A DNA stretch of 64,000 nucleotides from Terebella lapidaria. Its lineage: Eukaryota; Annelida; Polychaeta; Terebellida; Terebellidae. This document shows positions 1-64,000 of this stretch, one piece after another; position 1 is the stretch's first letter, and every line of letters begins with the position of its first letter. Below the pieces are notes generated by a model. The model ran no database searches. It had not been told where the DNA came from and saw nothing but the letters and a program-made list of their open reading frames with translations. The stretch lies in NCBI GenBank assembly GCA_949152475.1, contig OX424563.1, positions 22,231,001 through 22,295,000 on the forward strand, given 5' to 3'. The position numbers and the translations under genes were made by a program.

Positions 1-144
1 CCCCAGAACGTGACGCTGATCACGGACCGGGAAATGTCGTCGACCACAGTCCCGAATTGTAAACTGGGCAAGGAGGTAGCCAAGGGAGAGACAGCAGCAA
101 AAGTCTCACTGGCCGATCTAGTGACTCAAGATTCCATTGACGAG
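1..144 (+). repeat. Duplicated exon segment of gene A (first copy)
   Basis: This segment matches 510-653 almost exactly, including the translated stretch NVTLITDREMSSTTVPNC. It sits in its own reading frame and is followed by a possible donor (GTTGTA at 145 or GTAACA at 148), so it looks like a tandem copy of the start of the large gene A exon. An intervening exon-like stretch at about 293-392 (FIAELQEKNRDLQCL, then SSSSEEQDIS and a stop) resembles the start of the 469 exon (LLSEEQHKM). Confidence 0.6.
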
Positions 145-3100
145 GTTGTAACACTGGATAACCAAGGCGGGTGTTCCATCAGTATCGACGGTGAGGGATG
201 CTAACACATTTGTGTTATTGTGCACTGAACACAGTTCACCACCAGTAATTTTGCTTATAATTCACTGTACTGATTCTATTGTTTCACTCAGCAGAATTCA
301 TCGCTGAATTGCAAGAGAAGAACAGAGATTTACAATGTCTGACTGTTACTCCAGAAACAAGTTCTTCCTCAGAAGAACAAGATATATCATGATTGACATA
401 TACAGCTGGTTGTTGTGTTCTGCATCGGGAATTGAATTTTAAATTTGTATGCTCCTTGTTACTTGCAGACCTCCTGTCTGAGGAGCAACACAAAATGGTG
501 ACCAGAGGCCCCCAGAACGTGACGCTGATCACGGACCGGGAAATGTCGTCGACCACAGTCCCAAATTGTAAACTGGGCAAGGAGGTAGCCAAGGGAGAGA
601 CAGCAGCAAAAGTCTCACTGGCCGATCTAGTGACTCAAGATTCCATTGATGAAGCTGTAGATTCTAGCGTAGAGTCTTATGGAGAGAGCCCAGTTCTTCC
701 ACACATGTCCAAACTTTATCAGAAAGAGGGCCCATCAACATCTGACTGTAGGGAAACCATGACAGATACTGTCTGCAATTTTTTTGCTGCGCGAGATGGC
801 AACGACATAGACAATGAATCCTATTGCAGTTATGATGACAAAGATTCTGATTACCTGCCTATGGAAGAAGATCTTGCATCCTCAAGTGAGTCAAGTGATG
901 AATCTCCGACCTGCTTTACTGGGGCATGTGAAACATCGGAAATAGCTATAGAAAATGAAGCTGGAACATCGGATCTGACATATGACAGACCTGTTGTGAC
1001 ATCTGACGTAGAGGGTGGAAAAGCAGGAAGCATGTGTGAGCCTAGCCTTGTTGATTCGAACAACAACAGTGAAGTTCCAGAAGTCAGCGATATACCCCTG
1101 GATGAATGCGAAATTGTGAGGGACAAGAACTGTCCAGGTATATATGTACGGAAAATCAAGAAGGTTGAGCTCACCAGAAATAGGAAAACAAGCAGGGTGC
1201 AAAATTCAGTTCATGCTTGTCTCTTTTGTCAAAAACTTGTGCAACACATTCCTGTGCACATGTCGTACAAGCATAAAGAAGAAGACCAGGTGAAGGAGGC
1301 TTTGGCGAATAAGCAAGCAAGCAAGGATATATTCGCTTTCCTACGTTCAAAGGGTGACCATATCCATAACCTTCAGGTTGTGAAATGCAAGAAAGGGGAG
1401 CTCTTGGTGCACAGGCGTCCAAAGACGGCTTTTGACCATGAGATGTATGGAACCTGCTCTAAGTGTTACGATTGGGTCATCAAAAGCAGCCTTCCAAGTC
1501 ATGTGAAAACTTGCCAGGGATATAAAGCGGGAGTCGACAGACCTCGGAAAGGAGAGCTTCTAACACAAAGCGACTTGCTGCAGGACAGAATAAAGCATTC
1601 ACCGAGTAAAACTATGAAGAAGGAAGTATTCGGTACCATGAAGAATGATCACATCAGCACAATTGCAAAGAATGATTTCCTGATCTTGCAGCTTGGAGAA
1701 TCCTGGTTACGCCGTAATGTCAGCAATGTAGTAAAACGACGCTATTATGCTTCTGAGCACATGCGGCATTGTGCACGACTGCTTTCTGCTCTTCGGGAAA
1801 AAGAATCGCAACAACCGAAGAGTGATAACACATCAAACAAAGTGGAGAGTAGCAATCCCGAGAACATGCAGAAATCTTTATGGGAGTATTTGAGACCAGC
1901 CTATTTCAGCGAAATAGTCCAAGCAGCACTCGACACAGCTGCGCTAGATGACGAAGAAGAGCTAAAGAGCCCAAGTAACGCTATAAAGATCAAATATGAT
2001 CTGTTGAGGATGGTCAATACTAAGTTGACACTCGCGATCAGAGAGAATGATAAGAAACCAAACCCATGTTGGGTGAAAGTAAAAGCTGAGGCTGAAGAGT
2101 TTCTCAGCTCGGTTAAAATTGAATGGGCTGAACAAGTCACGCGGCTGGCGCAGAAAATTCTGAATGAACGGAAGTTGAACAAATTGGAACGAATTCCAAA
2201 GCCTACAGATATTCAAAAGCTCTCCGGGCATCTGACACACAAGCTTGCAACCACTGACTTGTCAAAACGAAATGTCACCTGGCCTTCGTACAAAGCAGTG
2301 GCACAAACTGTTCTCACCCGTCTACTGACCTACAATAAACGAAGAAGTGGCGAGTTGGAGGCCACCAAGTGAGTATCACACATCAAATTTGGTGCATCCT
2401 GTATTTGTTTCAACTTTTCGAATGAGGATGATTCAATAGGAGAATTGTTACTGTTAATTTATGTGCACACATCACATGAACTTCTTTCTAGAATGAGCAG
2501 CTTTGTCGGTCGAAAGAAGGCAGCAGATATTGATGATGCTATAATGGGAGAACTCACAGACACTGACAAGTTCCTACTTGAGAGTCACGATCTCATGGAG
2601 ATACGCTGTTCATTGCTTCTAAATGCAAAGATAAAAATGTATATATTGAATGAAAGGTTTGTTCACAAGTATTGATGTGTTTTTGCAGAATGATAGGCGT
2701 GTTCCTGTATTGATACCACAAGACACCATCAAAGCCTTGGAATTCTTGTCAGATCCGAAAGTGAGACTGAGGGCAGAGGTATCGACAAACAACATCTACC
2801 TATTCCCGAATCAACGTGAGTATCAGAGCAGTATGTTGCCATTTGGAGAATAAAATAGCCAGGGAGATATATGTCATTTTAAGTTCTCGTACATTTGTAG
2901 GAGATTCAACTCAGAGGGCGTATGATTGTCTGAAGTCGACCTGTACTGACGCTGGACTCCAGGCCCCAGAGCGCATCACATCTGTGACTATGCGCCATTA
3001 TATGGCGACACTCAATCAAGTGCTCAAACTCAAAAACAATGAACTCGATTGGGTTGTACGGCACTTGGGTCATACCAAGGACGTACATCTCCAACACTAC

Positions 3101-3586
3101 CGCATGACGAGCCCATATCTTGAGAGGGTGATGGTGGGCAAGTTACTACTGATGCAAGATCTGAATATTCAAAACAGCTACATTGGCAAAGCTTTGAACG
3201 ACATAGAATTCCCGGACATCATTGAAGCTGCAGAAAGAAGAACAGACTTGAGAAGATCCATAGAAGTACACCAAGATACAGAGGTGGACACGCCGGCGAA
3301 AGATGATGAACATGATCAAGACGAGCTCGAAGACGAGTGTGATGAATTCGAACCCCGTCGTAAGAGGCCCAAGATACAAGTTAAACGTCAAGCGTGGACA
3401 GTTGATGAGGAGGATGAGCTACGCAAATACCTCCGTGAAAACTTCAAGAGGAAGGTCACACCAGGGCGTCCAGAAGTACAACAAGCTCAACAACTGAGCA
3501 AAGAGAATGGCGGGATCATCCAATCACGAACAATACCTCTGATAATTAAAAAATGCTCAAACATGATAAAAAAAACTAAAAAATGA
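1..3586 (+). CDS. Gene A: Crypton-like tyrosine recombinase protein (5' partial, multi-exon)
   Basis: Multi-exon gene entering from the left edge. Supported exons: up to ~144 (donor unclear), 469-2368, 2492 to ~2606/2655 (donor unclear), 2689-2815 and 2901-3586 (stop). The large exon carries an acidic, Ser-rich N part, then C2H2-like CLFC..H....H near 1218-1280 and a second C-x2-C..H..C near 1453-1515. It ends with the YR box-I arginine context TYNKRRSGELEA. The last exon carries box II (SVTMRHYMAT), RHLGHT and the probable catalytic Tyr in HLQHYRM, followed by a Lys/Arg-rich, Myb/SANT-like tail (WTVDEEDELRKYL). The box-II His of HxxR is replaced by Val. Compared with genes B1/B2, the 3' half is fused into one exon. 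The join between the third exon and 2689 needs a phase-0 donor that I cannot find, so this copy may be frameshifted or use an unusual site. A DNA-binding or recombinase role is inferred from the family. Confidence 0.72.
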
Positions 3587-3660
3587 TGCATAGAAATATA
3601 TCTTTGATGGATCTTTGATCCTTGAGTGTCACGAGACACGTTTTATTACGATTGATCAGT

Positions 3661-4110
3661 GTTTTATTTATTTTACTTTTGAGATCATGGTTTTTGAAAA
3701 GTTGTGACATGTGCTTGTATTTCTAGCATACAAAAACAATTCTGCATGATTTATGTATTTCTCTTCGATTGATGATAATCTCTGATCGACAATTCGGAGA
3801 TACTGTTTAATAATTAAGATTCAATGTTCGATTCATATCAAATCAACTTTTGAGATCATCGTTGTTGAAAAGTTGTGACATGTGCTTGTATTTCTAGCAT
3901 ACAAGGATTTAACAGTTCTGCTTGATTTATATATTTCTCTTCGATTGATGATAATCTCTGATCGACAATTCGGAGATACTGTTTAATTAAGATTCAATGT
4001 TTGATTCATATCAGGTTAACTTTTGAGATCATCTTTGTATAAAAGATAATACTTGCGCTTGTATTTCTAGATTGCGAGGATTGAACAGTAGTTCTGCATG
4101 ATTTACATTT
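3661..4110. repeat. Three ~170-bp tandem repeats in the gene A 3' region
   Basis: Copies start near 3676, 3845 and 4019. Each carries CTTTTGAGATCAT, then GTGCTTGTATTTCTAG, then GATAATCTCTGATCGAC and CGGAGATACTGTTTA. They lie between the gene A stop codon and the first AATAAA and may form part of its 3' UTR. Confidence 0.7.
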
Positions 4111-4131
4111 CAATATGAAATGTTTTTGTTC

Positions 4132-4137
4132 AATAAA
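4132..4137 (+). terminator. Candidate poly(A) signal of gene A
   Basis: AATAAA lies about 550 bp after the gene A stop codon, past the three 170-bp repeats. It is the first clear signal downstream on this strand. Confidence 0.4.
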
Positions 4138-4394
4138 TATTCTTGGGAGTTCTAGAAAGTGTATTTATTTACAAAGTGCATTTGCAAGGTGAAAATTCAA
4201 GTTGCATCCTGTTCCTCTTAAAATGTCATGGACCATAATTCCATACAGGTACATGTATCAAATGTGGCTCAGTATGCATATAGGATTACAGTACAGTATA
4301 GTCCCATCTCACCAGAAGACCCAGATACAGAGGAATCATGCAACTTGAATGTCCTAGTGCTCAAGAATTCTGTGATTAATGCCCAAGGTTTGTG

Positions 4395-4790
4395 TGACCA
4401 GTGTTCTTGGCTTGTGTGACAAGTGTCCAAGGTTTGTGTGACCAGTCTCCAAGCTTTGTGTGACAAGTGTCCAAGCTTTGTGTGACAAGTGTCAAGGCTT
4501 TGTGTGACCAGTGTCCAAGCTTTTGTGTGACCAGTGTCCAAGCTTTGTGTGACCAGTGTCCAACGTTTGTGTGACCAGTGTCCAACGTTTGTGTGACCAG
4601 TATCCAACGTTTGTATCCAAGTTTGTGTGACAAGTGTCCAAATTTATGTGACCAGTGTCCAAGTTTGTGTGACCAGTGTCCAAGCTTATGTGACTAGTGT
4701 CCAAAGTCTGTGTGCCTAGTGTCTGAGTTTGTGTGACCAGTATGTCCAAGTCTTGTGTGTCCAGTTTGTCCAAGGTTTGTGGACCTAGTC
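4395..4790. repeat. ~22-bp minisatellite (GTGTCCAAG / TTTGTGTGACCA)
   Basis: About 18 degenerate units of GTGTCCAAG followed by YTTTGTGTGACCA. The unit shares GTGTCCAAG..TTGTRTGACC with the 29-bp minisatellites at 28338 and 53881 and GTGTCCAA with the 37-bp arrays. Like the 29-bp arrays, it stands between a YR gene and a (CCGT)n HINE body. Short overlapping open frames here are repeat artefacts. Confidence 0.85.
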
Positions 4791-4879
4791 ACGAATAAAC
4801 GTGTTGTAAGTAAAAAAAATTGTAGGCACACAAGCTTAAAAAAATAGGCACGCAAGAAAATAGGCACATAATACCCTCT

Positions 4880-6636
4880 CGTTAGTACGTCCGTCTAGCC
4901 GTCCGTCCGTCCGTCGTCCGTTAACATTTTTATCTTTTTTGTTTACGGACGAATTTTTCTGAAATTTTGCACAAAAATGCTTAAAAATAATTCAAAAAGG
5001 AGGTATTTTTTAGTTTTGATTTTCGCAATTTTTTCAAAATGGCGGCCGTTTTCGTCGAAAAATGGGCAATTTTAGACTTTGACGGTCGTTTTCTCAAAAT
5101 CTGTTCAGTAACTTTTTTAGGTTACCTGACCTATGGTCCGATAACCTATTGCCATGGCGTTGCGTCCGGCGTCCGGCCGTCCGTCTGTCGTCCGTCGTCC
5201 GTCCGTCGTCCGTTAACATTTTTATCTTTTTTGTTTACGGGCGAATTTTTTTTGAAATTTTGCACAAAAATGCTTAAAAATAATTCAAAAAGGAGGTATT
5301 TTTTAGTTTTTTGATTTTCGCATTTTTAGGTTACCGGACCTATGGTCCGATAACCTATTGCCATGGCGTTGCGTCCGGCGTCCGTCCGTCCGTCCGGCGT
5401 CCGTTAACATTTTTATCTTTTTTGTTTACGGGCGAATTTTTTTGAAATTTTGCACAAAAATGCTTAAAAATAATTCAAAAAGGAGGTATTTTTTAGTTTT
5501 TTTAATTTTCGCATTTTTTTCAAAATGGCGGCCGTTTTCGTCGAAAAATGGCCAATTTTGGACTTTGATGGTCGTTTTCTCAAAATTTGTTCAGTAACTT
5601 TTTTTCTTATTGATGCATAACACTCCTCATATATACCCCTGTGACATGTATAAATTTCGTTGCCCTTGAATCGCTCGAAGTGGGCCATTTTGGGCCCAAA
5701 CACGGCCCAAGTGGGACTTTCCCATGTTAAATTCTCCTATGCTTTATAATGGGACACATTAAGCCTAATATCTCACTTAATATTGAGATTAGAGACTATG
5801 AATCAATTGTGGACATATAGGAAATGATATATGCTAAATATTCTCGTGACCTTGAATTTGACCTCTGACCTCGGTTTCAAGGTCAGAGCGGCGGTTTTCG
5901 TCGAAAAATGGCCAATTTTGGACTTTGACGGTCGTTTTCTCAAAATCTGTTCAGTAACTTTTTTTCTTATTGATGCATAACACTCCTCATATGTGCCCTT
6001 GTGACATGTATAAATTTCGTTGCATTTGAATCGCTCGAAATGGGCCATTTTGGGCCCAAACTCAGCCCAAATGGGACTCCACCATGTTAAATTCTCCTAT
6101 GCTTTATAATGGGACACATTAAGCCTAATATCTCACTTAATATTGAGATTAGAGACTATGAATCAATTGTGGACATATAGGAAATGATATATGCTGAATA
6201 TTCTCGTGACCTTGAATTTGACCTCTGACCTTGGTTTCAAGGTCAGAGCGGCCGTTTTCTTCGAAAAATGGCCAATTTTAGAATTTGACGGTCGTTTTCA
6301 CAAAATCTGTTCAGTAACTTTTTTTCTTTTTGATACATAACACTCCTCATACATACTCCTATGATGCCTATAAATTTCGTTGCGCTTGAATCGCTCAAAG
6401 TGGGCCATTTTGGGCCAAACTCGGCCCAAATGGGACTTTCCCATGTTAAATTCTCCTATGCTTTATAATGGGACACATTATGCCTTATATTTTAAAATCT
6501 TTTACTTCTTGCTGAAGATTTGGAAACTATTGAAATATAACCTCAACATATATGTATAACTCAATGAACTAAACTGTATTAACTTTACATATTTTGCATA
6601 TTACTGAATATATGTTCTCTTTCCAGTTCTGATTGC
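4880..6636 (+). mobile_element. HINE/pearl-like non-autonomous Helentron cluster, first copy
   Basis: Begins with (CCGT)n, then a body (TTAACATTTTTATC.., TTTGCACAAAAATGC, CAAAATGGCGGCCGTTTTCG). Two internal element heads start at 5119 and 5328 with AGGTTACCGGACC-TAT-GGTCCGATAACCT, a 13-bp hairpin with one mismatch, again followed by (CCGT)n. From about 5620 two to three long core units follow (ATCAATTGTGGACATATAG, GACCTTGAATTTGACCTCTG). HINEs are Helentron-derived elements with subterminal inverted repeats, a microsatellite, core repeats and a 3' hairpin; this fits that plan. No 3' tail is seen before the next copy, so the cluster is nested or truncated. Confidence 0.7.
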
Positions 6637-8574
6637 GTCCGTCCGTCCGTCCGTCCGTCTAGCCGTCCGTCCGTCCGTCCGTCGTCCGTTAACATTTTTA
6701 TCTTTTTGGTTTACGGACGAATTTTTCTGAAATTTTGCACAAAAATGCTTAAAAATAATTCAAAAAGGAGGTATTTTTTAGTTTTTTGATTTTCGCAATT
6801 TTTTCAAAATGGCGGCCGTTTTCGTCGAAAAATGGGCAATTTTAGACTTTGACGGTCGTTTTCTCAAAATCTGTTCAGTAACTTTTTTAGGTTACCGGAC
6901 CTATGGTCCGATAACCTATTGCCATGGCGTTGCGTCCGGCGTCCGGCCGTCCGGGCAAACGGAACGGAGTTATGGGGATTTCTTAGGGGGAATAATGCTG
7001 AAAACGCCCCACAACCACAGTTTAAGCCAAAAGTGCTGTCTTATGGGGATTTTTTCAGGACTTGTGGGGAAAGTTTAGATAGGAAATTTAACATTGGGTC
7101 CGCCCGTAACGCCCATCCGTTCACCCGTCCGTCCGTCGTCCGTCTGTCGTCCGTTAACATTTTTATCTTTTTTGTTTACGGGCGAATTTTTTTGAAATTT
7201 TGCACAAAAATGCTTAAAAATAATTCAAAAAGGAGGTATTTTTTAGTTTTTTGATTTTCGCATTTTTAGGTTACCGGACCTATGGTCCGATAACCTATTG
7301 CCATGGCGTTGCGTCCGGCGTCCATCCGTCCGTCCATCGTCCGTTAACATTTTTATCTTTTTTGTTTACGGGCGAATTTTTTTGAAATTTTGCACAAAAA
7401 TGCTTAAAAATAATTCAAAAAGGAGGTATTTTTTAGTTTTTTTATTTTCGCATTTTTTTTCAAAATGGCGGCCGTTTTCGTCGAAAAATGGCCAATTTTG
7501 GACTTTGATGGTCGTTTTCTCAAAATCTGTTCAGTAACTTTTTTTCTTATTGATGCATAACACTCCTCATATATACCCCTGTGACATGTATAAATTTCGT
7601 TGCCCTTGAATCGCTCGAAGTGGGCCATTTTGGGCCCAAACACGGCCCAAGTGGGACTTTCCCATGTTAAATTCTCCTATGCTTTATAATGGGACACATT
7701 AAGCCTAATATCTCACTTAATATTGAGATTAGAGACTAAGAATCAATTGTGGACATATAGGAAATGATATATGCTAAATATTCTCGTGACCTTGAATTTG
7801 ACCTCTGACCTCGGTTTCAAGGTCAGAGCGGCGGTTTTCGTCGAAAAATGGCCAATTTTGGACTTTGACGGTCGTTTTCTCAAAATCTGTTCAGTAACTT
7901 TTTTTCTTATTGATGCATAACACTCCTCATATGTGCCCTTGTGACATGTATAAATTTCGTTGCATTTGAATCGCTCGAAATGGGCCATTTTGGGCCCAAA
8001 CTCAGCCCAAATGGGACTCCACCATGTTAAATTCTCCTATGCTTTATAATGGGACACATTAAGCCTAATATCTCACTTAATATTGAGATTAGAGACTATG
8101 AATCAATTGTGGACATATAGGAAATGATATATGCTGAATATTCTCGTGACCTTGAATTTGACCTCTGACCTTGGTTTCAAGGTCAGAGCGGCCGTTTTCT
8201 TCGAAAAATGGCCAATTTTAGAATTTGACGGTCGTTTCACAAAATCTGTTCAGTAACTTTTTTTCTTTTTGATACATAACACTCCTCATACATACTCCTA
8301 TGATGCCTATAAATTTCGTTGCGCTTGAATCGCTCAAAGTGGGCCATTTTGGGCCAAACTCGGCCCAAATGGGACTTTCCCATGTTAAATTCTCCTATGC
8401 TTTATAATGGGACACATTATGCCTTATATTTTAAAATCTTTTACTTCTTGCTGAAGATTTGGAAACTATTGAAATATAACCTCAACATATATGTATAACT
8501 CAATGAACTAAACTGTATTAACTGTACATATTTTGCATATTACTGAATATATGTTCTCTTTCCAGTTCTGATTG
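6637..8574 (+). mobile_element. HINE/pearl-like cluster, second tandem copy
   Basis: Repeats the preceding block. The later halves match at an offset of 1,940 bp, and both copies end with ATATGTTCTCTTTCCAGTTC plus TGATTGCG. Heads start at 6889 and 7268. The second copy carries ~190 bp of extra sequence at about 6950-7135 between the 6889 head and the next (CCGT)n tract, which explains the offset change from about 1,750 to 1,940. Confidence 0.75.
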
Positions 8575-9100
8575 CGTTATACCTGACATTGCACATTCTT
8601 TCACATATACAATCTTTACCATTCGAAGTTAAGCCTGAGGCGAAGTGTTTGGGGTTCACTTCTTAATACGTCCCCCGAATGGTTTTGATTGCTATATGTC
8701 TATGTGTGTGTAGGTGTCTTTATGTTTCATTTAAGAAAACTTGTATTTCCCCTATTTAACTTTGTTAATTTCGATATTAATATGAGAGAAAGCCGCGAGC
8801 CTGTGTATCTGTGAAAGATGCACACACATAATCCCTTTGGCAGGTGGCACACATCCACGCGACCGCGACAAACCGCAGATTGCTTTATGGCCCCATGGCG
8901 ACAAAGTTAACGAGTTTAAATGCCCTCAAAAGCATGCCTCAGGAGCATGAGCAGACGGTTTGGTGATCACTGATCAAGGTTATAAAAGACAGTTAACCGA
9001 TGTTTGACGGTTAACCGGTTAATCGTTTGGAGATTTAACAGCCGGTTATTCGCGGTTATTAAAAAAATGCTAGCCATCGGCGGTTAACCCATTAATCGTG
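8575..9100. other. No gene recognised
   Basis: No convincing coding sequence. Around 8985-9100 there are short inverted and direct copies of GGTTAACCGGTTAATCG-like sequence, which look like the edge of an old repeat. Confidence 0.4.
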
Positions 9101-10226
9101 CAGGCCCTATTTATTATTGACTTTACAGCTTAGGAATCAGTTGTGCACCTATAGGGAATGATGTACATGTATGCCAAATATTTTGATGACCATTAATTCG
9201 ACCTTCGACCTTATTTTCAAGGTCATGGAACAAAATTGCTATTTTGTTTTACTTGTTATTGAATTTACAGCTTAGCAAACAATGGACATATCGGGATTCC
9301 AAAATGTTCTATTTTACGTTTGTTTTTGGCATCATCAAAATCTGACTACCAGGTATTGGTGGTAATAAATTGATACTAACTTCATATCACTGAATCAGTG
9401 TCACTGCTGGCGGACGTTGAATCTGTCCCTGAGGATACCATCAGTAGCCTTCTGGCTCGTGATTAGGTACTTATGTACTTGTCATATATCTATTCCATGG
9501 GGTTTGTTTTAGATTTCTAATTTTTTTTCATAGGTTGTTGGGCATTTGTATACTAATTCCATCAGGTGTACAGTAGAAACAACTACATTTAACATACTGT
9601 CTGCCCCTGATGACGCCAGTGTGTCTTTGGATAAACTATTTGGTCGGACTTTGTTTCTATTCCAAAATGTTCTTCTATTTTACGTTTGTTTATGGCATCA
9701 TCAAAATCTGACTATTGGTGGTAATAGATTGATACTTACATTCATATTACTGAGTCGGTGTCACTGCTGGCGGACGTTGAATCTGTCCCCGAGGATACCA
9801 TCAGTTCAGTAGCTTTCTGGCTTGTGATTAGGTACTTATGCACTCGTCATATATCTATTCCATGGGGTTTGTTTCAGATTTCTAAATTTTTTTCATAGGT
9901 TGTTGGGCAGTTGTATACTAATTCCATCAGGTGTACAGTAGAAACAACTACATTTAACATACTGTCTGCCCCTGATGACGCCAGTGTGTCTTTGGATAAA
10001 CTATTTGGTCGGACTTTGTTTCTATTCCAAAATGTTCTTCTAGTTTACGTTTGTTTTTGGCATCATCAAAATCTGGCTATTGGTGGTAATAGATTGATAC
10101 TTACATATACATGTTTGCTGGATATTCACCTGACTGCATTTGACCAGTGACCTTATTTTCAAGGTCACAGGAATATAAAACATATCTTGTCCGGTAACCT
10201 GTCTTAGCCCTTGGGCTAATTTTTTT
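9101..10226 (+). mobile_element. HINE remnant with ~365-bp internal tandem repeats and intact 3' tail
   Basis: Starts with a degenerate core unit (TTTACAGCTTAGGAATCA, TTTTCAAGGTCATGG). It continues with about 2.5 copies of a 365-bp unit (CCAAAATGTTCT, GGCATCATCAAAATCTG; copies near 9300, 9660 and 10026). It ends with the family 3' tail: GTCCGGTAACCT followed by the hairpin TTAGCCCTTGGGCTAA and a T run. The tail's GTCCGGTAACCT is the inverse of the head's AGGTTACCGGAC. Confidence 0.65.
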
Positions 10227-10289
10227 ATTACAGTATCACCCCTATTGAAAGGTCCATCTTTAATCAGGCTTATGAGACACTTTTCTCTT

Positions 10290-10475
10290 GTACAGTTTTA
10301 CCCCGATTCCTATATATGCCAGGCGCCCACCAGGGAGGTAATCGGTAATCTTTCTTAAACTAGGTGACGGCTCACCAACCGGCCACATCAGAACACGCTG
10401 CTGGCGAGGCTCGAACCTTCGACCTCCCGCACCAGTGGCGGACGCCTCACCCCTAAACCACTTGTTCGGTGAAAA
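10290..10475 (-). mobile_element. tRNA-derived SINE
   Basis: On the minus strand a tRNA-like head carries an A-box-like GTGGTTTAGGGGTGAGG and, about 35 bp later, a good B box GGTTCGAGCC. It is followed by an unrelated body (TTACCGATTACCTCCCTGG). This is the usual Pol III promoter plan of tRNA SINEs. The exact 3' end and the family were not determined. Confidence 0.6.
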
Positions 10476-11116
10476 ACTCATATGCCTCATAGCTTGACAC
10501 CAAGCGCGATCTGCACACAGGCTATATACCAACATCTTCAAAACGGACCTGTACTTAGTTTGATCGAAACTCCTCGTTATGATGCGACTCATGTTATGAC
10601 TCATATTTGTGTGTGGTTTTGTTCGTATAAATATGTCCCATATTTTCACACTGACACGTCTGGTTTTTCCATTAGTTCACTCATAATTGTGTGTAGTTTT
10701 ACTTATATATTATATATACGTAGGTGCTTTGTCTCGATTGGACAACAGATATTGTTTTATTGGTTGTAATAGTTCGATACACATGTTTCATCTCTGTGTG
10801 TGAACCCTTCTTCGTTCTATTTGTACAATCGATTTCACATATATTTATTTTCTGATGTAAGTAATGTTCAATTACTCCCAATACTCGTATTCCAATAATT
10901 TCTTCGTTTTTGTATCGTCTGTTAGCGCAACAAAAACTCACAGATATGTATGAAAATTTATTAATTTCAAATTGATGAGTACATTTCCATGAAAATCTGC
11001 TCAATTAAAAAGTTAGTTGTTTCTTTGTAATCAAAATAACAGAAATATTTCACGCTATGCCAGAATTATGGTTTCTGTAAATCTATGTAGTATCTGATTC
11101 ATTTGTTTGATTTCGT
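10476..11116. other. No gene recognised
   Basis: AT-rich sequence without convincing coding potential. It probably includes the 3' UTR of the minus-strand Ly6-like exon that begins at 11304. Confidence 0.35.
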
Positions 11117-11304
11117 TCACATCTTCATCCACAGTGACGTCACAGTCACCAGAACGAGGCTGGACGCCGCATACGTCACGTAGGGGGCGCCATTGCAGAG
11201 ATCTGTATCTGAGATCTGTCCTTCATAGTCATAACTGTATTCCTCACATTCCGGTGGCGGTGCATTGGCGTATTTAATGCATCCACGTGACACCTCCTGG
11301 TAGT
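11117..11304 (-). CDS. Ly6/uPAR-like protein, last coding exon
   Basis: Minus-strand exon after the acceptor CCATTGCAG, entering in phase 1 and ending with TGA. It encodes YQEVSRGCIKYANAPPPEC, an acidic Tyr-rich stretch, the family-typical DTDLCN, then a hydrophobic C terminus (YAASSLVLVTVTSLW) that reads as a GPI-attachment signal. Ly6 proteins are secreted or GPI-anchored three-finger domains at the cell surface. This exon supplies only the second half of the domain. The first half, with signal peptide and a phase-1 donor, is at 56981-57176 on the same strand. Joining them gives about 127 residues with eight cysteines in the mature part. They could instead be halves of two paralogues. Confidence 0.68.
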
Positions 11305-11479
11305 CTGCAATGGATAGCAACGCCTTTCGGTAACTGATCTCACGTTAATTACAATGTAAATTTATGTGAACTATGTCTTGCAGGCCTTTCGGTGTAAAGA
11401 TTAATTTATAATATTTATAACAAGTTGGCCCCGGAAGATTCGCTCTATGGCATATTGTTGTGGAGATATCAAACAAAAA

Positions 11480-12075
11480 CTTAAAATGCTAACACAGCAA
11501 AATAATTCAGGTCAGGGTCCAAGTTCATCTTTATCACCTCTAAGACATGTAAGTCTAGGACGACGAGTCAATGTGATGCACTTTATCCGAGATATCGACA
11601 AAAATTAGAAATGCAGACTCACAGAAAAAATCAGGTCAAATCATAGTTCATCCCTAATACCCCTAACACATGTTTGGCTAGGGCCACGAGTCTGAAAATG
11701 TTGTCTGTTTCACCGCGTGATATTCAGTTTTTCAAGATATCGACCAAATGAAAAAGACCGACCCAGCATATAAATTTCAGGTCAAGGTCAAAGTTCATCC
11801 TCAATACCCATGAGACATGTCTAGGGCAACCAGTCCAAAATGATAAAGTTATTTTCATTGTACTATGCACGTCTCCGAGATATTAGCGAAAATGGAAAAT
11901 GCTGATTCAGCAAAAAAACTTTAAGTCAAGGTTTACACCTAATACCCATTAGGCATGTTTGTTCATTGTGAATGGTCTGAAAATAATATTTGTTTAGCTC
12001 TACGACACGCAATGCAAAAATAAATTGATGTTAAGACTAAAGTTCATCCCAAATACCCCCAGAGACATGTTTGTC
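11480..12075. repeat. Degenerate ~110-150-bp tandem repeats
   Basis: About five diverged copies of a unit with CAGGTCAAGGTCAAAGTTCATC, then AATACCCCTAACACATGTTTG and ACGAGTCTGAAAATG. Copies are near 11510, 11635, 11775, 11925 and 12030. No coding potential. Confidence 0.6.
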
Positions 12076-12583
12076 TGGGACAACGAGTCCGAACATAATG
12101 TTTGTTCTGCTATACAGGAAGCCTCACGGACGCATCACTAAAACATTATTTCGAGCTCTAGGTCAAAGTTTGACGGAACAGGATTTTTCCTTGGTGGTAT
12201 ATGAACCCACGTGCGAAATTCGGCAGCCATTGCCTGAATCATCCGGGAAAAAGTCCCTAAATCAACCTTGAAATCGTCTTCACGGACCTCGGTCCAGACT
12301 CAAAAACAATAGGGTTCTTCTACAAATCATTTCTGAGCAGTCTTGAAGTATAGCAAGGATACATCAAGGCAACCAAAACGGCGGAAGAAGAAATAAAAGT
12401 TTTTCTGAAACCATTTTAAATTATGATAAATTCTGCTAAACCAACAGATTTAATCCATCGTTGCCGTGTGAAATATACTGCTTAACATGTACTACCAAGA
12501 TTACCTTTGTAAATAAAGCCATCATCTTGGAAATGTTGTCGAAGAAAATGGATAGATCTACCCTACGTGTAGTAATCATTTTT
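12076..12583. other. No gene recognised
   Basis: No supported coding exon, repeat array or RNA gene. The open frame at 12071-12271 has no recognisable domain or splice context. Confidence 0.35.
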
Positions 12584-12650
12584 AGGTTACCGGACCTATG
12601 GCCCGATAACCTATTGCCGTCACGTTGCGTCCGTCGTCCGTCCGTCTAGC
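12584..12650 (+). mobile_element. HINE head flanking duplication copy 1
   Basis: Starts after a T run with AGGTTACCGGACC, then GGCCCGATAACCT (head hairpin), followed by CGTTGCGTCCGTCGTCCG. Homology to the second duplication copy begins right after this tract at about 12651. In intact elements such as the one at 26864 the HINE body follows at this point; here a 16-kb segment follows instead. Confidence 0.75.
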
Positions 12651-12949
12651 CGGTCGCCCGGCAACGGTTTGTGAGGTACTTTTTGGGTATGACACGTCCT
12701 TCTGAGGTATTGAATCCTTATGGGGTATCCTCACAAGGATACTGCACCATATCCCCCCTTGTGAGGTTACAGGCATTTTTGGCATGTCGTTGAAATCGAC
12801 CTTGTGAGGAACCGTCCGTTGACATGTCCAACAGTGTCCAATGTGGTTTCGTTGCCCGAACCTAGATGGAGCCACGGCTTGCGAGCATACCGTGAACGAG
12901 TCATTTCACCAGATTTCACCAGATTTCACCCAGGGATCGTTCCCGCCAA

Positions 12950-13083
12950 ATCACCCGCGTGACGTCATATGGCGCGTCAATTTTCGTCCAATCCTATGCG
13001 CGTATTACTCTGAGCATGCGCAGTGACGCGCAAAAGACAGAGATGAGAACATGTCCGTCGGTCAAGATAGCGGTGTTTGTGCA
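12950..13083 (+). promoter_or_regulatory. Probable promoter and noncoding first exon of gene B1
   Basis: A CpG-containing stretch with a full CRE TGACGTCA (12960-12967), CCAAT (12988-12992) and an NRF1-type core GCATGCGCA (13014-13022). It is followed by a strong donor GTAAGTGC at 13084. The next acceptor on this strand that opens gene B1 is at 18582. An upstream ATG at 13051 (MSVGQDSGVCA) cannot read into the main frame because the second exon has stops in all three frames before or at the main start, so it is a uORF. Confidence 0.6.
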
Positions 13084-14366
13084 GTAAGTGCTTGATTTAA
13101 ACGTATAGATGACTGCTAATTTGTCACTGTTGGTCAGGACTGTTATAGAGCAGCTATCGTGGCGTTAAAATATGGGGTAGACATAGACGCAGTGATGAAA
13201 TGATCTGCACGATCCGCCACTCGGATCGGGGCAGCAAGTTGTCAGTTCAGGCTGCCAAGATCATGAAAAAGACGAAAATGTAAAAAAAATCAGACATGCT
13301 AGAATGATCGCAGATAGGGTATTAATCCTACAGATTCTCCCAAATCGGAGTTAGTAACACATGCATGGATAGTTCTAAAAACCTGCAATGTCTGGCGTGC
13401 TCCGTCGACTCGAGTCGAGTCATCAGACTGAGAGACCCCCCCCCACCCCGCCGATTGCCAGTGATTGCTGACTGACTCGGCCCAGTCGGCGTCTCTCAGT
13501 CTCGGGACCAGCGCAGCGAGGAGAAACCGTAGTGATCACTGATAAGTTTTTGGAGCACCTGTCGAATTTTTGGGAGATCATAACGCCCTCAATGTAAAGT
13601 CTAGCATTGTTTAACACGGGGAACAGAACTGATATTTGCCCACTACAGTAGATCTACTAGAGTCTAGGCACTAGAACTATTTGACAGTTAAGCCAAATTT
13701 TTTTCGGCATATTTTTTTTTTAGCCATGGACGAGTATTGAAGTGGTTCACTCAAAATTGTGTGAAAAGGAACATCAGTTGGAAATCAATTCGATTTGAAG
13801 ACATGAAATGAGCGATAATGGATGATAAACACTCACCGTGGGCGTGGGTGTAGACTAGAAGTCTACTGCATGGGCTCTCAGCCCAGTTCAACCGCGGACC
13901 CATTTCAACCGCTCTATACAAACCTATACAACACACGGAATAAGCGGCCTCTGTTTTTAGTGTGCGGTCGAATGGGGGCGCGGTTGAATCGGGCATACCC
14001 CCTGTAGGATCTAGTGGAAATTGGAAATGGACTAGATGAAAATCCGGATTTATTGACACCAAATCTTGCCTGGGAAAAATTTCAAAGTAATAGATCTACT
14101 GAATAAAATTACAGCCACGAGGAAATCAAGGAAGGGCTCAGGGGCATCTTTCAGTTCACATTGTAGGTAGCTGTCAATTACATCAAAGTTCTGTCATTGT
14201 ATGGGATCTGTCATTGTATACGCGACTCGGTCGCGCTCACGACCCGGCCGCCCATGATAAGGAGTTGGGATATCCGGAAAAAGGCCAAGTGTGTAGTGTT
14301 GGGAATCGGTTGGGAATTTGAAATCAATCATCGGAATAATTCATCCAATCAATCATCGATGAACGA
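13084..14366. other. Intron 1 of B1, left part; inverted repeat at 13425-13502
   Basis: No coding exon recognised. A perfect 12-bp inverted repeat, AGACTGAGAGAC at 13425-13436 and GTCTCTCAGTCT at 13491-13502, brackets a C-rich stretch. It sits next to a GACTCGAGTCGAGTC palindrome. Confidence 0.5.
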
Positions 14367-14374
14367 TTATATAA

Positions 14375-15486
14375 TAGGGCCAGAACAAGTACTCGAGTAC
14401 TCGGTTACGAGTCGAGTTTCGTCACAAACCGAGTTTCAAATCCATAACCGAGTACTCGTGAAAATAATTTCAAATAAGACATGGGGTATAAATTCGTTAA
14501 TAAACGATATATTTTCCATTAATTTGTGAACATATAGCATAGTAAAGTTATATAGAGTAATCCATACAGTTTTCGGACACTTAAGGTTAAATCTCAATAA
14601 TGACTGTAGAGAAAAATACCAGATGATTTATTATACATGCAACGGCATATGCACGTAAATGTGGTAAAAGTTATAAAGTCGTATGGAAATATTATTTTGT
14701 CCTGACTTCGATATTGGTGAATTATGAACTGTGAGTTCAAGGGACAGTAATCGGACACCCCAGACAGAAATCGGACACCTTCTGTGTCTTTAAGAATAAT
14801 AACTATATCATTATAATTTTAGGCTATATACATGAAGCTGTCAGTCGGTAGTTGTTGCAAGGCTAAAGATCAGTTATGAAAGAAAATTACGCAGCCCTGA
14901 GGACAGGAAGATCATATAGAGTACACTAGACAGTTTTCGGACACTAACACTAACAGGGAAGCTAACATTGTGGAACTTATCAAACTAGATACCTTTGCTA
15001 ACACTTCGCAGAAATTTCTTCAAACCAGCAAAGACCACAGACACTTGGCTCGTTTCAGTGCTGGAGAAAATTTGTTTGCGACATAATAACTGACATAGAA
15101 AATTGGTGGTAAATCATGAAGTGTCCGATTTCTGGTGGTGTCCGAAAATAGGCTGGATTACTCTATACACCAATTCCGTCTTGAATTTATATTTTTGAGT
15201 GAAATGACATTGACACTTGATCACTGATATGAAATGTTTGCACTTTGCCGCTTTGTTACAACTCGCAACTGGTAAACAAGTTCCTGGAAATTCCAGAAAT
15301 CACAATGACGAGCGCCACCTGGCGAATTAACGGAATAATATTAGACTACCACATTCCCCCGCGTTTCCCGCCAGGCCATTTCTTATCGGACTTATCCTGT
15401 TATAATTAATACCGAGTACTCGGTTACGAGTCGGTTCAAGCATGGCGAGTACTCGGGTCAGAAAATATTGACTTGTTTTAGCCCTA
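14375..15486. mobile_element. hAT-type MITE with 8-bp target-site duplication
   Basis: Ends are TAGGGCCAGAACAAGT and, inverted, TAGGGCTAAAACAAGT (14 of 16 identical). The flanks 14367-14374 and 15487-15494 are both TTATATAA, an 8-bp duplication as hAT transposases make. Subterminal GAGTACTCGGTTACGAGTC motifs occur near both ends. There is no transposase frame, so it is non-autonomous. A second MITE is nested inside. Confidence 0.85.
14555..15163. mobile_element. Tc1/mariner-like MITE nested in the hAT MITE
   Basis: 609 bp with 26-bp terminal inverted repeats beginning GAGTAATCCA and ending TTTTCGGACAC on both sides. It is flanked by TA at 14553-14554 and 15164-15165. TTTTCGGACAC and TCCGAT motifs recur inside. 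No transposase frame. Its position dates it after the hAT insertion. Confidence 0.75.
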
Positions 15487-15494
15487 TTATATAA

Positions 15495-15969
15495 TGATTG
15501 CTCGGTCATAGAGTTGTCTCGTTGATCATTCATGATTGCTCAAAGATTTAGCACTGTCCATCTGACGAAATTTTCCGATTTATAAACCAATTTAAATTTA
15601 TTATGGAACGCCAGTTGACAACTGCATGCGACTTACGATTTGGCTTCATTGCCCCCTTGTATAGATGCACAGTATTCAGCAGTTAGATTGGCTAAAATAC
15701 ATGGAATCACGGTAGTTTGTACCAATTGGGTGTCGTATGCTGGGGGAAACACCGGCCTGGTGGTAACAAAATTGAAAATGTTTTAATTCCATTGCTTTCA
15801 TGGTCTCGAATTCACAGAAAATATCAATTTCTGCACCTTGGTTTATCCCTAATCTTGTTTACCCAGCCACTCCTATTGCACGGATAATATACACTCATGG
15901 CATTCAAGTCGAAGTGAAAAACTTGTCTCGCCAGATTTTCATGCTATTTCTTGAGTAGTCTACATGTCT
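15495..15969. other. Intron 1 of B1, no feature recognised
   Basis: Single-copy-looking AT-rich sequence between the hAT MITE and the 37-bp minisatellite. No exon signals supported. Confidence 0.4.
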
Positions 15970-17627
15970 GGTTGATACAGTCCTTGTGGAGTAGTGTCCA
16001 ACTGTATATTGGTACAGTCCTGCAGTCCTTGTGGGTTAGTGTCCAACTGTGGATAGATACAGTCCTTGTGCGGTAGTGTCCAACTGTAGATAGATACAGT
16101 CCTTGTGGGGTAGTGTCCAACTGTAGATAGATACAGTCCTTGTGGGGTAGTGTCCAACTGTAGATTGATACAGTCCTTGTGGGGTAGTGTCCAACTGTAG
16201 ATTGATACAGTCCTTGTGGGGTAGTGTCCAACTGTAGGTTGATACAGTCCTTGTGGGGTAGTGTCCAACTATAGATTGATACAGTCCTTGTGGGGTAGTG
16301 TCCAACTGTAGGTTGATACAGTCCTTGTGGGGTAGTGTCCAACTGTAAGTTGATACAGTCCTTGTGGGGTAGTGTCCAACTGCAGATTGACACAGTCCTT
16401 GTGGGGTAGTGTCCAACTGTAGATTGATACAGTCCTTGTGGGGTAGTGTCCAACTGCAGATTGACACAGTCCTTGTGGGGTAGTGTCCAACTGTAGATTG
16501 ATACAGTCCTTGTGGGGTAGTGTCCAACTGTAGGTTGACACAGTCCTTGTGGGGTAGTGTCCATCTGTAGGTTGATACAGTCCTTGTGGGGTAGTGTCCA
16601 ACTGTAGATTGATACAGTCCTTGTGGGGTAGTGTCCAACTGTAGATTGATACAGTCGTTGTGGGGTAGTGTCCAACTATAGATTGATACAGTCCTTGTGG
16701 GGTTGTGTCCAACTGTAGATTGATACAGTCCTTGTGGGGTAGTGTCCAACTGTAGGTTGCCACAGTCCTTGTGGGGTAGTGTTCAACTGTAGGTTGACAC
16801 AGTCCTTGTGGGGTAGTGTCCAACTGTCGATTGATACAGTCCTTGTGGGGTAGTGTCCAACTATAGATTGATACAGTCCTTGTGGGGTAGTGTCCAACTG
16901 TAGATTGATACAGTCCTTGTGGGGTAGTGTCCAACTGTAGATTGATACAGTCCTTGTGGGGTAGTGTCCAACTGTAAGTTGATACAGTCCTTGTGGGGTA
17001 GTGTCCAACTGCAGATTGACACAGTCCTTGTGGGGTAGTGTCCAACTGTAGATTGATACAGTCCTTGTGGGGTAGTGTCCAACTGCAGATTGACACAGTC
17101 CTTGTGGGGTAGTGTCCAACTGTAGATTGATACAGTCCTTGTGGGGTAGTGTCCAACTGTAGGTTGACACAGTCCTTGTGGGGTAGTGTCCATCTGTAGG
17201 TTGATACAGTCCTTGTGGGGTAGTGTCCAACTGTAGATTGATACAGTCCTTGTGGGGTAGTGTCCAACTGTAGATTGATACAGTCGTTGTGGGGTAGTGT
17301 CCAACTATAGATTGATACAGTCCTTGTGGGGTTGTGTCCAACTGTAGATTGATACAGTCCTTGTGGGGTAGTGTCCAACTGTAGGTTGCCACAGTCCTTG
17401 TGGGGTAGTGTTCAACTGTAGGTTGACACAGTCCTTGTGGGGTAGTGTCCAACTGCAGATTGACACAGTCCTTGTGGGGTAGTGTCCAACTGTAGGTTGA
17501 TACAGTCCTTGTGGGGTAGTGTCCAACTGTAGGTTGACACAGTCCTTGTGGGGTAGTGTCCAACTGCAGATTGACACAGTCCTTGTGGGGTAGTGTCCAA
17601 CTGTAGGTTGCCACAGTCCTTGTGTCC
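15970..17627. repeat. 37-bp minisatellite with 629-bp higher-order repeat
   Basis: About 45 units of GATACAGTCCTTGTGGGGTA followed by GTGTCCAACTGTAGATT. Variants recur with a period of 17 units (629 bp): for example the variant patterns at 16675 and 16749 return at 17304 and 17378. The unit has no stop codon in any minus-strand frame, so long minus-strand open frames up to 369 codons arise; since 37 is not a multiple of 3 they rotate through the frames and are not genes. Confidence 0.92.
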
Positions 17628-18582
17628 ATATTATGTCAAAACTTCAAATGGAGGAAGCTTGTTACTAGTATGTCCTGTCGTGTTAAACTTTGAATATAAA
17701 TTTCAAGCTTTCATCTTTCAAAGGCTAATTCCTGTTTCCTTTCAGAGAGGACGAACCCCCTAAAGTGCTTATTTCATTTTACTTTGAACACGAGTTTGTG
17801 GGGGCCCTGCATTTTTGTCAAAATTATGACCTAATTGTCACTGATATCAACTTTCTTGGATTCAACTCCATAGTGTTTTTTTATGAAACAGATTTTCTCA
17901 TATTTTATGGGTGGGCACACCACAGGTTTATTCTGAAGTACCTTTTTTGGTTAGAATCATAATTGGATATTTGGATATGGTAAGTAGCTTCTAGCTTGCT
18001 ATGGTAAGTAGCTTCTAGCTTGCATACTTGTTTGTTTTACCTTTGGAATTATATGTATGAATAATATGTTGGTATTCTGCTAGTGTTTTCAAAATGTGAA
18101 TTTACTAATATGCTGATCATTAACCAAATTTGAACACCGCATGTTCAGATTTGCTACTAGTATATCAAGGCTTGAGGTTATAAAACGTAATAACTAACGT
18201 ATGAATTTGATGTAGAAAATTCAGAAATGTAAAAGATTTCTAGGCTGCTGGTGCAAGATTAAATTTAGCTATGAAAGTATGTTCAGTGATTTAAATTTGT
18301 TGTATCATTTGCTAGTCGATTTAAATTTGATTACTGATTTTTGTTTTAAAGGAAGGATAGTGAGGGACTACAATGTCAATGATAAATTCCGGTTGCGAAA
18401 CTCAGGTTGCGTACATTTGGGCTGTAGGTCTATATAATCAGATAATGTAATTTGACTCACTGTACACCCACTATGCATTGTATCCCCCGAACGAGTTGGT
18501 GGAGTTGTACCTGCATCTGCATCTGGTGGAATTGTACCTGCATCTGATGTATAATCCATAAATCTTTGCTTTGTCTTTACAG
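17628..18582. other. Intron 1 of B1, right part
   Basis: Contains a direct repeat of GGTAAGTAGCTTCTAGCTTGC at about 17980-18026. An acceptor-like TTTCCTTTCAG precedes an open stretch at 17745-17960, but no donor before its stop and no domain support an exon. Confidence 0.4.
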
Positions 18583-18611
18583 CTTCACATTGACCATATC
18601 AAGTTAGCGCC

Positions 18612-21600
18612 ATGGACATGATGGACACTTTGGAAGGTTTGTTTTGAAATGAAGCAGTTATAATTATAACTTATAATTATCTAGCGATAGACGCATGTAA
18701 AGTTGTGATGTTAAAGTTTTTGTCCCCCGGAGGGGGGACATATAGTTGTGAGGTTGTTCCCGCGAGGCGTGAGGCGCCAGGCGTGAGCCACCGAGCTTGT
18801 ACACTCTCTAAGAGGAAGAGATATCTTTACGAATGTTTTGTCCTGAACTCAGCCGACAATCTTACGCTTTTAAGATGGCGACCACAATTCCACAATTTGC
18901 ACAAATTGAATGTATCAGCAATCACTGATGTTGGCGGTCCGGGGGAGTCGGGGGGACACTGGTTGCACTGCCTCTAGTTACTTCTAGTGGGAACAAAAAC
19001 TTTTCCAATCTACATTTCAGGACAGCTGCTCTGGTGTCCGCTACCAGGAACCGGGACCATGTGTTGGCCAGTGCTATGCACTGAAGATTATGGAACACTT
19101 CTGGATGTATATTGTCATTCTGACAATGCAGAGTAAGTACATCTAGCAAGACATATTTAGAAATTTGTAGTGGTGGAAAAAATATATATTTTATATATGA
19201 CATTAATGCATAGTAATGCAATACTTTTGATCCAATGAAAAAATCCACTAATTTATGGAATGTTACATGATGTACACACTGAAATTGTGGTATGTATCAG
19301 ATTCACTGTGAAGAAAGAAAAGGCTGTACAGTTAGTGAAAAATATGGAATTCATCCAAAAAGGCAAAGGTATCAACTAGCAGCAGTGTTTATTGATAAGC
19401 CACAATGACAGTTGGTTTCCTGCTGTTTTGTTCTTGTTAGGGCATTTTGGCACGAAATGTCCTTATTTTGTTTCAGGTTTTACTTTCCACCGTTGGATTC
19501 CGCATGATAACTTGAATTTGGCTGAACCGATTGTTGTAAAATTTCACGACTGATCACAAATGTCATGAGGGAGACCCTTATTGCCTTTTGTTGTAGAGTG
19601 AAAATGACCTGGCATATTTTCATACCCGTGGCCTTAGACGAATATGCCTTAGAAGTTGGGCTGGAATTTATTTTGCCGAGTCAATTTTTTTAAATTTTCA
19701 GCCATATCTGATGTATCTTGGAAACTATAGAGCCTAACCTATCTATCTTTTTTAGACCGATTGAAGGCAAGACCACATACGTTGAGAGCCTTTATACAGG
19801 ATGTTGCATGGGCACAGACTTCGCTAGCTGAGAGGCAGTCTGCAGAGGTTCGTGATGATTTTTTTCTGCACATCTTTGTAACGTTGTGTATGGTGCACGT
19901 AGACTAACAAACATATCCCATGATTGTCATGGTTCAGGCCGGGGCGGACGTAGCTCAGGACCAGCCACTGGCCGAGGCTGACGTAGCTCAGGACCAGCCA
20001 CAGGCCGAGGCGGACGAGGCTCAAGACCAGCCACAGGCCGAGACGGACGTGACTCAGGACCAGCCACAGGCCGAGGCGGACGTAGCTAAGGACCAGCCAC
20101 AGGCCGAGGCGGACGTAGCTCAGGACCAGCCACAGGCCGAGGCAGACGACCAGCCACAGGCCGAGGCAGACGTGGCTCAGGAACAGCCTAAGGCCGAGAC
20201 GGTTTGTGATGAAATATTTCTGCATATCTCTGTAAATTTGTGCTTCGTGCAAGTACACATAGACTACCACACATACCCTATCATTCCAGGTCGAGATGGA
20301 AGTCACTCAGGACCAGCCACAGGCCAAGGCGGACGTAGCTAAGGACCAGCCACAGGCCGAGGCGGACGTAGCTCAGGACCAGCCACAGGCCGAGGCAGAC
20401 GTGGCTCAGGAACAGCCTCAGGCCGAGGCGGACGTAGCTCAGGACCAGCCACAGGCCGAGGCGGACGTAGCTAAGGACCAGCCACAGGCCGAGATGGACG
20501 TAGCTCAGGACCAGCAACAGGCCGAGGCGGACTTCGCCCAGGACCAGCCACAGGCCGAGAAGGTTTGTAACGAAATATTTCTGCACATCTCTGTAAATTT
20601 GTGCTTGGTGCAAGTACACGTAGACTAGCACACATACCCCCATGATTATCATTCCAGGCCGAGGCGGACGTAGCTCAGGACCAGCCACAGGCCGAGGCGG
20701 ACGTGGCTCAGGACCAGCCACAGGCCGAGACGGACGTGGCTCAGGACCAGCCACAGGCCGAGGCGGACGTGGCTCAGGACCAGCCATTGGCCGAGGCTGA
20801 CGTAGCTCAGGACCAGCCACAGGCCGAGGCGGACGAGGCTCAGGACCAGCCACAGGCCGAGACGGACGTGGCTCAGGACCACCCACAGGCCGAGGCAGAC
20901 GTGGCTCAGGACCAGCCACAGGCCGAGGCGGACGTGGCTCAGGACCAGCCACAGGCCGAGACGGACGTGGCTCAGGACCAGCCACAGACCGAGGCGGACG
21001 TGGCTCAGGACCAGCCACAGGCCGAGGCAGACGTGGCTCAGGACCAGCCACAGGCCGAGGCGGACGTAGCTCAGGACCAGTCACAGGCCGAGGCGGACGT
21101 GGCTCAGGACCAGCCACAGGCCGAGACGGACGTGGCTCAGGACCAGCCACAGGCCGAGACGGTTCGTGATGAAATATTTCTGCATATCTCTGTAAATTTG
21201 TGCCTCGTGCAAGTACACATAGACTACCACACATACCCTATCATTCCAGGTCGAGATGGAAGTCACTCAGGACCAACCACAGGCCGAGACGGACGTGGCT
21301 CAGGACCAGCCACAGACCGAGGCGGACGTGGCTCAGGACCAGCCACAGGCCGAGGCAGACGTAGCTCAGGACCAGCCACAGGCCGAGACGGACGTGGCTC
21401 AGGACCAGCCACAGGCCGAGGCGGACGTGGCTCAGGACCAGCCACAGGCCGAGGCGGACGTAGCTCAGGACCAGTCACAGGCCGAGGCGGACGTGGCTCA
21501 GGACCAGCCACAGGCCGAGACGGACGTGGCTCAGGACCAGCCACAGGCCGAGACGGTTCGTGATGAAATATTTCTGCATATCTCTGTAAATTTGTGCCTC

Positions 21601-24600
21601 GTGCAAGTACACATAGACTACCACACATACCCTATCATTCCAGGTCGAGATGGAAGTCACTCAGGACCAGCCACAGGCCGAGGCGGACGTGGCTCATGAC
21701 CAGCCACAGGCCGAGACGGTTTGTGATGAAATATTTCTGCACATCTCTGTAATGTTGTTCGTGGTGCAAGTACACGTAGACTACCACACATATCCTATCA
21801 TTCCAGGTCGAGATGGAAGTCACTCAGGACCAGCCACAGGCCGAGGCGGACGTGGCTCATGACCAGCCACAGGCCGAGACGGTTTGTGATGAAATATTTC
21901 TGCACATCTCTGTAATGTTGTTCGTGGTGCAAGTACACGTAGACTAGCACACATACCCCTATGATTCATTCCAGGTCGAGATGGAAGTCACTCAGGACCA
22001 ACCACAGGCCGATGCTAATAGATCTACAAAGATGGTGGACCGTGGTAGGTCTCGAAAACGTACACTTGACCATAGGAGAAGGTCCAGAAACAGAAATAAG
22101 CAGATGGCTCGTAAAAAACCAAGAACTCGAGATCAGTTTAATTCTGATGACATCGTTGAAGACAGTGATTCAAGTGGCAGTTCAGTTAACTCAGTTCCGC
22201 GCATATCACTCCACATGAAGGGATCCAAGAATGGAGAAACGGGAGACGAGCCTAATTCTGATGATGATGGAGACAGCGAATCTAGTGGCAGTCCGCACGT
22301 ATCACTCCACACGAATGGAACCAAGACTGGTGAAGAGACAGATAGTAGTATGGGCAGTGATAATGAATCCGAAGGTGATGCAAATCGTGATGTGGTCGCA
22401 CCAGCAAGAAGCGGATATGTCCATGATGTAACATACCCTGACATTTTCGTGTCTGCTGTAAGGAAAGAAAACGGCAAACGCATTTTTAACAGTAGACACT
22501 GCTGCCTTTTCTGCTCGAAAGTTGTCAGTAATTTTTCGAAGCATCTCATTGGTCAGCATGATGATGAACCTGAGGTGGCTCGGCTGTTGGCACTTGGAAA
22601 ACGTAGCAAGCATCGAAAGCAAGCCATAGAATGTCTCCGTAATAAAGGGAATGATCTCAACAACACCAAGGTCTTGAAAAGAAGGAAGGGAGAGGTATTC
22701 CTTGTCAGAAGAAGTACAGGAAGTACGTTTGATATAGGACTATACGGAAGCTGTGCCAACTGCTTCGGCTGGTACGCCCTCGCTGACATCGCCAAACATA
22801 ATCGATACAGATGTGTTATGAAGGGAGACGTGAAATATAAGAAGGGCGAGCTTGTGTACATTGCCGAGTCACGGAAAGCACCCCAGAATACCAGCAAGAT
22901 GGATGACAAAATACTTGGAAAGATGTTCGCACACATGCGTACGGACAAGGTCACAAGGGTCATCAAATCAGATATACTTCTAAAAAAACTAGCCACTTTC
23001 TGGTATAGAAAGTGCATCCGGAACAAATCGAAAAGAGTTAGGTATTCTTCACAGAGAGTCCGGGCTTCATCGAATCTTCTGATTAAGGCACGAGACCTTT
23101 ACAAAGAAGACGACGACAGAGCAGAACAGGCCATAACAGATATGCCCTCGATGCTGAAACCTTCTCACTTCGATACGGTAGTGGAAGCTGCCTTGCAAAA
23201 CAGTCACAAAGGTGACGACTATGATTACCTTGAAGAAGATCTCCGACATCCGAGTGTTGCTCTCAAGCTAGGCTTTGACATCGAACGTTTATGCACTTTC
23301 AAGATCTCCTATGGTATGACGAGTGGTGACGAAAAAACTGTAACGGAAGGAAAGTGCTTCTTGCAGATGATGAAGACAGACTGGAAGCCCAGAGTGACAT
23401 CTTTATGCCAGTCCCTGCTGGAGGAAAGAAAGTTCAACAAGGTTGTGAAGCTTCCCACACCTAGCGACTGTGCAAAGTTTACTACATACCTCAAGTCCAA
23501 ACTGCTACATTTAGATGACAAGATGTCGTTTGCGGAAATCGCAGAATATACAATTGCAAGACTAGTAACATACAACAAGAGGAGACCAGGGGAGCTTGAG
23601 GGAGCCAGGTAAGTCTATTACACAAATGTGAAATCATTTTATAAGCCGAACAAGATAGCATGATGCTAGACTTTTGATAGAGTAATCTAATATTAAAAAC
23701 TTTAATCTATTTTATTTTTCAGGATAAATAACTGGAAACAGAGAGACAATCATGATGAACTCATCAATGAGGTAGACCTAACAAATGTAGAAAAACAGTT
23801 AGTCACTGACCAAGACGTCTTCATTGTAAGAGGAAAGTTTGGACGGGGAGTGCCTATTATTGTACCAAAGGACACGAAAGCAGCGATGGCTTTCCTATGT
23901 GATGTCGACAATCGAACAAAAGCACGCATCAATGAGGACAACCCATACATTTTCCCTACATCAGGTAGAATAGTATCATTTGAATAGTTAATACTTAATT
24001 TGTGTGTGTACTGGCAATTTTGAAGTTATATAAATTGTGTGTATTAAATGACAATTTTGCAGGTGAATATCCAATGAGAGCAGGTGAAGTTCTACACAAA
24101 GTAGCATCCAATGCAGAAGTGAATCTTAACTTCCCGGTGTTGATGAAATCTACTCTTTTACGAAAAACATTAGCGACATCTGTACAGGTGGGTAGATTTT
24201 TATGACATTGAGACACAGATATATAGTAAAAAAGCCCTGATGCTGTTATCTCGCATATATCCTCTGATGAATTTTTGCAGACCCTTGACCTACCGGACAA
24301 TCACATGGAGTATCTCATCAGACACCTGGGTCACACGTTGCGTGTTCATGAAACACATTATCGCCAAACATCCGGGATCATTGAGAGGGCAAAGATCGCA
24401 AAGCTTCTTATAGCGTCTGAGTATGGTGTCCTAGGGAAGTTCAAGGGAAACAACCTGGACAACATTGATATATCTGGTAAGATGTCCGGTTACACAATAA
24501 TATACTCAATATTACCCTTACTTTTTATCATGCATGTACTACAAACTAACTTTTGAATGAGGATTTTTTTCCCCTTTGCAGCTATTGATAAAACTTTGAC

Positions 24601-26749
24601 AGACTATGCTCAAGCAGAAGGTGTGTATGGCTGTATGCTAGTACCAAGTATCTCAATATTTGGTATGTTTTGTTCAAATATTTCTGGTTGTCATCTTTTC
24701 TACATTACCTTGTTGGTAGGAGTGGCAGGGAGAAAGCCTGGTGGGCGTGACGATGGCATTGAAGAGCCCCCAGTGTCTAACAGACGTCGCCAAACAGGTC
24801 AGCAAGTGTTTGCCACAAAGTAAACCTCTTGAATTGTATTGTTGAGTAGCAGACTGGGACACAGTGACTCATCTTTTATACATTACCTTGTTGATAGGAG
24901 TGGCAGGGAGAAAGTCTCGTGTGCGCGACGATGTTGGGCGTGACGATGGTGGGCGTGACGATGACGATGGTGGGCGTGACGATGACGATGGTGGGCGTGA
25001 CGATGGCCTTGAAGAGCCCCCAGTGTCTAACAGACGTCGCCAAACAGGTCAGCAAGTGTTTGCCACAAAGTAAACCTCTTGAATTGTATTGTTGAGTAGC
25101 AGACTGGGACACAGTGACTCATCTTTTATACATTACCTTGTTGATAGGAGTGGCAGGGAGAAAGTCTCGTGTGCGCGACGATGTTGGGCGTGATGAAGGT
25201 GGGCGTGACGATGGTGGGCGTGATGATGACGATGGTGGGCGTGACGATGACGATGGTGGGCGTGACGATGGCCTTGAAGAGCCCCCAGTGTCTAAAAGAC
25301 GTCGCCAAACAGGTCAGCAAGTGTTTGCCACAAAGTAAACCTCTTGAATTGTATTGTTGAGTAGCAGACTGGGACACAGTGACTCATCTTTTATACATTA
25401 CCTTGTTGATAGGAGTGGCTGGGAGAAAGTCTCGTGTGCGCGACGATGTTGGGCGTGATGATGGTGGGCGTGATGATGACGATGGTGGGCGTGACGATGG
25501 TGGGCGTGACGATGACGATGGTCGGCGTGAAAATGACCATGGTGGGCGTGACGATGGCCTTGAAGAGCCCTCAGTGTCCAGCTCTAACAGACGTCGCCAA
25601 ACAGGTCAGCAAGTTTTTGCAACTGAACTTGGTAAAATTGTGGTAGGTATCTTGTTTAAACTGCATATTTGGAATGGTCTTGTCAGTAATGTTCACGTCC
25701 TGTGCTGATGACAAAATTTTATGTAGTTTTCGGCTTATGTTGCAGAAAAAAGGAAATATACTGATACAACAGACAGTGACGACTCGTACAGTCAGCCAGA
25801 GAGGAAGAAAACTGTAGCAAGTACCAGTAAAGCAGGCATGTGCGAGTTTTGGTTGAATATTACACGATTCAGTGGCCATTTTTCAATGCCAGATACATGT
25901 TCGGTCAAAATTATGTACTTTCCTCAAGTTCATATTTTTGAAAGTTTACTTACTGGTACTAAAAAGATTACTGGCTTCTGATAATTGGTACTAATTATCA
26001 ACAGGTTCGAAAAACTCCAGACTGATTAAGAGAGACTTGCAGAAGCATCGTGATGGGACGGAGTGGTTACGTAAAATTCGAAAACCGCCTCCAGGTAATT
26101 TGATGCACTTTATTGGGAGACAGCTATTAAACTGGGAGACCTTGTGAGGTATTTCGCCACTTGGAGACCTCGTGAGAGTCCTATTCTCATGCAGTTACTA
26201 TAGGAATTTCTAGGTATTATTTTCCGAGTATTTATATATGTATAGACAATTTATAGTCGCATAGCTTAGTATAATGTTCTCTTTGTTCATAGGTTCGGTG
26301 AAAGCCATCAAGGTGAACATGGTGAAGGTGTCTGACCCAGATTACGTTCCCGATAATCCATCAGGTAACTTGTAATTAGTGACTAATAATGCAAGATGTT
26401 TATTATTTTTCAGCGCAGTTTGCGTGCACTTAGCCATGGTGTTTATCCAATTACATTGAAATTCACAAAATGCCTGGTGAACAAAATATAATTTTTGCTT
26501 TGACTACTTGAAAACTGGTTTACAGGTGCCGAAGAGCATATTGCCAAGCGGCCGCATGTTAACTGGGAAGAAGAAGAAACACGAGAATTACGTACATTCT
26601 TCAGCACATGCCTTGACCAAAAAAAAGTTCCAGGAAAGAAAGCATGTCTGCATGCAATCGCACAAAGTGCAATCAATGGCGGACAGCTGCAAAGGAGATC
26701 ATACACGAACATTATTAAAAAAATATCAAATATGAATAGGAAATATTAA
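18612..26749 (+). CDS. Gene B1: PWWP-like / zinc / tyrosine recombinase / Myb-SANT protein, 23 coding exons
   Basis: Coding exons: 18612-18636, 19021-19132, 19301-19368, 19756-19847, 19938-20201, 20290-20562, 20658-21161, 21250-21555, 21644-21718, 21807-21881, 21975-23608, 23723-23964, 24063-24187, 24281-24476, 24582-24620, 24720-24797, 24898-25047, 25148-25312, 25413-25604, 25746-25835, 26005-26094, 26293-26364, 26526-26749. All phases fit: 5,091 nt, ~1,696 aa. The first ATG has an in-frame TGA upstream in its exon. Residues ~9-95 look PWWP-like (LLWCPLPG, MCWPVLC). Residues 100-598 are ADVAQDQPQAE repeats. Around 774-793 lies CLFC..H....H, and near 855 a second C-x2-C. The YR core has box-I NKRRPGEL, box-II LLRKTLAT (Thr where HxxR has His), IRHLGHT, and the likely catalytic Tyr in HETHYRQ. 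Then come GRDD repeats and a Myb/SANT-like end (NWEEEETRELRTFF). The intron after 25835 has a GC donor. A nuclear, DNA-binding role is inferred; recombinase activity is untested. Confidence 0.8.
18714..19002. mobile_element. MITE in the intron between B1 coding exons 1 and 2
   Basis: Begins AAGTTTTTGTCCCCCGG and ends with the near-inverse GTGGGAACAAAAACTT (13 of 16 matching). Total length is ~290 bp with no coding potential. It ends 18 bp before the next coding exon, so its 3' end is next to the acceptor's pyrimidine tract. The target-site duplication is unclear. Confidence 0.5.
19938..21881 (+). repeat. Tandemly duplicated phase-0 exons with 33-bp repeats (B1)
   Basis: Six successive exons (264, 273, 504, 306, 75 and 75 nt), all phase 0 on both sides, are built from a 33-bp unit coding AEADVAQDQPQ. 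The intervening introns are also alike (donor GTTTGTGATG or GTTCGTGATG, then ATTTCTGCA, and acceptor ATCATTCCAG). Most exons start VEMEVTQDQPQA. Both exon number and unit number have expanded. The antisense strand is open (PRPVAGPEP-type) only because of the repeat. Confidence 0.88.
24720..25604 (+). repeat. Tandemly duplicated phase-1 exons with GRDD repeats (B1)
   Basis: Four exons of 78, 150, 165 and 192 nt share the start VAGRKSRVRDD and the end LEEPPVSNRRRQT, with near-identical introns between them (TAAACCTCTTGAATTGTATT). All are phase 1 on both sides, so any number keeps the frame. Inside each, GGGCGTGACGAT units (GRDD) vary in number: one, then progressively more. The ends carry basic RRR runs typical of nuclear proteins. 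Confidence 0.88.
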
Positions 26750-26863
26750 CTTGAGGATAACTTAAGGGTGTTTCAGCCAACACATCAGTTTCAGAGTATC
26801 AGAATGTTACTAGATAAGACTAGAAAGAATGTTGCTGTTGTTCTCGCATTCCAACACTATTTT

Positions 26864-27869
26864 AGGTTACCGGACCTATGATCAGATAACCTATTGGCAT
26901 AGCGTTGCGTTCGTCGTCTGTCATGTACATTTTTACCTTTTTTTGTGTACGGGCGAATTTTTATTAAATTTTGCTCATAAATGCCTAAAGAATAATTCAA
27001 TCGGGAGGTATTTTTCGGTTTTTTGATTTTCGCAATTTTTCCAAAATGGCGGCCGTTTTCGTAGAAAATCGGCCAATTTTGGACTTTGCCACTTTGGCGG
27101 CCATTTTCTCATATTCTGTTCAGTAACTTTTTTTCTTTTTTTTTTTTGCACAAGGATGCTTTGTTATGTCCTTCATAACGTGTATAAGTTTTGTTGGCCT
27201 TGAGTCGCTCGAAGTGCGCCATTATGCTTATTATAACTTATCCAAATGGGACTTTCCCATGTTAAATTCTCCTGTGCTTCATAATGGGACACATTATTAC
27301 AAATATCTCACTTAATATTGAGATTAGAGCTTAGCAATCAATTGTGGACATATAGGAAATGATGTATGCCGAATATTCTGGTGACGTTGAATTTGACCTT
27401 TGACTTCATTTTCAAGGTCAGAGCACAAAATGGCTAATAACTCGCTTATTATCGACTTTATGGCTTGGGAATCAATTGTGGACATATAGGAAATATTTGC
27501 CGAATATTCTGTTGATCTTGAATTTGACCTCATTTTTAAGGTCATTTGCACAAAATGGCTAATATCTCGCATATTATCGACTTTACAACTTGGGAATCAA
27601 TTGGGACATAAAGGAAATGATATATGTCAAATATTCTGATGACCTTGAATTTGACTTTTGATCTCATTTTCAAGGGCAGAACACAAAATGGCTAATATCT
27701 CACTTATTATCGACTCTACAGCTTGGGGACCAACTGTCGACATATAGGAAATGATATATGCTGAATATTCTGATGACCTTTGACCTTATTGTCAAGGTCA
27801 GAGCACATAGTGACTGAAAAAACACAACATTTTCTGGTAACCTATTTCAGCCCTTGGGCTAATTTTTTT
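26864..27869 (+). mobile_element. Complete HINE/pearl-like element
   Basis: Head AGGTTACCGGACC..GATAACCT, a short degenerate CCGT-like tract, then the body with CAAAATGGCGGCCGTTTTCG. Four to five core units of ~130 bp follow (GGCTAATATCTCGC, ATCAATTGTGGACATATAGG, TTCAAGGTCAGAGCAC). The tail GGTAACCTATTTCAG plus CCCTTGGGCTAATTTT closes it. About 1.0 kb, it inserted in a T run 115 bp after the B1 stop codon. It is a useful reference for the intact family order head, microsatellite, body, core, tail. Confidence 0.8.
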
Positions 27870-28337
27870 GTCACAGTGGAAGTTGAATGACGATATAGCA
27901 AATGTTGTAATCTTCATTTGAAAGGGTAAAAAAGTACCTGATGTTAATTTCACATGAATCATGCAAATATGTGCACTGTGTTAATGTGTGTGATAATGCA
28001 AATAAATTCATAATATAATTTGATAATTTGTAGTTTTATCCAAAGAAATATCCATTTCTTTCGGAATAAAAACTCAGACAATCGTTCCCCTTCCCCCACC
28101 ACTACAGAGCATCGGGAGAGGGGAGGGGGGTCTCCCCTTATATAGGGCAGCGTCGGACCTTACTGAATGCTAAAACTCTTGTGGGCAATTGGTAACTAGT
28201 GTTATAACTGGCAAGACTGAGGTATTGTGCGGGTAGTACAAGAGGGGAGACTGGTGGTGTATTAACCAACTGGAGACCTTGTGCGGCAATGTATGTCTAA
28301 GTCCGCTGGTGAATCCTTGTGAGGAAGTGTTCAACCT
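27870..28337. other. No gene recognised
   Basis: Spacer between the complete HINE and the 29-bp minisatellite. A G/C-rich stretch near 28085-28160 (GGGAGAGGGGAGGGGGGTC and its near-inverse) could fold, but no function is evident. Confidence 0.35.
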
Positions 28338-28760
28338 GGGAGTAGTGTCCAAGTTGTATGACCTTGTGAGGTAGTGTCCAAGTTGTATGACCTTGTGAGG
28401 TAGTGTCCAAGTTGTATGACCTTGTGAGGTAGTGTCCAAGTTGTATGACCTTGTGAGGTAGTGTCCAAGTTATATGACCTTGTGAGGTAGTGTCCAAGTT
28501 GTATGACCTTGTGAGGTAGTGTCCAAGTTATATGACCTTGTGAGGTAGTGTCCAAGTTGTATGACCTTGTGAGGTAGTGTCCCAGTGGTATGACCTTGTG
28601 AGGTAGTGTCCAAGTTGTATGATCTTGTGAGGTAGTGTCCAAGTTGTATGATCTTGTGAGGTAGTGTCCAAGTTGTATGATCTTGTGAGGTAGTGTCCAA
28701 GTTGTATGATCTTGTGAGGTAGTGTCCAACTGGAGACCTTGTGAGGTAGAATATCGCATT
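28338..28760. repeat. 29-bp minisatellite (GACCTTGTGAGGTAGTGTCC)
   Basis: About 14 units of GACCTTGTGAGGTAGTGTCC followed by AAGTTGTAT, with degenerate CTTGTGAGG-like pieces up to 28850. Related pieces also occur just inside the left end of the duplication (12661-12820). Minus-strand open frames here are repeat artefacts. Confidence 0.9.
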
Positions 28761-28869
28761 CCTTGTGAGTTACTTTGCGTGTCCTTCCGAGGTATCTTCA
28801 CAAGGGTGAAACTGACCCCCAAAATTACCTCGCAAGGGCAGTACCTCATAATCCCCTAGCGGCAGTATA

Positions 28870-30721
28870 GCCGTCCGTCCGTCCGTCCGTCAACAATTTT
28901 ATCTTTAAAGTTTACGATCGGTTTTTTCTCAAATTTTGCACAAAAATGCCTAAAAATATTTCGAGAGGGAGGTATTTTTTAGTTTTTTGATTTTCGCATT
29001 TTTTTCAAAATGGCGGCCGTTTTCGTCGAAAAACAGTCAATTTTGGACGTTGGCGGCCATTTTCTCAAAAAACTGTCCGACCACTTTTGAGATTTTTATT
29101 TCAAAAGATTCCTCTCATATATCCCTGTGACGTGTATAAGTTCCATTGGCCTTGAATCGCCGGTCTGCGTGTGGCAGCCATTTTGATTTTTTCGACGGGT
29201 CCCAAATGGGACTTTCTCATGTTAAATTCTCCTATGCTTTATAATGGGAAACATTTTTCTTTATATCTCACTTGATATTGAGATTAGCCATTTGGAATCA
29301 ATTGTGGACATATAGGAAATTATATGCTGAATATTCTCGTGACCTTGAATTTGACCTCTGACCTCGGTTTCAAGGTCAGAGCAATTTTGGACTCTGGCGG
29401 CCATTTTCTCAAAAACTGTCTGACCACTTTTGAGATTTTTGTTTCGAAAGACTCTCTCATATACCCCTGTGACGTGTATAAGTTTCATTGGCCTTGAATC
29501 ACCGGTCTGCGTGTGGCAGCCATTTTGATTTTTTCGACAGGTCCCAAATGGGACTTTCCCATGGTAAATTCTCCTATGCTTTATAATGGGAAACATTTTG
29601 CCTGATATCTCACTCAATATTGAGATTAGGAGTCAATTGTGGACATATAGGAAATGATATGTGCCAAACATTCTCGTGACCTTGAATTTGACCTCTGACC
29701 TCATTTTCAAGGCCAGAGTACAAAATGGCTAATATCTCGCTTAACATCAACTATACAGCTTAGGAATCAATTGTGGACATATAGGAAGTGATATATGCTG
29801 AATATTCCCGTGACCTTGAATTTGACCTTTGACCTGTTTTTCAAGGTCAAAGCACAAAATGGTTAATATCTCGCTTATTATCGACTTTACAGCTTAGGAA
29901 TCAATTGTGGACATATAGGAAGTCATACATGCTGAATATTTTCACGACCTTGAATTTGACCTTTGACCTCATTTTCAAGGTCAGAGCACAAAAATGCTTA
30001 TATCTTGCTTATCATCAACATTACAGCTTAGGAATCAATTGTGGACATATAGGAAATGATGTATTCTGAATGTTGTCATGACATTGAATTTGACCTTTAC
30101 CTCATTTTTCAAGGTCACAGGACAAACTGGCTAATATCTCGCTTATGATCGACTTTACAGCTTAGGAATCAATTGTCAACATATAGGAAATGATATATGC
30201 TGAATATTGCTATGACCTTGAATTTGACCTTTCACCTCATTTTCAAGGTCAGAGAACGAAATGGCTAATATCTCGCTTTTTATCGACTTCACAGCTTAGC
30301 AATCAATTGTGGACATATAGAAAATGATATATTCTGAACATTGTCATGACCTTGAACTTCACCTTTGATCTAATTTTCAAGGTCACAGGACAAAATGGCT
30401 AATAGCTCGCTTATTATCGACTTTACAGATTAGGAATCAATTATGAATGTATAGGGAATGATATATGCTGAATATTGCTATGACCTTGAATTCGACATTT
30501 GACCTCATTTTCAAGGTCACAGGACATAATGGCTAATATCTCGCTTATTATTGACTTTACAGCTTAGGAATCAATTGTGAACATACTAGAAATGACATAT
30601 GCCGAATATTATCGTGTCCTTGAATTGACCAATGACCTTATTTTCAAGGTCACGGGACAAAATACTAATATCTAAAATATATATTGTCCGACAACACTTC
30701 TTAACCCTTGGGCTAATTTTT
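28870..30721 (+). mobile_element. HINE body, long core array and 3' tail flanking duplication copy 1
   Basis: Starts in (CCGT)n (28871-28889), then the body, then about ten core units of ~133 bp from 29270 to 30660. It ends with a tail whose hairpin is CTTAACCCTTGGGCTAATTTT. No head of its own is present: the nearest upstream head in the same orientation that lacks a body is at 12584, beyond the 16-kb segment. Core units carry TGACCTTTGACCT and TTCAAGGTCA motifs. Confidence 0.75.
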
Positions 30722-30769
30722 GGTAGTTTGTGAGAAGAAATACGTTTCGCGCGGGGATTTTTTACTCAC

Positions 30770-32299
30770 TACCAATTAGTTTTCCATTTGACGGATCACG
30801 CCGACTTGTTGTTGTTGCTGTTGTTACTGTTGTTGTCGTCGTTGTTGTTGCTTTTGCAAAAGTATGACATTTGAAGTACACAGCAACTCCGCTTGACGAT
30901 ATCTGATGTTTGTCACACACACCATTTCTGGTTTTGTATTCCACATTCTAGCAATATGATTTACCATCACAGTCCTCCTGAATGTTATTATAATAAGCTT
31001 CACCCACGTGCTGATGAGGTGATTCCATACAATAGAAATGATAGTATGCAGCAACAACCTTGATCTCCTTCATGGGCGGGCATTCCAAAGTCACGGATGC
31101 GTGGAACAATCGGAAGCCTGGCAATATTTTAAAGTCATAGTAGCAATGTACCATCATATGGTTTTATTCCTGTTCACATAAAGACATTGTGGACATTTTG
31201 TGATAAAAAAAGGTGTTCGCATTAATTGGTAACTAAAAACAGCGACATATAATGGAATATACTGGGTCAGTATTACGATCGCCTTCTCCAGCCGATGAAA
31301 GAAATAGCTTCCGTCTTCGTGACGTCAGTTGAGGCAGAATGTGCTTTGATGGCTCGCCGAAAACGTAAAATACGTAATTTGGTGGCCAGCTCAAAGAAGG
31401 AATAATCACTTCAAAATGCATGCGATTCAACAGAAAACACGCAAAATCCAGCAAATACTGGACATCTTGCAGTTCAACAAACCTCCGTTCTAGGTGAATA
31501 AATAGTACTGATTCTAAATATCAAGACAAGAAAAGCCATATTTCTGCCATTTCACCCGTTCACTTGAATTGTCAAACATACATCAGGGGAATGAATAAAT
31601 GACATGGAGTTTACCTTGCTAGCTACATTTACTTACAGGTCTGCCTCAACGGACGTCACCAACCACGTGACCAACACTAAAATCAGGATCAAAATCTTCG
31701 GCAATTTACGGAAGGAGTGCCTATTTGGTTCAATATCTCGAAACCCATGGTAAAATTCGTTCGAATTTATTGAAAATTATTCATAATAGACTAAATGAAA
31801 AGCACTTCCATCGGCATGCTACTAGGTCTCTAAACATCACATAATGTATGTAATATTTCGGATTAATGTCGATCAAAATTTTTCGGCGGTGCGTAATGCA
31901 TAAAATTAATCACATTGGATCAATAACAATCAGAGACAATAATACATATGATATAACACCTCACCTCCCGTGTGGTGGCCAGTACATACGTACTCCATCA
32001 ATACGTAGTTGCTTGTGACTTCATTTGGAAATCTTACATTATCGACATAAAAATCCAAACACTCCCTTCTCCCGTCACAAGCAGACACAATGCTGGCGAA
32101 ACTGTTAGGATACACATCTAGTAAACGTTCTTCCGTGTCACGGGAGTCATAGAGACACGAACTGCGCCGATCATCCCGCTCGTAATAGTCATAGACAAAC
32201 ACGTCCTCCACCTGAATCACCTCATCCCCTCGACAGAGTGGGTGGTGGTGACTGTACTCCACACCAGTGCAATAGGTCTCATTCAGAACTGCAAGATAG

Positions 32300-32348
<49 letters not shown>

Positions 32349-32505
32349 TAATAATAATAATAAATTTGAAATTATTTACAGGCGTCTGCCGCATGTGACA
32401 CCATATGTATGTAATGAATCATATCACACTATTACCTGTCGCGTAAGACACGGACAACAGAGAAAACAGCGTGAACATATATACAAAACTCAAGGTTTTA
32501 TCCAT
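30770..32505 (-). CDS. SUEL/rhamnose-binding-type lectin domain protein, with in-frame stop in domain 2 (3' end not found)
   Basis: Minus-strand exons: 32436-32505 (ATG, signal peptide MDKTLSFVYMFTLFSLLSVS, donor GTAATAG), 31965-32288 and 31117 down to 30770 (donor GTGAGT); introns are phase 1. Exon 2 encodes a complete galactose/rhamnose-binding (SUEL) domain: ETYCTGVEY, CRGDEVIQVEDVFVYDY, ACDGRRECLDFYV, LMEYVCTG. SUEL lectins are secreted sugar-binding proteins used in egg coats and innate immunity. Exon 3 encodes a second domain (TLECPPMKEIKVV, DCDGKSYC, VYFKC) and a Thr-rich linker. A TAG at 30948-30950 interrupts domain 2 right after DCDGKSYC, while domain-like sequence continues in the same frame (NVEYKTRNGVC). 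This is a recent nonsense change, an error, or a pseudogene. Later exons were not recognised. Confidence 0.68.
32299..32362. repeat. (ATA)n microsatellite
   Basis: About 20 ATA/ATAATA units, 10 bp upstream (on the minus strand) of the SUEL exon 2 acceptor, within its intron. Confidence 0.95.
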
Positions 32506-34053
32506 GTTGTCTTTATCCTGATGAATTTGTGGCACTCCTAGTTTATACTACAGATTTATACCAAAGTGATATGCAGTCACAAACCGAGTGGACGTAATCA
32601 CAACCAAACACCCAGGAAGTTACATTTGCCAAATTTTTTATTAGTATAAGATTAATTTTCTTTCCAGATAAGCATGACGAGGCAGGCGGATGTTTCTCTA
32701 TGACACACACACACCTCATTAGAGCTTCATATGGAATATTGTTTACCGAACCTCACGATATACATGAGTTAATAATATTTATATCGTGTTCAGATCATAA
32801 TTCACAAATATTCTTTAGGATGCTTTTTAAAACCCAGTACATTGTTTACGTATTTACATAAAAAAAAAACAAATTGGACAACTCCTGCCAAGGTAATAAC
32901 CAAATAAGTGATAGCATAGCTTACAAGCTCGCTGGACTATTCCCCGTACCACTCGTACAAAAAATCCCCACACGACAACACTCAAAAACAATTTTATCAA
33001 CATTCACGACATTTCGATTTGTCGTATATATAGCTTTATATATAGTGCTATAATTTTATTGTGGTCTATGCTTTAATAGTAATTAGATGACATATCATGC
33101 TCTAACAGTGCATGTTCTCATGTGTTTATCATGGTGCCCGACAACAATTATATTCTTAAGTTTTTTATCATTTGCCTGTAAAAGTTATCAATAAACATTA
33201 TTATCATTATTATTATTATTATTATTATTATTTAAAGATAGAATGGAAGACGTGCTAGGATCGCTAGCCATGAAAAACCGAACAACAGTCACCAAGAGTT
33301 AACGTGGTCGATATCAGAAGAATGACATCATCCAGAGGAAAGATGAAGTACCACACTCATATTGTATCAACCTATTACCTATTACCGTTAATATCACAGG
33401 ATTTTAAAAAGTGGGGGTCCAGTCAAAATGAAAAGTGTCTCAATTTTGACATGTGAAAAAGTGCAACTCATGGATTAAGGCAGTTTTTACAGAATGTTGA
33501 TATCTCAATTTGGTAAAAAGTTATAACAACATTTGTGTAGTACTTTTCACACCTAATTAAGTATTATAATGAGTATTCATGACGTCACACCAGTACTTTA
33601 AGATAGTTAGCAACATATAACTCTTGATGTTTCACCTTTTGTTTACATTTTTTTAGTCTTAACTATTTTGTCGCGTTTAGTATTAAACATAATCAGAATT
33701 TAATAACCTAATTTCGTCCCCAAGTGAACAACGCCCGAAATACTGCCCTTAGCAACGGTGGTTGCTATGGGCCCAAACTTCATGAATATGCTAATTTTCA
33801 TCAAAAATACATTATAACATTCATGTGTTTCATTTAAAACATAAAATAAATGCCTCATCATCATGATAACTTTTTTTAGTTATGAGCAAAGGTCCCTAGC
33901 AACGGCGTTGCTATGGACAGTATCTAAGGGATGGATGGTATGGCGATGTTCGACTACACATATTTATGGTATATTTTTTCATTGGGATGCCATACAACAA
34001 TATATTTCGTGATAATATATGTAGAGGACACAGATTTAGCATCCGAATATAAA
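32506..34053. other. Intergenic, no gene recognised
   Basis: No supported exon. Contains a (TTA)n microsatellite at about 33200-33233. The open frame at 33931-34134 has no domain or splice context. Confidence 0.4.
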
Positions 34054-34725
34054 GAATTCATGAATCATTTTTCCTGGTCAATTCCCCATCATTCGCTGAA
34101 ATATCGATGGTTGTACGATCGGAATTCCACATAAAATGTAACGGTCATCAGCTGAAATAACCGATTGGAATAGTCTCCCCACCCGTTATACTGGTGTGAC
34201 GTCATGAATACTAATTATAATACATAATTAGGTGTTAATTTTGGCGGGAAATAATTTGAATAAATCTTCATAACTTTGAAAACAATTAAGATATCAACAT
34301 GCTGTAAACACCACGTTAATTCATACGATTCACTTTACTAATAAACTTCCTGCTATGACCAGACTCTATCTTTAATGATGGCAATAAAAATAACTATCTT
34401 GAAATATCAATTCATTCATTTGGTGCAGAGAAAACATCGTAAACGCTAACGGAACGTATCAATTTTATATGATTAATACCACAAAATTTTAATGAGAAGT
34501 CTAGAATAAGAAATTATTATGAATAAAAACAAAACCAGACAAAATGTCTTTTCCATCAGACATCGTGGTATAATGAAACTACGTTTCGTGCCGGTAGAAT
34601 GTTTTGACCCGCGCCCTGATAGGGGGAGAGGGTATTGAATTTTGGTCTGTCCGTTTGTCCCCTTTTTCCTTGTTTGTTCGTTTGTATGCCTGCGCGCATA
34701 ACACGAAAATTAATGGTCCAATCAG
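34054..34725. repeat. Local duplication, left copy (offset 1,407 bp)
   Basis: Matches 35461-36132 nearly base for base (GAATTCATGAAT, then TTTTTCCTGGTCAATTCCCC, to TTAATGGTCCAATCAG). The right copy is cut by the N gap, so its full length is unknown. The pair flanks a LINE fragment and unique sequence. The unit is non-coding. Confidence 0.85.
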
Positions 34726-34832
34726 CTTCAAATTTATAGGAATGAAGCGCTATGGCAGAGGCTCTGTCTTTCTCAATTTTTGTCAAAATCGAATAAAAGT
34801 CTTCGTCATTGCATGTGAAATTTTCCAACTAG

Positions 34833-35290
34833 CTTAGATATAGATATAGATATAGATATAGATATAGGACACTTATATAGCGCCAGTTCCACTTAGCAAA
34901 ATGTTCAGTGGCGCTGTACATACATTATTACATTACAATACATTATTACATTTTAACTACTTGAACATGTACATATAACTAATAATTATCAAAGAGATGG
35001 TGCTTGAGTCTCGTTTTGAACACATGGACACTGGGTGAATTCCTGATCTGCAAGGGGAGACTATTCCATAGCATTGGCGATGCTTTGGAGAAAGCCCTGT
35101 CCCCATAGGTGGCAAGCCGTGTTCGTGGAACAACCAACTTGTTCTGGTAAGCGGAGCGACGAGATCGACCGCGGTCGTCAGGAGCCTGAATAAGTTCCTT
35201 CAGGTACATTTGGGCCAACCCGCGTAGCGCTTTGAAGGTGAGCAGCATGATTTTATAGTTTTGTACTTTTCTTTCGCCAATTGAAGATAT
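34833..35290 (-). pseudogene. 5'-truncated CR1/L2-like LINE, RT C-terminal end and 3' tail
   Basis: On the minus strand KIMLLTFKALRGLAQMYLKE, then LVVPRTRLATYGDRAFS, PMLWNSLPLQIR and VFKTRLKHHLF form the typical C-terminal end of non-LTR reverse transcriptases. The 3' UTR contains GGCGCTATATAAGTGTCC and ends in a (TATATC)n tail at 34833-34866, as CR1/L2 elements do. Everything upstream of the RT end is missing. Confidence 0.8.
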
Positions 35291-35460
35291 GGCGTATGAC
35301 CAATGGTCTTAAGACCAAAACTCCTCATTATTGGCCCTGGTCGAAAATTTGATGTGCCTTGATAATAGGAACAATAGCTGTGAAATTTTACAGCTCAACA
35401 TTGAGCGACCACGAAAATGTCGCACAGAAAATGTGAAAATCCAAAAGTCGCAATAACTTA

Positions 35461-36132
35461 GAATTCATGAATAATTTTTCCTGGTCAATTCCCCATCATT
35501 CGCTGAAATATCGATGGTTGTACGATCGAAATTCCACATAAAATGTAACGGTCATCAGCTGAAATAACCGATTGGAATAGTCTCCCCACCCGTTATACTG
35601 GTGTGACGTCATGAATACTAATTATAATACATAATTAGGTGTTAATTTTGGCGGGAAATAATTTGAATAAATCTTCATAACTTTGAAAACAATTAAGATA
35701 TCAACATGCTGTAAACACCACGTTAATTCATACGATTCACTTTACTAATAAACTTCCTGCTATGACCAGACTCTATCTTTAATGATGGCAATAAAAATAA
35801 CTATCTTGAAATATCAATTCATTCATTTGGTGCAGAGAAAACATTGTAAACGCTAACGGAACGTATCAATTTTATATGATTAATACCACAAAATTTTAAT
35901 GAGAAGTCTAGAATAAGAAATTATTATGAATAAAAACAAAACCAGACAAAATGTCTTTTCCATCAGACATCGTGGTATAATGAAACTACGTTTCGTGCCG
36001 GTAGAATGTTTTGACCCGCGCCCTGATAGGGGGAGAGGGTATTGAATTTTGGTCTGTCCGTTTGTCCCCTTTTTCCATGTTTGTTCGTTTGTATGCCTGC
36101 GCGCATAACACGAAAATTAATGGTCCAATCAG
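35461..36132. repeat. Local duplication, right copy
   Basis: Second copy of 34054-34725 with a few substitutions (for example near 35844 and 36076). It stops at the assembly gap at a point where the left copy continues, so the gap lies inside the repeat. Confidence 0.85.
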
Positions 36133-36332
36133 NNNNNNNNNNNNNNNNNNNNNNNNNNNNNNNNNNNNNNNNNNNNNNNNNNNNNNNNNNNNNNNNNNNN
36201 NNNNNNNNNNNNNNNNNNNNNNNNNNNNNNNNNNNNNNNNNNNNNNNNNNNNNNNNNNNNNNNNNNNNNNNNNNNNNNNNNNNNNNNNNNNNNNNNNNNN
36301 NNNNNNNNNNNNNNNNNNNNNNNNNNNNNNNN
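36133..36332. other. Assembly gap (200 N)
   Basis: Exactly 200 Ns, a conventional placeholder length. The true size and content are unknown. It separates the two halves of the window that hold the 16.2-kb duplicates. Confidence 0.99.
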
Positions 36333-36919
36333 GCTAATATCTTGCTTATTATCAATTTTACAGCTTAGGAATCAATTGTGAACATATAGGAAATGATATA
36401 TTCTGAATATTCTCATGACCTTGAATTTGACCTTTGACCTAAATTTCAAGGCCAGTCATTTTATTCTCAAGGTCAGAATACAAAATGGTTTATATCTCTC
36501 TTATTATCAAATTCACAGCTTAGGGGTCTATAGTGAACATATAGGAAATGATGTATGCTGAATATTTTGGTGATCTAGAATTTGACCTTTGATCCAATTT
36601 TCAAGGTCAGAGAACAAAATGGCTAATATGTCGCTTATTATCATCTTCACAGCTTCGGAATCAATTGCGAATATAGAGGAATGATATATACTGAATCTTT
36701 TCATGAACTTGAACTTTGACCTCATTTTCTAGGTCACATCACCGATCACAGAATGGCTAATATCTCACTTATTATCGACTTTACAGCTTAGGAATTTATT
36801 GTGGACATACTAGAAGTGATATATTTATTGCAAAATTATTTTCAAGGTCACTGGACAAAAGGCTAATATCTAAAATGTATATTGTCCGGTAACCTTTCTT
36901 AGCCCTTGGGCTAATTTTT
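36333..36919 (+). mobile_element. HINE core array and 3' tail (left side lost in gap)
   Basis: About four ~130-bp core units (GCTTAGGAATCAATTGTG, GACCTTTGACCTAAATTTCAAGG). They end in the tail GTCCGGTAACCTTTC plus TTAGCCCTTGGGCTAATTTTT. Confidence 0.75.
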
Positions 36920-38118
36920 AGTTTTTTGATTTTCGCCTTTTTCTGAAAATGGCGGCCATTTTTGACGAAAAATGGCCAATTTTGGACTTTGGCGGCCATT
37001 TTCTCAAAAACTGTCTGATCAGTTTTGAGATTTTTGTTTCAAAAGATTCCCCTTATGTACCTTTATGATGTGTATAAGTTTTGTTGCCCTTGAATCGACG
37101 GTCTCCGAGTGGCGGCCATTTTGAATTTTTGAAGGGTCGGCAAAAAAAATTGTTGTTGCCCCAAATCGCGTTACTATCCATTTTGGGTCATTTCTAATTT
37201 TCACCCTTTTAAAAAAAATTTGGACTTGGAAAATTTTCGACACTTTTTTCCTTCATAATGGGAGCTGCCCAGACTGTACTCATAGAACGCTTGAAGATAG
37301 ACCTTAGATATTGGCACTTTCAAATGGGAAGTCATATATGGCGATTTGTGTTGAGACCTTGAAATTGACCTTCGATGACCTTGAAAGGTCAAAACAGCCA
37401 TTTTTGGGTCGAAAAATGCACAAATTTGCACCTGGTCTGTCTTTTCTCGAAAACTGTCTGATCAGTTTTGAGATTTTTGTTTAAAAAGATTCCTCTTATA
37501 TACCTTCATGACATGTATAAGTTTTGTTGCCCTCGAATCGCCGATCTCCGTGTGGCGGCAATTTTGACTTTTTGATGAGTCGGCGAAAAAAAAATTTTTC
37601 GTCCCAAATCGCATTACTATCCATTTTGGGCCATTTCTAGGCAAAACAAAATTTTCACCCTTTGAAAAGAAATTTCGGCACTTTTTTCCTTCTTAATGGG
37701 AGCTGTCAGGACTGTACTCATAGAACGCTTGAACGCCTCTACAGATGAAATGCTTGTAGATAGAGCTTAAGTTTGCATTATGAACAAATAAGAAGACATA
37801 TATGGCACAACTAATGATGACCTTGAACTTGACGTCAGATTACCTTGAGTGCCAAATGTGTAAATTGACCTGAGCAGCCTAAACGATTCCACCCAGATAT
37901 ATCTTTGTATTATGAACATATAGAATATCAAATGCCGCACACATACATGTAATGGTGACATCGAAGTTCACACGGATGACCTTGATTGGTAAATCTCAAG
38001 GTCATATGTTTACACTGCGAACCTTGATTGGTAAATCTCAAGGTCTGTTACCTGCCAATGCTGCCATGGCCAAACCAAAATTGTCCGGTAACCTATCTTA
38101 GCCTTTGGGCTAATTTTT
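36920..38118 (+). mobile_element. HINE body and tail, headless
   Basis: Starts within the family body (TTTTTTGATTTTCGCC, AAAATGGCGGCCATTTTTG) directly after the previous tail. It has a diverged core with ATGACCTTGAACTTGACGTC motifs, and ends GTCCGGTAACCTATC plus TTAGCCTTTGGGCTAATTTTT. The next head begins at the following base. Confidence 0.72.
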
Positions 38119-38201
38119 AGGTTACCGGACCTTTGGTCCGATAACCTATTGGCATGGCGTTGCGTCCGTCGTCCGTCCGTCCGTCCGTCCGTCCGTCCGT
38201 C
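38119..38201 (+). mobile_element. HINE head flanking duplication copy 2
   Basis: AGGTTACCGGACC, TTT, GGTCCGATAACCT hairpin, then GGCATGGCGTTGCGTCCGTC and an uninterrupted (CCGT)n tract to ~38200. Compared with the head at 12584 it differs in the loop (CTTTGG versus CTATGG), in the second arm (GGTCC versus GGCCC), just after it, and in microsatellite length. Confidence 0.78.
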
Positions 38202-38490
38202 CGGTCGCCCGGCAACGGTTTGTGAGGTACTTTTTGGGTATGACACGTCCTTCTGAGGTATTGAATCCTTATGGGGTATCCTCACAAGGATACTGCACCA
38301 TATCCCCCCTTGTGAGGTTACAGGCATTTTTGGCATGTCGTTGAAATCGACCTTGTGAGGAACCGTCCGTTGACATGTCCAACAGTGTCCAATGTGGTTT
38401 CGTTGCCCGAACCTAGATGGAGCCACGGCTTGCGAGCATACCGTGAACGAGTCATTTCACCAGATTTCACCCAGGGATCGTTCCCGCCAA

Positions 38491-38626
38491 ATCACCCGCG
38501 TGACGTCATATGGCGCGTCAATTTTCGTCCAATCCTATGCGCGTATTACTCTGAGCATGCGCAGTGACGCGCAAAAGACAGAGATGAGAACATGTCCGTC
38601 GGTCAAGATAGCGGTGTGTTTGTGCA
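38491..38626 (+). promoter_or_regulatory. Probable promoter and noncoding first exon of gene B2
   Basis: Same CRE, CCAAT and NRF1-type motifs as copy 1. Two extra bases (GT) lie just before the donor at 38627. They change the uORF from ATG at 38592: it now reads GVFVQ and stops at the splice junction instead of staying open to it. Confidence 0.55.
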
Positions 38627-39917
38627 GTAAGTGCTTGATTTAAACGTATAGATGACTGCTAATTTGTCACTGTTGGTCAGGACTGTTATAGAGCAGCTAT
38701 CGTGGCGTTAAAATATGGGGTAGACATAGACGCAGTGATGAAATGATCTGCACGATCCGCCACTCGGATCGGGGCAGCAAGTTGTCAGTTCAGGCTGCCA
38801 AGATCATGAAAAAGACGAAAATGTAAAAAAAATCAGACATGCTAGAATGATCGCAGATAGGGTATTAATCCTACAGATTCTCCCAAATCGGAGTTAGTAA
38901 CACATGCATGGATAGTTCTAAAAACCTGCAATGTCTGGCGTGCTCCGTCGACTCGAGTCGAGTCATCAGACTGAGAGACCCCCCCCCACCCCGCCGATTG
39001 CCAGTGATTGCTGACTGACTCGGCCCAGTCGGCGTCTCTCAGTCTCGGGACCAGCGCAGCGAGGAGAAACCGTAGTGATCACTGATAAGTTTTTGGAGCA
39101 CCTGTCGAATTTTTGGGAGATCATAACGCCCTCAATGTAAAGTCTAGCATTGTTTAACACGGGGAACAGAACTGATATTTGCCCACTACAGTAGATCTAC
39201 TAGAGTCTAGGCACTAGAACTATTTGACAGTTAAGCCAAATTTTTTTCGGCATATTTTTTTTTTAGCCATGGACGAGTATTGAAGTGGTTCACTCAAAAT
39301 TGTGTGAAAAGGAACATCAGTTGGAAATCAATTCGATTTGAAGACATGAAATGAGCGATAATGGATGATAAACACTCACCGTGGGCGTGGGTGTAGACTA
39401 GAAGTCTACTGCATGGGCTCTCAGCCCAGTTCAACCGCGGACCCATTTCAACCGCTCTATACAAACCTATACAACACACGGAATAAGCGGCCTCTGTTTT
39501 TAGTGTGCGGTCGAATGGGGGCGCGGTTGAATCGGGCATACCCCCTGTAGGATCTAGTGGAAATTGGAAATGGACTAGATGAAAATCCGGATTTATTGAC
39601 ACCAAATCTTGCCTGGGAAAAATTTCAAAGTAATAGATCTACTGAATAAAATTACAGCCACGAGGAAATCAAGGAAGGGCTCAGGGGCATCTTTCAGTTC
39701 ACATTGTAGGTAGCTGTCAATTACATCAAAGTTCTGTCATTGTATGGGATCTGTCATTGTATACGCGACTCGGTCGCGCTCACGACCCGGCCGCCCATGA
39801 TAAGGAGTTGGGATATCCGGAAAAAGGCCAAGTGTGTAGTGTTGGGAATCGGTTGGGAATTTGAAATCAATCATCGGAATAATTCATCCAATCAATCATC
39901 GATGAACGATTATATAA

Positions 39918-41029
39918 TAGGGCCAGAACAAGTACTCGAGTACTCGGTTACGAGTCGAGTTTCGTCACAAACCGAGTTTCAAATCCATAACCGAGTACTC
40001 GTGAAAATAATTTCAAATAAGACATGGGGTATAAATTCGTTAATAAACGATATATTTTCCATTAATTTGTGAACATATAGCATAGTAAAGTTATATAGAG
40101 TAATCCATACAGTTTTCGGACACTTAAGGTTAAATCTCAATAATGACTGTAGAGAAAAATACCAGATGATTTATTATACATGCAACGGCATATGCACGTA
40201 AATGTGGTAAAAGTTATAAAGTCGTATGGAAATATTATTTTGTCCTGACTTCGATATTGGTGAATTATGAACTGTGAGTTCAAGGGACAGTAATCGGACA
40301 CCCCAGACAGAAATCGGACACCTTCTGTGTCTTTAAGAATAATAACTATATCATTATAATTTTAGGCTATATACATGAAGCTGTCAGTCGGTAGTTGTTG
40401 CAAGGCTAAAGATCAGTTATGAAAGAAAATTACGCAGCCCTGAGGACAGGAAGATCATATAGAGTACACTAGACAGTTTTCGGACACTAACACTAACAGG
40501 GAAGCTAACATTGTGGAACTTATCAAACTAGATACCTTTGCTAACACTTCGCAGAAATTTCTTCAAACCAGCAAAGACCACAGACACTTGGCTCGTTTCA
40601 GTGCTGGAGAAAATTTGTTTGCGACATAATAACTGACATAGAAAATTGGTGGTAAATCATGAAGTGTCCGATTTCTGGTGGTGTCCGAAAATAGGCTGGA
40701 TTACTCTATACACCAATTCCGTCTTGAATTTATATTTTTGAGTGAAATGACATTGACACTTGATCACTGATATGAAATGTTTGCACTTTGCCGCTTTGTT
40801 ACAACTCGCAACTGGTAAACAAGTTCCTGGAAATTCCAGAAATCACAATGACGAGCGCCACCTGGCGAATTAACGGAATAATATTAGACTACCACATTCC
40901 CCCGCGTTTCCCGCCAGGCCATTTCTTATCGGACTTATCCTGTTATAATTAATACCGAGTACTCGGTTACGAGTCGGTTCAAGCATGGCGAGTACTCGGG
41001 TCAGAAAATATTGACTTGTTTTAGCCCTA
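39918..41029. mobile_element. hAT-type MITE, duplication copy 2
   Basis: Copy of the 14375 element with the same TTATATAA flanks. The nested Tc1-like MITE is at 40098-40706. Confidence 0.85.
40098..40706. mobile_element. Tc1/mariner-like MITE, duplication copy 2
   Basis: Copy of the 14555 element with the same TIRs and TA flanks, so both insertions predate the duplication. Confidence 0.72.
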
Positions 41030-41512
41030 TTATATAATGATTGCTCGGTCATAGAGTTGTCTCGTTGATCATTCATGATTGCTCAAAGATTTAGCACTGT
41101 CCATCTGACGAAATTTTCCGATTTATAAACCAATTTAAATTTATTATGGAACGCCAGTTGACAACTGCATGCGACTTACGATTTGGCTTCATTGCCCCCT
41201 TGTATAGATGCACAGTATTCAGCAGTTAGATTGGCTAAAATACATGGAATCACGGTAGTTTGTACCAATTGGGTGTCGTATGCTGGGGGAAACACCGGCC
41301 TGGTGGTAACAAAATTGAAAATGTTTTAATTCCATTGCTTTCATGGTCTCGAATTCACAGAAAATATCAATTTCTGCACCTTGGTTTATCCCTAATCTTG
41401 TTTACCCAGCCACTCCTATTGCACGGATAATATACACTCATGGCATTCAAGTCGAAGTGAAAAACTTGTCTCGCCAGATTTTCATGCTATTTCTTGAGTA
41501 GTCTACATGTCT

Positions 41513-43170
41513 GGTTGATACAGTCCTTGTGGAGTAGTGTCCAACTGTATATTGGTACAGTCCTGCAGTCCTTGTGGGTTAGTGTCCAACTGTGGATAGA
41601 TACAGTCCTTGTGCGGTAGTGTCCAACTGTAGATAGATACAGTCCTTGTGGGGTAGTGTCCAACTGTAGATAGATACAGTCCTTGTGGGGTAGTGTCCAA
41701 CTGTAGATTGATACAGTCCTTGTGGGGTAGTGTCCAACTGTAGATTGATACAGTCCTTGTGGGGTAGTGTCCAACTGTAGGTTGATACAGTCCTTGTGGG
41801 GTAGTGTCCAACTATAGATTGATACAGTCCTTGTGGGGTAGTGTCCAACTGTAGGTTGATACAGTCCTTGTGGGGTAGTGTCCAACTGTAAGTTGATACA
41901 GTCCTTGTGGGGTAGTGTCCAACTGCAGATTGACACAGTCCTTGTGGGGTAGTGTCCAACTGTAGATTGATACAGTCCTTGTGGGGTAGTGTCCAACTGC
42001 AGATTGACACAGTCCTTGTGGGGTAGTGTCCAACTGTAGATTGATACAGTCCTTGTGGGGTAGTGTCCAACTGTAGGTTGACACAGTCCTTGTGGGGTAG
42101 TGTCCATCTGTAGGTTGATACAGTCCTTGTGGGGTAGTGTCCAACTGTAGATTGATACAGTCCTTGTGGGGTAGTGTCCAACTGTAGATTGATACAGTCG
42201 TTGTGGGGTAGTGTCCAACTATAGATTGATACAGTCCTTGTGGGGTTGTGTCCAACTGTAGATTGATACAGTCCTTGTGGGGTAGTGTCCAACTGTAGGT
42301 TGCCACAGTCCTTGTGGGGTAGTGTTCAACTGTAGGTTGACACAGTCCTTGTGGGGTAGTGTCCAACTGTCGATTGATACAGTCCTTGTGGGGTAGTGTC
42401 CAACTATAGATTGATACAGTCCTTGTGGGGTAGTGTCCAACTGTAGATTGATACAGTCCTTGTGGGGTAGTGTCCAACTGTAGATTGATACAGTCCTTGT
42501 GGGGTAGTGTCCAACTGTAAGTTGATACAGTCCTTGTGGGGTAGTGTCCAACTGCAGATTGACACAGTCCTTGTGGGGTAGTGTCCAACTGTAGATTGAT
42601 ACAGTCCTTGTGGGGTAGTGTCCAACTGCAGATTGACACAGTCCTTGTGGGGTAGTGTCCAACTGTAGATTGATACAGTCCTTGTGGGGTAGTGTCCAAC
42701 TGTAGGTTGACACAGTCCTTGTGGGGTAGTGTCCATCTGTAGGTTGATACAGTCCTTGTGGGGTAGTGTCCAACTGTAGATTGATACAGTCCTTGTGGGG
42801 TAGTGTCCAACTGTAGATTGATACAGTCGTTGTGGGGTAGTGTCCAACTATAGATTGATACAGTCCTTGTGGGGTTGTGTCCAACTGTAGATTGATACAG
42901 TCCTTGTGGGGTAGTGTCCAACTGTAGGTTGCCACAGTCCTTGTGGGGTAGTGTTCAACTGTAGGTTGACACAGTCCTTGTGGGGTAGTGTCCAACTGCA
43001 GATTGACACAGTCCTTGTGGGGTAGTGTCCAACTGTAGGTTGATACAGTCCTTGTGGGGTAGTGTCCAACTGTAGGTTGACACAGTCCTTGTGGGGTAGT
43101 GTCCAACTGCAGATTGACACAGTCCTTGTGGGGTAGTGTCCAACTGTAGGTTGCCACAGTCCTTGTGTCC
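41513..43170. repeat. 37-bp minisatellite, duplication copy 2
   Basis: Same unit, same variants and same 629-bp higher-order pattern as 15970-17627. I saw no difference in unit number, which for a minisatellite points to a very recent duplication or an assembly duplicate. Confidence 0.9.
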
Positions 43171-44154
43171 ATATTATGTCAAAACTTCAAATGGAGGAAG
43201 CTTGTTACTAGTATGTCCTGTCGTGTTAAACTTTGAATATAAATTTCAAGCTTTCATCTTTCAAAGGCTAATTCCTGTTTCCTTTCAGAGAGGACGAACC
43301 CCCTAAAGTGCTTATTTCATTTTACTTTGAACACGAGTTTGTGGGGGCCCTGCATTTTTGTCAAAATTATGACCTAATTGTCACTGATATCAACTTTCTT
43401 GGATTCAACTCCATAGTGTTTTTTTATGAAACAGATTTTCTCATATTTTATGGGTGGGCACACCACAGGTTTATTCTGAAGTACCTTTTTTGGTTAGAAT
43501 CATAATTGGATATTTGGATATGGTAAGTAGCTTCTAGCTTGCTATGGTAAGTAGCTTCTAGCTTGCATACTTGTTTGTTTTACCTTTGGAATTATATGTA
43601 TGAATAATATGTTGGTATTCTGCTAGTGTTTTCAAAATGTGAATTTACTAATATGCTGATCATTAACCAAATTTGAACACCGCATGTTCAGATTTGCTAC
43701 TAGTATATCAAGGCTTGAGGTTATAAAACGTAATAACTAACGTATGAATTTGATGTAGAAAATTCAGAAATGTAAAAGATTTCTAGGCTGCTGGTGCAAG
43801 ATTAAATTTAGCTATGAAAGTATGTTCAGTGATTTAAATTTGTTGTATCATTTGCTAGTCGATTTAAATTTGATTACTGATTTTTGTTTTAAAGGAAGGA
43901 TAGTGAGGGACTACAATGTCAATGATAAATTCCGGTTGCGAAACTCAGGTTGCGTACATTTGGGCTGTAGGTCTATATAATCAGATAATGTAATTTGACT
44001 CACTGTACACCCACTATGCATTGTATCCCCCGAACGAGTTGGTGGAGTTGTACCTGCATCTGCATCTGGTGGAATTGTACCTGCATCTGATGTATAATCC
44101 ATAAATCTTTGCTTTGTCTTTACAGCTTCACATTGACCATATCAAGTTAGCGCC

Positions 44155-47100
44155 ATGGACATGATGGACACTTTGGAAGGTTTGTTTTGAAATGAAGCAG
44201 TTATAATTATAACTTATAATTATCTAGCGATAGACGCATGTAAAGTTGTGATGTTAAAGTTTTTGTCCCCCGGAGGGGGGACATATAGTTGTGAGGTTGT
44301 TCCCGCGAGGCGTGAGGCGCCAGGCGTGAGCCACCGAGCTTGTACACTCTCTAAGAGGAAGAGATATCTTTACGAATGTTTTGTCCTGAACTCAGCCGAC
44401 AATCTTACGCTTTTAAGATGGCGACCACAATTCCACAATTTGCACAAATTGAATGTATCAGCAATCACTGATGTTGGCGGTCCGGGGGAGTCGGGGGGAC
44501 ACTGGTTGCACTGCCTCTAGTTACTTCTAGTGGGAACAAAAACTTTTCCAATCTACATTTCAGGACAGCTGCTCTGGTGTCCGCTACCAGGAACCGGGAC
44601 CATGTGTTGGCCAGTGCTATGCACTGAAGATTATGGAACACTTCTGGATGTATATTGTCATTCTGACAATGCAGAGTAAGTACATCTAGCAAGACATATT
44701 TAGAAATTTGTAGTGGTGGAAAAAATATATATTTTATATATGACATTAATGCATAGTAATGCAATACTTTTGATCCAATGAAAAAATCCACTAATTTATG
44801 GAATGTTACATGATGTACACACTGAAATTGTGGTATGTATCAGATTCACTGTGAAGAAAGAAAAGGCTGTACAGTTAGTGAAAAATATGGAATTCATCCA
44901 AAAAGGCAAAGGTATCAACTAGCAGCAGTGTTTATTGATAAGCCACAATGACAGTTGGTTTCCTGCTGTTTTGTTCTTGTTAGGGCATTTTGGCACGAAA
45001 TGTCCTTATTTTGTTTCAGGTTTTACTTTCCACCGTTGGATTCCGCATGATAACTTGAATTTGGCTGAACCGATTGTTGTAAAATTTCACGACTGATCAC
45101 AAATGTCATGAGGGAGACCCTTATTGCCTTTTGTTGTAGAGTGAAAATGACCTGGCATATTTTCATACCCGTGGCCTTAGACGAATATGCCTTAGAAGTT
45201 GGGCTGGAATTTATTTTGCCGAGTCAATTTTTTTAAATTTTCAGCCATATCTGATGTATCTTGGAAACTATAGAGCCTAACCTATCTATCTTTTTTAGAC
45301 CGATTGAAGGCAAGACCACATACGTTGAGAGCCTTTATACAGGATGTTGCATGGGCACAGACTTCGCTAGCTGAGAGGCAGTCTGCAGAGGTTCGTGATG
45401 ATTTTTTTCTGCACATCTTTGTAACGTTGTGTATGGTGCACGTAGACTAACAAACATATCCCATGATTGTCATGGTTCAGGCCGGGGCGGACGTAGCTCA
45501 GGACCAGCCACTGGCCGAGGCTGACGTAGCTCAGGACCAGCCACAGGCCGAGGCGGACGAGGCTCAAGACCAGCCACAGGCCGAGACGGACGTGACTCAG
45601 GACCAGCCACAGGCCGAGGCGGACGTAGCTAAGGACCAGCCACAGGCCGAGGCGGACGTAGCTCAGGACCAGCCACAGGCCGAGGCAGACGACCAGCCAC
45701 AGGCCGAGGCAGACGTGGCTCAGGAACAGCCTAAGGCCGAGACGGTTTGTGATGAAATATTTCTGCATATCTCTGTAAATTTGTGCTTCGTGCAAGTACA
45801 CATAGACTACCACACATACCCTATCATTCCAGGTCGAGATGGAAGTCACTCAGGACCAGCCACAGGCCAAGGCGGACGTAGCTAAGGACCAGCCACAGGC
45901 CGAGGCGGACGTAGCTCAGGACCAGCCACAGGCCGAGGCAGACGTGGCTCAGGAACAGCCTCAGGCCGAGGCGGACGTAGCTCAGGACCAGCCACAGGCC
46001 GAGGCGGACGTAGCTAAGGACCAGCCACAGGCCGAGATGGACGTAGCTCAGGACCAGCAACAGGCCGAGGCGGACTTCGCCCAGGACCAGCCACAGGCCG
46101 AGAAGGTTTGTAACGAAATATTTCTGCACATCTCTGTAAATTTGTGCTTGGTGCAAGTACACGTAGACTAGCACACATACCCCCATGATTATCATTCCAG
46201 GCCGAGGCGGACGTAGCTCAGGACCAGCCACAGGCCGAGGCGGACGTGGCTCAGGACCAGCCACAGGCCGAGACGGACGTGGCTCAGGACCAGCCACAGG
46301 CCGAGGCGGACGTGGCTCAGGACCAGCCATTGGCCGAGGCTGACGTAGCTCAGGACCAGCCACAGGCCGAGGCGGACGAGGCTCAGGACCAGCCACAGGC
46401 CGAGACGGACGTGGCTCAGGACCACCCACAGGCCGAGGCAGACGTGGCTCAGGACCAGCCACAGGCCGAGGCGGACGTGGCTCAGGACCAGCCACAGGCC
46501 GAGACGGACGTGGCTCAGGACCAGCCACAGACCGAGGCGGACGTGGCTCAGGACCAGCCACAGGCCGAGGCAGACGTGGCTCAGGACCAGCCACAGGCCG
46601 AGGCGGACGTAGCTCAGGACCAGTCACAGGCCGAGGCGGACGTGGCTCAGGACCAGCCACAGGCCGAGACGGACGTGGCTCAGGACCAGCCACAGGCCGA
46701 GACGGTTCGTGATGAAATATTTCTGCATATCTCTGTAAATTTGTGCCTCGTGCAAGTACACATAGACTACCACACATACCCTATCATTCCAGGTCGAGAT
46801 GGAAGTCACTCAGGACCAACCACAGGCCGAGACGGACGTGGCTCAGGACCAGCCACAGACCGAGGCGGACGTGGCTCAGGACCAGCCACAGGCCGAGGCA
46901 GACGTAGCTCAGGACCAGCCACAGGCCGAGACGGACGTGGCTCAGGACCAGCCACAGGCCGAGGCGGACGTGGCTCAGGACCAGCCACAGGCCGAGGCGG
47001 ACGTAGCTCAGGACCAGTCACAGGCCGAGGCGGACGTGGCTCAGGACCAGCCACAGGCCGAGACGGACGTGGCTCAGGACCAGCCACAGGCCGAGACGGT

Positions 47101-50100
47101 TCGTGATGAAATATTTCTGCATATCTCTGTAAATTTGTGCCTCGTGCAAGTACACATAGACTACCACACATACCCTATCATTCCAGGTCGAGATGGAAGT
47201 CACTCAGGACCAGCCACAGGCCGAGGCGGACGTGGCTCATGACCAGCCACAGGCCGAGACGGTTTGTGATGAAATATTTCTGCACATCTCTGTAATGTTG
47301 TTCGTGGTGCAAGTACACGTAGACTACCACACATATCCTATCATTCCAGGTCGAGATGGAAGTCACTCAGGACCAGCCACAGGCCGAGGCGGACGTGGCT
47401 CATGACCAGCCACAGGCCGAGACGGTTTGTGATGAAATATTTCTGCACATCTCTGTAATGTTGTTCGTGGTGCAAGTACACGTAGACTAGCACACATACC
47501 CCTATGATTCATTCCAGGTCGAGATGGAAGTCACTCAGGACCAACCACAGGCCGATGCTAATAGATCTACAAAGATGGTGGACCGTGGTAGGTCTCGAAA
47601 ACGTACACTTGACCATAGGAGAAGGTCCAGAAACAGAAATAAGCAGATGGCTCGTAAAAAACCAAGAACTCGAGATCAGTTTAATTCTGATGACATCGTT
47701 GAAGACAGTGATTCAAGTGGCAGTTCAGTTAACTCAGTTCCGCGCATATCACTCCACATGAAGGGATCCAAGAATGGAGAAACGGGAGACGAGCCTAATT
47801 CTGATGATGATGGAGACAGCGAATCTAGTGGCAGTCCGCACGTATCACTCCACACGAATGGAACCAAGACTGGTGAAGAGACAGATAGTAGTATGGGCAG
47901 TGATAATGAATCCGAAGGTGATGCAAATCGTGATGTGGTCGCACCAGCAAGAAGCGGATATGTCCATGATGTAACATACCCTGACATTTTCGTGTCTGCT
48001 GTAAGGAAAGAAAACGGCAAACGCATTTTTAACAGTAGACACTGCTGCCTTTTCTGCTCGAAAGTTGTCAGTAATTTTTCGAAGCATCTCATTGGTCAGC
48101 ATGATGATGAACCTGAGGTGGCTCGGCTGTTGGCACTTGGAAAACGTAGCAAGCATCGAAAGCAAGCCATAGAATGTCTCCGTAATAAAGGGAATGATCT
48201 CAACAACACCAAGGTCTTGAAAAGAAGGAAGGGAGAGGTATTCCTTGTCAGAAGAAGTACAGGAAGTACGTTTGATATAGGACTATACGGAAGCTGTGCC
48301 AACTGCTTCGGCTGGTACGCCCTCGCTGACATCGCCAAACATAATCGATACAGATGTGTTATGAAGGGAGACGTGAAATATAAGAAGGGCGAGCTTGTGT
48401 ACATTGCCGAGTCACGGAAAGCACCCCAGAATACCAGCAAGATGGATGACAAAATACTTGGAAAGATGTTCGCACACATGCGTACGGACAAGGTCACAAG
48501 GGTCATCAAATCAGATATACTTCTAAAAAAACTAGCCACTTTCTGGTATAGAAAGTGCATCCGGAACAAATCGAAAAGAGTTAGGTATTCTTCACAGAGA
48601 GTCCGGGCTTCATCGAATCTTCTGATTAAGGCACGAGACCTTTACAAAGAAGACGACGACAGAGCAGAACAGGCCATAACAGATATGCCCTCGATGCTGA
48701 AACCTTCTCACTTCGATACGGTAGTGGAAGCTGCCTTGCAAAACAGTCACAAAGGTGACGACTATGATTACCTTGAAGAAGATCTCCGACATCCGAGTGT
48801 TGCTCTCAAGCTAGGCTTTGACATCGAACGTTTATGCACTTTCAAGATCTCCTATGGTATGACGAGTGGTGACGAAAAAACTGTAACGGAAGGAAAGTGC
48901 TTCTTGCAGATGATGAAGACAGACTGGAAGCCCAGAGTGACATCTTTATGCCAGTCCCTGCTGGAGGAAAGAAAGTTCAACAAGGTTGTGAAGCTTCCCA
49001 CACCTAGCGACTGTGCAAAGTTTACTACATACCTCAAGTCCAAACTGCTACATTTAGATGACAAGATGTCGTTTGCGGAAATCGCAGAATATACAATTGC
49101 AAGACTAGTAACATACAACAAGAGGAGACCAGGGGAGCTTGAGGGAGCCAGGTAAGTCTATTACACAAATGTGAAATCATTTTATAAGCCGAACAAGATA
49201 GCATGATGCTAGACTTTTGATAGAGTAATCTAATATTAAAAACTTTAATCTATTTTATTTTTCAGGATAAATAACTGGAAACAGAGAGACAATCATGATG
49301 AACTCATCAATGAGGTAGACCTAACAAATGTAGAAAAACAGTTAGTCACTGACCAAGACGTCTTCATTGTAAGAGGAAAGTTTGGACGGGGAGTGCCTAT
49401 TATTGTACCAAAGGACACGAAAGCAGCGATGGCTTTCCTATGTGATGTCGACAATCGAACAAAAGCACGCATCAATGAGGACAACCCATACATTTTCCCT
49501 ACATCAGGTAGAATAGTATCATTTGAATAGTTAATACTTAATTTGTGTGTGTACTGGCAATTTTGAAGTTATATAAATTGTGTGTATTAAATGACAATTT
49601 TGCAGGTGAATATCCAATGAGAGCAGGTGAAGTTCTACACAAAGTAGCATCCAATGCAGAAGTGAATCTTAACTTCCCGGTGTTGATGAAATCTACTCTT
49701 TTACGAAAAACATTAGCGACATCTGTACAGGTGGGTAGATTTTTATGACATTGAGACACAGATATATAGTAAAAAAGCCCTGATGCTGTTATCTCGCATA
49801 TATCCTCTGATGAATTTTTGCAGACCCTTGACCTACCGGACAATCACATGGAGTATCTCATCAGACACCTGGGTCACACGTTGCGTGTTCATGAAACACA
49901 TTATCGCCAAACATCCGGGATCATTGAGAGGGCAAAGATCGCAAAGCTTCTTATAGCGTCTGAGTATGGTGTCCTAGGGAAGTTCAAGGGAAACAACCTG
50001 GACAACATTGATATATCTGGTAAGATGTCCGGTTACACAATAATATACTCAATATTACCCTTACTTTTTATCATGCATGTACTACAAACTAACTTTTGAA

Positions 50101-52292
50101 TGAGGATTTTTTTCCCCTTTGCAGCTATTGATAAAACTTTGACAGACTATGCTCAAGCAGAAGGTGTGTATGGCTGTATGCTAGTACCAAGTATCTCAAT
50201 ATTTGGTATGTTTTGTTCAAATATTTCTGGTTGTCATCTTTTCTACATTACCTTGTTGGTAGGAGTGGCAGGGAGAAAGCCTGGTGGGCGTGACGATGGC
50301 ATTGAAGAGCCCCCAGTGTCTAACAGACGTCGCCAAACAGGTCAGCAAGTGTTTGCCACAAAGTAAACCTCTTGAATTGTATTGTTGAGTAGCAGACTGG
50401 GACACAGTGACTCATCTTTTATACATTACCTTGTTGATAGGAGTGGCAGGGAGAAAGTCTCGTGTGCGCGACGATGTTGGGCGTGACGATGGTGGGCGTG
50501 ACGATGACGATGGTGGGCGTGACGATGACGATGGTGGGCGTGACGATGGCCTTGAAGAGCCCCCAGTGTCTAACAGACGTCGCCAAACAGGTCAGCAAGT
50601 GTTTGCCACAAAGTAAACCTCTTGAATTGTATTGTTGAGTAGCAGACTGGGACACAGTGACTCATCTTTTATACATTACCTTGTTGATAGGAGTGGCAGG
50701 GAGAAAGTCTCGTGTGCGCGACGATGTTGGGCGTGATGAAGGTGGGCGTGACGATGGTGGGCGTGATGATGACGATGGTGGGCGTGACGATGACGATGGT
50801 GGGCGTGACGATGGCCTTGAAGAGCCCCCAGTGTCTAAAAGACGTCGCCAAACAGGTCAGCAAGTGTTTGCCACAAAGTAAACCTCTTGAATTGTATTGT
50901 TGAGTAGCAGACTGGGACACAGTGACTCATCTTTTATACATTACCTTGTTGATAGGAGTGGCTGGGAGAAAGTCTCGTGTGCGCGACGATGTTGGGCGTG
51001 ATGATGGTGGGCGTGATGATGACGATGGTGGGCGTGACGATGGTGGGCGTGACGATGACGATGGTCGGCGTGAAAATGACCATGGTGGGCGTGACGATGG
51101 CCTTGAAGAGCCCTCAGTGTCCAGCTCTAACAGACGTCGCCAAACAGGTCAGCAAGTTTTTGCAACTGAACTTGGTAAAATTGTGGTAGGTATCTTGTTT
51201 AAACTGCATATTTGGAATGGTCTTGTCAGTAATGTTCACGTCCTGTGCTGATGACAAAATTTTATGTAGTTTTCGGCTTATGTTGCAGAAAAAAGGAAAT
51301 ATACTGATACAACAGACAGTGACGACTCGTACAGTCAGCCAGAGAGGAAGAAAACTGTAGCAAGTACCAGTAAAGCAGGCATGTGCGAGTTTTGGTTGAA
51401 TATTACACGATTCAGTGGCCATTTTTCAATGCCAGATACATGTTCGGTCAAAATTATGTACTTTCCTCAAGTTCATATTTTTGAAAGTTTACTTACTGGT
51501 ACTAAAAAGATTACTGGCTTCTGATAATTGGTACTAATTATCAACAGGTTCGAAAAACTCCAGACTGATTAAGAGAGACTTGCAGAAGCATCGTGATGGG
51601 ACGGAGTGGTTACGTAAAATTCGAAAACCGCCTCCAGGTAATTTGATGCACTTTATTGGGAGACAGCTATTAAACTGGGAGACCTTGTGAGGTATTTCGC
51701 CACTTGGAGACCTCGTGAGAGTCCTATTCTCATGCAGTTACTATAGGAATTTCTAGGTATTATTTTCCGAGTATTTATATATGTATAGACAATTTATAGT
51801 CGCATAGCTTAGTATAATGTTCTCTTTGTTCATAGGTTCGGTGAAAGCCATCAAGGTGAACATGGTGAAGGTGTCTGACCCAGATTACGTTCCCGATAAT
51901 CCATCAGGTAACTTGTAATTAGTGACTAATAATGCAAGATGTTTATTATTTTTCAGCGCAGTTTGCGTGCACTTAGCCATGGTGTTTATCCAATTACATT
52001 GAAATTCACAAAATGCCTGGTGAACAAAATATAATTTTTGCTTTGACTACTTGAAAACTGGTTTACAGGTGCCGAAGAGCATATTGCCAAGCGGCCGCAT
52101 GTTAACTGGGAAGAAGAAGAAACACGAGAATTACGTACATTCTTCAGCACATGCCTTGACCAAAAAAAAGTTCCAGGAAAGAAAGCATGTCTGCATGCAA
52201 TCGCACAAAGTGCAATCAATGGCGGACAGCTGCAAAGGAGATCATACACGAACATTATTAAAAAAATATCAAATATGAATAGGAAATATTAA
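44155..52292 (+). CDS. Gene B2: second copy of the 23-exon tyrosine recombinase gene
   Basis: All B1 exons recur at +25,543 (first ATG 44155, large zinc/YR exon 47518-49151, box II/III exons 49606-49730 and 49824-50019, last exon 52069-52292). Splice sites, phases and translated segments appear the same, including the GC donor after 51378. The predicted protein is again ~1,696 residues with YR residues Arg (NKRRPGEL), Arg (LLRKTLAT), His (LGHT) and Tyr (HETHY). The only change seen near the gene is in the 5' untranslated exon. Both copies are free of stops, so both look functional or one is an assembly duplicate. Confidence 0.78.
44257..44545. mobile_element. MITE in the intron between B2 coding exons 1 and 2
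   Basis: Copy of the 18714 element with the same AAGTTTTTGTCCCCC and GGGAACAAAAACTT ends. Confidence 0.48.
45481..47424 (+). repeat. Tandemly duplicated phase-0 exons (B2)
   Basis: Six exons made of 33-bp AEADVAQDQPQ units, the same number and lengths as in B1. Confidence 0.87.
50263..51147 (+). repeat. Tandemly duplicated phase-1 GRDD exons (B2)
   Basis: Four exons (78, 150, 165 and 192 nt) as in B1, with the same internal GRDD counts. Confidence 0.87.
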
Positions 52293-52406
52293 CTTGAGGA
52301 TAACTTAAGGGTGTTTCAGCCAACACATCAGTTTCAGAGTATCAGAATGTTACTAGATAAGACTAGAAAGAATGTTGCTGTTGTTCTCGCATTCCAACAC
52401 TATTTT

Positions 52407-53412
52407 AGGTTACCGGACCTATGATCAGATAACCTATTGGCATAGCGTTGCGTTCGTCGTCTGTCATGTACATTTTTACCTTTTTTTGTGTACGGGCGAA
52501 TTTTTATTAAATTTTGCTCATAAATGCCTAAAGAATAATTCAATCGGGAGGTATTTTTCGGTTTTTTGATTTTCGCAATTTTTCCAAAATGGCGGCCGTT
52601 TTCGTAGAAAATCGGCCAATTTTGGACTTTGCCACTTTGGCGGCCATTTTCTCATATTCTGTTCAGTAACTTTTTTTCTTTTTTTTTTTTGCACAAGGAT
52701 GCTTTGTTATGTCCTTCATAACGTGTATAAGTTTTGTTGGCCTTGAGTCGCTCGAAGTGCGCCATTATGCTTATTATAACTTATCCAAATGGGACTTTCC
52801 CATGTTAAATTCTCCTGTGCTTCATAATGGGACACATTATTACAAATATCTCACTTAATATTGAGATTAGAGCTTAGCAATCAATTGTGGACATATAGGA
52901 AATGATGTATGCCGAATATTCTGGTGACGTTGAATTTGACCTTTGACTTCATTTTCAAGGTCAGAGCACAAAATGGCTAATAACTCGCTTATTATCGACT
53001 TTATGGCTTGGGAATCAATTGTGGACATATAGGAAATATTTGCCGAATATTCTGTTGATCTTGAATTTGACCTCATTTTTAAGGTCATTTGCACAAAATG
53101 GCTAATATCTCGCATATTATCGACTTTACAACTTGGGAATCAATTGGGACATAAAGGAAATGATATATGTCAAATATTCTGATGACCTTGAATTTGACTT
53201 TTGATCTCATTTTCAAGGGCAGAACACAAAATGGCTAATATCTCACTTATTATCGACTCTACAGCTTGGGGACCAACTGTCGACATATAGGAAATGATAT
53301 ATGCTGAATATTCTGATGACCTTTGACCTTATTGTCAAGGTCAGAGCACATAGTGACTGAAAAAACACAACATTTTCTGGTAACCTATTTCAGCCCTTGG
53401 GCTAATTTTTTT
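52407..53412 (+). mobile_element. Complete HINE, duplication copy 2
   Basis: Copy of the 26864 element, with head, body, core units and hairpin tail. Confidence 0.8.
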
Positions 53413-53880
53413 GTCACAGTGGAAGTTGAATGACGATATAGCAAATGTTGTAATCTTCATTTGAAAGGGTAAAAAAGTACCTGATGTTAATTTCACATGA
53501 ATCATGCAAATATGTGCACTGTGTTAATGTGTGTGATAATGCAAATAAATTCATAATATAATTTGATAATTTGTAGTTTTATCCAAAGAAATATCCATTT
53601 CTTTCGGAATAAAAACTCAGACAATCGTTCCCCTTCCCCCACCACTACAGAGCATCGGGAGAGGGGAGGGGGGTCTCCCCTTATATAGGGCAGCGTCGGA
53701 CCTTACTGAATGCTAAAACTCTTGTGGGCAATTGGTAACTAGTGTTATAACTGGCAAGACTGAGGTATTGTGCGGGTAGTACAAGAGGGGAGACTGGTGG
53801 TGTATTAACCAACTGGAGACCTTGTGCGGCAATGTATGTCTAAGTCCGCTGGTGAATCCTTGTGAGGAAGTGTTCAACCT

Positions 53881-54303
53881 GGGAGTAGTGTCCAAGTTGT
53901 ATGACCTTGTGAGGTAGTGTCCAAGTTGTATGACCTTGTGAGGTAGTGTCCAAGTTGTATGACCTTGTGAGGTAGTGTCCAAGTTGTATGACCTTGTGAG
54001 GTAGTGTCCAAGTTATATGACCTTGTGAGGTAGTGTCCAAGTTGTATGACCTTGTGAGGTAGTGTCCAAGTTATATGACCTTGTGAGGTAGTGTCCAAGT
54101 TGTATGACCTTGTGAGGTAGTGTCCCAGTGGTATGACCTTGTGAGGTAGTGTCCAAGTTGTATGATCTTGTGAGGTAGTGTCCAAGTTGTATGATCTTGT
54201 GAGGTAGTGTCCAAGTTGTATGATCTTGTGAGGTAGTGTCCAAGTTGTATGATCTTGTGAGGTAGTGTCCAACTGGAGACCTTGTGAGGTAGAATATCGC
54301 ATT
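53881..54303. repeat. 29-bp minisatellite, duplication copy 2
   Basis: Same ~14 units as at 28338-28760, followed by the (CCGT)n edge of the duplication. Confidence 0.9.
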
Positions 54304-54413
54304 CCTTGTGAGTTACTTTGCGTGTCCTTCCGAGGTATCTTCACAAGGGTGAAACTGACCCCCAAAATTACCTCGCAAGGGCAGTACCTCATAATCCCCT
54401 AGCGGCAGTATAG

Positions 54414-55425
54414 CCGTCCGTCCGTCCGTCCGGCGTTAACATTTTTATCTTTAAAGTTAACAATCGAATCTTTCTGAAATTTTGCACAAAAATGCCTAAA
54501 AATATTTTGAGAAGGAGGTATTTTTTTGTTTTTTGATTTTCGCATTTTTTTCAAAATGGCGGCCGTTTTTGTCGAAAAACGCTCAATTTTGGACTTTGAC
54601 GGCCATTTTCTCAAAAACTGTCTGATCAGTTTTGAGTTTTTGGTTTCAAAAGATTCCCCTCATATACCTCTGTGATATGTATAAGTTTGGTTGCCCTAAA
54701 TCTGCCGGTTTTCGTGTGGCGGCCATTTTTGAATTTTTGGGGGGTCGGCGAAAAAAAATTTTTTCGCCCCAGATCGCATTACTATCCATTTTGGGCCATT
54801 TCTAGAGCAAAAAAAAATTTTCACCCTTTGAAAAAAATTTTGGACTTCGAAAATTTTCGGCACTTTTTCCCTTTATAATGGGAGCTGTCCTGACTGTACT
54901 CATAGAACGCTTGAAGATAGAGCTTAGAAATTGGCACTTTCAAATGGGAAGTCATATATGGCGACTTGTGTGGTGACCTTGAATTTGACCTTGGATGACC
55001 TTGAAAGGTCAAAACAGCCATTTTGGGGTCAAAAAATGCCCAGATTTGCCTTTGTAGATGAAATGCTTGCAGATAGAGCTCATGTTTGCATTATGAACAT
55101 ATAGGAAGACATATATGGCACAACTAATGATGACCTTGAACTTGACGTCAGATGACCTTGAGTGCCAAATGTCTGACTTGGAATGTGTAAATTGACCTGA
55201 GCGGCCTAAACGATTCCACCCAACATATAGAATATCAAATGCCGCACACATACATGTAATGGTTACATCGAAGTTCATACGGATGACCTTGATTGGTAAA
55301 TCCCAAGGTCATATGTTTACACTGCGAACCTTGATTGGTAAATCTCAAGGTCTGTTACCTGCCAATGCTGCCATGGCCAAACCAAAATTGTCCGGTAACC
55401 TATCTTAGCCTTTGGGCTAATTTTT
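54414..55425 (+). mobile_element. HINE body and 3' tail flanking duplication copy 2
   Basis: (CCGT)n, body (TTAACATTTTTATCTTT, CAAAATGGCGGCCGTTTTTG), a core with ATGACCTTGAACTTGACGTC, and tail GTCCGGTAACCTATC plus TTAGCCTTTGGGCTAATTTT. It differs from the body after copy 1 (28870), which has a long TGACCTTTGACCT core array, and is closer to the element at 36920. Confidence 0.75.
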
Positions 55426-56935
55426 TGATTGAATTGATTAAGGTCAAAACAGCCATTTCTGTGTCAAAAAAATGCCCAGATTTGCCTCTATGGATGAAAT
55501 GCTTGCAGATAGAGCTCATTATTGCATTGTGACAAAATCAGCATATCAGTGCTATGGCAGTTAAGGCTTATAATCAAATGGTGATACTATGATTAATATG
55601 ACTCATTGTTTATTATTGACATTGTCTGATTATCATGGGATAAAGACACACTATTGTACTCAAACTGATTTGACAGCTATTTTGACAGCTAGATATTCTC
55701 AATGTTGTAAGCTACATTTCTTTGTCATAATCCAATTGGGGCAGTTCATGCAATATTTTGACATTGTTAACCATTTATACGCTTGTACACTGCATTATTT
55801 GGAAACCATGCAGGTTCATGAGTCAGGATAAATGTACGGCAATTGTTTATTCCATGTTTGTATCACATATTCTGCACAAATAGAGCTCCAACATGTGCTA
55901 AGTGATAGCGGTTGCAACATTGTTTACATTGCTAGTGTTCATACCGTTCACCAGGTGGAGCCATGTGGTGCCTGGCTATATAAACAAGTGCAGTGGGTGT
56001 GGCAGGCCAGTCTAAACCAGGGATCAGTCCTGGGCAGACTCAGGGTGATCAGCGTCAGTATCATTTCTAACATTGATGGTATAGCACCACAGACGGTGAG
56101 ACATCTAGTAAGGGGCAGACCCCTAATACAGTGAATCCTGTATCACTATGAGCAGAGCACCAGTAGTGCTATTCAAGCTATTGGCAGCCGGTGTGTTAGG
56201 CAGAGTTTCGTGGACAGATTTTGGCGCAAGACAATTGGCGCAGGGCTTGGCGCAGAGTTTGGCGCAGAGCTTGGCGCACAGATTTTGGCGCATAGGCGGC
56301 GCAAGCACCTGGCGCATAGGCGGCGCAGACTGGATCAGACCACACACGCACTGCCATATACTGATATAGCTGTCAACAGACAATATGAATCAATATAATC
56401 AATATGAATTAATATAACGGGGAGGGATCAGGGTCCTCAGTATTTCCTTGTTACCAAACTGAATCCTAAGCCTGTATCGACTTGTTGAGATCATTCAATA
56501 AACATATCAAAGCGTATTTGAGAGTTGGTGAGTCTGTGCATAGCCATTCTCTAAGCTGATACGAGGCGAGGCACGTTACAGCATTATGAACATATTGGAA
56601 GACATATATGGCACAACTAATGATGACCTTGAACTTGACGTCAGATGACCATGAGTGCCAAATGTCTGACTCGGAATGTGTAAATTGACCTGAGCGCCCT
56701 AAGCGATTCCACCCAGATATATCTTTGTATTATGAACATATAGAATCAAATGCCGCACACATACATGTAATGGTGACATCGAAGTTCACACGGATGATCT
56801 TGATTGGTAAATCTCAAGGTCATATGTTCACACTGCGAATCTTGATTGGTAAATCTCAAGGTCTGTGACCTGCCAATGCTGCCATGGCCAAACCAAATTG
56901 TCCGGTAACCTATCATAGCCTTTGGGCTAATTTTT
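55426..56935 (+). mobile_element. HINE body fragment split by an LTR insertion
   Basis: Left part 55426-55528 (AAGGTCAAAACAGCCATTTC, GCTTGCAGATAGAGCTCAT) continues at 56581 (GCATTATGAACATATTGG, GACATATATGGCACAAC), matching the uninterrupted relative at 55060-55110. The tail GTCCGGTAACCTATC with TTTGGGCTAATTTTT ends 46 bp from the Ly6-like donor. Headless. Confidence 0.72.
55529..56580 (+). mobile_element. Probable solo LTR with TATA box, poly(A) signal and GGCGCA cluster
   Basis: Insertion of ~1,050 bp starting (G)TGACAAAATC and ending CACGTTACA, flanked by GCATT at 55524-55528 and 56581-56585. It has TATATAAA at 55977-55984 and AATAAA at 56497-56502 on the plus strand, as an LTR should. Nine GGCGCA motifs lie at 56219-56333. 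There is no internal coding region. The ends, TG..CA with one extra G at the left junction, leave the exact boundary off by one base. Confidence 0.6.
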
Positions 56936-56980
56936 CTGCTCTCGTAACAGTTTGCGAAATAGTGCAACAAGCTCGTCTAC

Positions 56981-57176
56981 CCCCTACAGTTGCCTTGCTC
57001 TTCAAACAGAGAGCGCATCCACCCTGTTTCTTTAGTGTAGCCGAATTTGTGAAACTCGTGTCGAAAGGATCGTTACAGTTTGCCGTTCCGCTGCAGGCGT
57101 GGCATTGAATAGCTTCCGATGTCGTCACCATAGCTACCAGAGCCATGACACATAGTATCCAGACCGGTCCTCCCAT
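56981..57176 (-). CDS. Ly6/uPAR-like protein, first coding exon
   Basis: Minus strand. ATG, signal peptide MGGPVWILCVMALVAMVTTS (cleavage near SEA), then mature IQCHACSGTANCNDPF and GGCALCLKSKATVG. C-x2-C..C.DPF is the standard Ly6/uPAR opening, and an intron after KSKATVGG-like sequence is usual. I chose the donor GTAGAC just below 56981 because it gives phase 1, which the 11304 acceptor requires (codon GAC, Asp). The open frame runs on past the donor into the HINE tail, which is intron. Other GT sites (for example GTAGGG) would not match that phase. Confidence 0.66.
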
Positions 57177-57470
57177 CTGAAGTTATGGTTGCCTAGGTAT
57201 ATAATGATGCTACAATAGTAGATTGGACAACACCAAGTTACAAATTTGGTACATGGGTTTTCAACAAAAAGTTTATTTCTGGAGCTGAAACTTTTTTTAC
57301 AAGTGAGTTTTTTCTTCCATTGATTCTCGCCAGAATTTTCATACGCAGAAAATACATGTTCTTTTGAGGATGGGAGAGCTTCAACCCGATTGGTCTTTCT
57401 GTGAAAAGATACTTCCATTGTTGCACTCGATTCCATAGACTAACTTTGCCATTTGGTATGGCCAGAACGA
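57177..57470. other. Upstream of the Ly6-like exon
   Basis: No supported coding sequence. On the minus strand CCAAT and TTATATA occur close to the ATG, but the spacing is too short for a clear promoter call, and TTCAG directly before the ATG could be a splice acceptor. Confidence 0.3.
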
Positions 57471-58033
57471 GTTATAGTTTTGCAGTTATAGTTTGAAAAA
57501 TAGTGGTCAAAATGTAACATGCAAATATTAATCTTATGACTTATTAACCTCAAGACTTATTTGAGTATTATCTATGTCTTTTCCTATTGATGCCTTATTT
57601 GTGCGCAATCTGTATTGAAGTCTTCACAATGCTAACTGCTAACGTTTGACTTACTAACAAGTTATAGTTTTGCAGTTATAGTTTGAAAAATAGTGGTCAA
57701 AATGTAACATGCAAATATTAATCTTATGACTTATTAACCTCAAGACTTATTTGAGTATTATCTATGTCTTTTCCTATTGATGCCTTATTTGTGCGCAATC
57801 TGTATTGAAGTCTCCACAATGCTAACTGCTAACGTTTGACTTACTAACAAGTTATAGTTTTGCAGTTATAGTTTGAAAAATAGTGGTCAAAATGTAACAT
57901 GCAAATATTAATCTTATGACTTATTAACCTCAAGACTTATTTGAGTATTATCTATTTCTTTTCCTGTTGATGCCTTGTTTGTGCGCAATCTGTATTGAAG
58001 TCTCCACAATGCTAACTGCTAACTTTTGATGAG
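57471..58033. repeat. 190-bp satellite, ~3 copies
   Basis: Copies start at 57471, 57661 and 57851 with GTTATAGTTTTGCAGTTATA and end with CACAATGCTAACTGCTAAC. The third copy shows a few substitutions and a diverged end. Non-coding. Confidence 0.92.
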
Positions 58034-59471
58034 CACTACTGATTTATACAGACGTATCTTCAGAATACCCAGTACTCGTGTTTTCTGAAACTATTTTCAG
58101 CAATAGATCACTAAACTATTTTCGAGAATTAACACATGTAGCCTTCAACGTTACGAATAGGTTGGGTGAGTATGTAAAAGTGGTTGAAAAATATATACAA
58201 ACATGTATGTAAGGGTATATTTATGCAGACTCGATTTTTTTTTCACCAGCGACGGTCACACTGTGGCCTGTATGTATTCAATATTTCATACTAAGGAGAA
58301 GGATTTTATGTGCTTCGTGCTTTCAGCCATCGAGTTTGTTTGAACACAGAGATATTACCTCGATACGGTACAGGAGTCTTGTTCCAACATGGAATAAGTG
58401 TTCTTTTTTATTCAAGAAGTTTCGCCTCAACCTTCTGACTATTATTTTCGCACGATTCCGCACTCAATGCTACCATTCTCCAAGCCTACCAAACACACAC
58501 AAAATGCGCGTCTCTTCCTGTCTTTTGCATTTTGCACACTATGATGATAGCAGAGATAGTTGAGCTATCGCTGCATCAAATACTAAACGTTTGCACATAA
58601 CAGAAACACACAGCTCACTCGCGCAGTTCGCAGGTAAATTTCTGGAAAATATAAACTTCTTGTCAGTGTTGGAAAGTAACAGTTTACCTTCGACTTTACG
58701 TCATGATGAAATCCCATGGGTATGCAGGGTAATAATCGACATAGATACGAGTATAAACAAAATACAATGGAGGAAGCTGGTTGTTAAGATTTCCCAGTTA
58801 GCAGTAGGCTTTGTGAACTAACATTTCACAATAATAATACTAGCCTTTCATATTCTACCCTAAGGGAAAACCATGTGAACCGCCACGGGTCAATGATTTG
58901 ACAAAACTATCCCCATATCCATAGAGGTTAGATACAAACATATCCTAAACCCCAGTTTTGTTGAAACCCCTCATTACCCAGTTTGGTTGAAACCCCTCGT
59001 TATGAAAACGCATTCAAAAGCGTTGCTCATTTTGAAAATTGAACTTACCCATGCAAAAACGTGTCAAATGCACTGCTCAATAACAAACGATTGTCTAATT
59101 ACCTCAATCTCGACCTCCATCGTCGAAGTCGTCGAACCAGCTAATGTGAGAAGAAAGTAGTCAGTAGTAAACCAGCGTGTATTGAATTTATCGCTCAATA
59201 TGTTCACCTTGTGAATATTCCGTTACCTACATCTTACCACACACTTTACCTACATCTTGTTAGCGAACCTTTCCGTTACCTACATCGATCCCTTCGAAAA
59301 AACAATCGCTCTAAACACACGTTTCCAGCTTAATAACTGAACAACGACGCTTATATGCCAAGAACTATAACCAGTATTATGTAATTATACACAGTTCTTC
59401 AACCAAAGCCTCGTAAATAATCTGTGATCGCCAATAGCAATTTGAAGCGTTCTGTCCGTGGCCATCTTGGG
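58034..59471. other. No gene recognised
   Basis: No supported exon or element. GTTACCTACATC or a near copy recurs near 59222, 59247, 59274 and 59488, the last forming one arm of the palindrome at 59472-59496. Confidence 0.35.
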
Positions 59472-60400
59472 ATGTAGGTAACTAAGTTACCTACATCAGG
59501 TTTACACCCAGTGATATTGTAGTTAAATATAATACCGCTTATTTTGTTAAAGGCGACTCTGATGCCCCATACATATATATTGAAACAGATGTGATAAATA
59601 TGGTTAATTTTCTGATTGATAATATTTTCGTGGAATTTGGTGGTCGAATATTTCAACAAACTATTGTGGCGATTTTGCCCTAAGCACGCGGCAGGTGATT
59701 GTAAACATAAAAGCCATTTATGTGGCCTTTCTGTACTTGGCCTTGTTTTGACATGCTCCGTTCGAGCGTGCGTTGCCACGGCGACGTATTGTAATTTACG
59801 TTCCAGTAAACTATAACAATGGATCGATTTAACCTCGCGTGCGCCCTGCAGTTTCTGGTGTATTATATATACACTGGAAGCGACTCGTTCGAGGAGATTG
59901 TCCAAGATCGAGACTAGGACGCACACGAGGCTCGCCATGAGCTTTGTGTTCCCTGGGTCTGAGTAGTGGGCTCCTAGAGCCCTGGGGACGATTTCCGTGG
60001 GGAGGCCCGGGCTGGGAGAGACGAGTTGCTGACTCGGGGGCCTTCGGCCCTATGGATCGCCAGCTCTCTCCCTTCCCGGGACATGTGACAGAGGCTCTGG
60101 CCAGCATGTCGGACTGTACGGGGTTCCGTCCCCGAGGCAGACCGCGGCTCGCCAGTCCCCGCCAGTTAACACCGTGGTGATGAACCAGTTTCTGAACGGT
60201 GTCCGTAGGCCTGGGAGTGTCGGGTGGGCTGTTACCTGGTTACCGTTAATGATGAAGTAGTTACCGTGTCCGCCGCGACCTCCGGTGAGCGGCCCTGCCG
60301 CGAGGATCCGGAATAGCGGATGCGCGTCCGCAAGGACTCGGATGAGAGAGGACTATCCTCGAGGATCCCGAAGAGCGGACGGTAGTCAATAACTTTACAT
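59472..60400 (+). mobile_element. 5' LTR/upstream region of a Ty3/gypsy element (left boundary uncertain)
   Basis: The right end CAATAACTTTACA is followed after one base by a PBS-like TGGTGCCGTGACCAGG at 60401, so an LTR should end near 60399. A TATATATA box lies at ~59864-59872. Base composition turns GC-rich from about 59880. The left boundary is not fixed: the perfect palindrome ATGTAGGTAACT/A/AGTTACCTACAT at 59472-59496 is one candidate edge. The 3' LTR lies beyond the window. Confidence 0.5.
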
Positions 60401-60418
60401 TGGTGCCGTGACCAGGAT
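60401..60418 (+). promoter_or_regulatory. Primer-binding site of the Ty3/gypsy element
   Basis: TGGTGCCGTGACCAGGAT sits one base after the presumed LTR end. It starts TGG, complementary to the CCA end of tRNAs, and lies 94 bp before the gag ATG. The tRNA identity was not determined. Confidence 0.6.
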
Positions 60419-60511
60419 CAGTCCGACAGTGTTCCATCGCAGCCTACCGTCACAGTGTTGTCGCCTCCTTAGTCCCTGGGGATCGCCCGCTCCTCAAGGA
60501 CGTCTCGAAAA

Positions 60512-62728
60512 ATGACAAGAGCGAAAGAGAAGGCCAAAGATAAGGCCGATGAATCCAAGGGGAGGGATAAGGGTGGAAATGTCGCGGACCACACCCGGTC
60601 GCGCGACAGCCCCCGTGAGACGTCTCCGGACGACTCCGGCGGCCGGAAGGAACGCGCGGAAACCTCCGTGGACAAGACCCCGTCCGCGGAGATGACTCCG
60701 GCGTCCCTGGCTCCGTCTTCGGACGTAGAGTCGGGCCCCGCGGGGCCGCAGCAGGAGTTGCCGTCAAGGCCGGACCTTGACGTGTTAGGCGCGGTGGGTG
60801 GAGCTGGCAACGGCTCTACGCCGCGCCCGCCCGTGCCCAGAACAGATCCGTGGCAATCGGCACCCTTCCATAAGACGCCTTCGAGCGTCCGGAATCGAGC
60901 GCCGATGCATGCGGGTCCTTCTGGACGAGCGGACCAGTCTTACCAGATGCCGCACCCGGCCGGGTGGGCTCCCTCGCGGGCCTCTGGCATGGGTTCTGGT
61001 CGGTCCGCACCGGGCAGTGTGGTGGATCAGCTCACCGACGCACTTGGCGAGCTGGCTCCCCTCGGGCGCTATGACCGCGCCCGGTCGCCCCATCAGGGAC
61101 GATCAGACCGGCGGAACCGCTCCCCTTCTCCGCTGTCACAAGGCAACTCGGGGCCTTTGACGGAGAGGGAGAGGTGGCTGATATCCGAGGCGCTTGTACT
61201 GTTCAAGCGGAATCAGCTGCATTCGAGCGTTGACCCGTCGGTCACCCTAAGTCCGGGGATGTCTGGGCCAGTAGCCCCTCCCCAAGTCCTGCCGAGTCCG
61301 CAGGCGCCAGGGGCCCCCGCAATGGGACCCGCGCCTGCCCCGCGGCTCGGAGGCACCACGTTGGCGACCGCGTCGACCGTTCCGACGGTTGGAGCGCAAG
61401 CCGCGTGGTCGACTTACCCTGGCACGTACAGTGTGTCGGACGGGCAGTGGCAACAGGCGGCTCCGGCCCCAAGCTTTGCCGCCCCTTCTGGAGCCTACCC
61501 AGTAGGTTCGATGGGAGTCCCGCCCGCACCTAGCCAGAGTGGGTTTTCAGCGGGAATGATCCCGGCGGCAAACGTGAGCTTCCCTGCTCCTATGTCCGCG
61601 GCGTCGATGTTTGCTCCGGCAGACTCCGCCGCAGGCGCGGGAAGCGCGCGGAACTTGCCGCAGTACACGGACGACCCCGGAGCCGGGACCGCACGTCGGG
61701 CGCGTAACAAACGCGATGACGGGCCCGACCACTCTTCGTGGCGGAAACGGTTCAACGGGGATAACGCCGACTTGGAGGACTACTTGCTCCAGGTATGGCG
61801 TACCGCCGTGTACGAAGGATGGTCCCAGCCTGAGGCTGGACACGTCCTCGCGGGGAGCCTGGAAGGGAAAGCTCTCCGCGTGATGCCGTGTCTGCCGGTA
61901 GGAACAGTGACGTTCGGCGAGGTTGCTCGTCAACTTCGCCTGCTGTTCCCGCCGACGACCAATCGGCGGCAGTCTGAACGAGAGTTCAAGGCGCGTATCC
62001 GCCAGCCGACTGAGTCCGTGACAGACTATGCGTACAGCTTACGCATACTCGGCCGGAGAGCTTTTCCGGACATGGACTCCAGACGGTTTGAGACGATGCT
62101 GATCGATCAATTCATCGATGGCCAGCCTTACCACCTAGCGTACGGGCTGGCCACCCATGAAAAGCGATCGATGGAGGAGGCGATAGACTCCGCGCTTGCG
62201 CTTGAGATGGCTGTCCGTCCTAGACAGTTGCCTCCAGCCTCGGCTCCGGCCCCGGCTGTACCCGCGCAGGTGGCGACTCCTCCTCCGGTCAAGGCATCGC
62301 AGGTAACCCCGTGGCAGGACCCGGTCGTCCGGGAACCCGCCAGGGAACCTACCCAGCAGTGGGTTAGTGCGCCGGCACCCTCTACAGGGGCGCCCGCACA
62401 TGCGGCACCGGTCGCCGCGCCGCACTCGCCTTCGAACGAGTGCGACATAGAGGAATACGACCTCGGCGCCGCGCAGATGATTGCGCACTGCGCTGGGCTC
62501 GAAGCTCCGGGAGCCGCAGAATGTTGCGCGTTCACCTCCGGACCAGCTCAGAACCGTCCCTGCTACTTCTGCGGAAAGCAGGGACACTTTTGGCTGAAGT
62601 GTCCGGAGTTGTTGGAACGCCTGCGGTCGCGCGGATACCAGGGAGCTCTCCCTGGCCCGCAACGGAGGAATTCCTTCCGGTCTGGTCCTCCGGGACAGCA
62701 GAATCGGAACCCGCGGCAGGGAAACTAG
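60512..62728 (+). CDS. gag: Ty3/gypsy retrotransposon gag
   Basis: 738 residues. The N-terminal ~390 are charged, then Pro/Ala/Ser-rich and probably disordered. Residues ~410-575 form a Ty3-type capsid region (WRKRFNGDNADLEDYLLQVW, GSLEGKALRVMPCLP, FKARIRQPTESVTDYAYSL). A CCHC knuckle CYFCGKQGHFWLKC starts at residue 684. Gag packages the element RNA into cytoplasmic particles. The stop overlaps a -1 slippery heptamer, and the pol frame is open across this end. The frame is intact and strongly GC-rich compared with the surrounding DNA, suggesting a young insertion. Confidence 0.9.
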   Translation: MTRAKEKAKDKADESKGRDKGGNVADHTRSRDSPRETSPDDSGGRKERAETSVDKTPSAEMTPASLAPSSDVESGPAGPQQELPSRPDLDVLGAVGGAGNGSTPRPPVPRTDPWQSAPFHKTPSSVRNRAPMHAGPSGRADQSYQMPHPAGWAPSRASGMGSGRSAPGSVVDQLTDALGELAPLGRYDRARSPHQGRSDRRNRSPSPLSQGNSGPLTERERWLISEALVLFKRNQLHSSVDPSVTLSPGMSGPVAPPQVLPSPQAPGAPAMGPAPAPRLGGTTLATASTVPTVGAQAAWSTYPGTYSVSDGQWQQAAPAPSFAAPSGAYPVGSMGVPPAPSQSGFSAGMIPAANVSFPAPMSAASMFAPADSAAGAGSARNLPQYTDDPGAGTARRARNKRDDGPDHSSWRKRFNGDNADLEDYLLQVWRTAVYEGWSQPEAGHVLAGSLEGKALRVMPCLPVGTVTFGEVARQLRLLFPPTTNRRQSEREFKARIRQPTESVTDYAYSLRILGRRAFPDMDSRRFETMLIDQFIDGQPYHLAYGLATHEKRSMEEAIDSALALEMAVRPRQLPPASAPAPAVPAQVATPPPVKASQVTPWQDPVVREPAREPTQQWVSAPAPSTGAPAHAAPVAAPHSPSNECDIEEYDLGAAQMIAHCAGLEAPGAAECCAFTSGPAQNRPCYFCGKQGHFWLKCPELLERLRSRGYQGALPGPQRRNSFRSGPPGQQNRNPRQGN
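62719..62725 (+). promoter_or_regulatory. -1 ribosomal frameshift heptamer GGGAAAC
   Basis: G GGA AAC is in the gag frame (CAG GGA AAC TAG), directly before the gag stop. It has the X XXY YYZ form, and a -1 slip moves ribosomes into the open pol frame (GKLD..). The same heptamer is a known shift site in some retroviruses. A downstream pseudoknot was not evaluated. Confidence 0.7.
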
Positions 62729-64000
62729 ATCCGGACGTGGTGGCGACCAACACTGCGTCCGGGGATAGTTGTTCGGTGGCAAACGATGCCGCCCCACCCG
62801 CTGATGAGCAGGACGGACCCCAAGTGGATATGACTTCTCCGGAAGTAGTCCTTGGAGACCAGTCTAGCTCCTCCGCGGCTGAGGCGGATGGCGAGGACTC
62901 CGTAGATGAGCCCAGCACGTGCGAAAGGTATCGCCCGACCTGCGCGCTGGTGAGGGACCCCTGCTGGTACCTGCCCCTGTCCTTCGGACGGGAGCCGGTC
63001 CGGTTCCTCATAGACTCAGGCTCGGAGGTGACCCTCGTGGCCGCCGGAACGTTTAGGAAGGAGCCCGCACTCCGCAACCTTGAGTTGCGAGATCCCGGAC
63101 CGTACAAGCTCTACGGAGCGGGAGACAACCGCATCCGTATCCATGGCATCATCGATCTGCCTATTACCCTTGGGGACAAGGTGTACCTGACAGAGGCGAT
63201 CGTGGCGGATATCGGAGCGGCCGGGATAATTGGGATGAATTTCCTACGGGTCCACCGGGTGATTGCCAACTTTAGCGCTGGCGAGTTCCGGATGGGAGAG
63301 GACACACACTTCCTCTTCCGCTCGGGCCCGATGCATTCATTCCAGATGCGGACATCGCGCACTGTAGTAGTGCCGCCGATGAGTGAGATGATCATCGAGA
63401 CGAGGCCGCGGCGTCCCCGCATGCCCCTCGATGGTCGTCCGTGTATAGTGCAACCCGTGAGCAGTTTCGCCGCAGGAACTGGGCTCGTGCTGGGTGGGGC
63501 CCTGGTCATGTCCAACCCCCGCGCGATGCCCATCCTCGTGGTGAATCCTACGGATGCTCCGATTGTACTGAAGCGCGGATGCATAGCAGCTACTGCTATT
63601 CCCGCGACTTCGAGTCGTGTCATCCCCGACGATCCGGTCTGCCGCGCTGCGTGCGCGACGGCGGCCGCCGGAGATGATCCGTTCACCCTGCCGGACCATT
63701 TGGAATCTCGGGTTCCGAAGGACCGGTTGGATGAAGAGCAGCGCCAAGCGCTCCGCAGACTGCTGCGGCAGTATGCGGATGTGTTCATGGGTCCTGATGG
63801 TGCGGTTGGCAAGACTGACGTCGCCAAGCACCGCATCGACCTCGTAGACGAGCGTCCTCTCAAGCAGCGTCTTCGTCGGGCAGCAATAGTGCACCAAGAG
63901 GTCATAGACCAGGAGGTGCAAAAGATGCTCGACTTGGACATCATCGAACCCAGTGACAGCCCTTGGGCCAGTCCGGTGGTTATGGTGAAGAAGAAGGACG
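62722..64000 (+). CDS. pol: Ty3/gypsy pol: protease and start of reverse transcriptase (3' partial)
   Basis: Reads in the -1 frame relative to gag, open upstream into the gag overlap and to the window end. An acidic linker is followed by an aspartic protease: FLIDSGSEVTLVAAG with the active-site DSGS (Asp at 63013) and the second motif IIGMNFLRVH. A spacer leads to the RT N terminus (VIDQEVQKMLDLDIIEPS, PWASPVVMVKKKD), the usual Ty3/gypsy RT entry. RT catalytic motifs, RNase H and integrase lie beyond the window. No stop or frameshift is seen, so the element may be intact. The clade cannot be fixed from this part. Confidence 0.88.

What the first reader, a model, noticed from the sequence alone, without database searches (positions are those of the whole stretch)
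12584..55425. YR gene cassettes sit inside HINE shells: possible large YR-carrying mobile element
Both 16.2-kb copies start and stop within the (CCGT)n tract that, in intact HINEs such as 26864-27869, joins head to body. Each is preceded by a same-orientation HINE head (12584; 38119) and followed by a HINE body, core and 3' hairpin tail (ends 30721; 55425). The two heads differ from each other and so do the two bodies, so the cassette, not the shell, is what is shared. This could be a Helentron-like element that captured a whole gene with its promoter, or an element in which the YR gene is the mobility gene, loosely comparable to fungal Starships with Crypton-type YR captains. Duplication by recombination between CCGT tracts is the plain alternative.
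Basis: partly seen in the sequence, partly recalled or inferred. Interest (0 to 1): 0.88.

Follow-up and report, generated by a model that had tools for sequence, protein, structure and literature searches.

The report
Recombinase transposon living inside Helentron relics
The repeated 16-kb block looks like a mobile element with its own DNA-cutting enzyme (a tyrosine recombinase) that lands in one short repeat carried by another mobile element, a parasite of a parasite that seems to leave readable scars.

Summary
The two 16.2-kb copies (12653-28870; 38204-54413) are >99.9% identical in aligned bases and stop exactly in the (CCGT)n tract of two different HINE shells. The cassette, not the shell, is the mobile unit. 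Its ends recur in this 762-Mb genome as at least 33 left/right pairs (these two included) on many chromosomes. All 12 pairs of 14-24 kb contain the tyrosine-recombinase (YR) gene; no YR match was found in the 21 pairs of 6.6-11 kb (non-autonomous). Ends are nearly fixed: ...AGTA|TAG|CCG at the right, (CGT or TAG)|CCG|element at the left, in CCGT repeats of differing HINE bodies, once in opposite orientation. The element's TAG also sits at 457 places between CCGT units; among 27 triple substitutions no other occurs, and another register gives 1. I read these as excision scars. A third, distant YR element ends at window 4887 in a similar way. Best reading: a Crypton-like, intron-bearing animal YR transposon that uses the HINE microsatellite as attachment site. 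The Starship comparison holds for mechanism only. Helentron capture and tract-mediated duplication are not supported. No clean allelic empty site was found, and mobility is not tested experimentally.

The parts
12584..12652 (+). HINE head with CCGT tract, left half of shell of copy W1; left-junction triplet TAG at 12647-12649, then CCG
12653..28870 (+). YR element copy W1 (family A), 16,218 bp
12653..12830 (+). left terminus, 72-73% alike in family B and 74-75% in family C; carries CCTTGTGAGGTA-type motifs
15972..17624 (+). 37-bp tandem array (44.5 copies) carrying the motif CCTTGTGGGGTAGTGTCCAA
18612..19368 (+). putative first exons of the element's gene (begins ATGGACATGATGGAC); splice reading by eye, not tested
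19935..22012 (+). coding-type tandem repeats (33 bp, VAQDQPQAEAD, and an overlapping 163-bp unit) before the YR exons
21978..23608 (+). YR gene, large exon (5' boundary not established): zinc-finger-like CxxC...H motifs, core-binding part, catalytic Arg I (NKRRPGE)
23723..23964 (+). YR exon with catalytic Lys (RGKFGRGVP)
24063..24187 (+). YR exon with Arg II (STLLRKTLAT)
24281..24476 (+). YR exon with His (RHLGH) and nucleophile Tyr (HYRQ)
24582..24620 (+). small YR exon
26527..26750 (+). last exon (by eye), weak Myb/SANT-like C-terminal segment (Pfam E=0.017, below cut-off); a similar exon is retained in the non-autonomous element L088
26864..27869 (+). HINE nested inside the element; the aligned stretch is present in W1, W2, C53, C199 and the older C5 copy
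28342..28749 (+). 29-bp tandem array (14 copies) near the right end
28750..28870 (+). right terminus ending GGCAGTA|TAG; 78-79% alike in family B
28871..30721 (+). rest of CCGT tract, HINE body, core and 3' tail of the W1 shell
38119..38203 (+). HINE head with CCGT tract of the W2 shell; left-junction triplet CGT at 38198-38200
38204..54413 (+). YR element copy W2 (family A), 16,210 bp; 0 substitutions and one 10-bp indel against the C53 copy
54414..55425 (+). rest of CCGT tract, HINE body and tail of the W2 shell
1..4887 (+). right part of a third YR element (family E, YR matches at about 1626-2369 and 2653-3181), right end GTTAGTA|CGT|CCGTC in a HINE tract
4891..4904 (+). CCGTCTAGCCGTCC (scar) in the HINE tract beside element E
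6655..6668 (+). CCGTCTAGCCGTCC (scar) in a HINE stretch with no element seen in it

Best explanation
The block is a DNA transposon whose mobility enzyme is its own intron-bearing tyrosine recombinase. Shown here: nearly fixed ends; many loci; a YR gene inside each of the 12 long copies with both ends identified; short copies without YR matches; insertion at one register of the CCGT repeat, in HINE-like sequence at each flank read. Inferred: the YR excises the element by joining its ends (core B: CCCTTGGCGGGAG-TA-TAGCCG-TC-CTCCCGCCAGGGG) and exchanges strands over a 6-bp overlap TAGCCG against CGTCCG in the tract. CCG matches; TAG/CGT is a heteroduplex. The element mostly keeps TAG at its right end; the target's CGT (or TAG) stays at its left. 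Excision therefore leaves either an unmarked tract or a CGT-to-TAG scar with no gain or loss of bases. The many CCTTGTGAGGTA/GTGTCCAA repeats may be arm-type binding sites for the YR protein or its zinc finger. HINEs are the host of the element, not its vehicle.
Confidence: 0.88

Rival explanations
1. The HINE/Helentron machinery moves the whole thing: a HINE captured the gene block and spreads it by rolling-circle replication.
For: The flanks read are HINE-like; at C53 versus C3 the shell and cassette are present or absent together.
Against: Near-identical cassettes sit in different shells; at the flanks read the junctions are at the tract, not at HINE termini; one copy is inverted relative to its shell; no Rep/helicase Pfam domain in the cassette.
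Confidence: 0.05
2. Segmental duplication or ectopic recombination between CCGT tracts, with no transposition.
For: CCGT tracts are common; two of the copies are 25 kb apart.
Against: 33 end-pairs on many chromosomes with the same ends; TAG at 28 of 32 right ends is not expected from homology-driven crossover; inverted copy; between W1 and W2 only ordinary HINE-to-HINE similarity continues past the tract.
Confidence: 0.04
3. The 457 CCGTCTAGCCGTCC sites are not excision scars but an inherited variant of some HINE subfamilies, perhaps the preferred natural target of the element.
For: 10 of the 20 sites read have one body type (gcgttaacattttt); 6 of 20 fetched left junctions and W1 have TAG, as expected if they landed on such sites.
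Against: The variant is exactly the element's end triplet, in the same register, in several other body types and at varying tract positions.
Confidence: 0.25
4. Strand-biased copy-out, as in bacterial SE elements or Tn554, rather than cut-and-paste, so donors stay filled and the element's right-end 6 bp travels with it.
For: Right triplet nearly constant (28 of 32 TAG) while the left mostly follows the target; near-identical copies. SE rule read in passages of PMC10214605.
Against: It does not by itself explain 457 TAG sites in tracts; in SEs the travelling 6 bp come from the left flank of the donor, here they would come from the right end.
Confidence: 0.25

Closest known systems
Crypton DNA transposons (Kojima and Jurka 2011, PMC3212892; abstract and passages read)
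   Same: YR as the only recognised mobility enzyme, no RT or DDE domain found; short 4-6 bp end repeats as recombination substrates in fungal and oomycete groups; non-autonomous derivatives reported; animal members in several phyla.
   Different: 16 kb with introns, large tandem arrays, extra zinc-finger-like and C-terminal segments (paper: animal Cryptons lack a C-terminal domain, and no terminal repeats were found in them); box-II His replaced by Thr/Ser; microsatellite target inside another TE; no Pfam match (that DUF3504 is a Pfam family is recalled).
Endogenous nimavirus YRs of crustaceans (PMC10871703; abstract and passages read)
   Same: YR genes, some multi-exon, some with C2H2 zinc-binding and SAM-like parts; integration into a simple repeat, there (TAACC)n.
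   Different: Those are large viral genomes (300-360 kb given for one genus); here 16 kb, one recognised gene, no viral gene found by Pfam; target is CCGT repeats in HINEs. No sequence comparison was made.
Tn916 and SE/Tn554 bacterial YR elements (PMC10214605, passages read; Tn916 coupling sequences recalled)
   Same: 6-bp overlap that may mismatch the target and is passed between element ends and target; a footprint.
   Different: Bacterial, several recombination proteins in SE/Tn554; here constancy is at the right end. Analogy of mechanism only.
HINE/Helentron (C. gigas HINEs, PMC7492417, passages read)
   Same: The shell: subTIR head, GTCC-type 4-nt microsatellite, variable spacer, tandem core, 3' palindrome, insertion at T-rich sites.
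   Different: It is the target, not the mobile unit of the cassette.
Starships of fungi (search listing only)
   Same: YR-driven large elements.
   Different: No Pfam family matched here; no gene cargo recognised; described from fungi.

Membership tests
Crypton | Encodes a tyrosine recombinase and no RT or DDE transposase | tested here: met
   Catalytic motifs; YR fold of a relative; no Pfam domain in six frames of the cassette at E<=0.01, stops read as X, introns not removed
Crypton | R-H-R-Y tetrad with HxxR box | tested here: not met
   Arg, Lys, Arg, His(LGH), Tyr present, but the His of HxxR is Thr/Ser (TLLRK, SNMRK); the HxxR spacing is recalled
Crypton | Short direct repeat at both ends as recombination substrate (fungal, oomycete groups) | tested here: inconclusive
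   TAGCCG at right and (TAG or CGT)CCG at left; the CCG repeat is also part of the target
Crypton | Animal groups: no C-terminal domain beyond the YR (PMC3212892) | tested here: inconclusive
   A last exon, read by eye, with a Myb/SANT-like match below cut-off (E=0.017) follows the YR
Crypton | Places among Crypton YRs in a phylogeny or a Crypton-derived profile | tested here: inconclusive
   No Pfam match at E<=1 for the YR exons; no tree with Crypton references was made
HINE/Helentron | Rep/helicase, or HINE termini as the ends of the unit | tested here: not met
   The cassette ends inside the shell and has no Rep/helicase Pfam match
Starship | Captain-type YR family domain | tested here: inconclusive
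   No Pfam match; no direct comparison with captains
DIRS/Ngaro YR retrotransposons | Reverse transcriptase and RNase H | tested here: not met
   No such Pfam domain in six frames of the cassette at E<=0.01
Endogenous nimavirus | Nimaviral core genes | tested here: inconclusive
   16-kb unit without any Pfam match; nimaviral genes were not searched directly
Tyrosine recombinase fold | Catalytic-domain fold of XerD/Cre type | tested here: met

The most novel reading that the evidence does not exclude
A whole clade of animal YR transposons (A-F, YR identity down to about 35%) depends on another transposon family as habitat. It uses the HINE microsatellite as attachment site; when it leaves it can convert CGT to TAG, so that the scar matches its own 6-bp overlap perfectly and becomes a better landing site. 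The element thus builds its own docking sites, and HINE spread then multiplies them.
Probability: 0.35. Interest if true: 0.9.

Novelty: new variant of a known kind. Interest (0 to 1): 0.8.

Why it matters
How animal YR transposons choose and leave their sites is little known (my judgement); PMC3212892 found no terminal repeats in animal Cryptons. Here ends, target, overlap and putative scar can be read at base level at dozens of loci, so the recombination mechanism becomes directly testable. It is also a clear case of one transposon family living in another. C. gigas HINEs carry GTCC-type microsatellites too (PMC7492417), so the same niche may exist in other bivalves.

Tried and rejected
Rejected: Helentron capture, tract-mediated duplication, and a haplotig artefact as the general cause (see rivals). 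The C53/C3 allele pair was tried as an empty-site test; it is not clean, because the whole shell is missing in C3. The C199 right flank gave only repeat hits besides itself. Left end of element E: not reached in 9 kb upstream of the window. A viral-contig search with alignment A2 could not run (alignment not conserved enough) and was not tried in another form. Pfam on the YR, P0001 and P0004 gave nothing above cut-off; PDB sequence search gave three hits, best E 0.46, none a recombinase. A whole-genome count of left junctions and a count of HINEs as denominator were not obtained.

Selection notes: 20 of the 36 left ends were fetched for reading; 20 scars were picked by hand from the 100 listed of 457. 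The 457 are places, some of them two in one tract or next to a live element, so they are not 457 empty tracts. Triplets that differ from CGT at only one or two positions were not counted. The right-end pattern finds only CGG(C/G)AGTA followed by three bases and CCGTCCGTC, so decayed ends (C5:26.97 Mb), the inverted copy and family E are left out. One search scored 40 of 87 candidates, 40 of 44, 102 of 265, so copy numbers are lower bounds. In one search I entered by hand the left-end hits, leaving out its four hits to query positions 927-1000 only; the right-end hits, leaving out array-only hits; and 13 YR hits of families A-D. The YR starts listed for the nine contigs that hold short pairs were then entered. 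The whole-copy alignment of C199 with W1 (97.6%) mis-aligned the arrays; outside the arrays the match is 98.8-100%.

Literature: searches listed no paper whose title or shown abstract describes such an element; that is a statement about those eight searches of an open-access library only, and most listed papers were not opened.
Full report
WHAT IS THERE. The window is C9:22231001-22295000 of an unnamed 762-Mb genome. The best named matches of its YR protein family are in scallops, a sea star and an oyster, with others in an insect and further bivalves, so the organism is probably a bivalve (inference). Two copies of one element, W1 (12653-28870) and W2 (38204-54413), lie in the CCGT tracts of two different HINEs. 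They differ by 1 substitution over 16,175 aligned bases and four indels; W2 and a third copy on contig C53 differ by 0 substitutions in 16,210 and one 10-bp indel. A fourth copy (C199, 18.9 kb) is 98.8-100% identical outside the tandem arrays, lacks a 0.6-kb stretch of W1 (14555-15163) and has about 3.1 kb extra near W1 position 15417. An older one on C5 (about 96-99% outside arrays) is decayed, with indels in its YR exons.

IT IS A FAMILY WITH NEARLY FIXED ENDS. DNA searches with the two ends found 36 left and 34 right ends, forming 33 pairs (both searches scored at most 40 candidates, so these are lower bounds). The 12 longest pairs (14.1-24.2 kb) contain YR hits; none of the YR starts listed falls in the other 21 (6.6-11.0 kb). 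YR identities fall into lineages: A 97-100%, B 66% (4 loci), C 55% (3 loci), D 60% (1 locus, no left end found). One short B copy read in full (L088, 6,684 bp) keeps both ends, a last exon and a 90-copy array, but no YR exons: an internal-deletion, non-autonomous form. One long B copy (L092+L093, 16,585 bp) has YR matches in the same order, interrupted at the same places, with all five catalytic residues.

THE JUNCTIONS. Right ends: pattern CGG(C/G)AGTA-NNN-CCGTCCGTC gives 32 hits, NNN = TAG 28, TGG 2, TGT 1, CGT 1, reversed control 0. Three more right ends that the pattern misses (L095, L100, L103) have TAG; the old C5 copy has CGT. Left ends: of 20 fetched, NNN before CCG is CGT in 13, TAG in 6, and one (L057) did not fit; W1 has TAG, W2, C53 and C199 CGT. 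One of the six TAG junctions (L048) is at a single CCGT unit beside the tract. L057 is informative: its left flank is a HINE body read backwards, and the right flank of the same copy is a HINE head read backwards, so that copy entered its HINE in the opposite orientation. Neither HINE capture nor homologous crossover between tracts predicts that.

THE CORE SITE. Putting right end and left end together (as in a circle) gives, for family B, CCCTTGGCGGGAG-TA-TAGCCG-TC-CTCCCGCCAGGGG: arms that are inverted repeats at 12 of 13 positions around a short spacer; family A's arms match at 7 of 13 only. YR sites typically have 11-13 bp inverted arms and a 6-8 bp spacer (PMC3212892, passage). The tract offers CGTCCG where the element has TAGCCG. 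This assignment of a 6-bp overlap is my inference from the junctions.

THE SCARS. If the element leaves after strand exchange across TAG/CGT, some empty tracts should read CCGTC-TAG-CCGTC with no change in length. CCGTCCGTCTAGCCGTCCGTC occurs at 457 places, reversed control 0. A pattern allowing any of the 27 triplets that differ from CGT at all three positions also gives exactly 457, so no other such triplet occurs there. The same kind of pattern in a neighbouring register gives 1. Triplets with one or two changes were not counted. Of 20 sites read, 18 lie beside a recognisable HINE head, 10 have one body type and the rest several others, at different tract positions (by eye). Two such sites lie in the window (4891, 6655). 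I read them as excision scars; part of them may have been multiplied by HINE spread, and I did not obtain the total number of HINEs as a denominator.

REPEAT MOTIFS. CCTTGTGAGGTA (up to 2 mismatches) occurs 70 times in W1, 68 on one strand, mostly in both ends and two arrays, and 0 times in 17.9 kb of flank examined. GTGTCCAA occurs 118 times in the window, all on the + strand, all inside the three YR elements (10, 54, 54), against 3.2 expected; nearly all lie in tandem arrays, so they are not independent. They may be arm-type binding sites (inference).

MORE DISTANT RELATIVES WITH THE SAME HABITAT. Window 1-4887 is the right part of another YR element (family E): YR about 35% to A, right end GTTAGTA-CGT-CCGTC in a HINE; its sister on C1, 97% identical, ends identically in another HINE body. 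Its left end was not found, and in this copy the Lys motif is not conserved in the match. Family F has two right ends, TACGGGAGTA-TAG/CGT-CCGTC, with subterminal sequence unlike A (by eye); YR hits of 38-39% lie 4 and 9 kb away on the same strand, so the link is by proximity. The target is thus shared by lineages whose other non-coding sequence has diverged.

WHAT DOES NOT FIT OR IS MISSING. (1) The C53 copy's flank is allelic to C3:41.772 Mb, but C3 lacks the shell too, so there is no clean cassette-only polymorphism. (2) Right ends are more constant than left ends; simple heteroduplex resolution predicts more symmetry. Landing on old scars, repair bias or strand-biased copy-out (as described for SE elements, PMC10214605, passages) could explain this; I cannot choose between them. 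(3) The 200-N gap between W1 and W2 leaves their exact distance open.

COMPARISON. By mechanism the element is expected to work like a Crypton or an integrating phage/Tn916: YR, short overlap, circle as intermediate. I do not file it as a Crypton: the HxxR His is not met, the C-terminal segment is doubtful, and no tree was made. The nearest functional parallel that I read about is the nimaviral YR that targets a telomeric microsatellite (PMC10871703, abstract and passages). Starship was seen in search listings only.

VERDICT. A real, multi-lineage YR transposon of animals that inhabits HINEs and, judging by copies without substitutions at different loci, moved recently. Interest 0.8; new variant of a known kind.

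Noticed in passing
window 1-4887: A third, distantly related YR element (family E) ends in a HINE CCGT tract within the window; sister copies by YR match on C1:86.43 Mb and C3:41.41 Mb.
   Followed up: partly
window 5189-6638 and 7130-8577: Direct repeat pair of HINE-like stretches, 99.2% identical; a TAG site lies between them at 6655.
   Followed up: no
window 34053-34725 and 35460-36132: 673-bp direct repeat, 99.4% identical, ending at the 200-N gap: possible assembly artefact.
   Followed up: no
L020, L044, L048, L069, L089 and C53 right flank: A spacer of about 190 bp (begins GGGCAAACGGAACGGAG or GGGCATACCAGAAGGG where its start was read) lies inside CCGT tracts between head and body; it might be a HINE spacer or another tract-targeting insertion.
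   Followed up: no
window 14555-15163: About 0.6 kb present in W1, W2, C53 but missing in the C199 and C5 copies: a young insertion inside the element, or a deletion.
   Followed up: no
L011 positions 3717-6851 (C199 copy): About 3.1 kb extra in the C199 copy near W1 position 15417: nested insertion of unknown kind.
   Followed up: no
C6:18548555-18564951 (L057, L095): B copy inserted opposite to its HINE, with ...ACG|TCCTCCCGCC at the left and TAG|CCGGACGG at the right.
   Followed up: partly
C53 versus C3:41771800-41774600 (L087): Allelic difference: the whole nested HINE shell with the YR element is absent on C3.
   Followed up: partly
window 57466-58029: 190-bp tandem repeat, 3 copies, 98% alike.
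   Followed up: no
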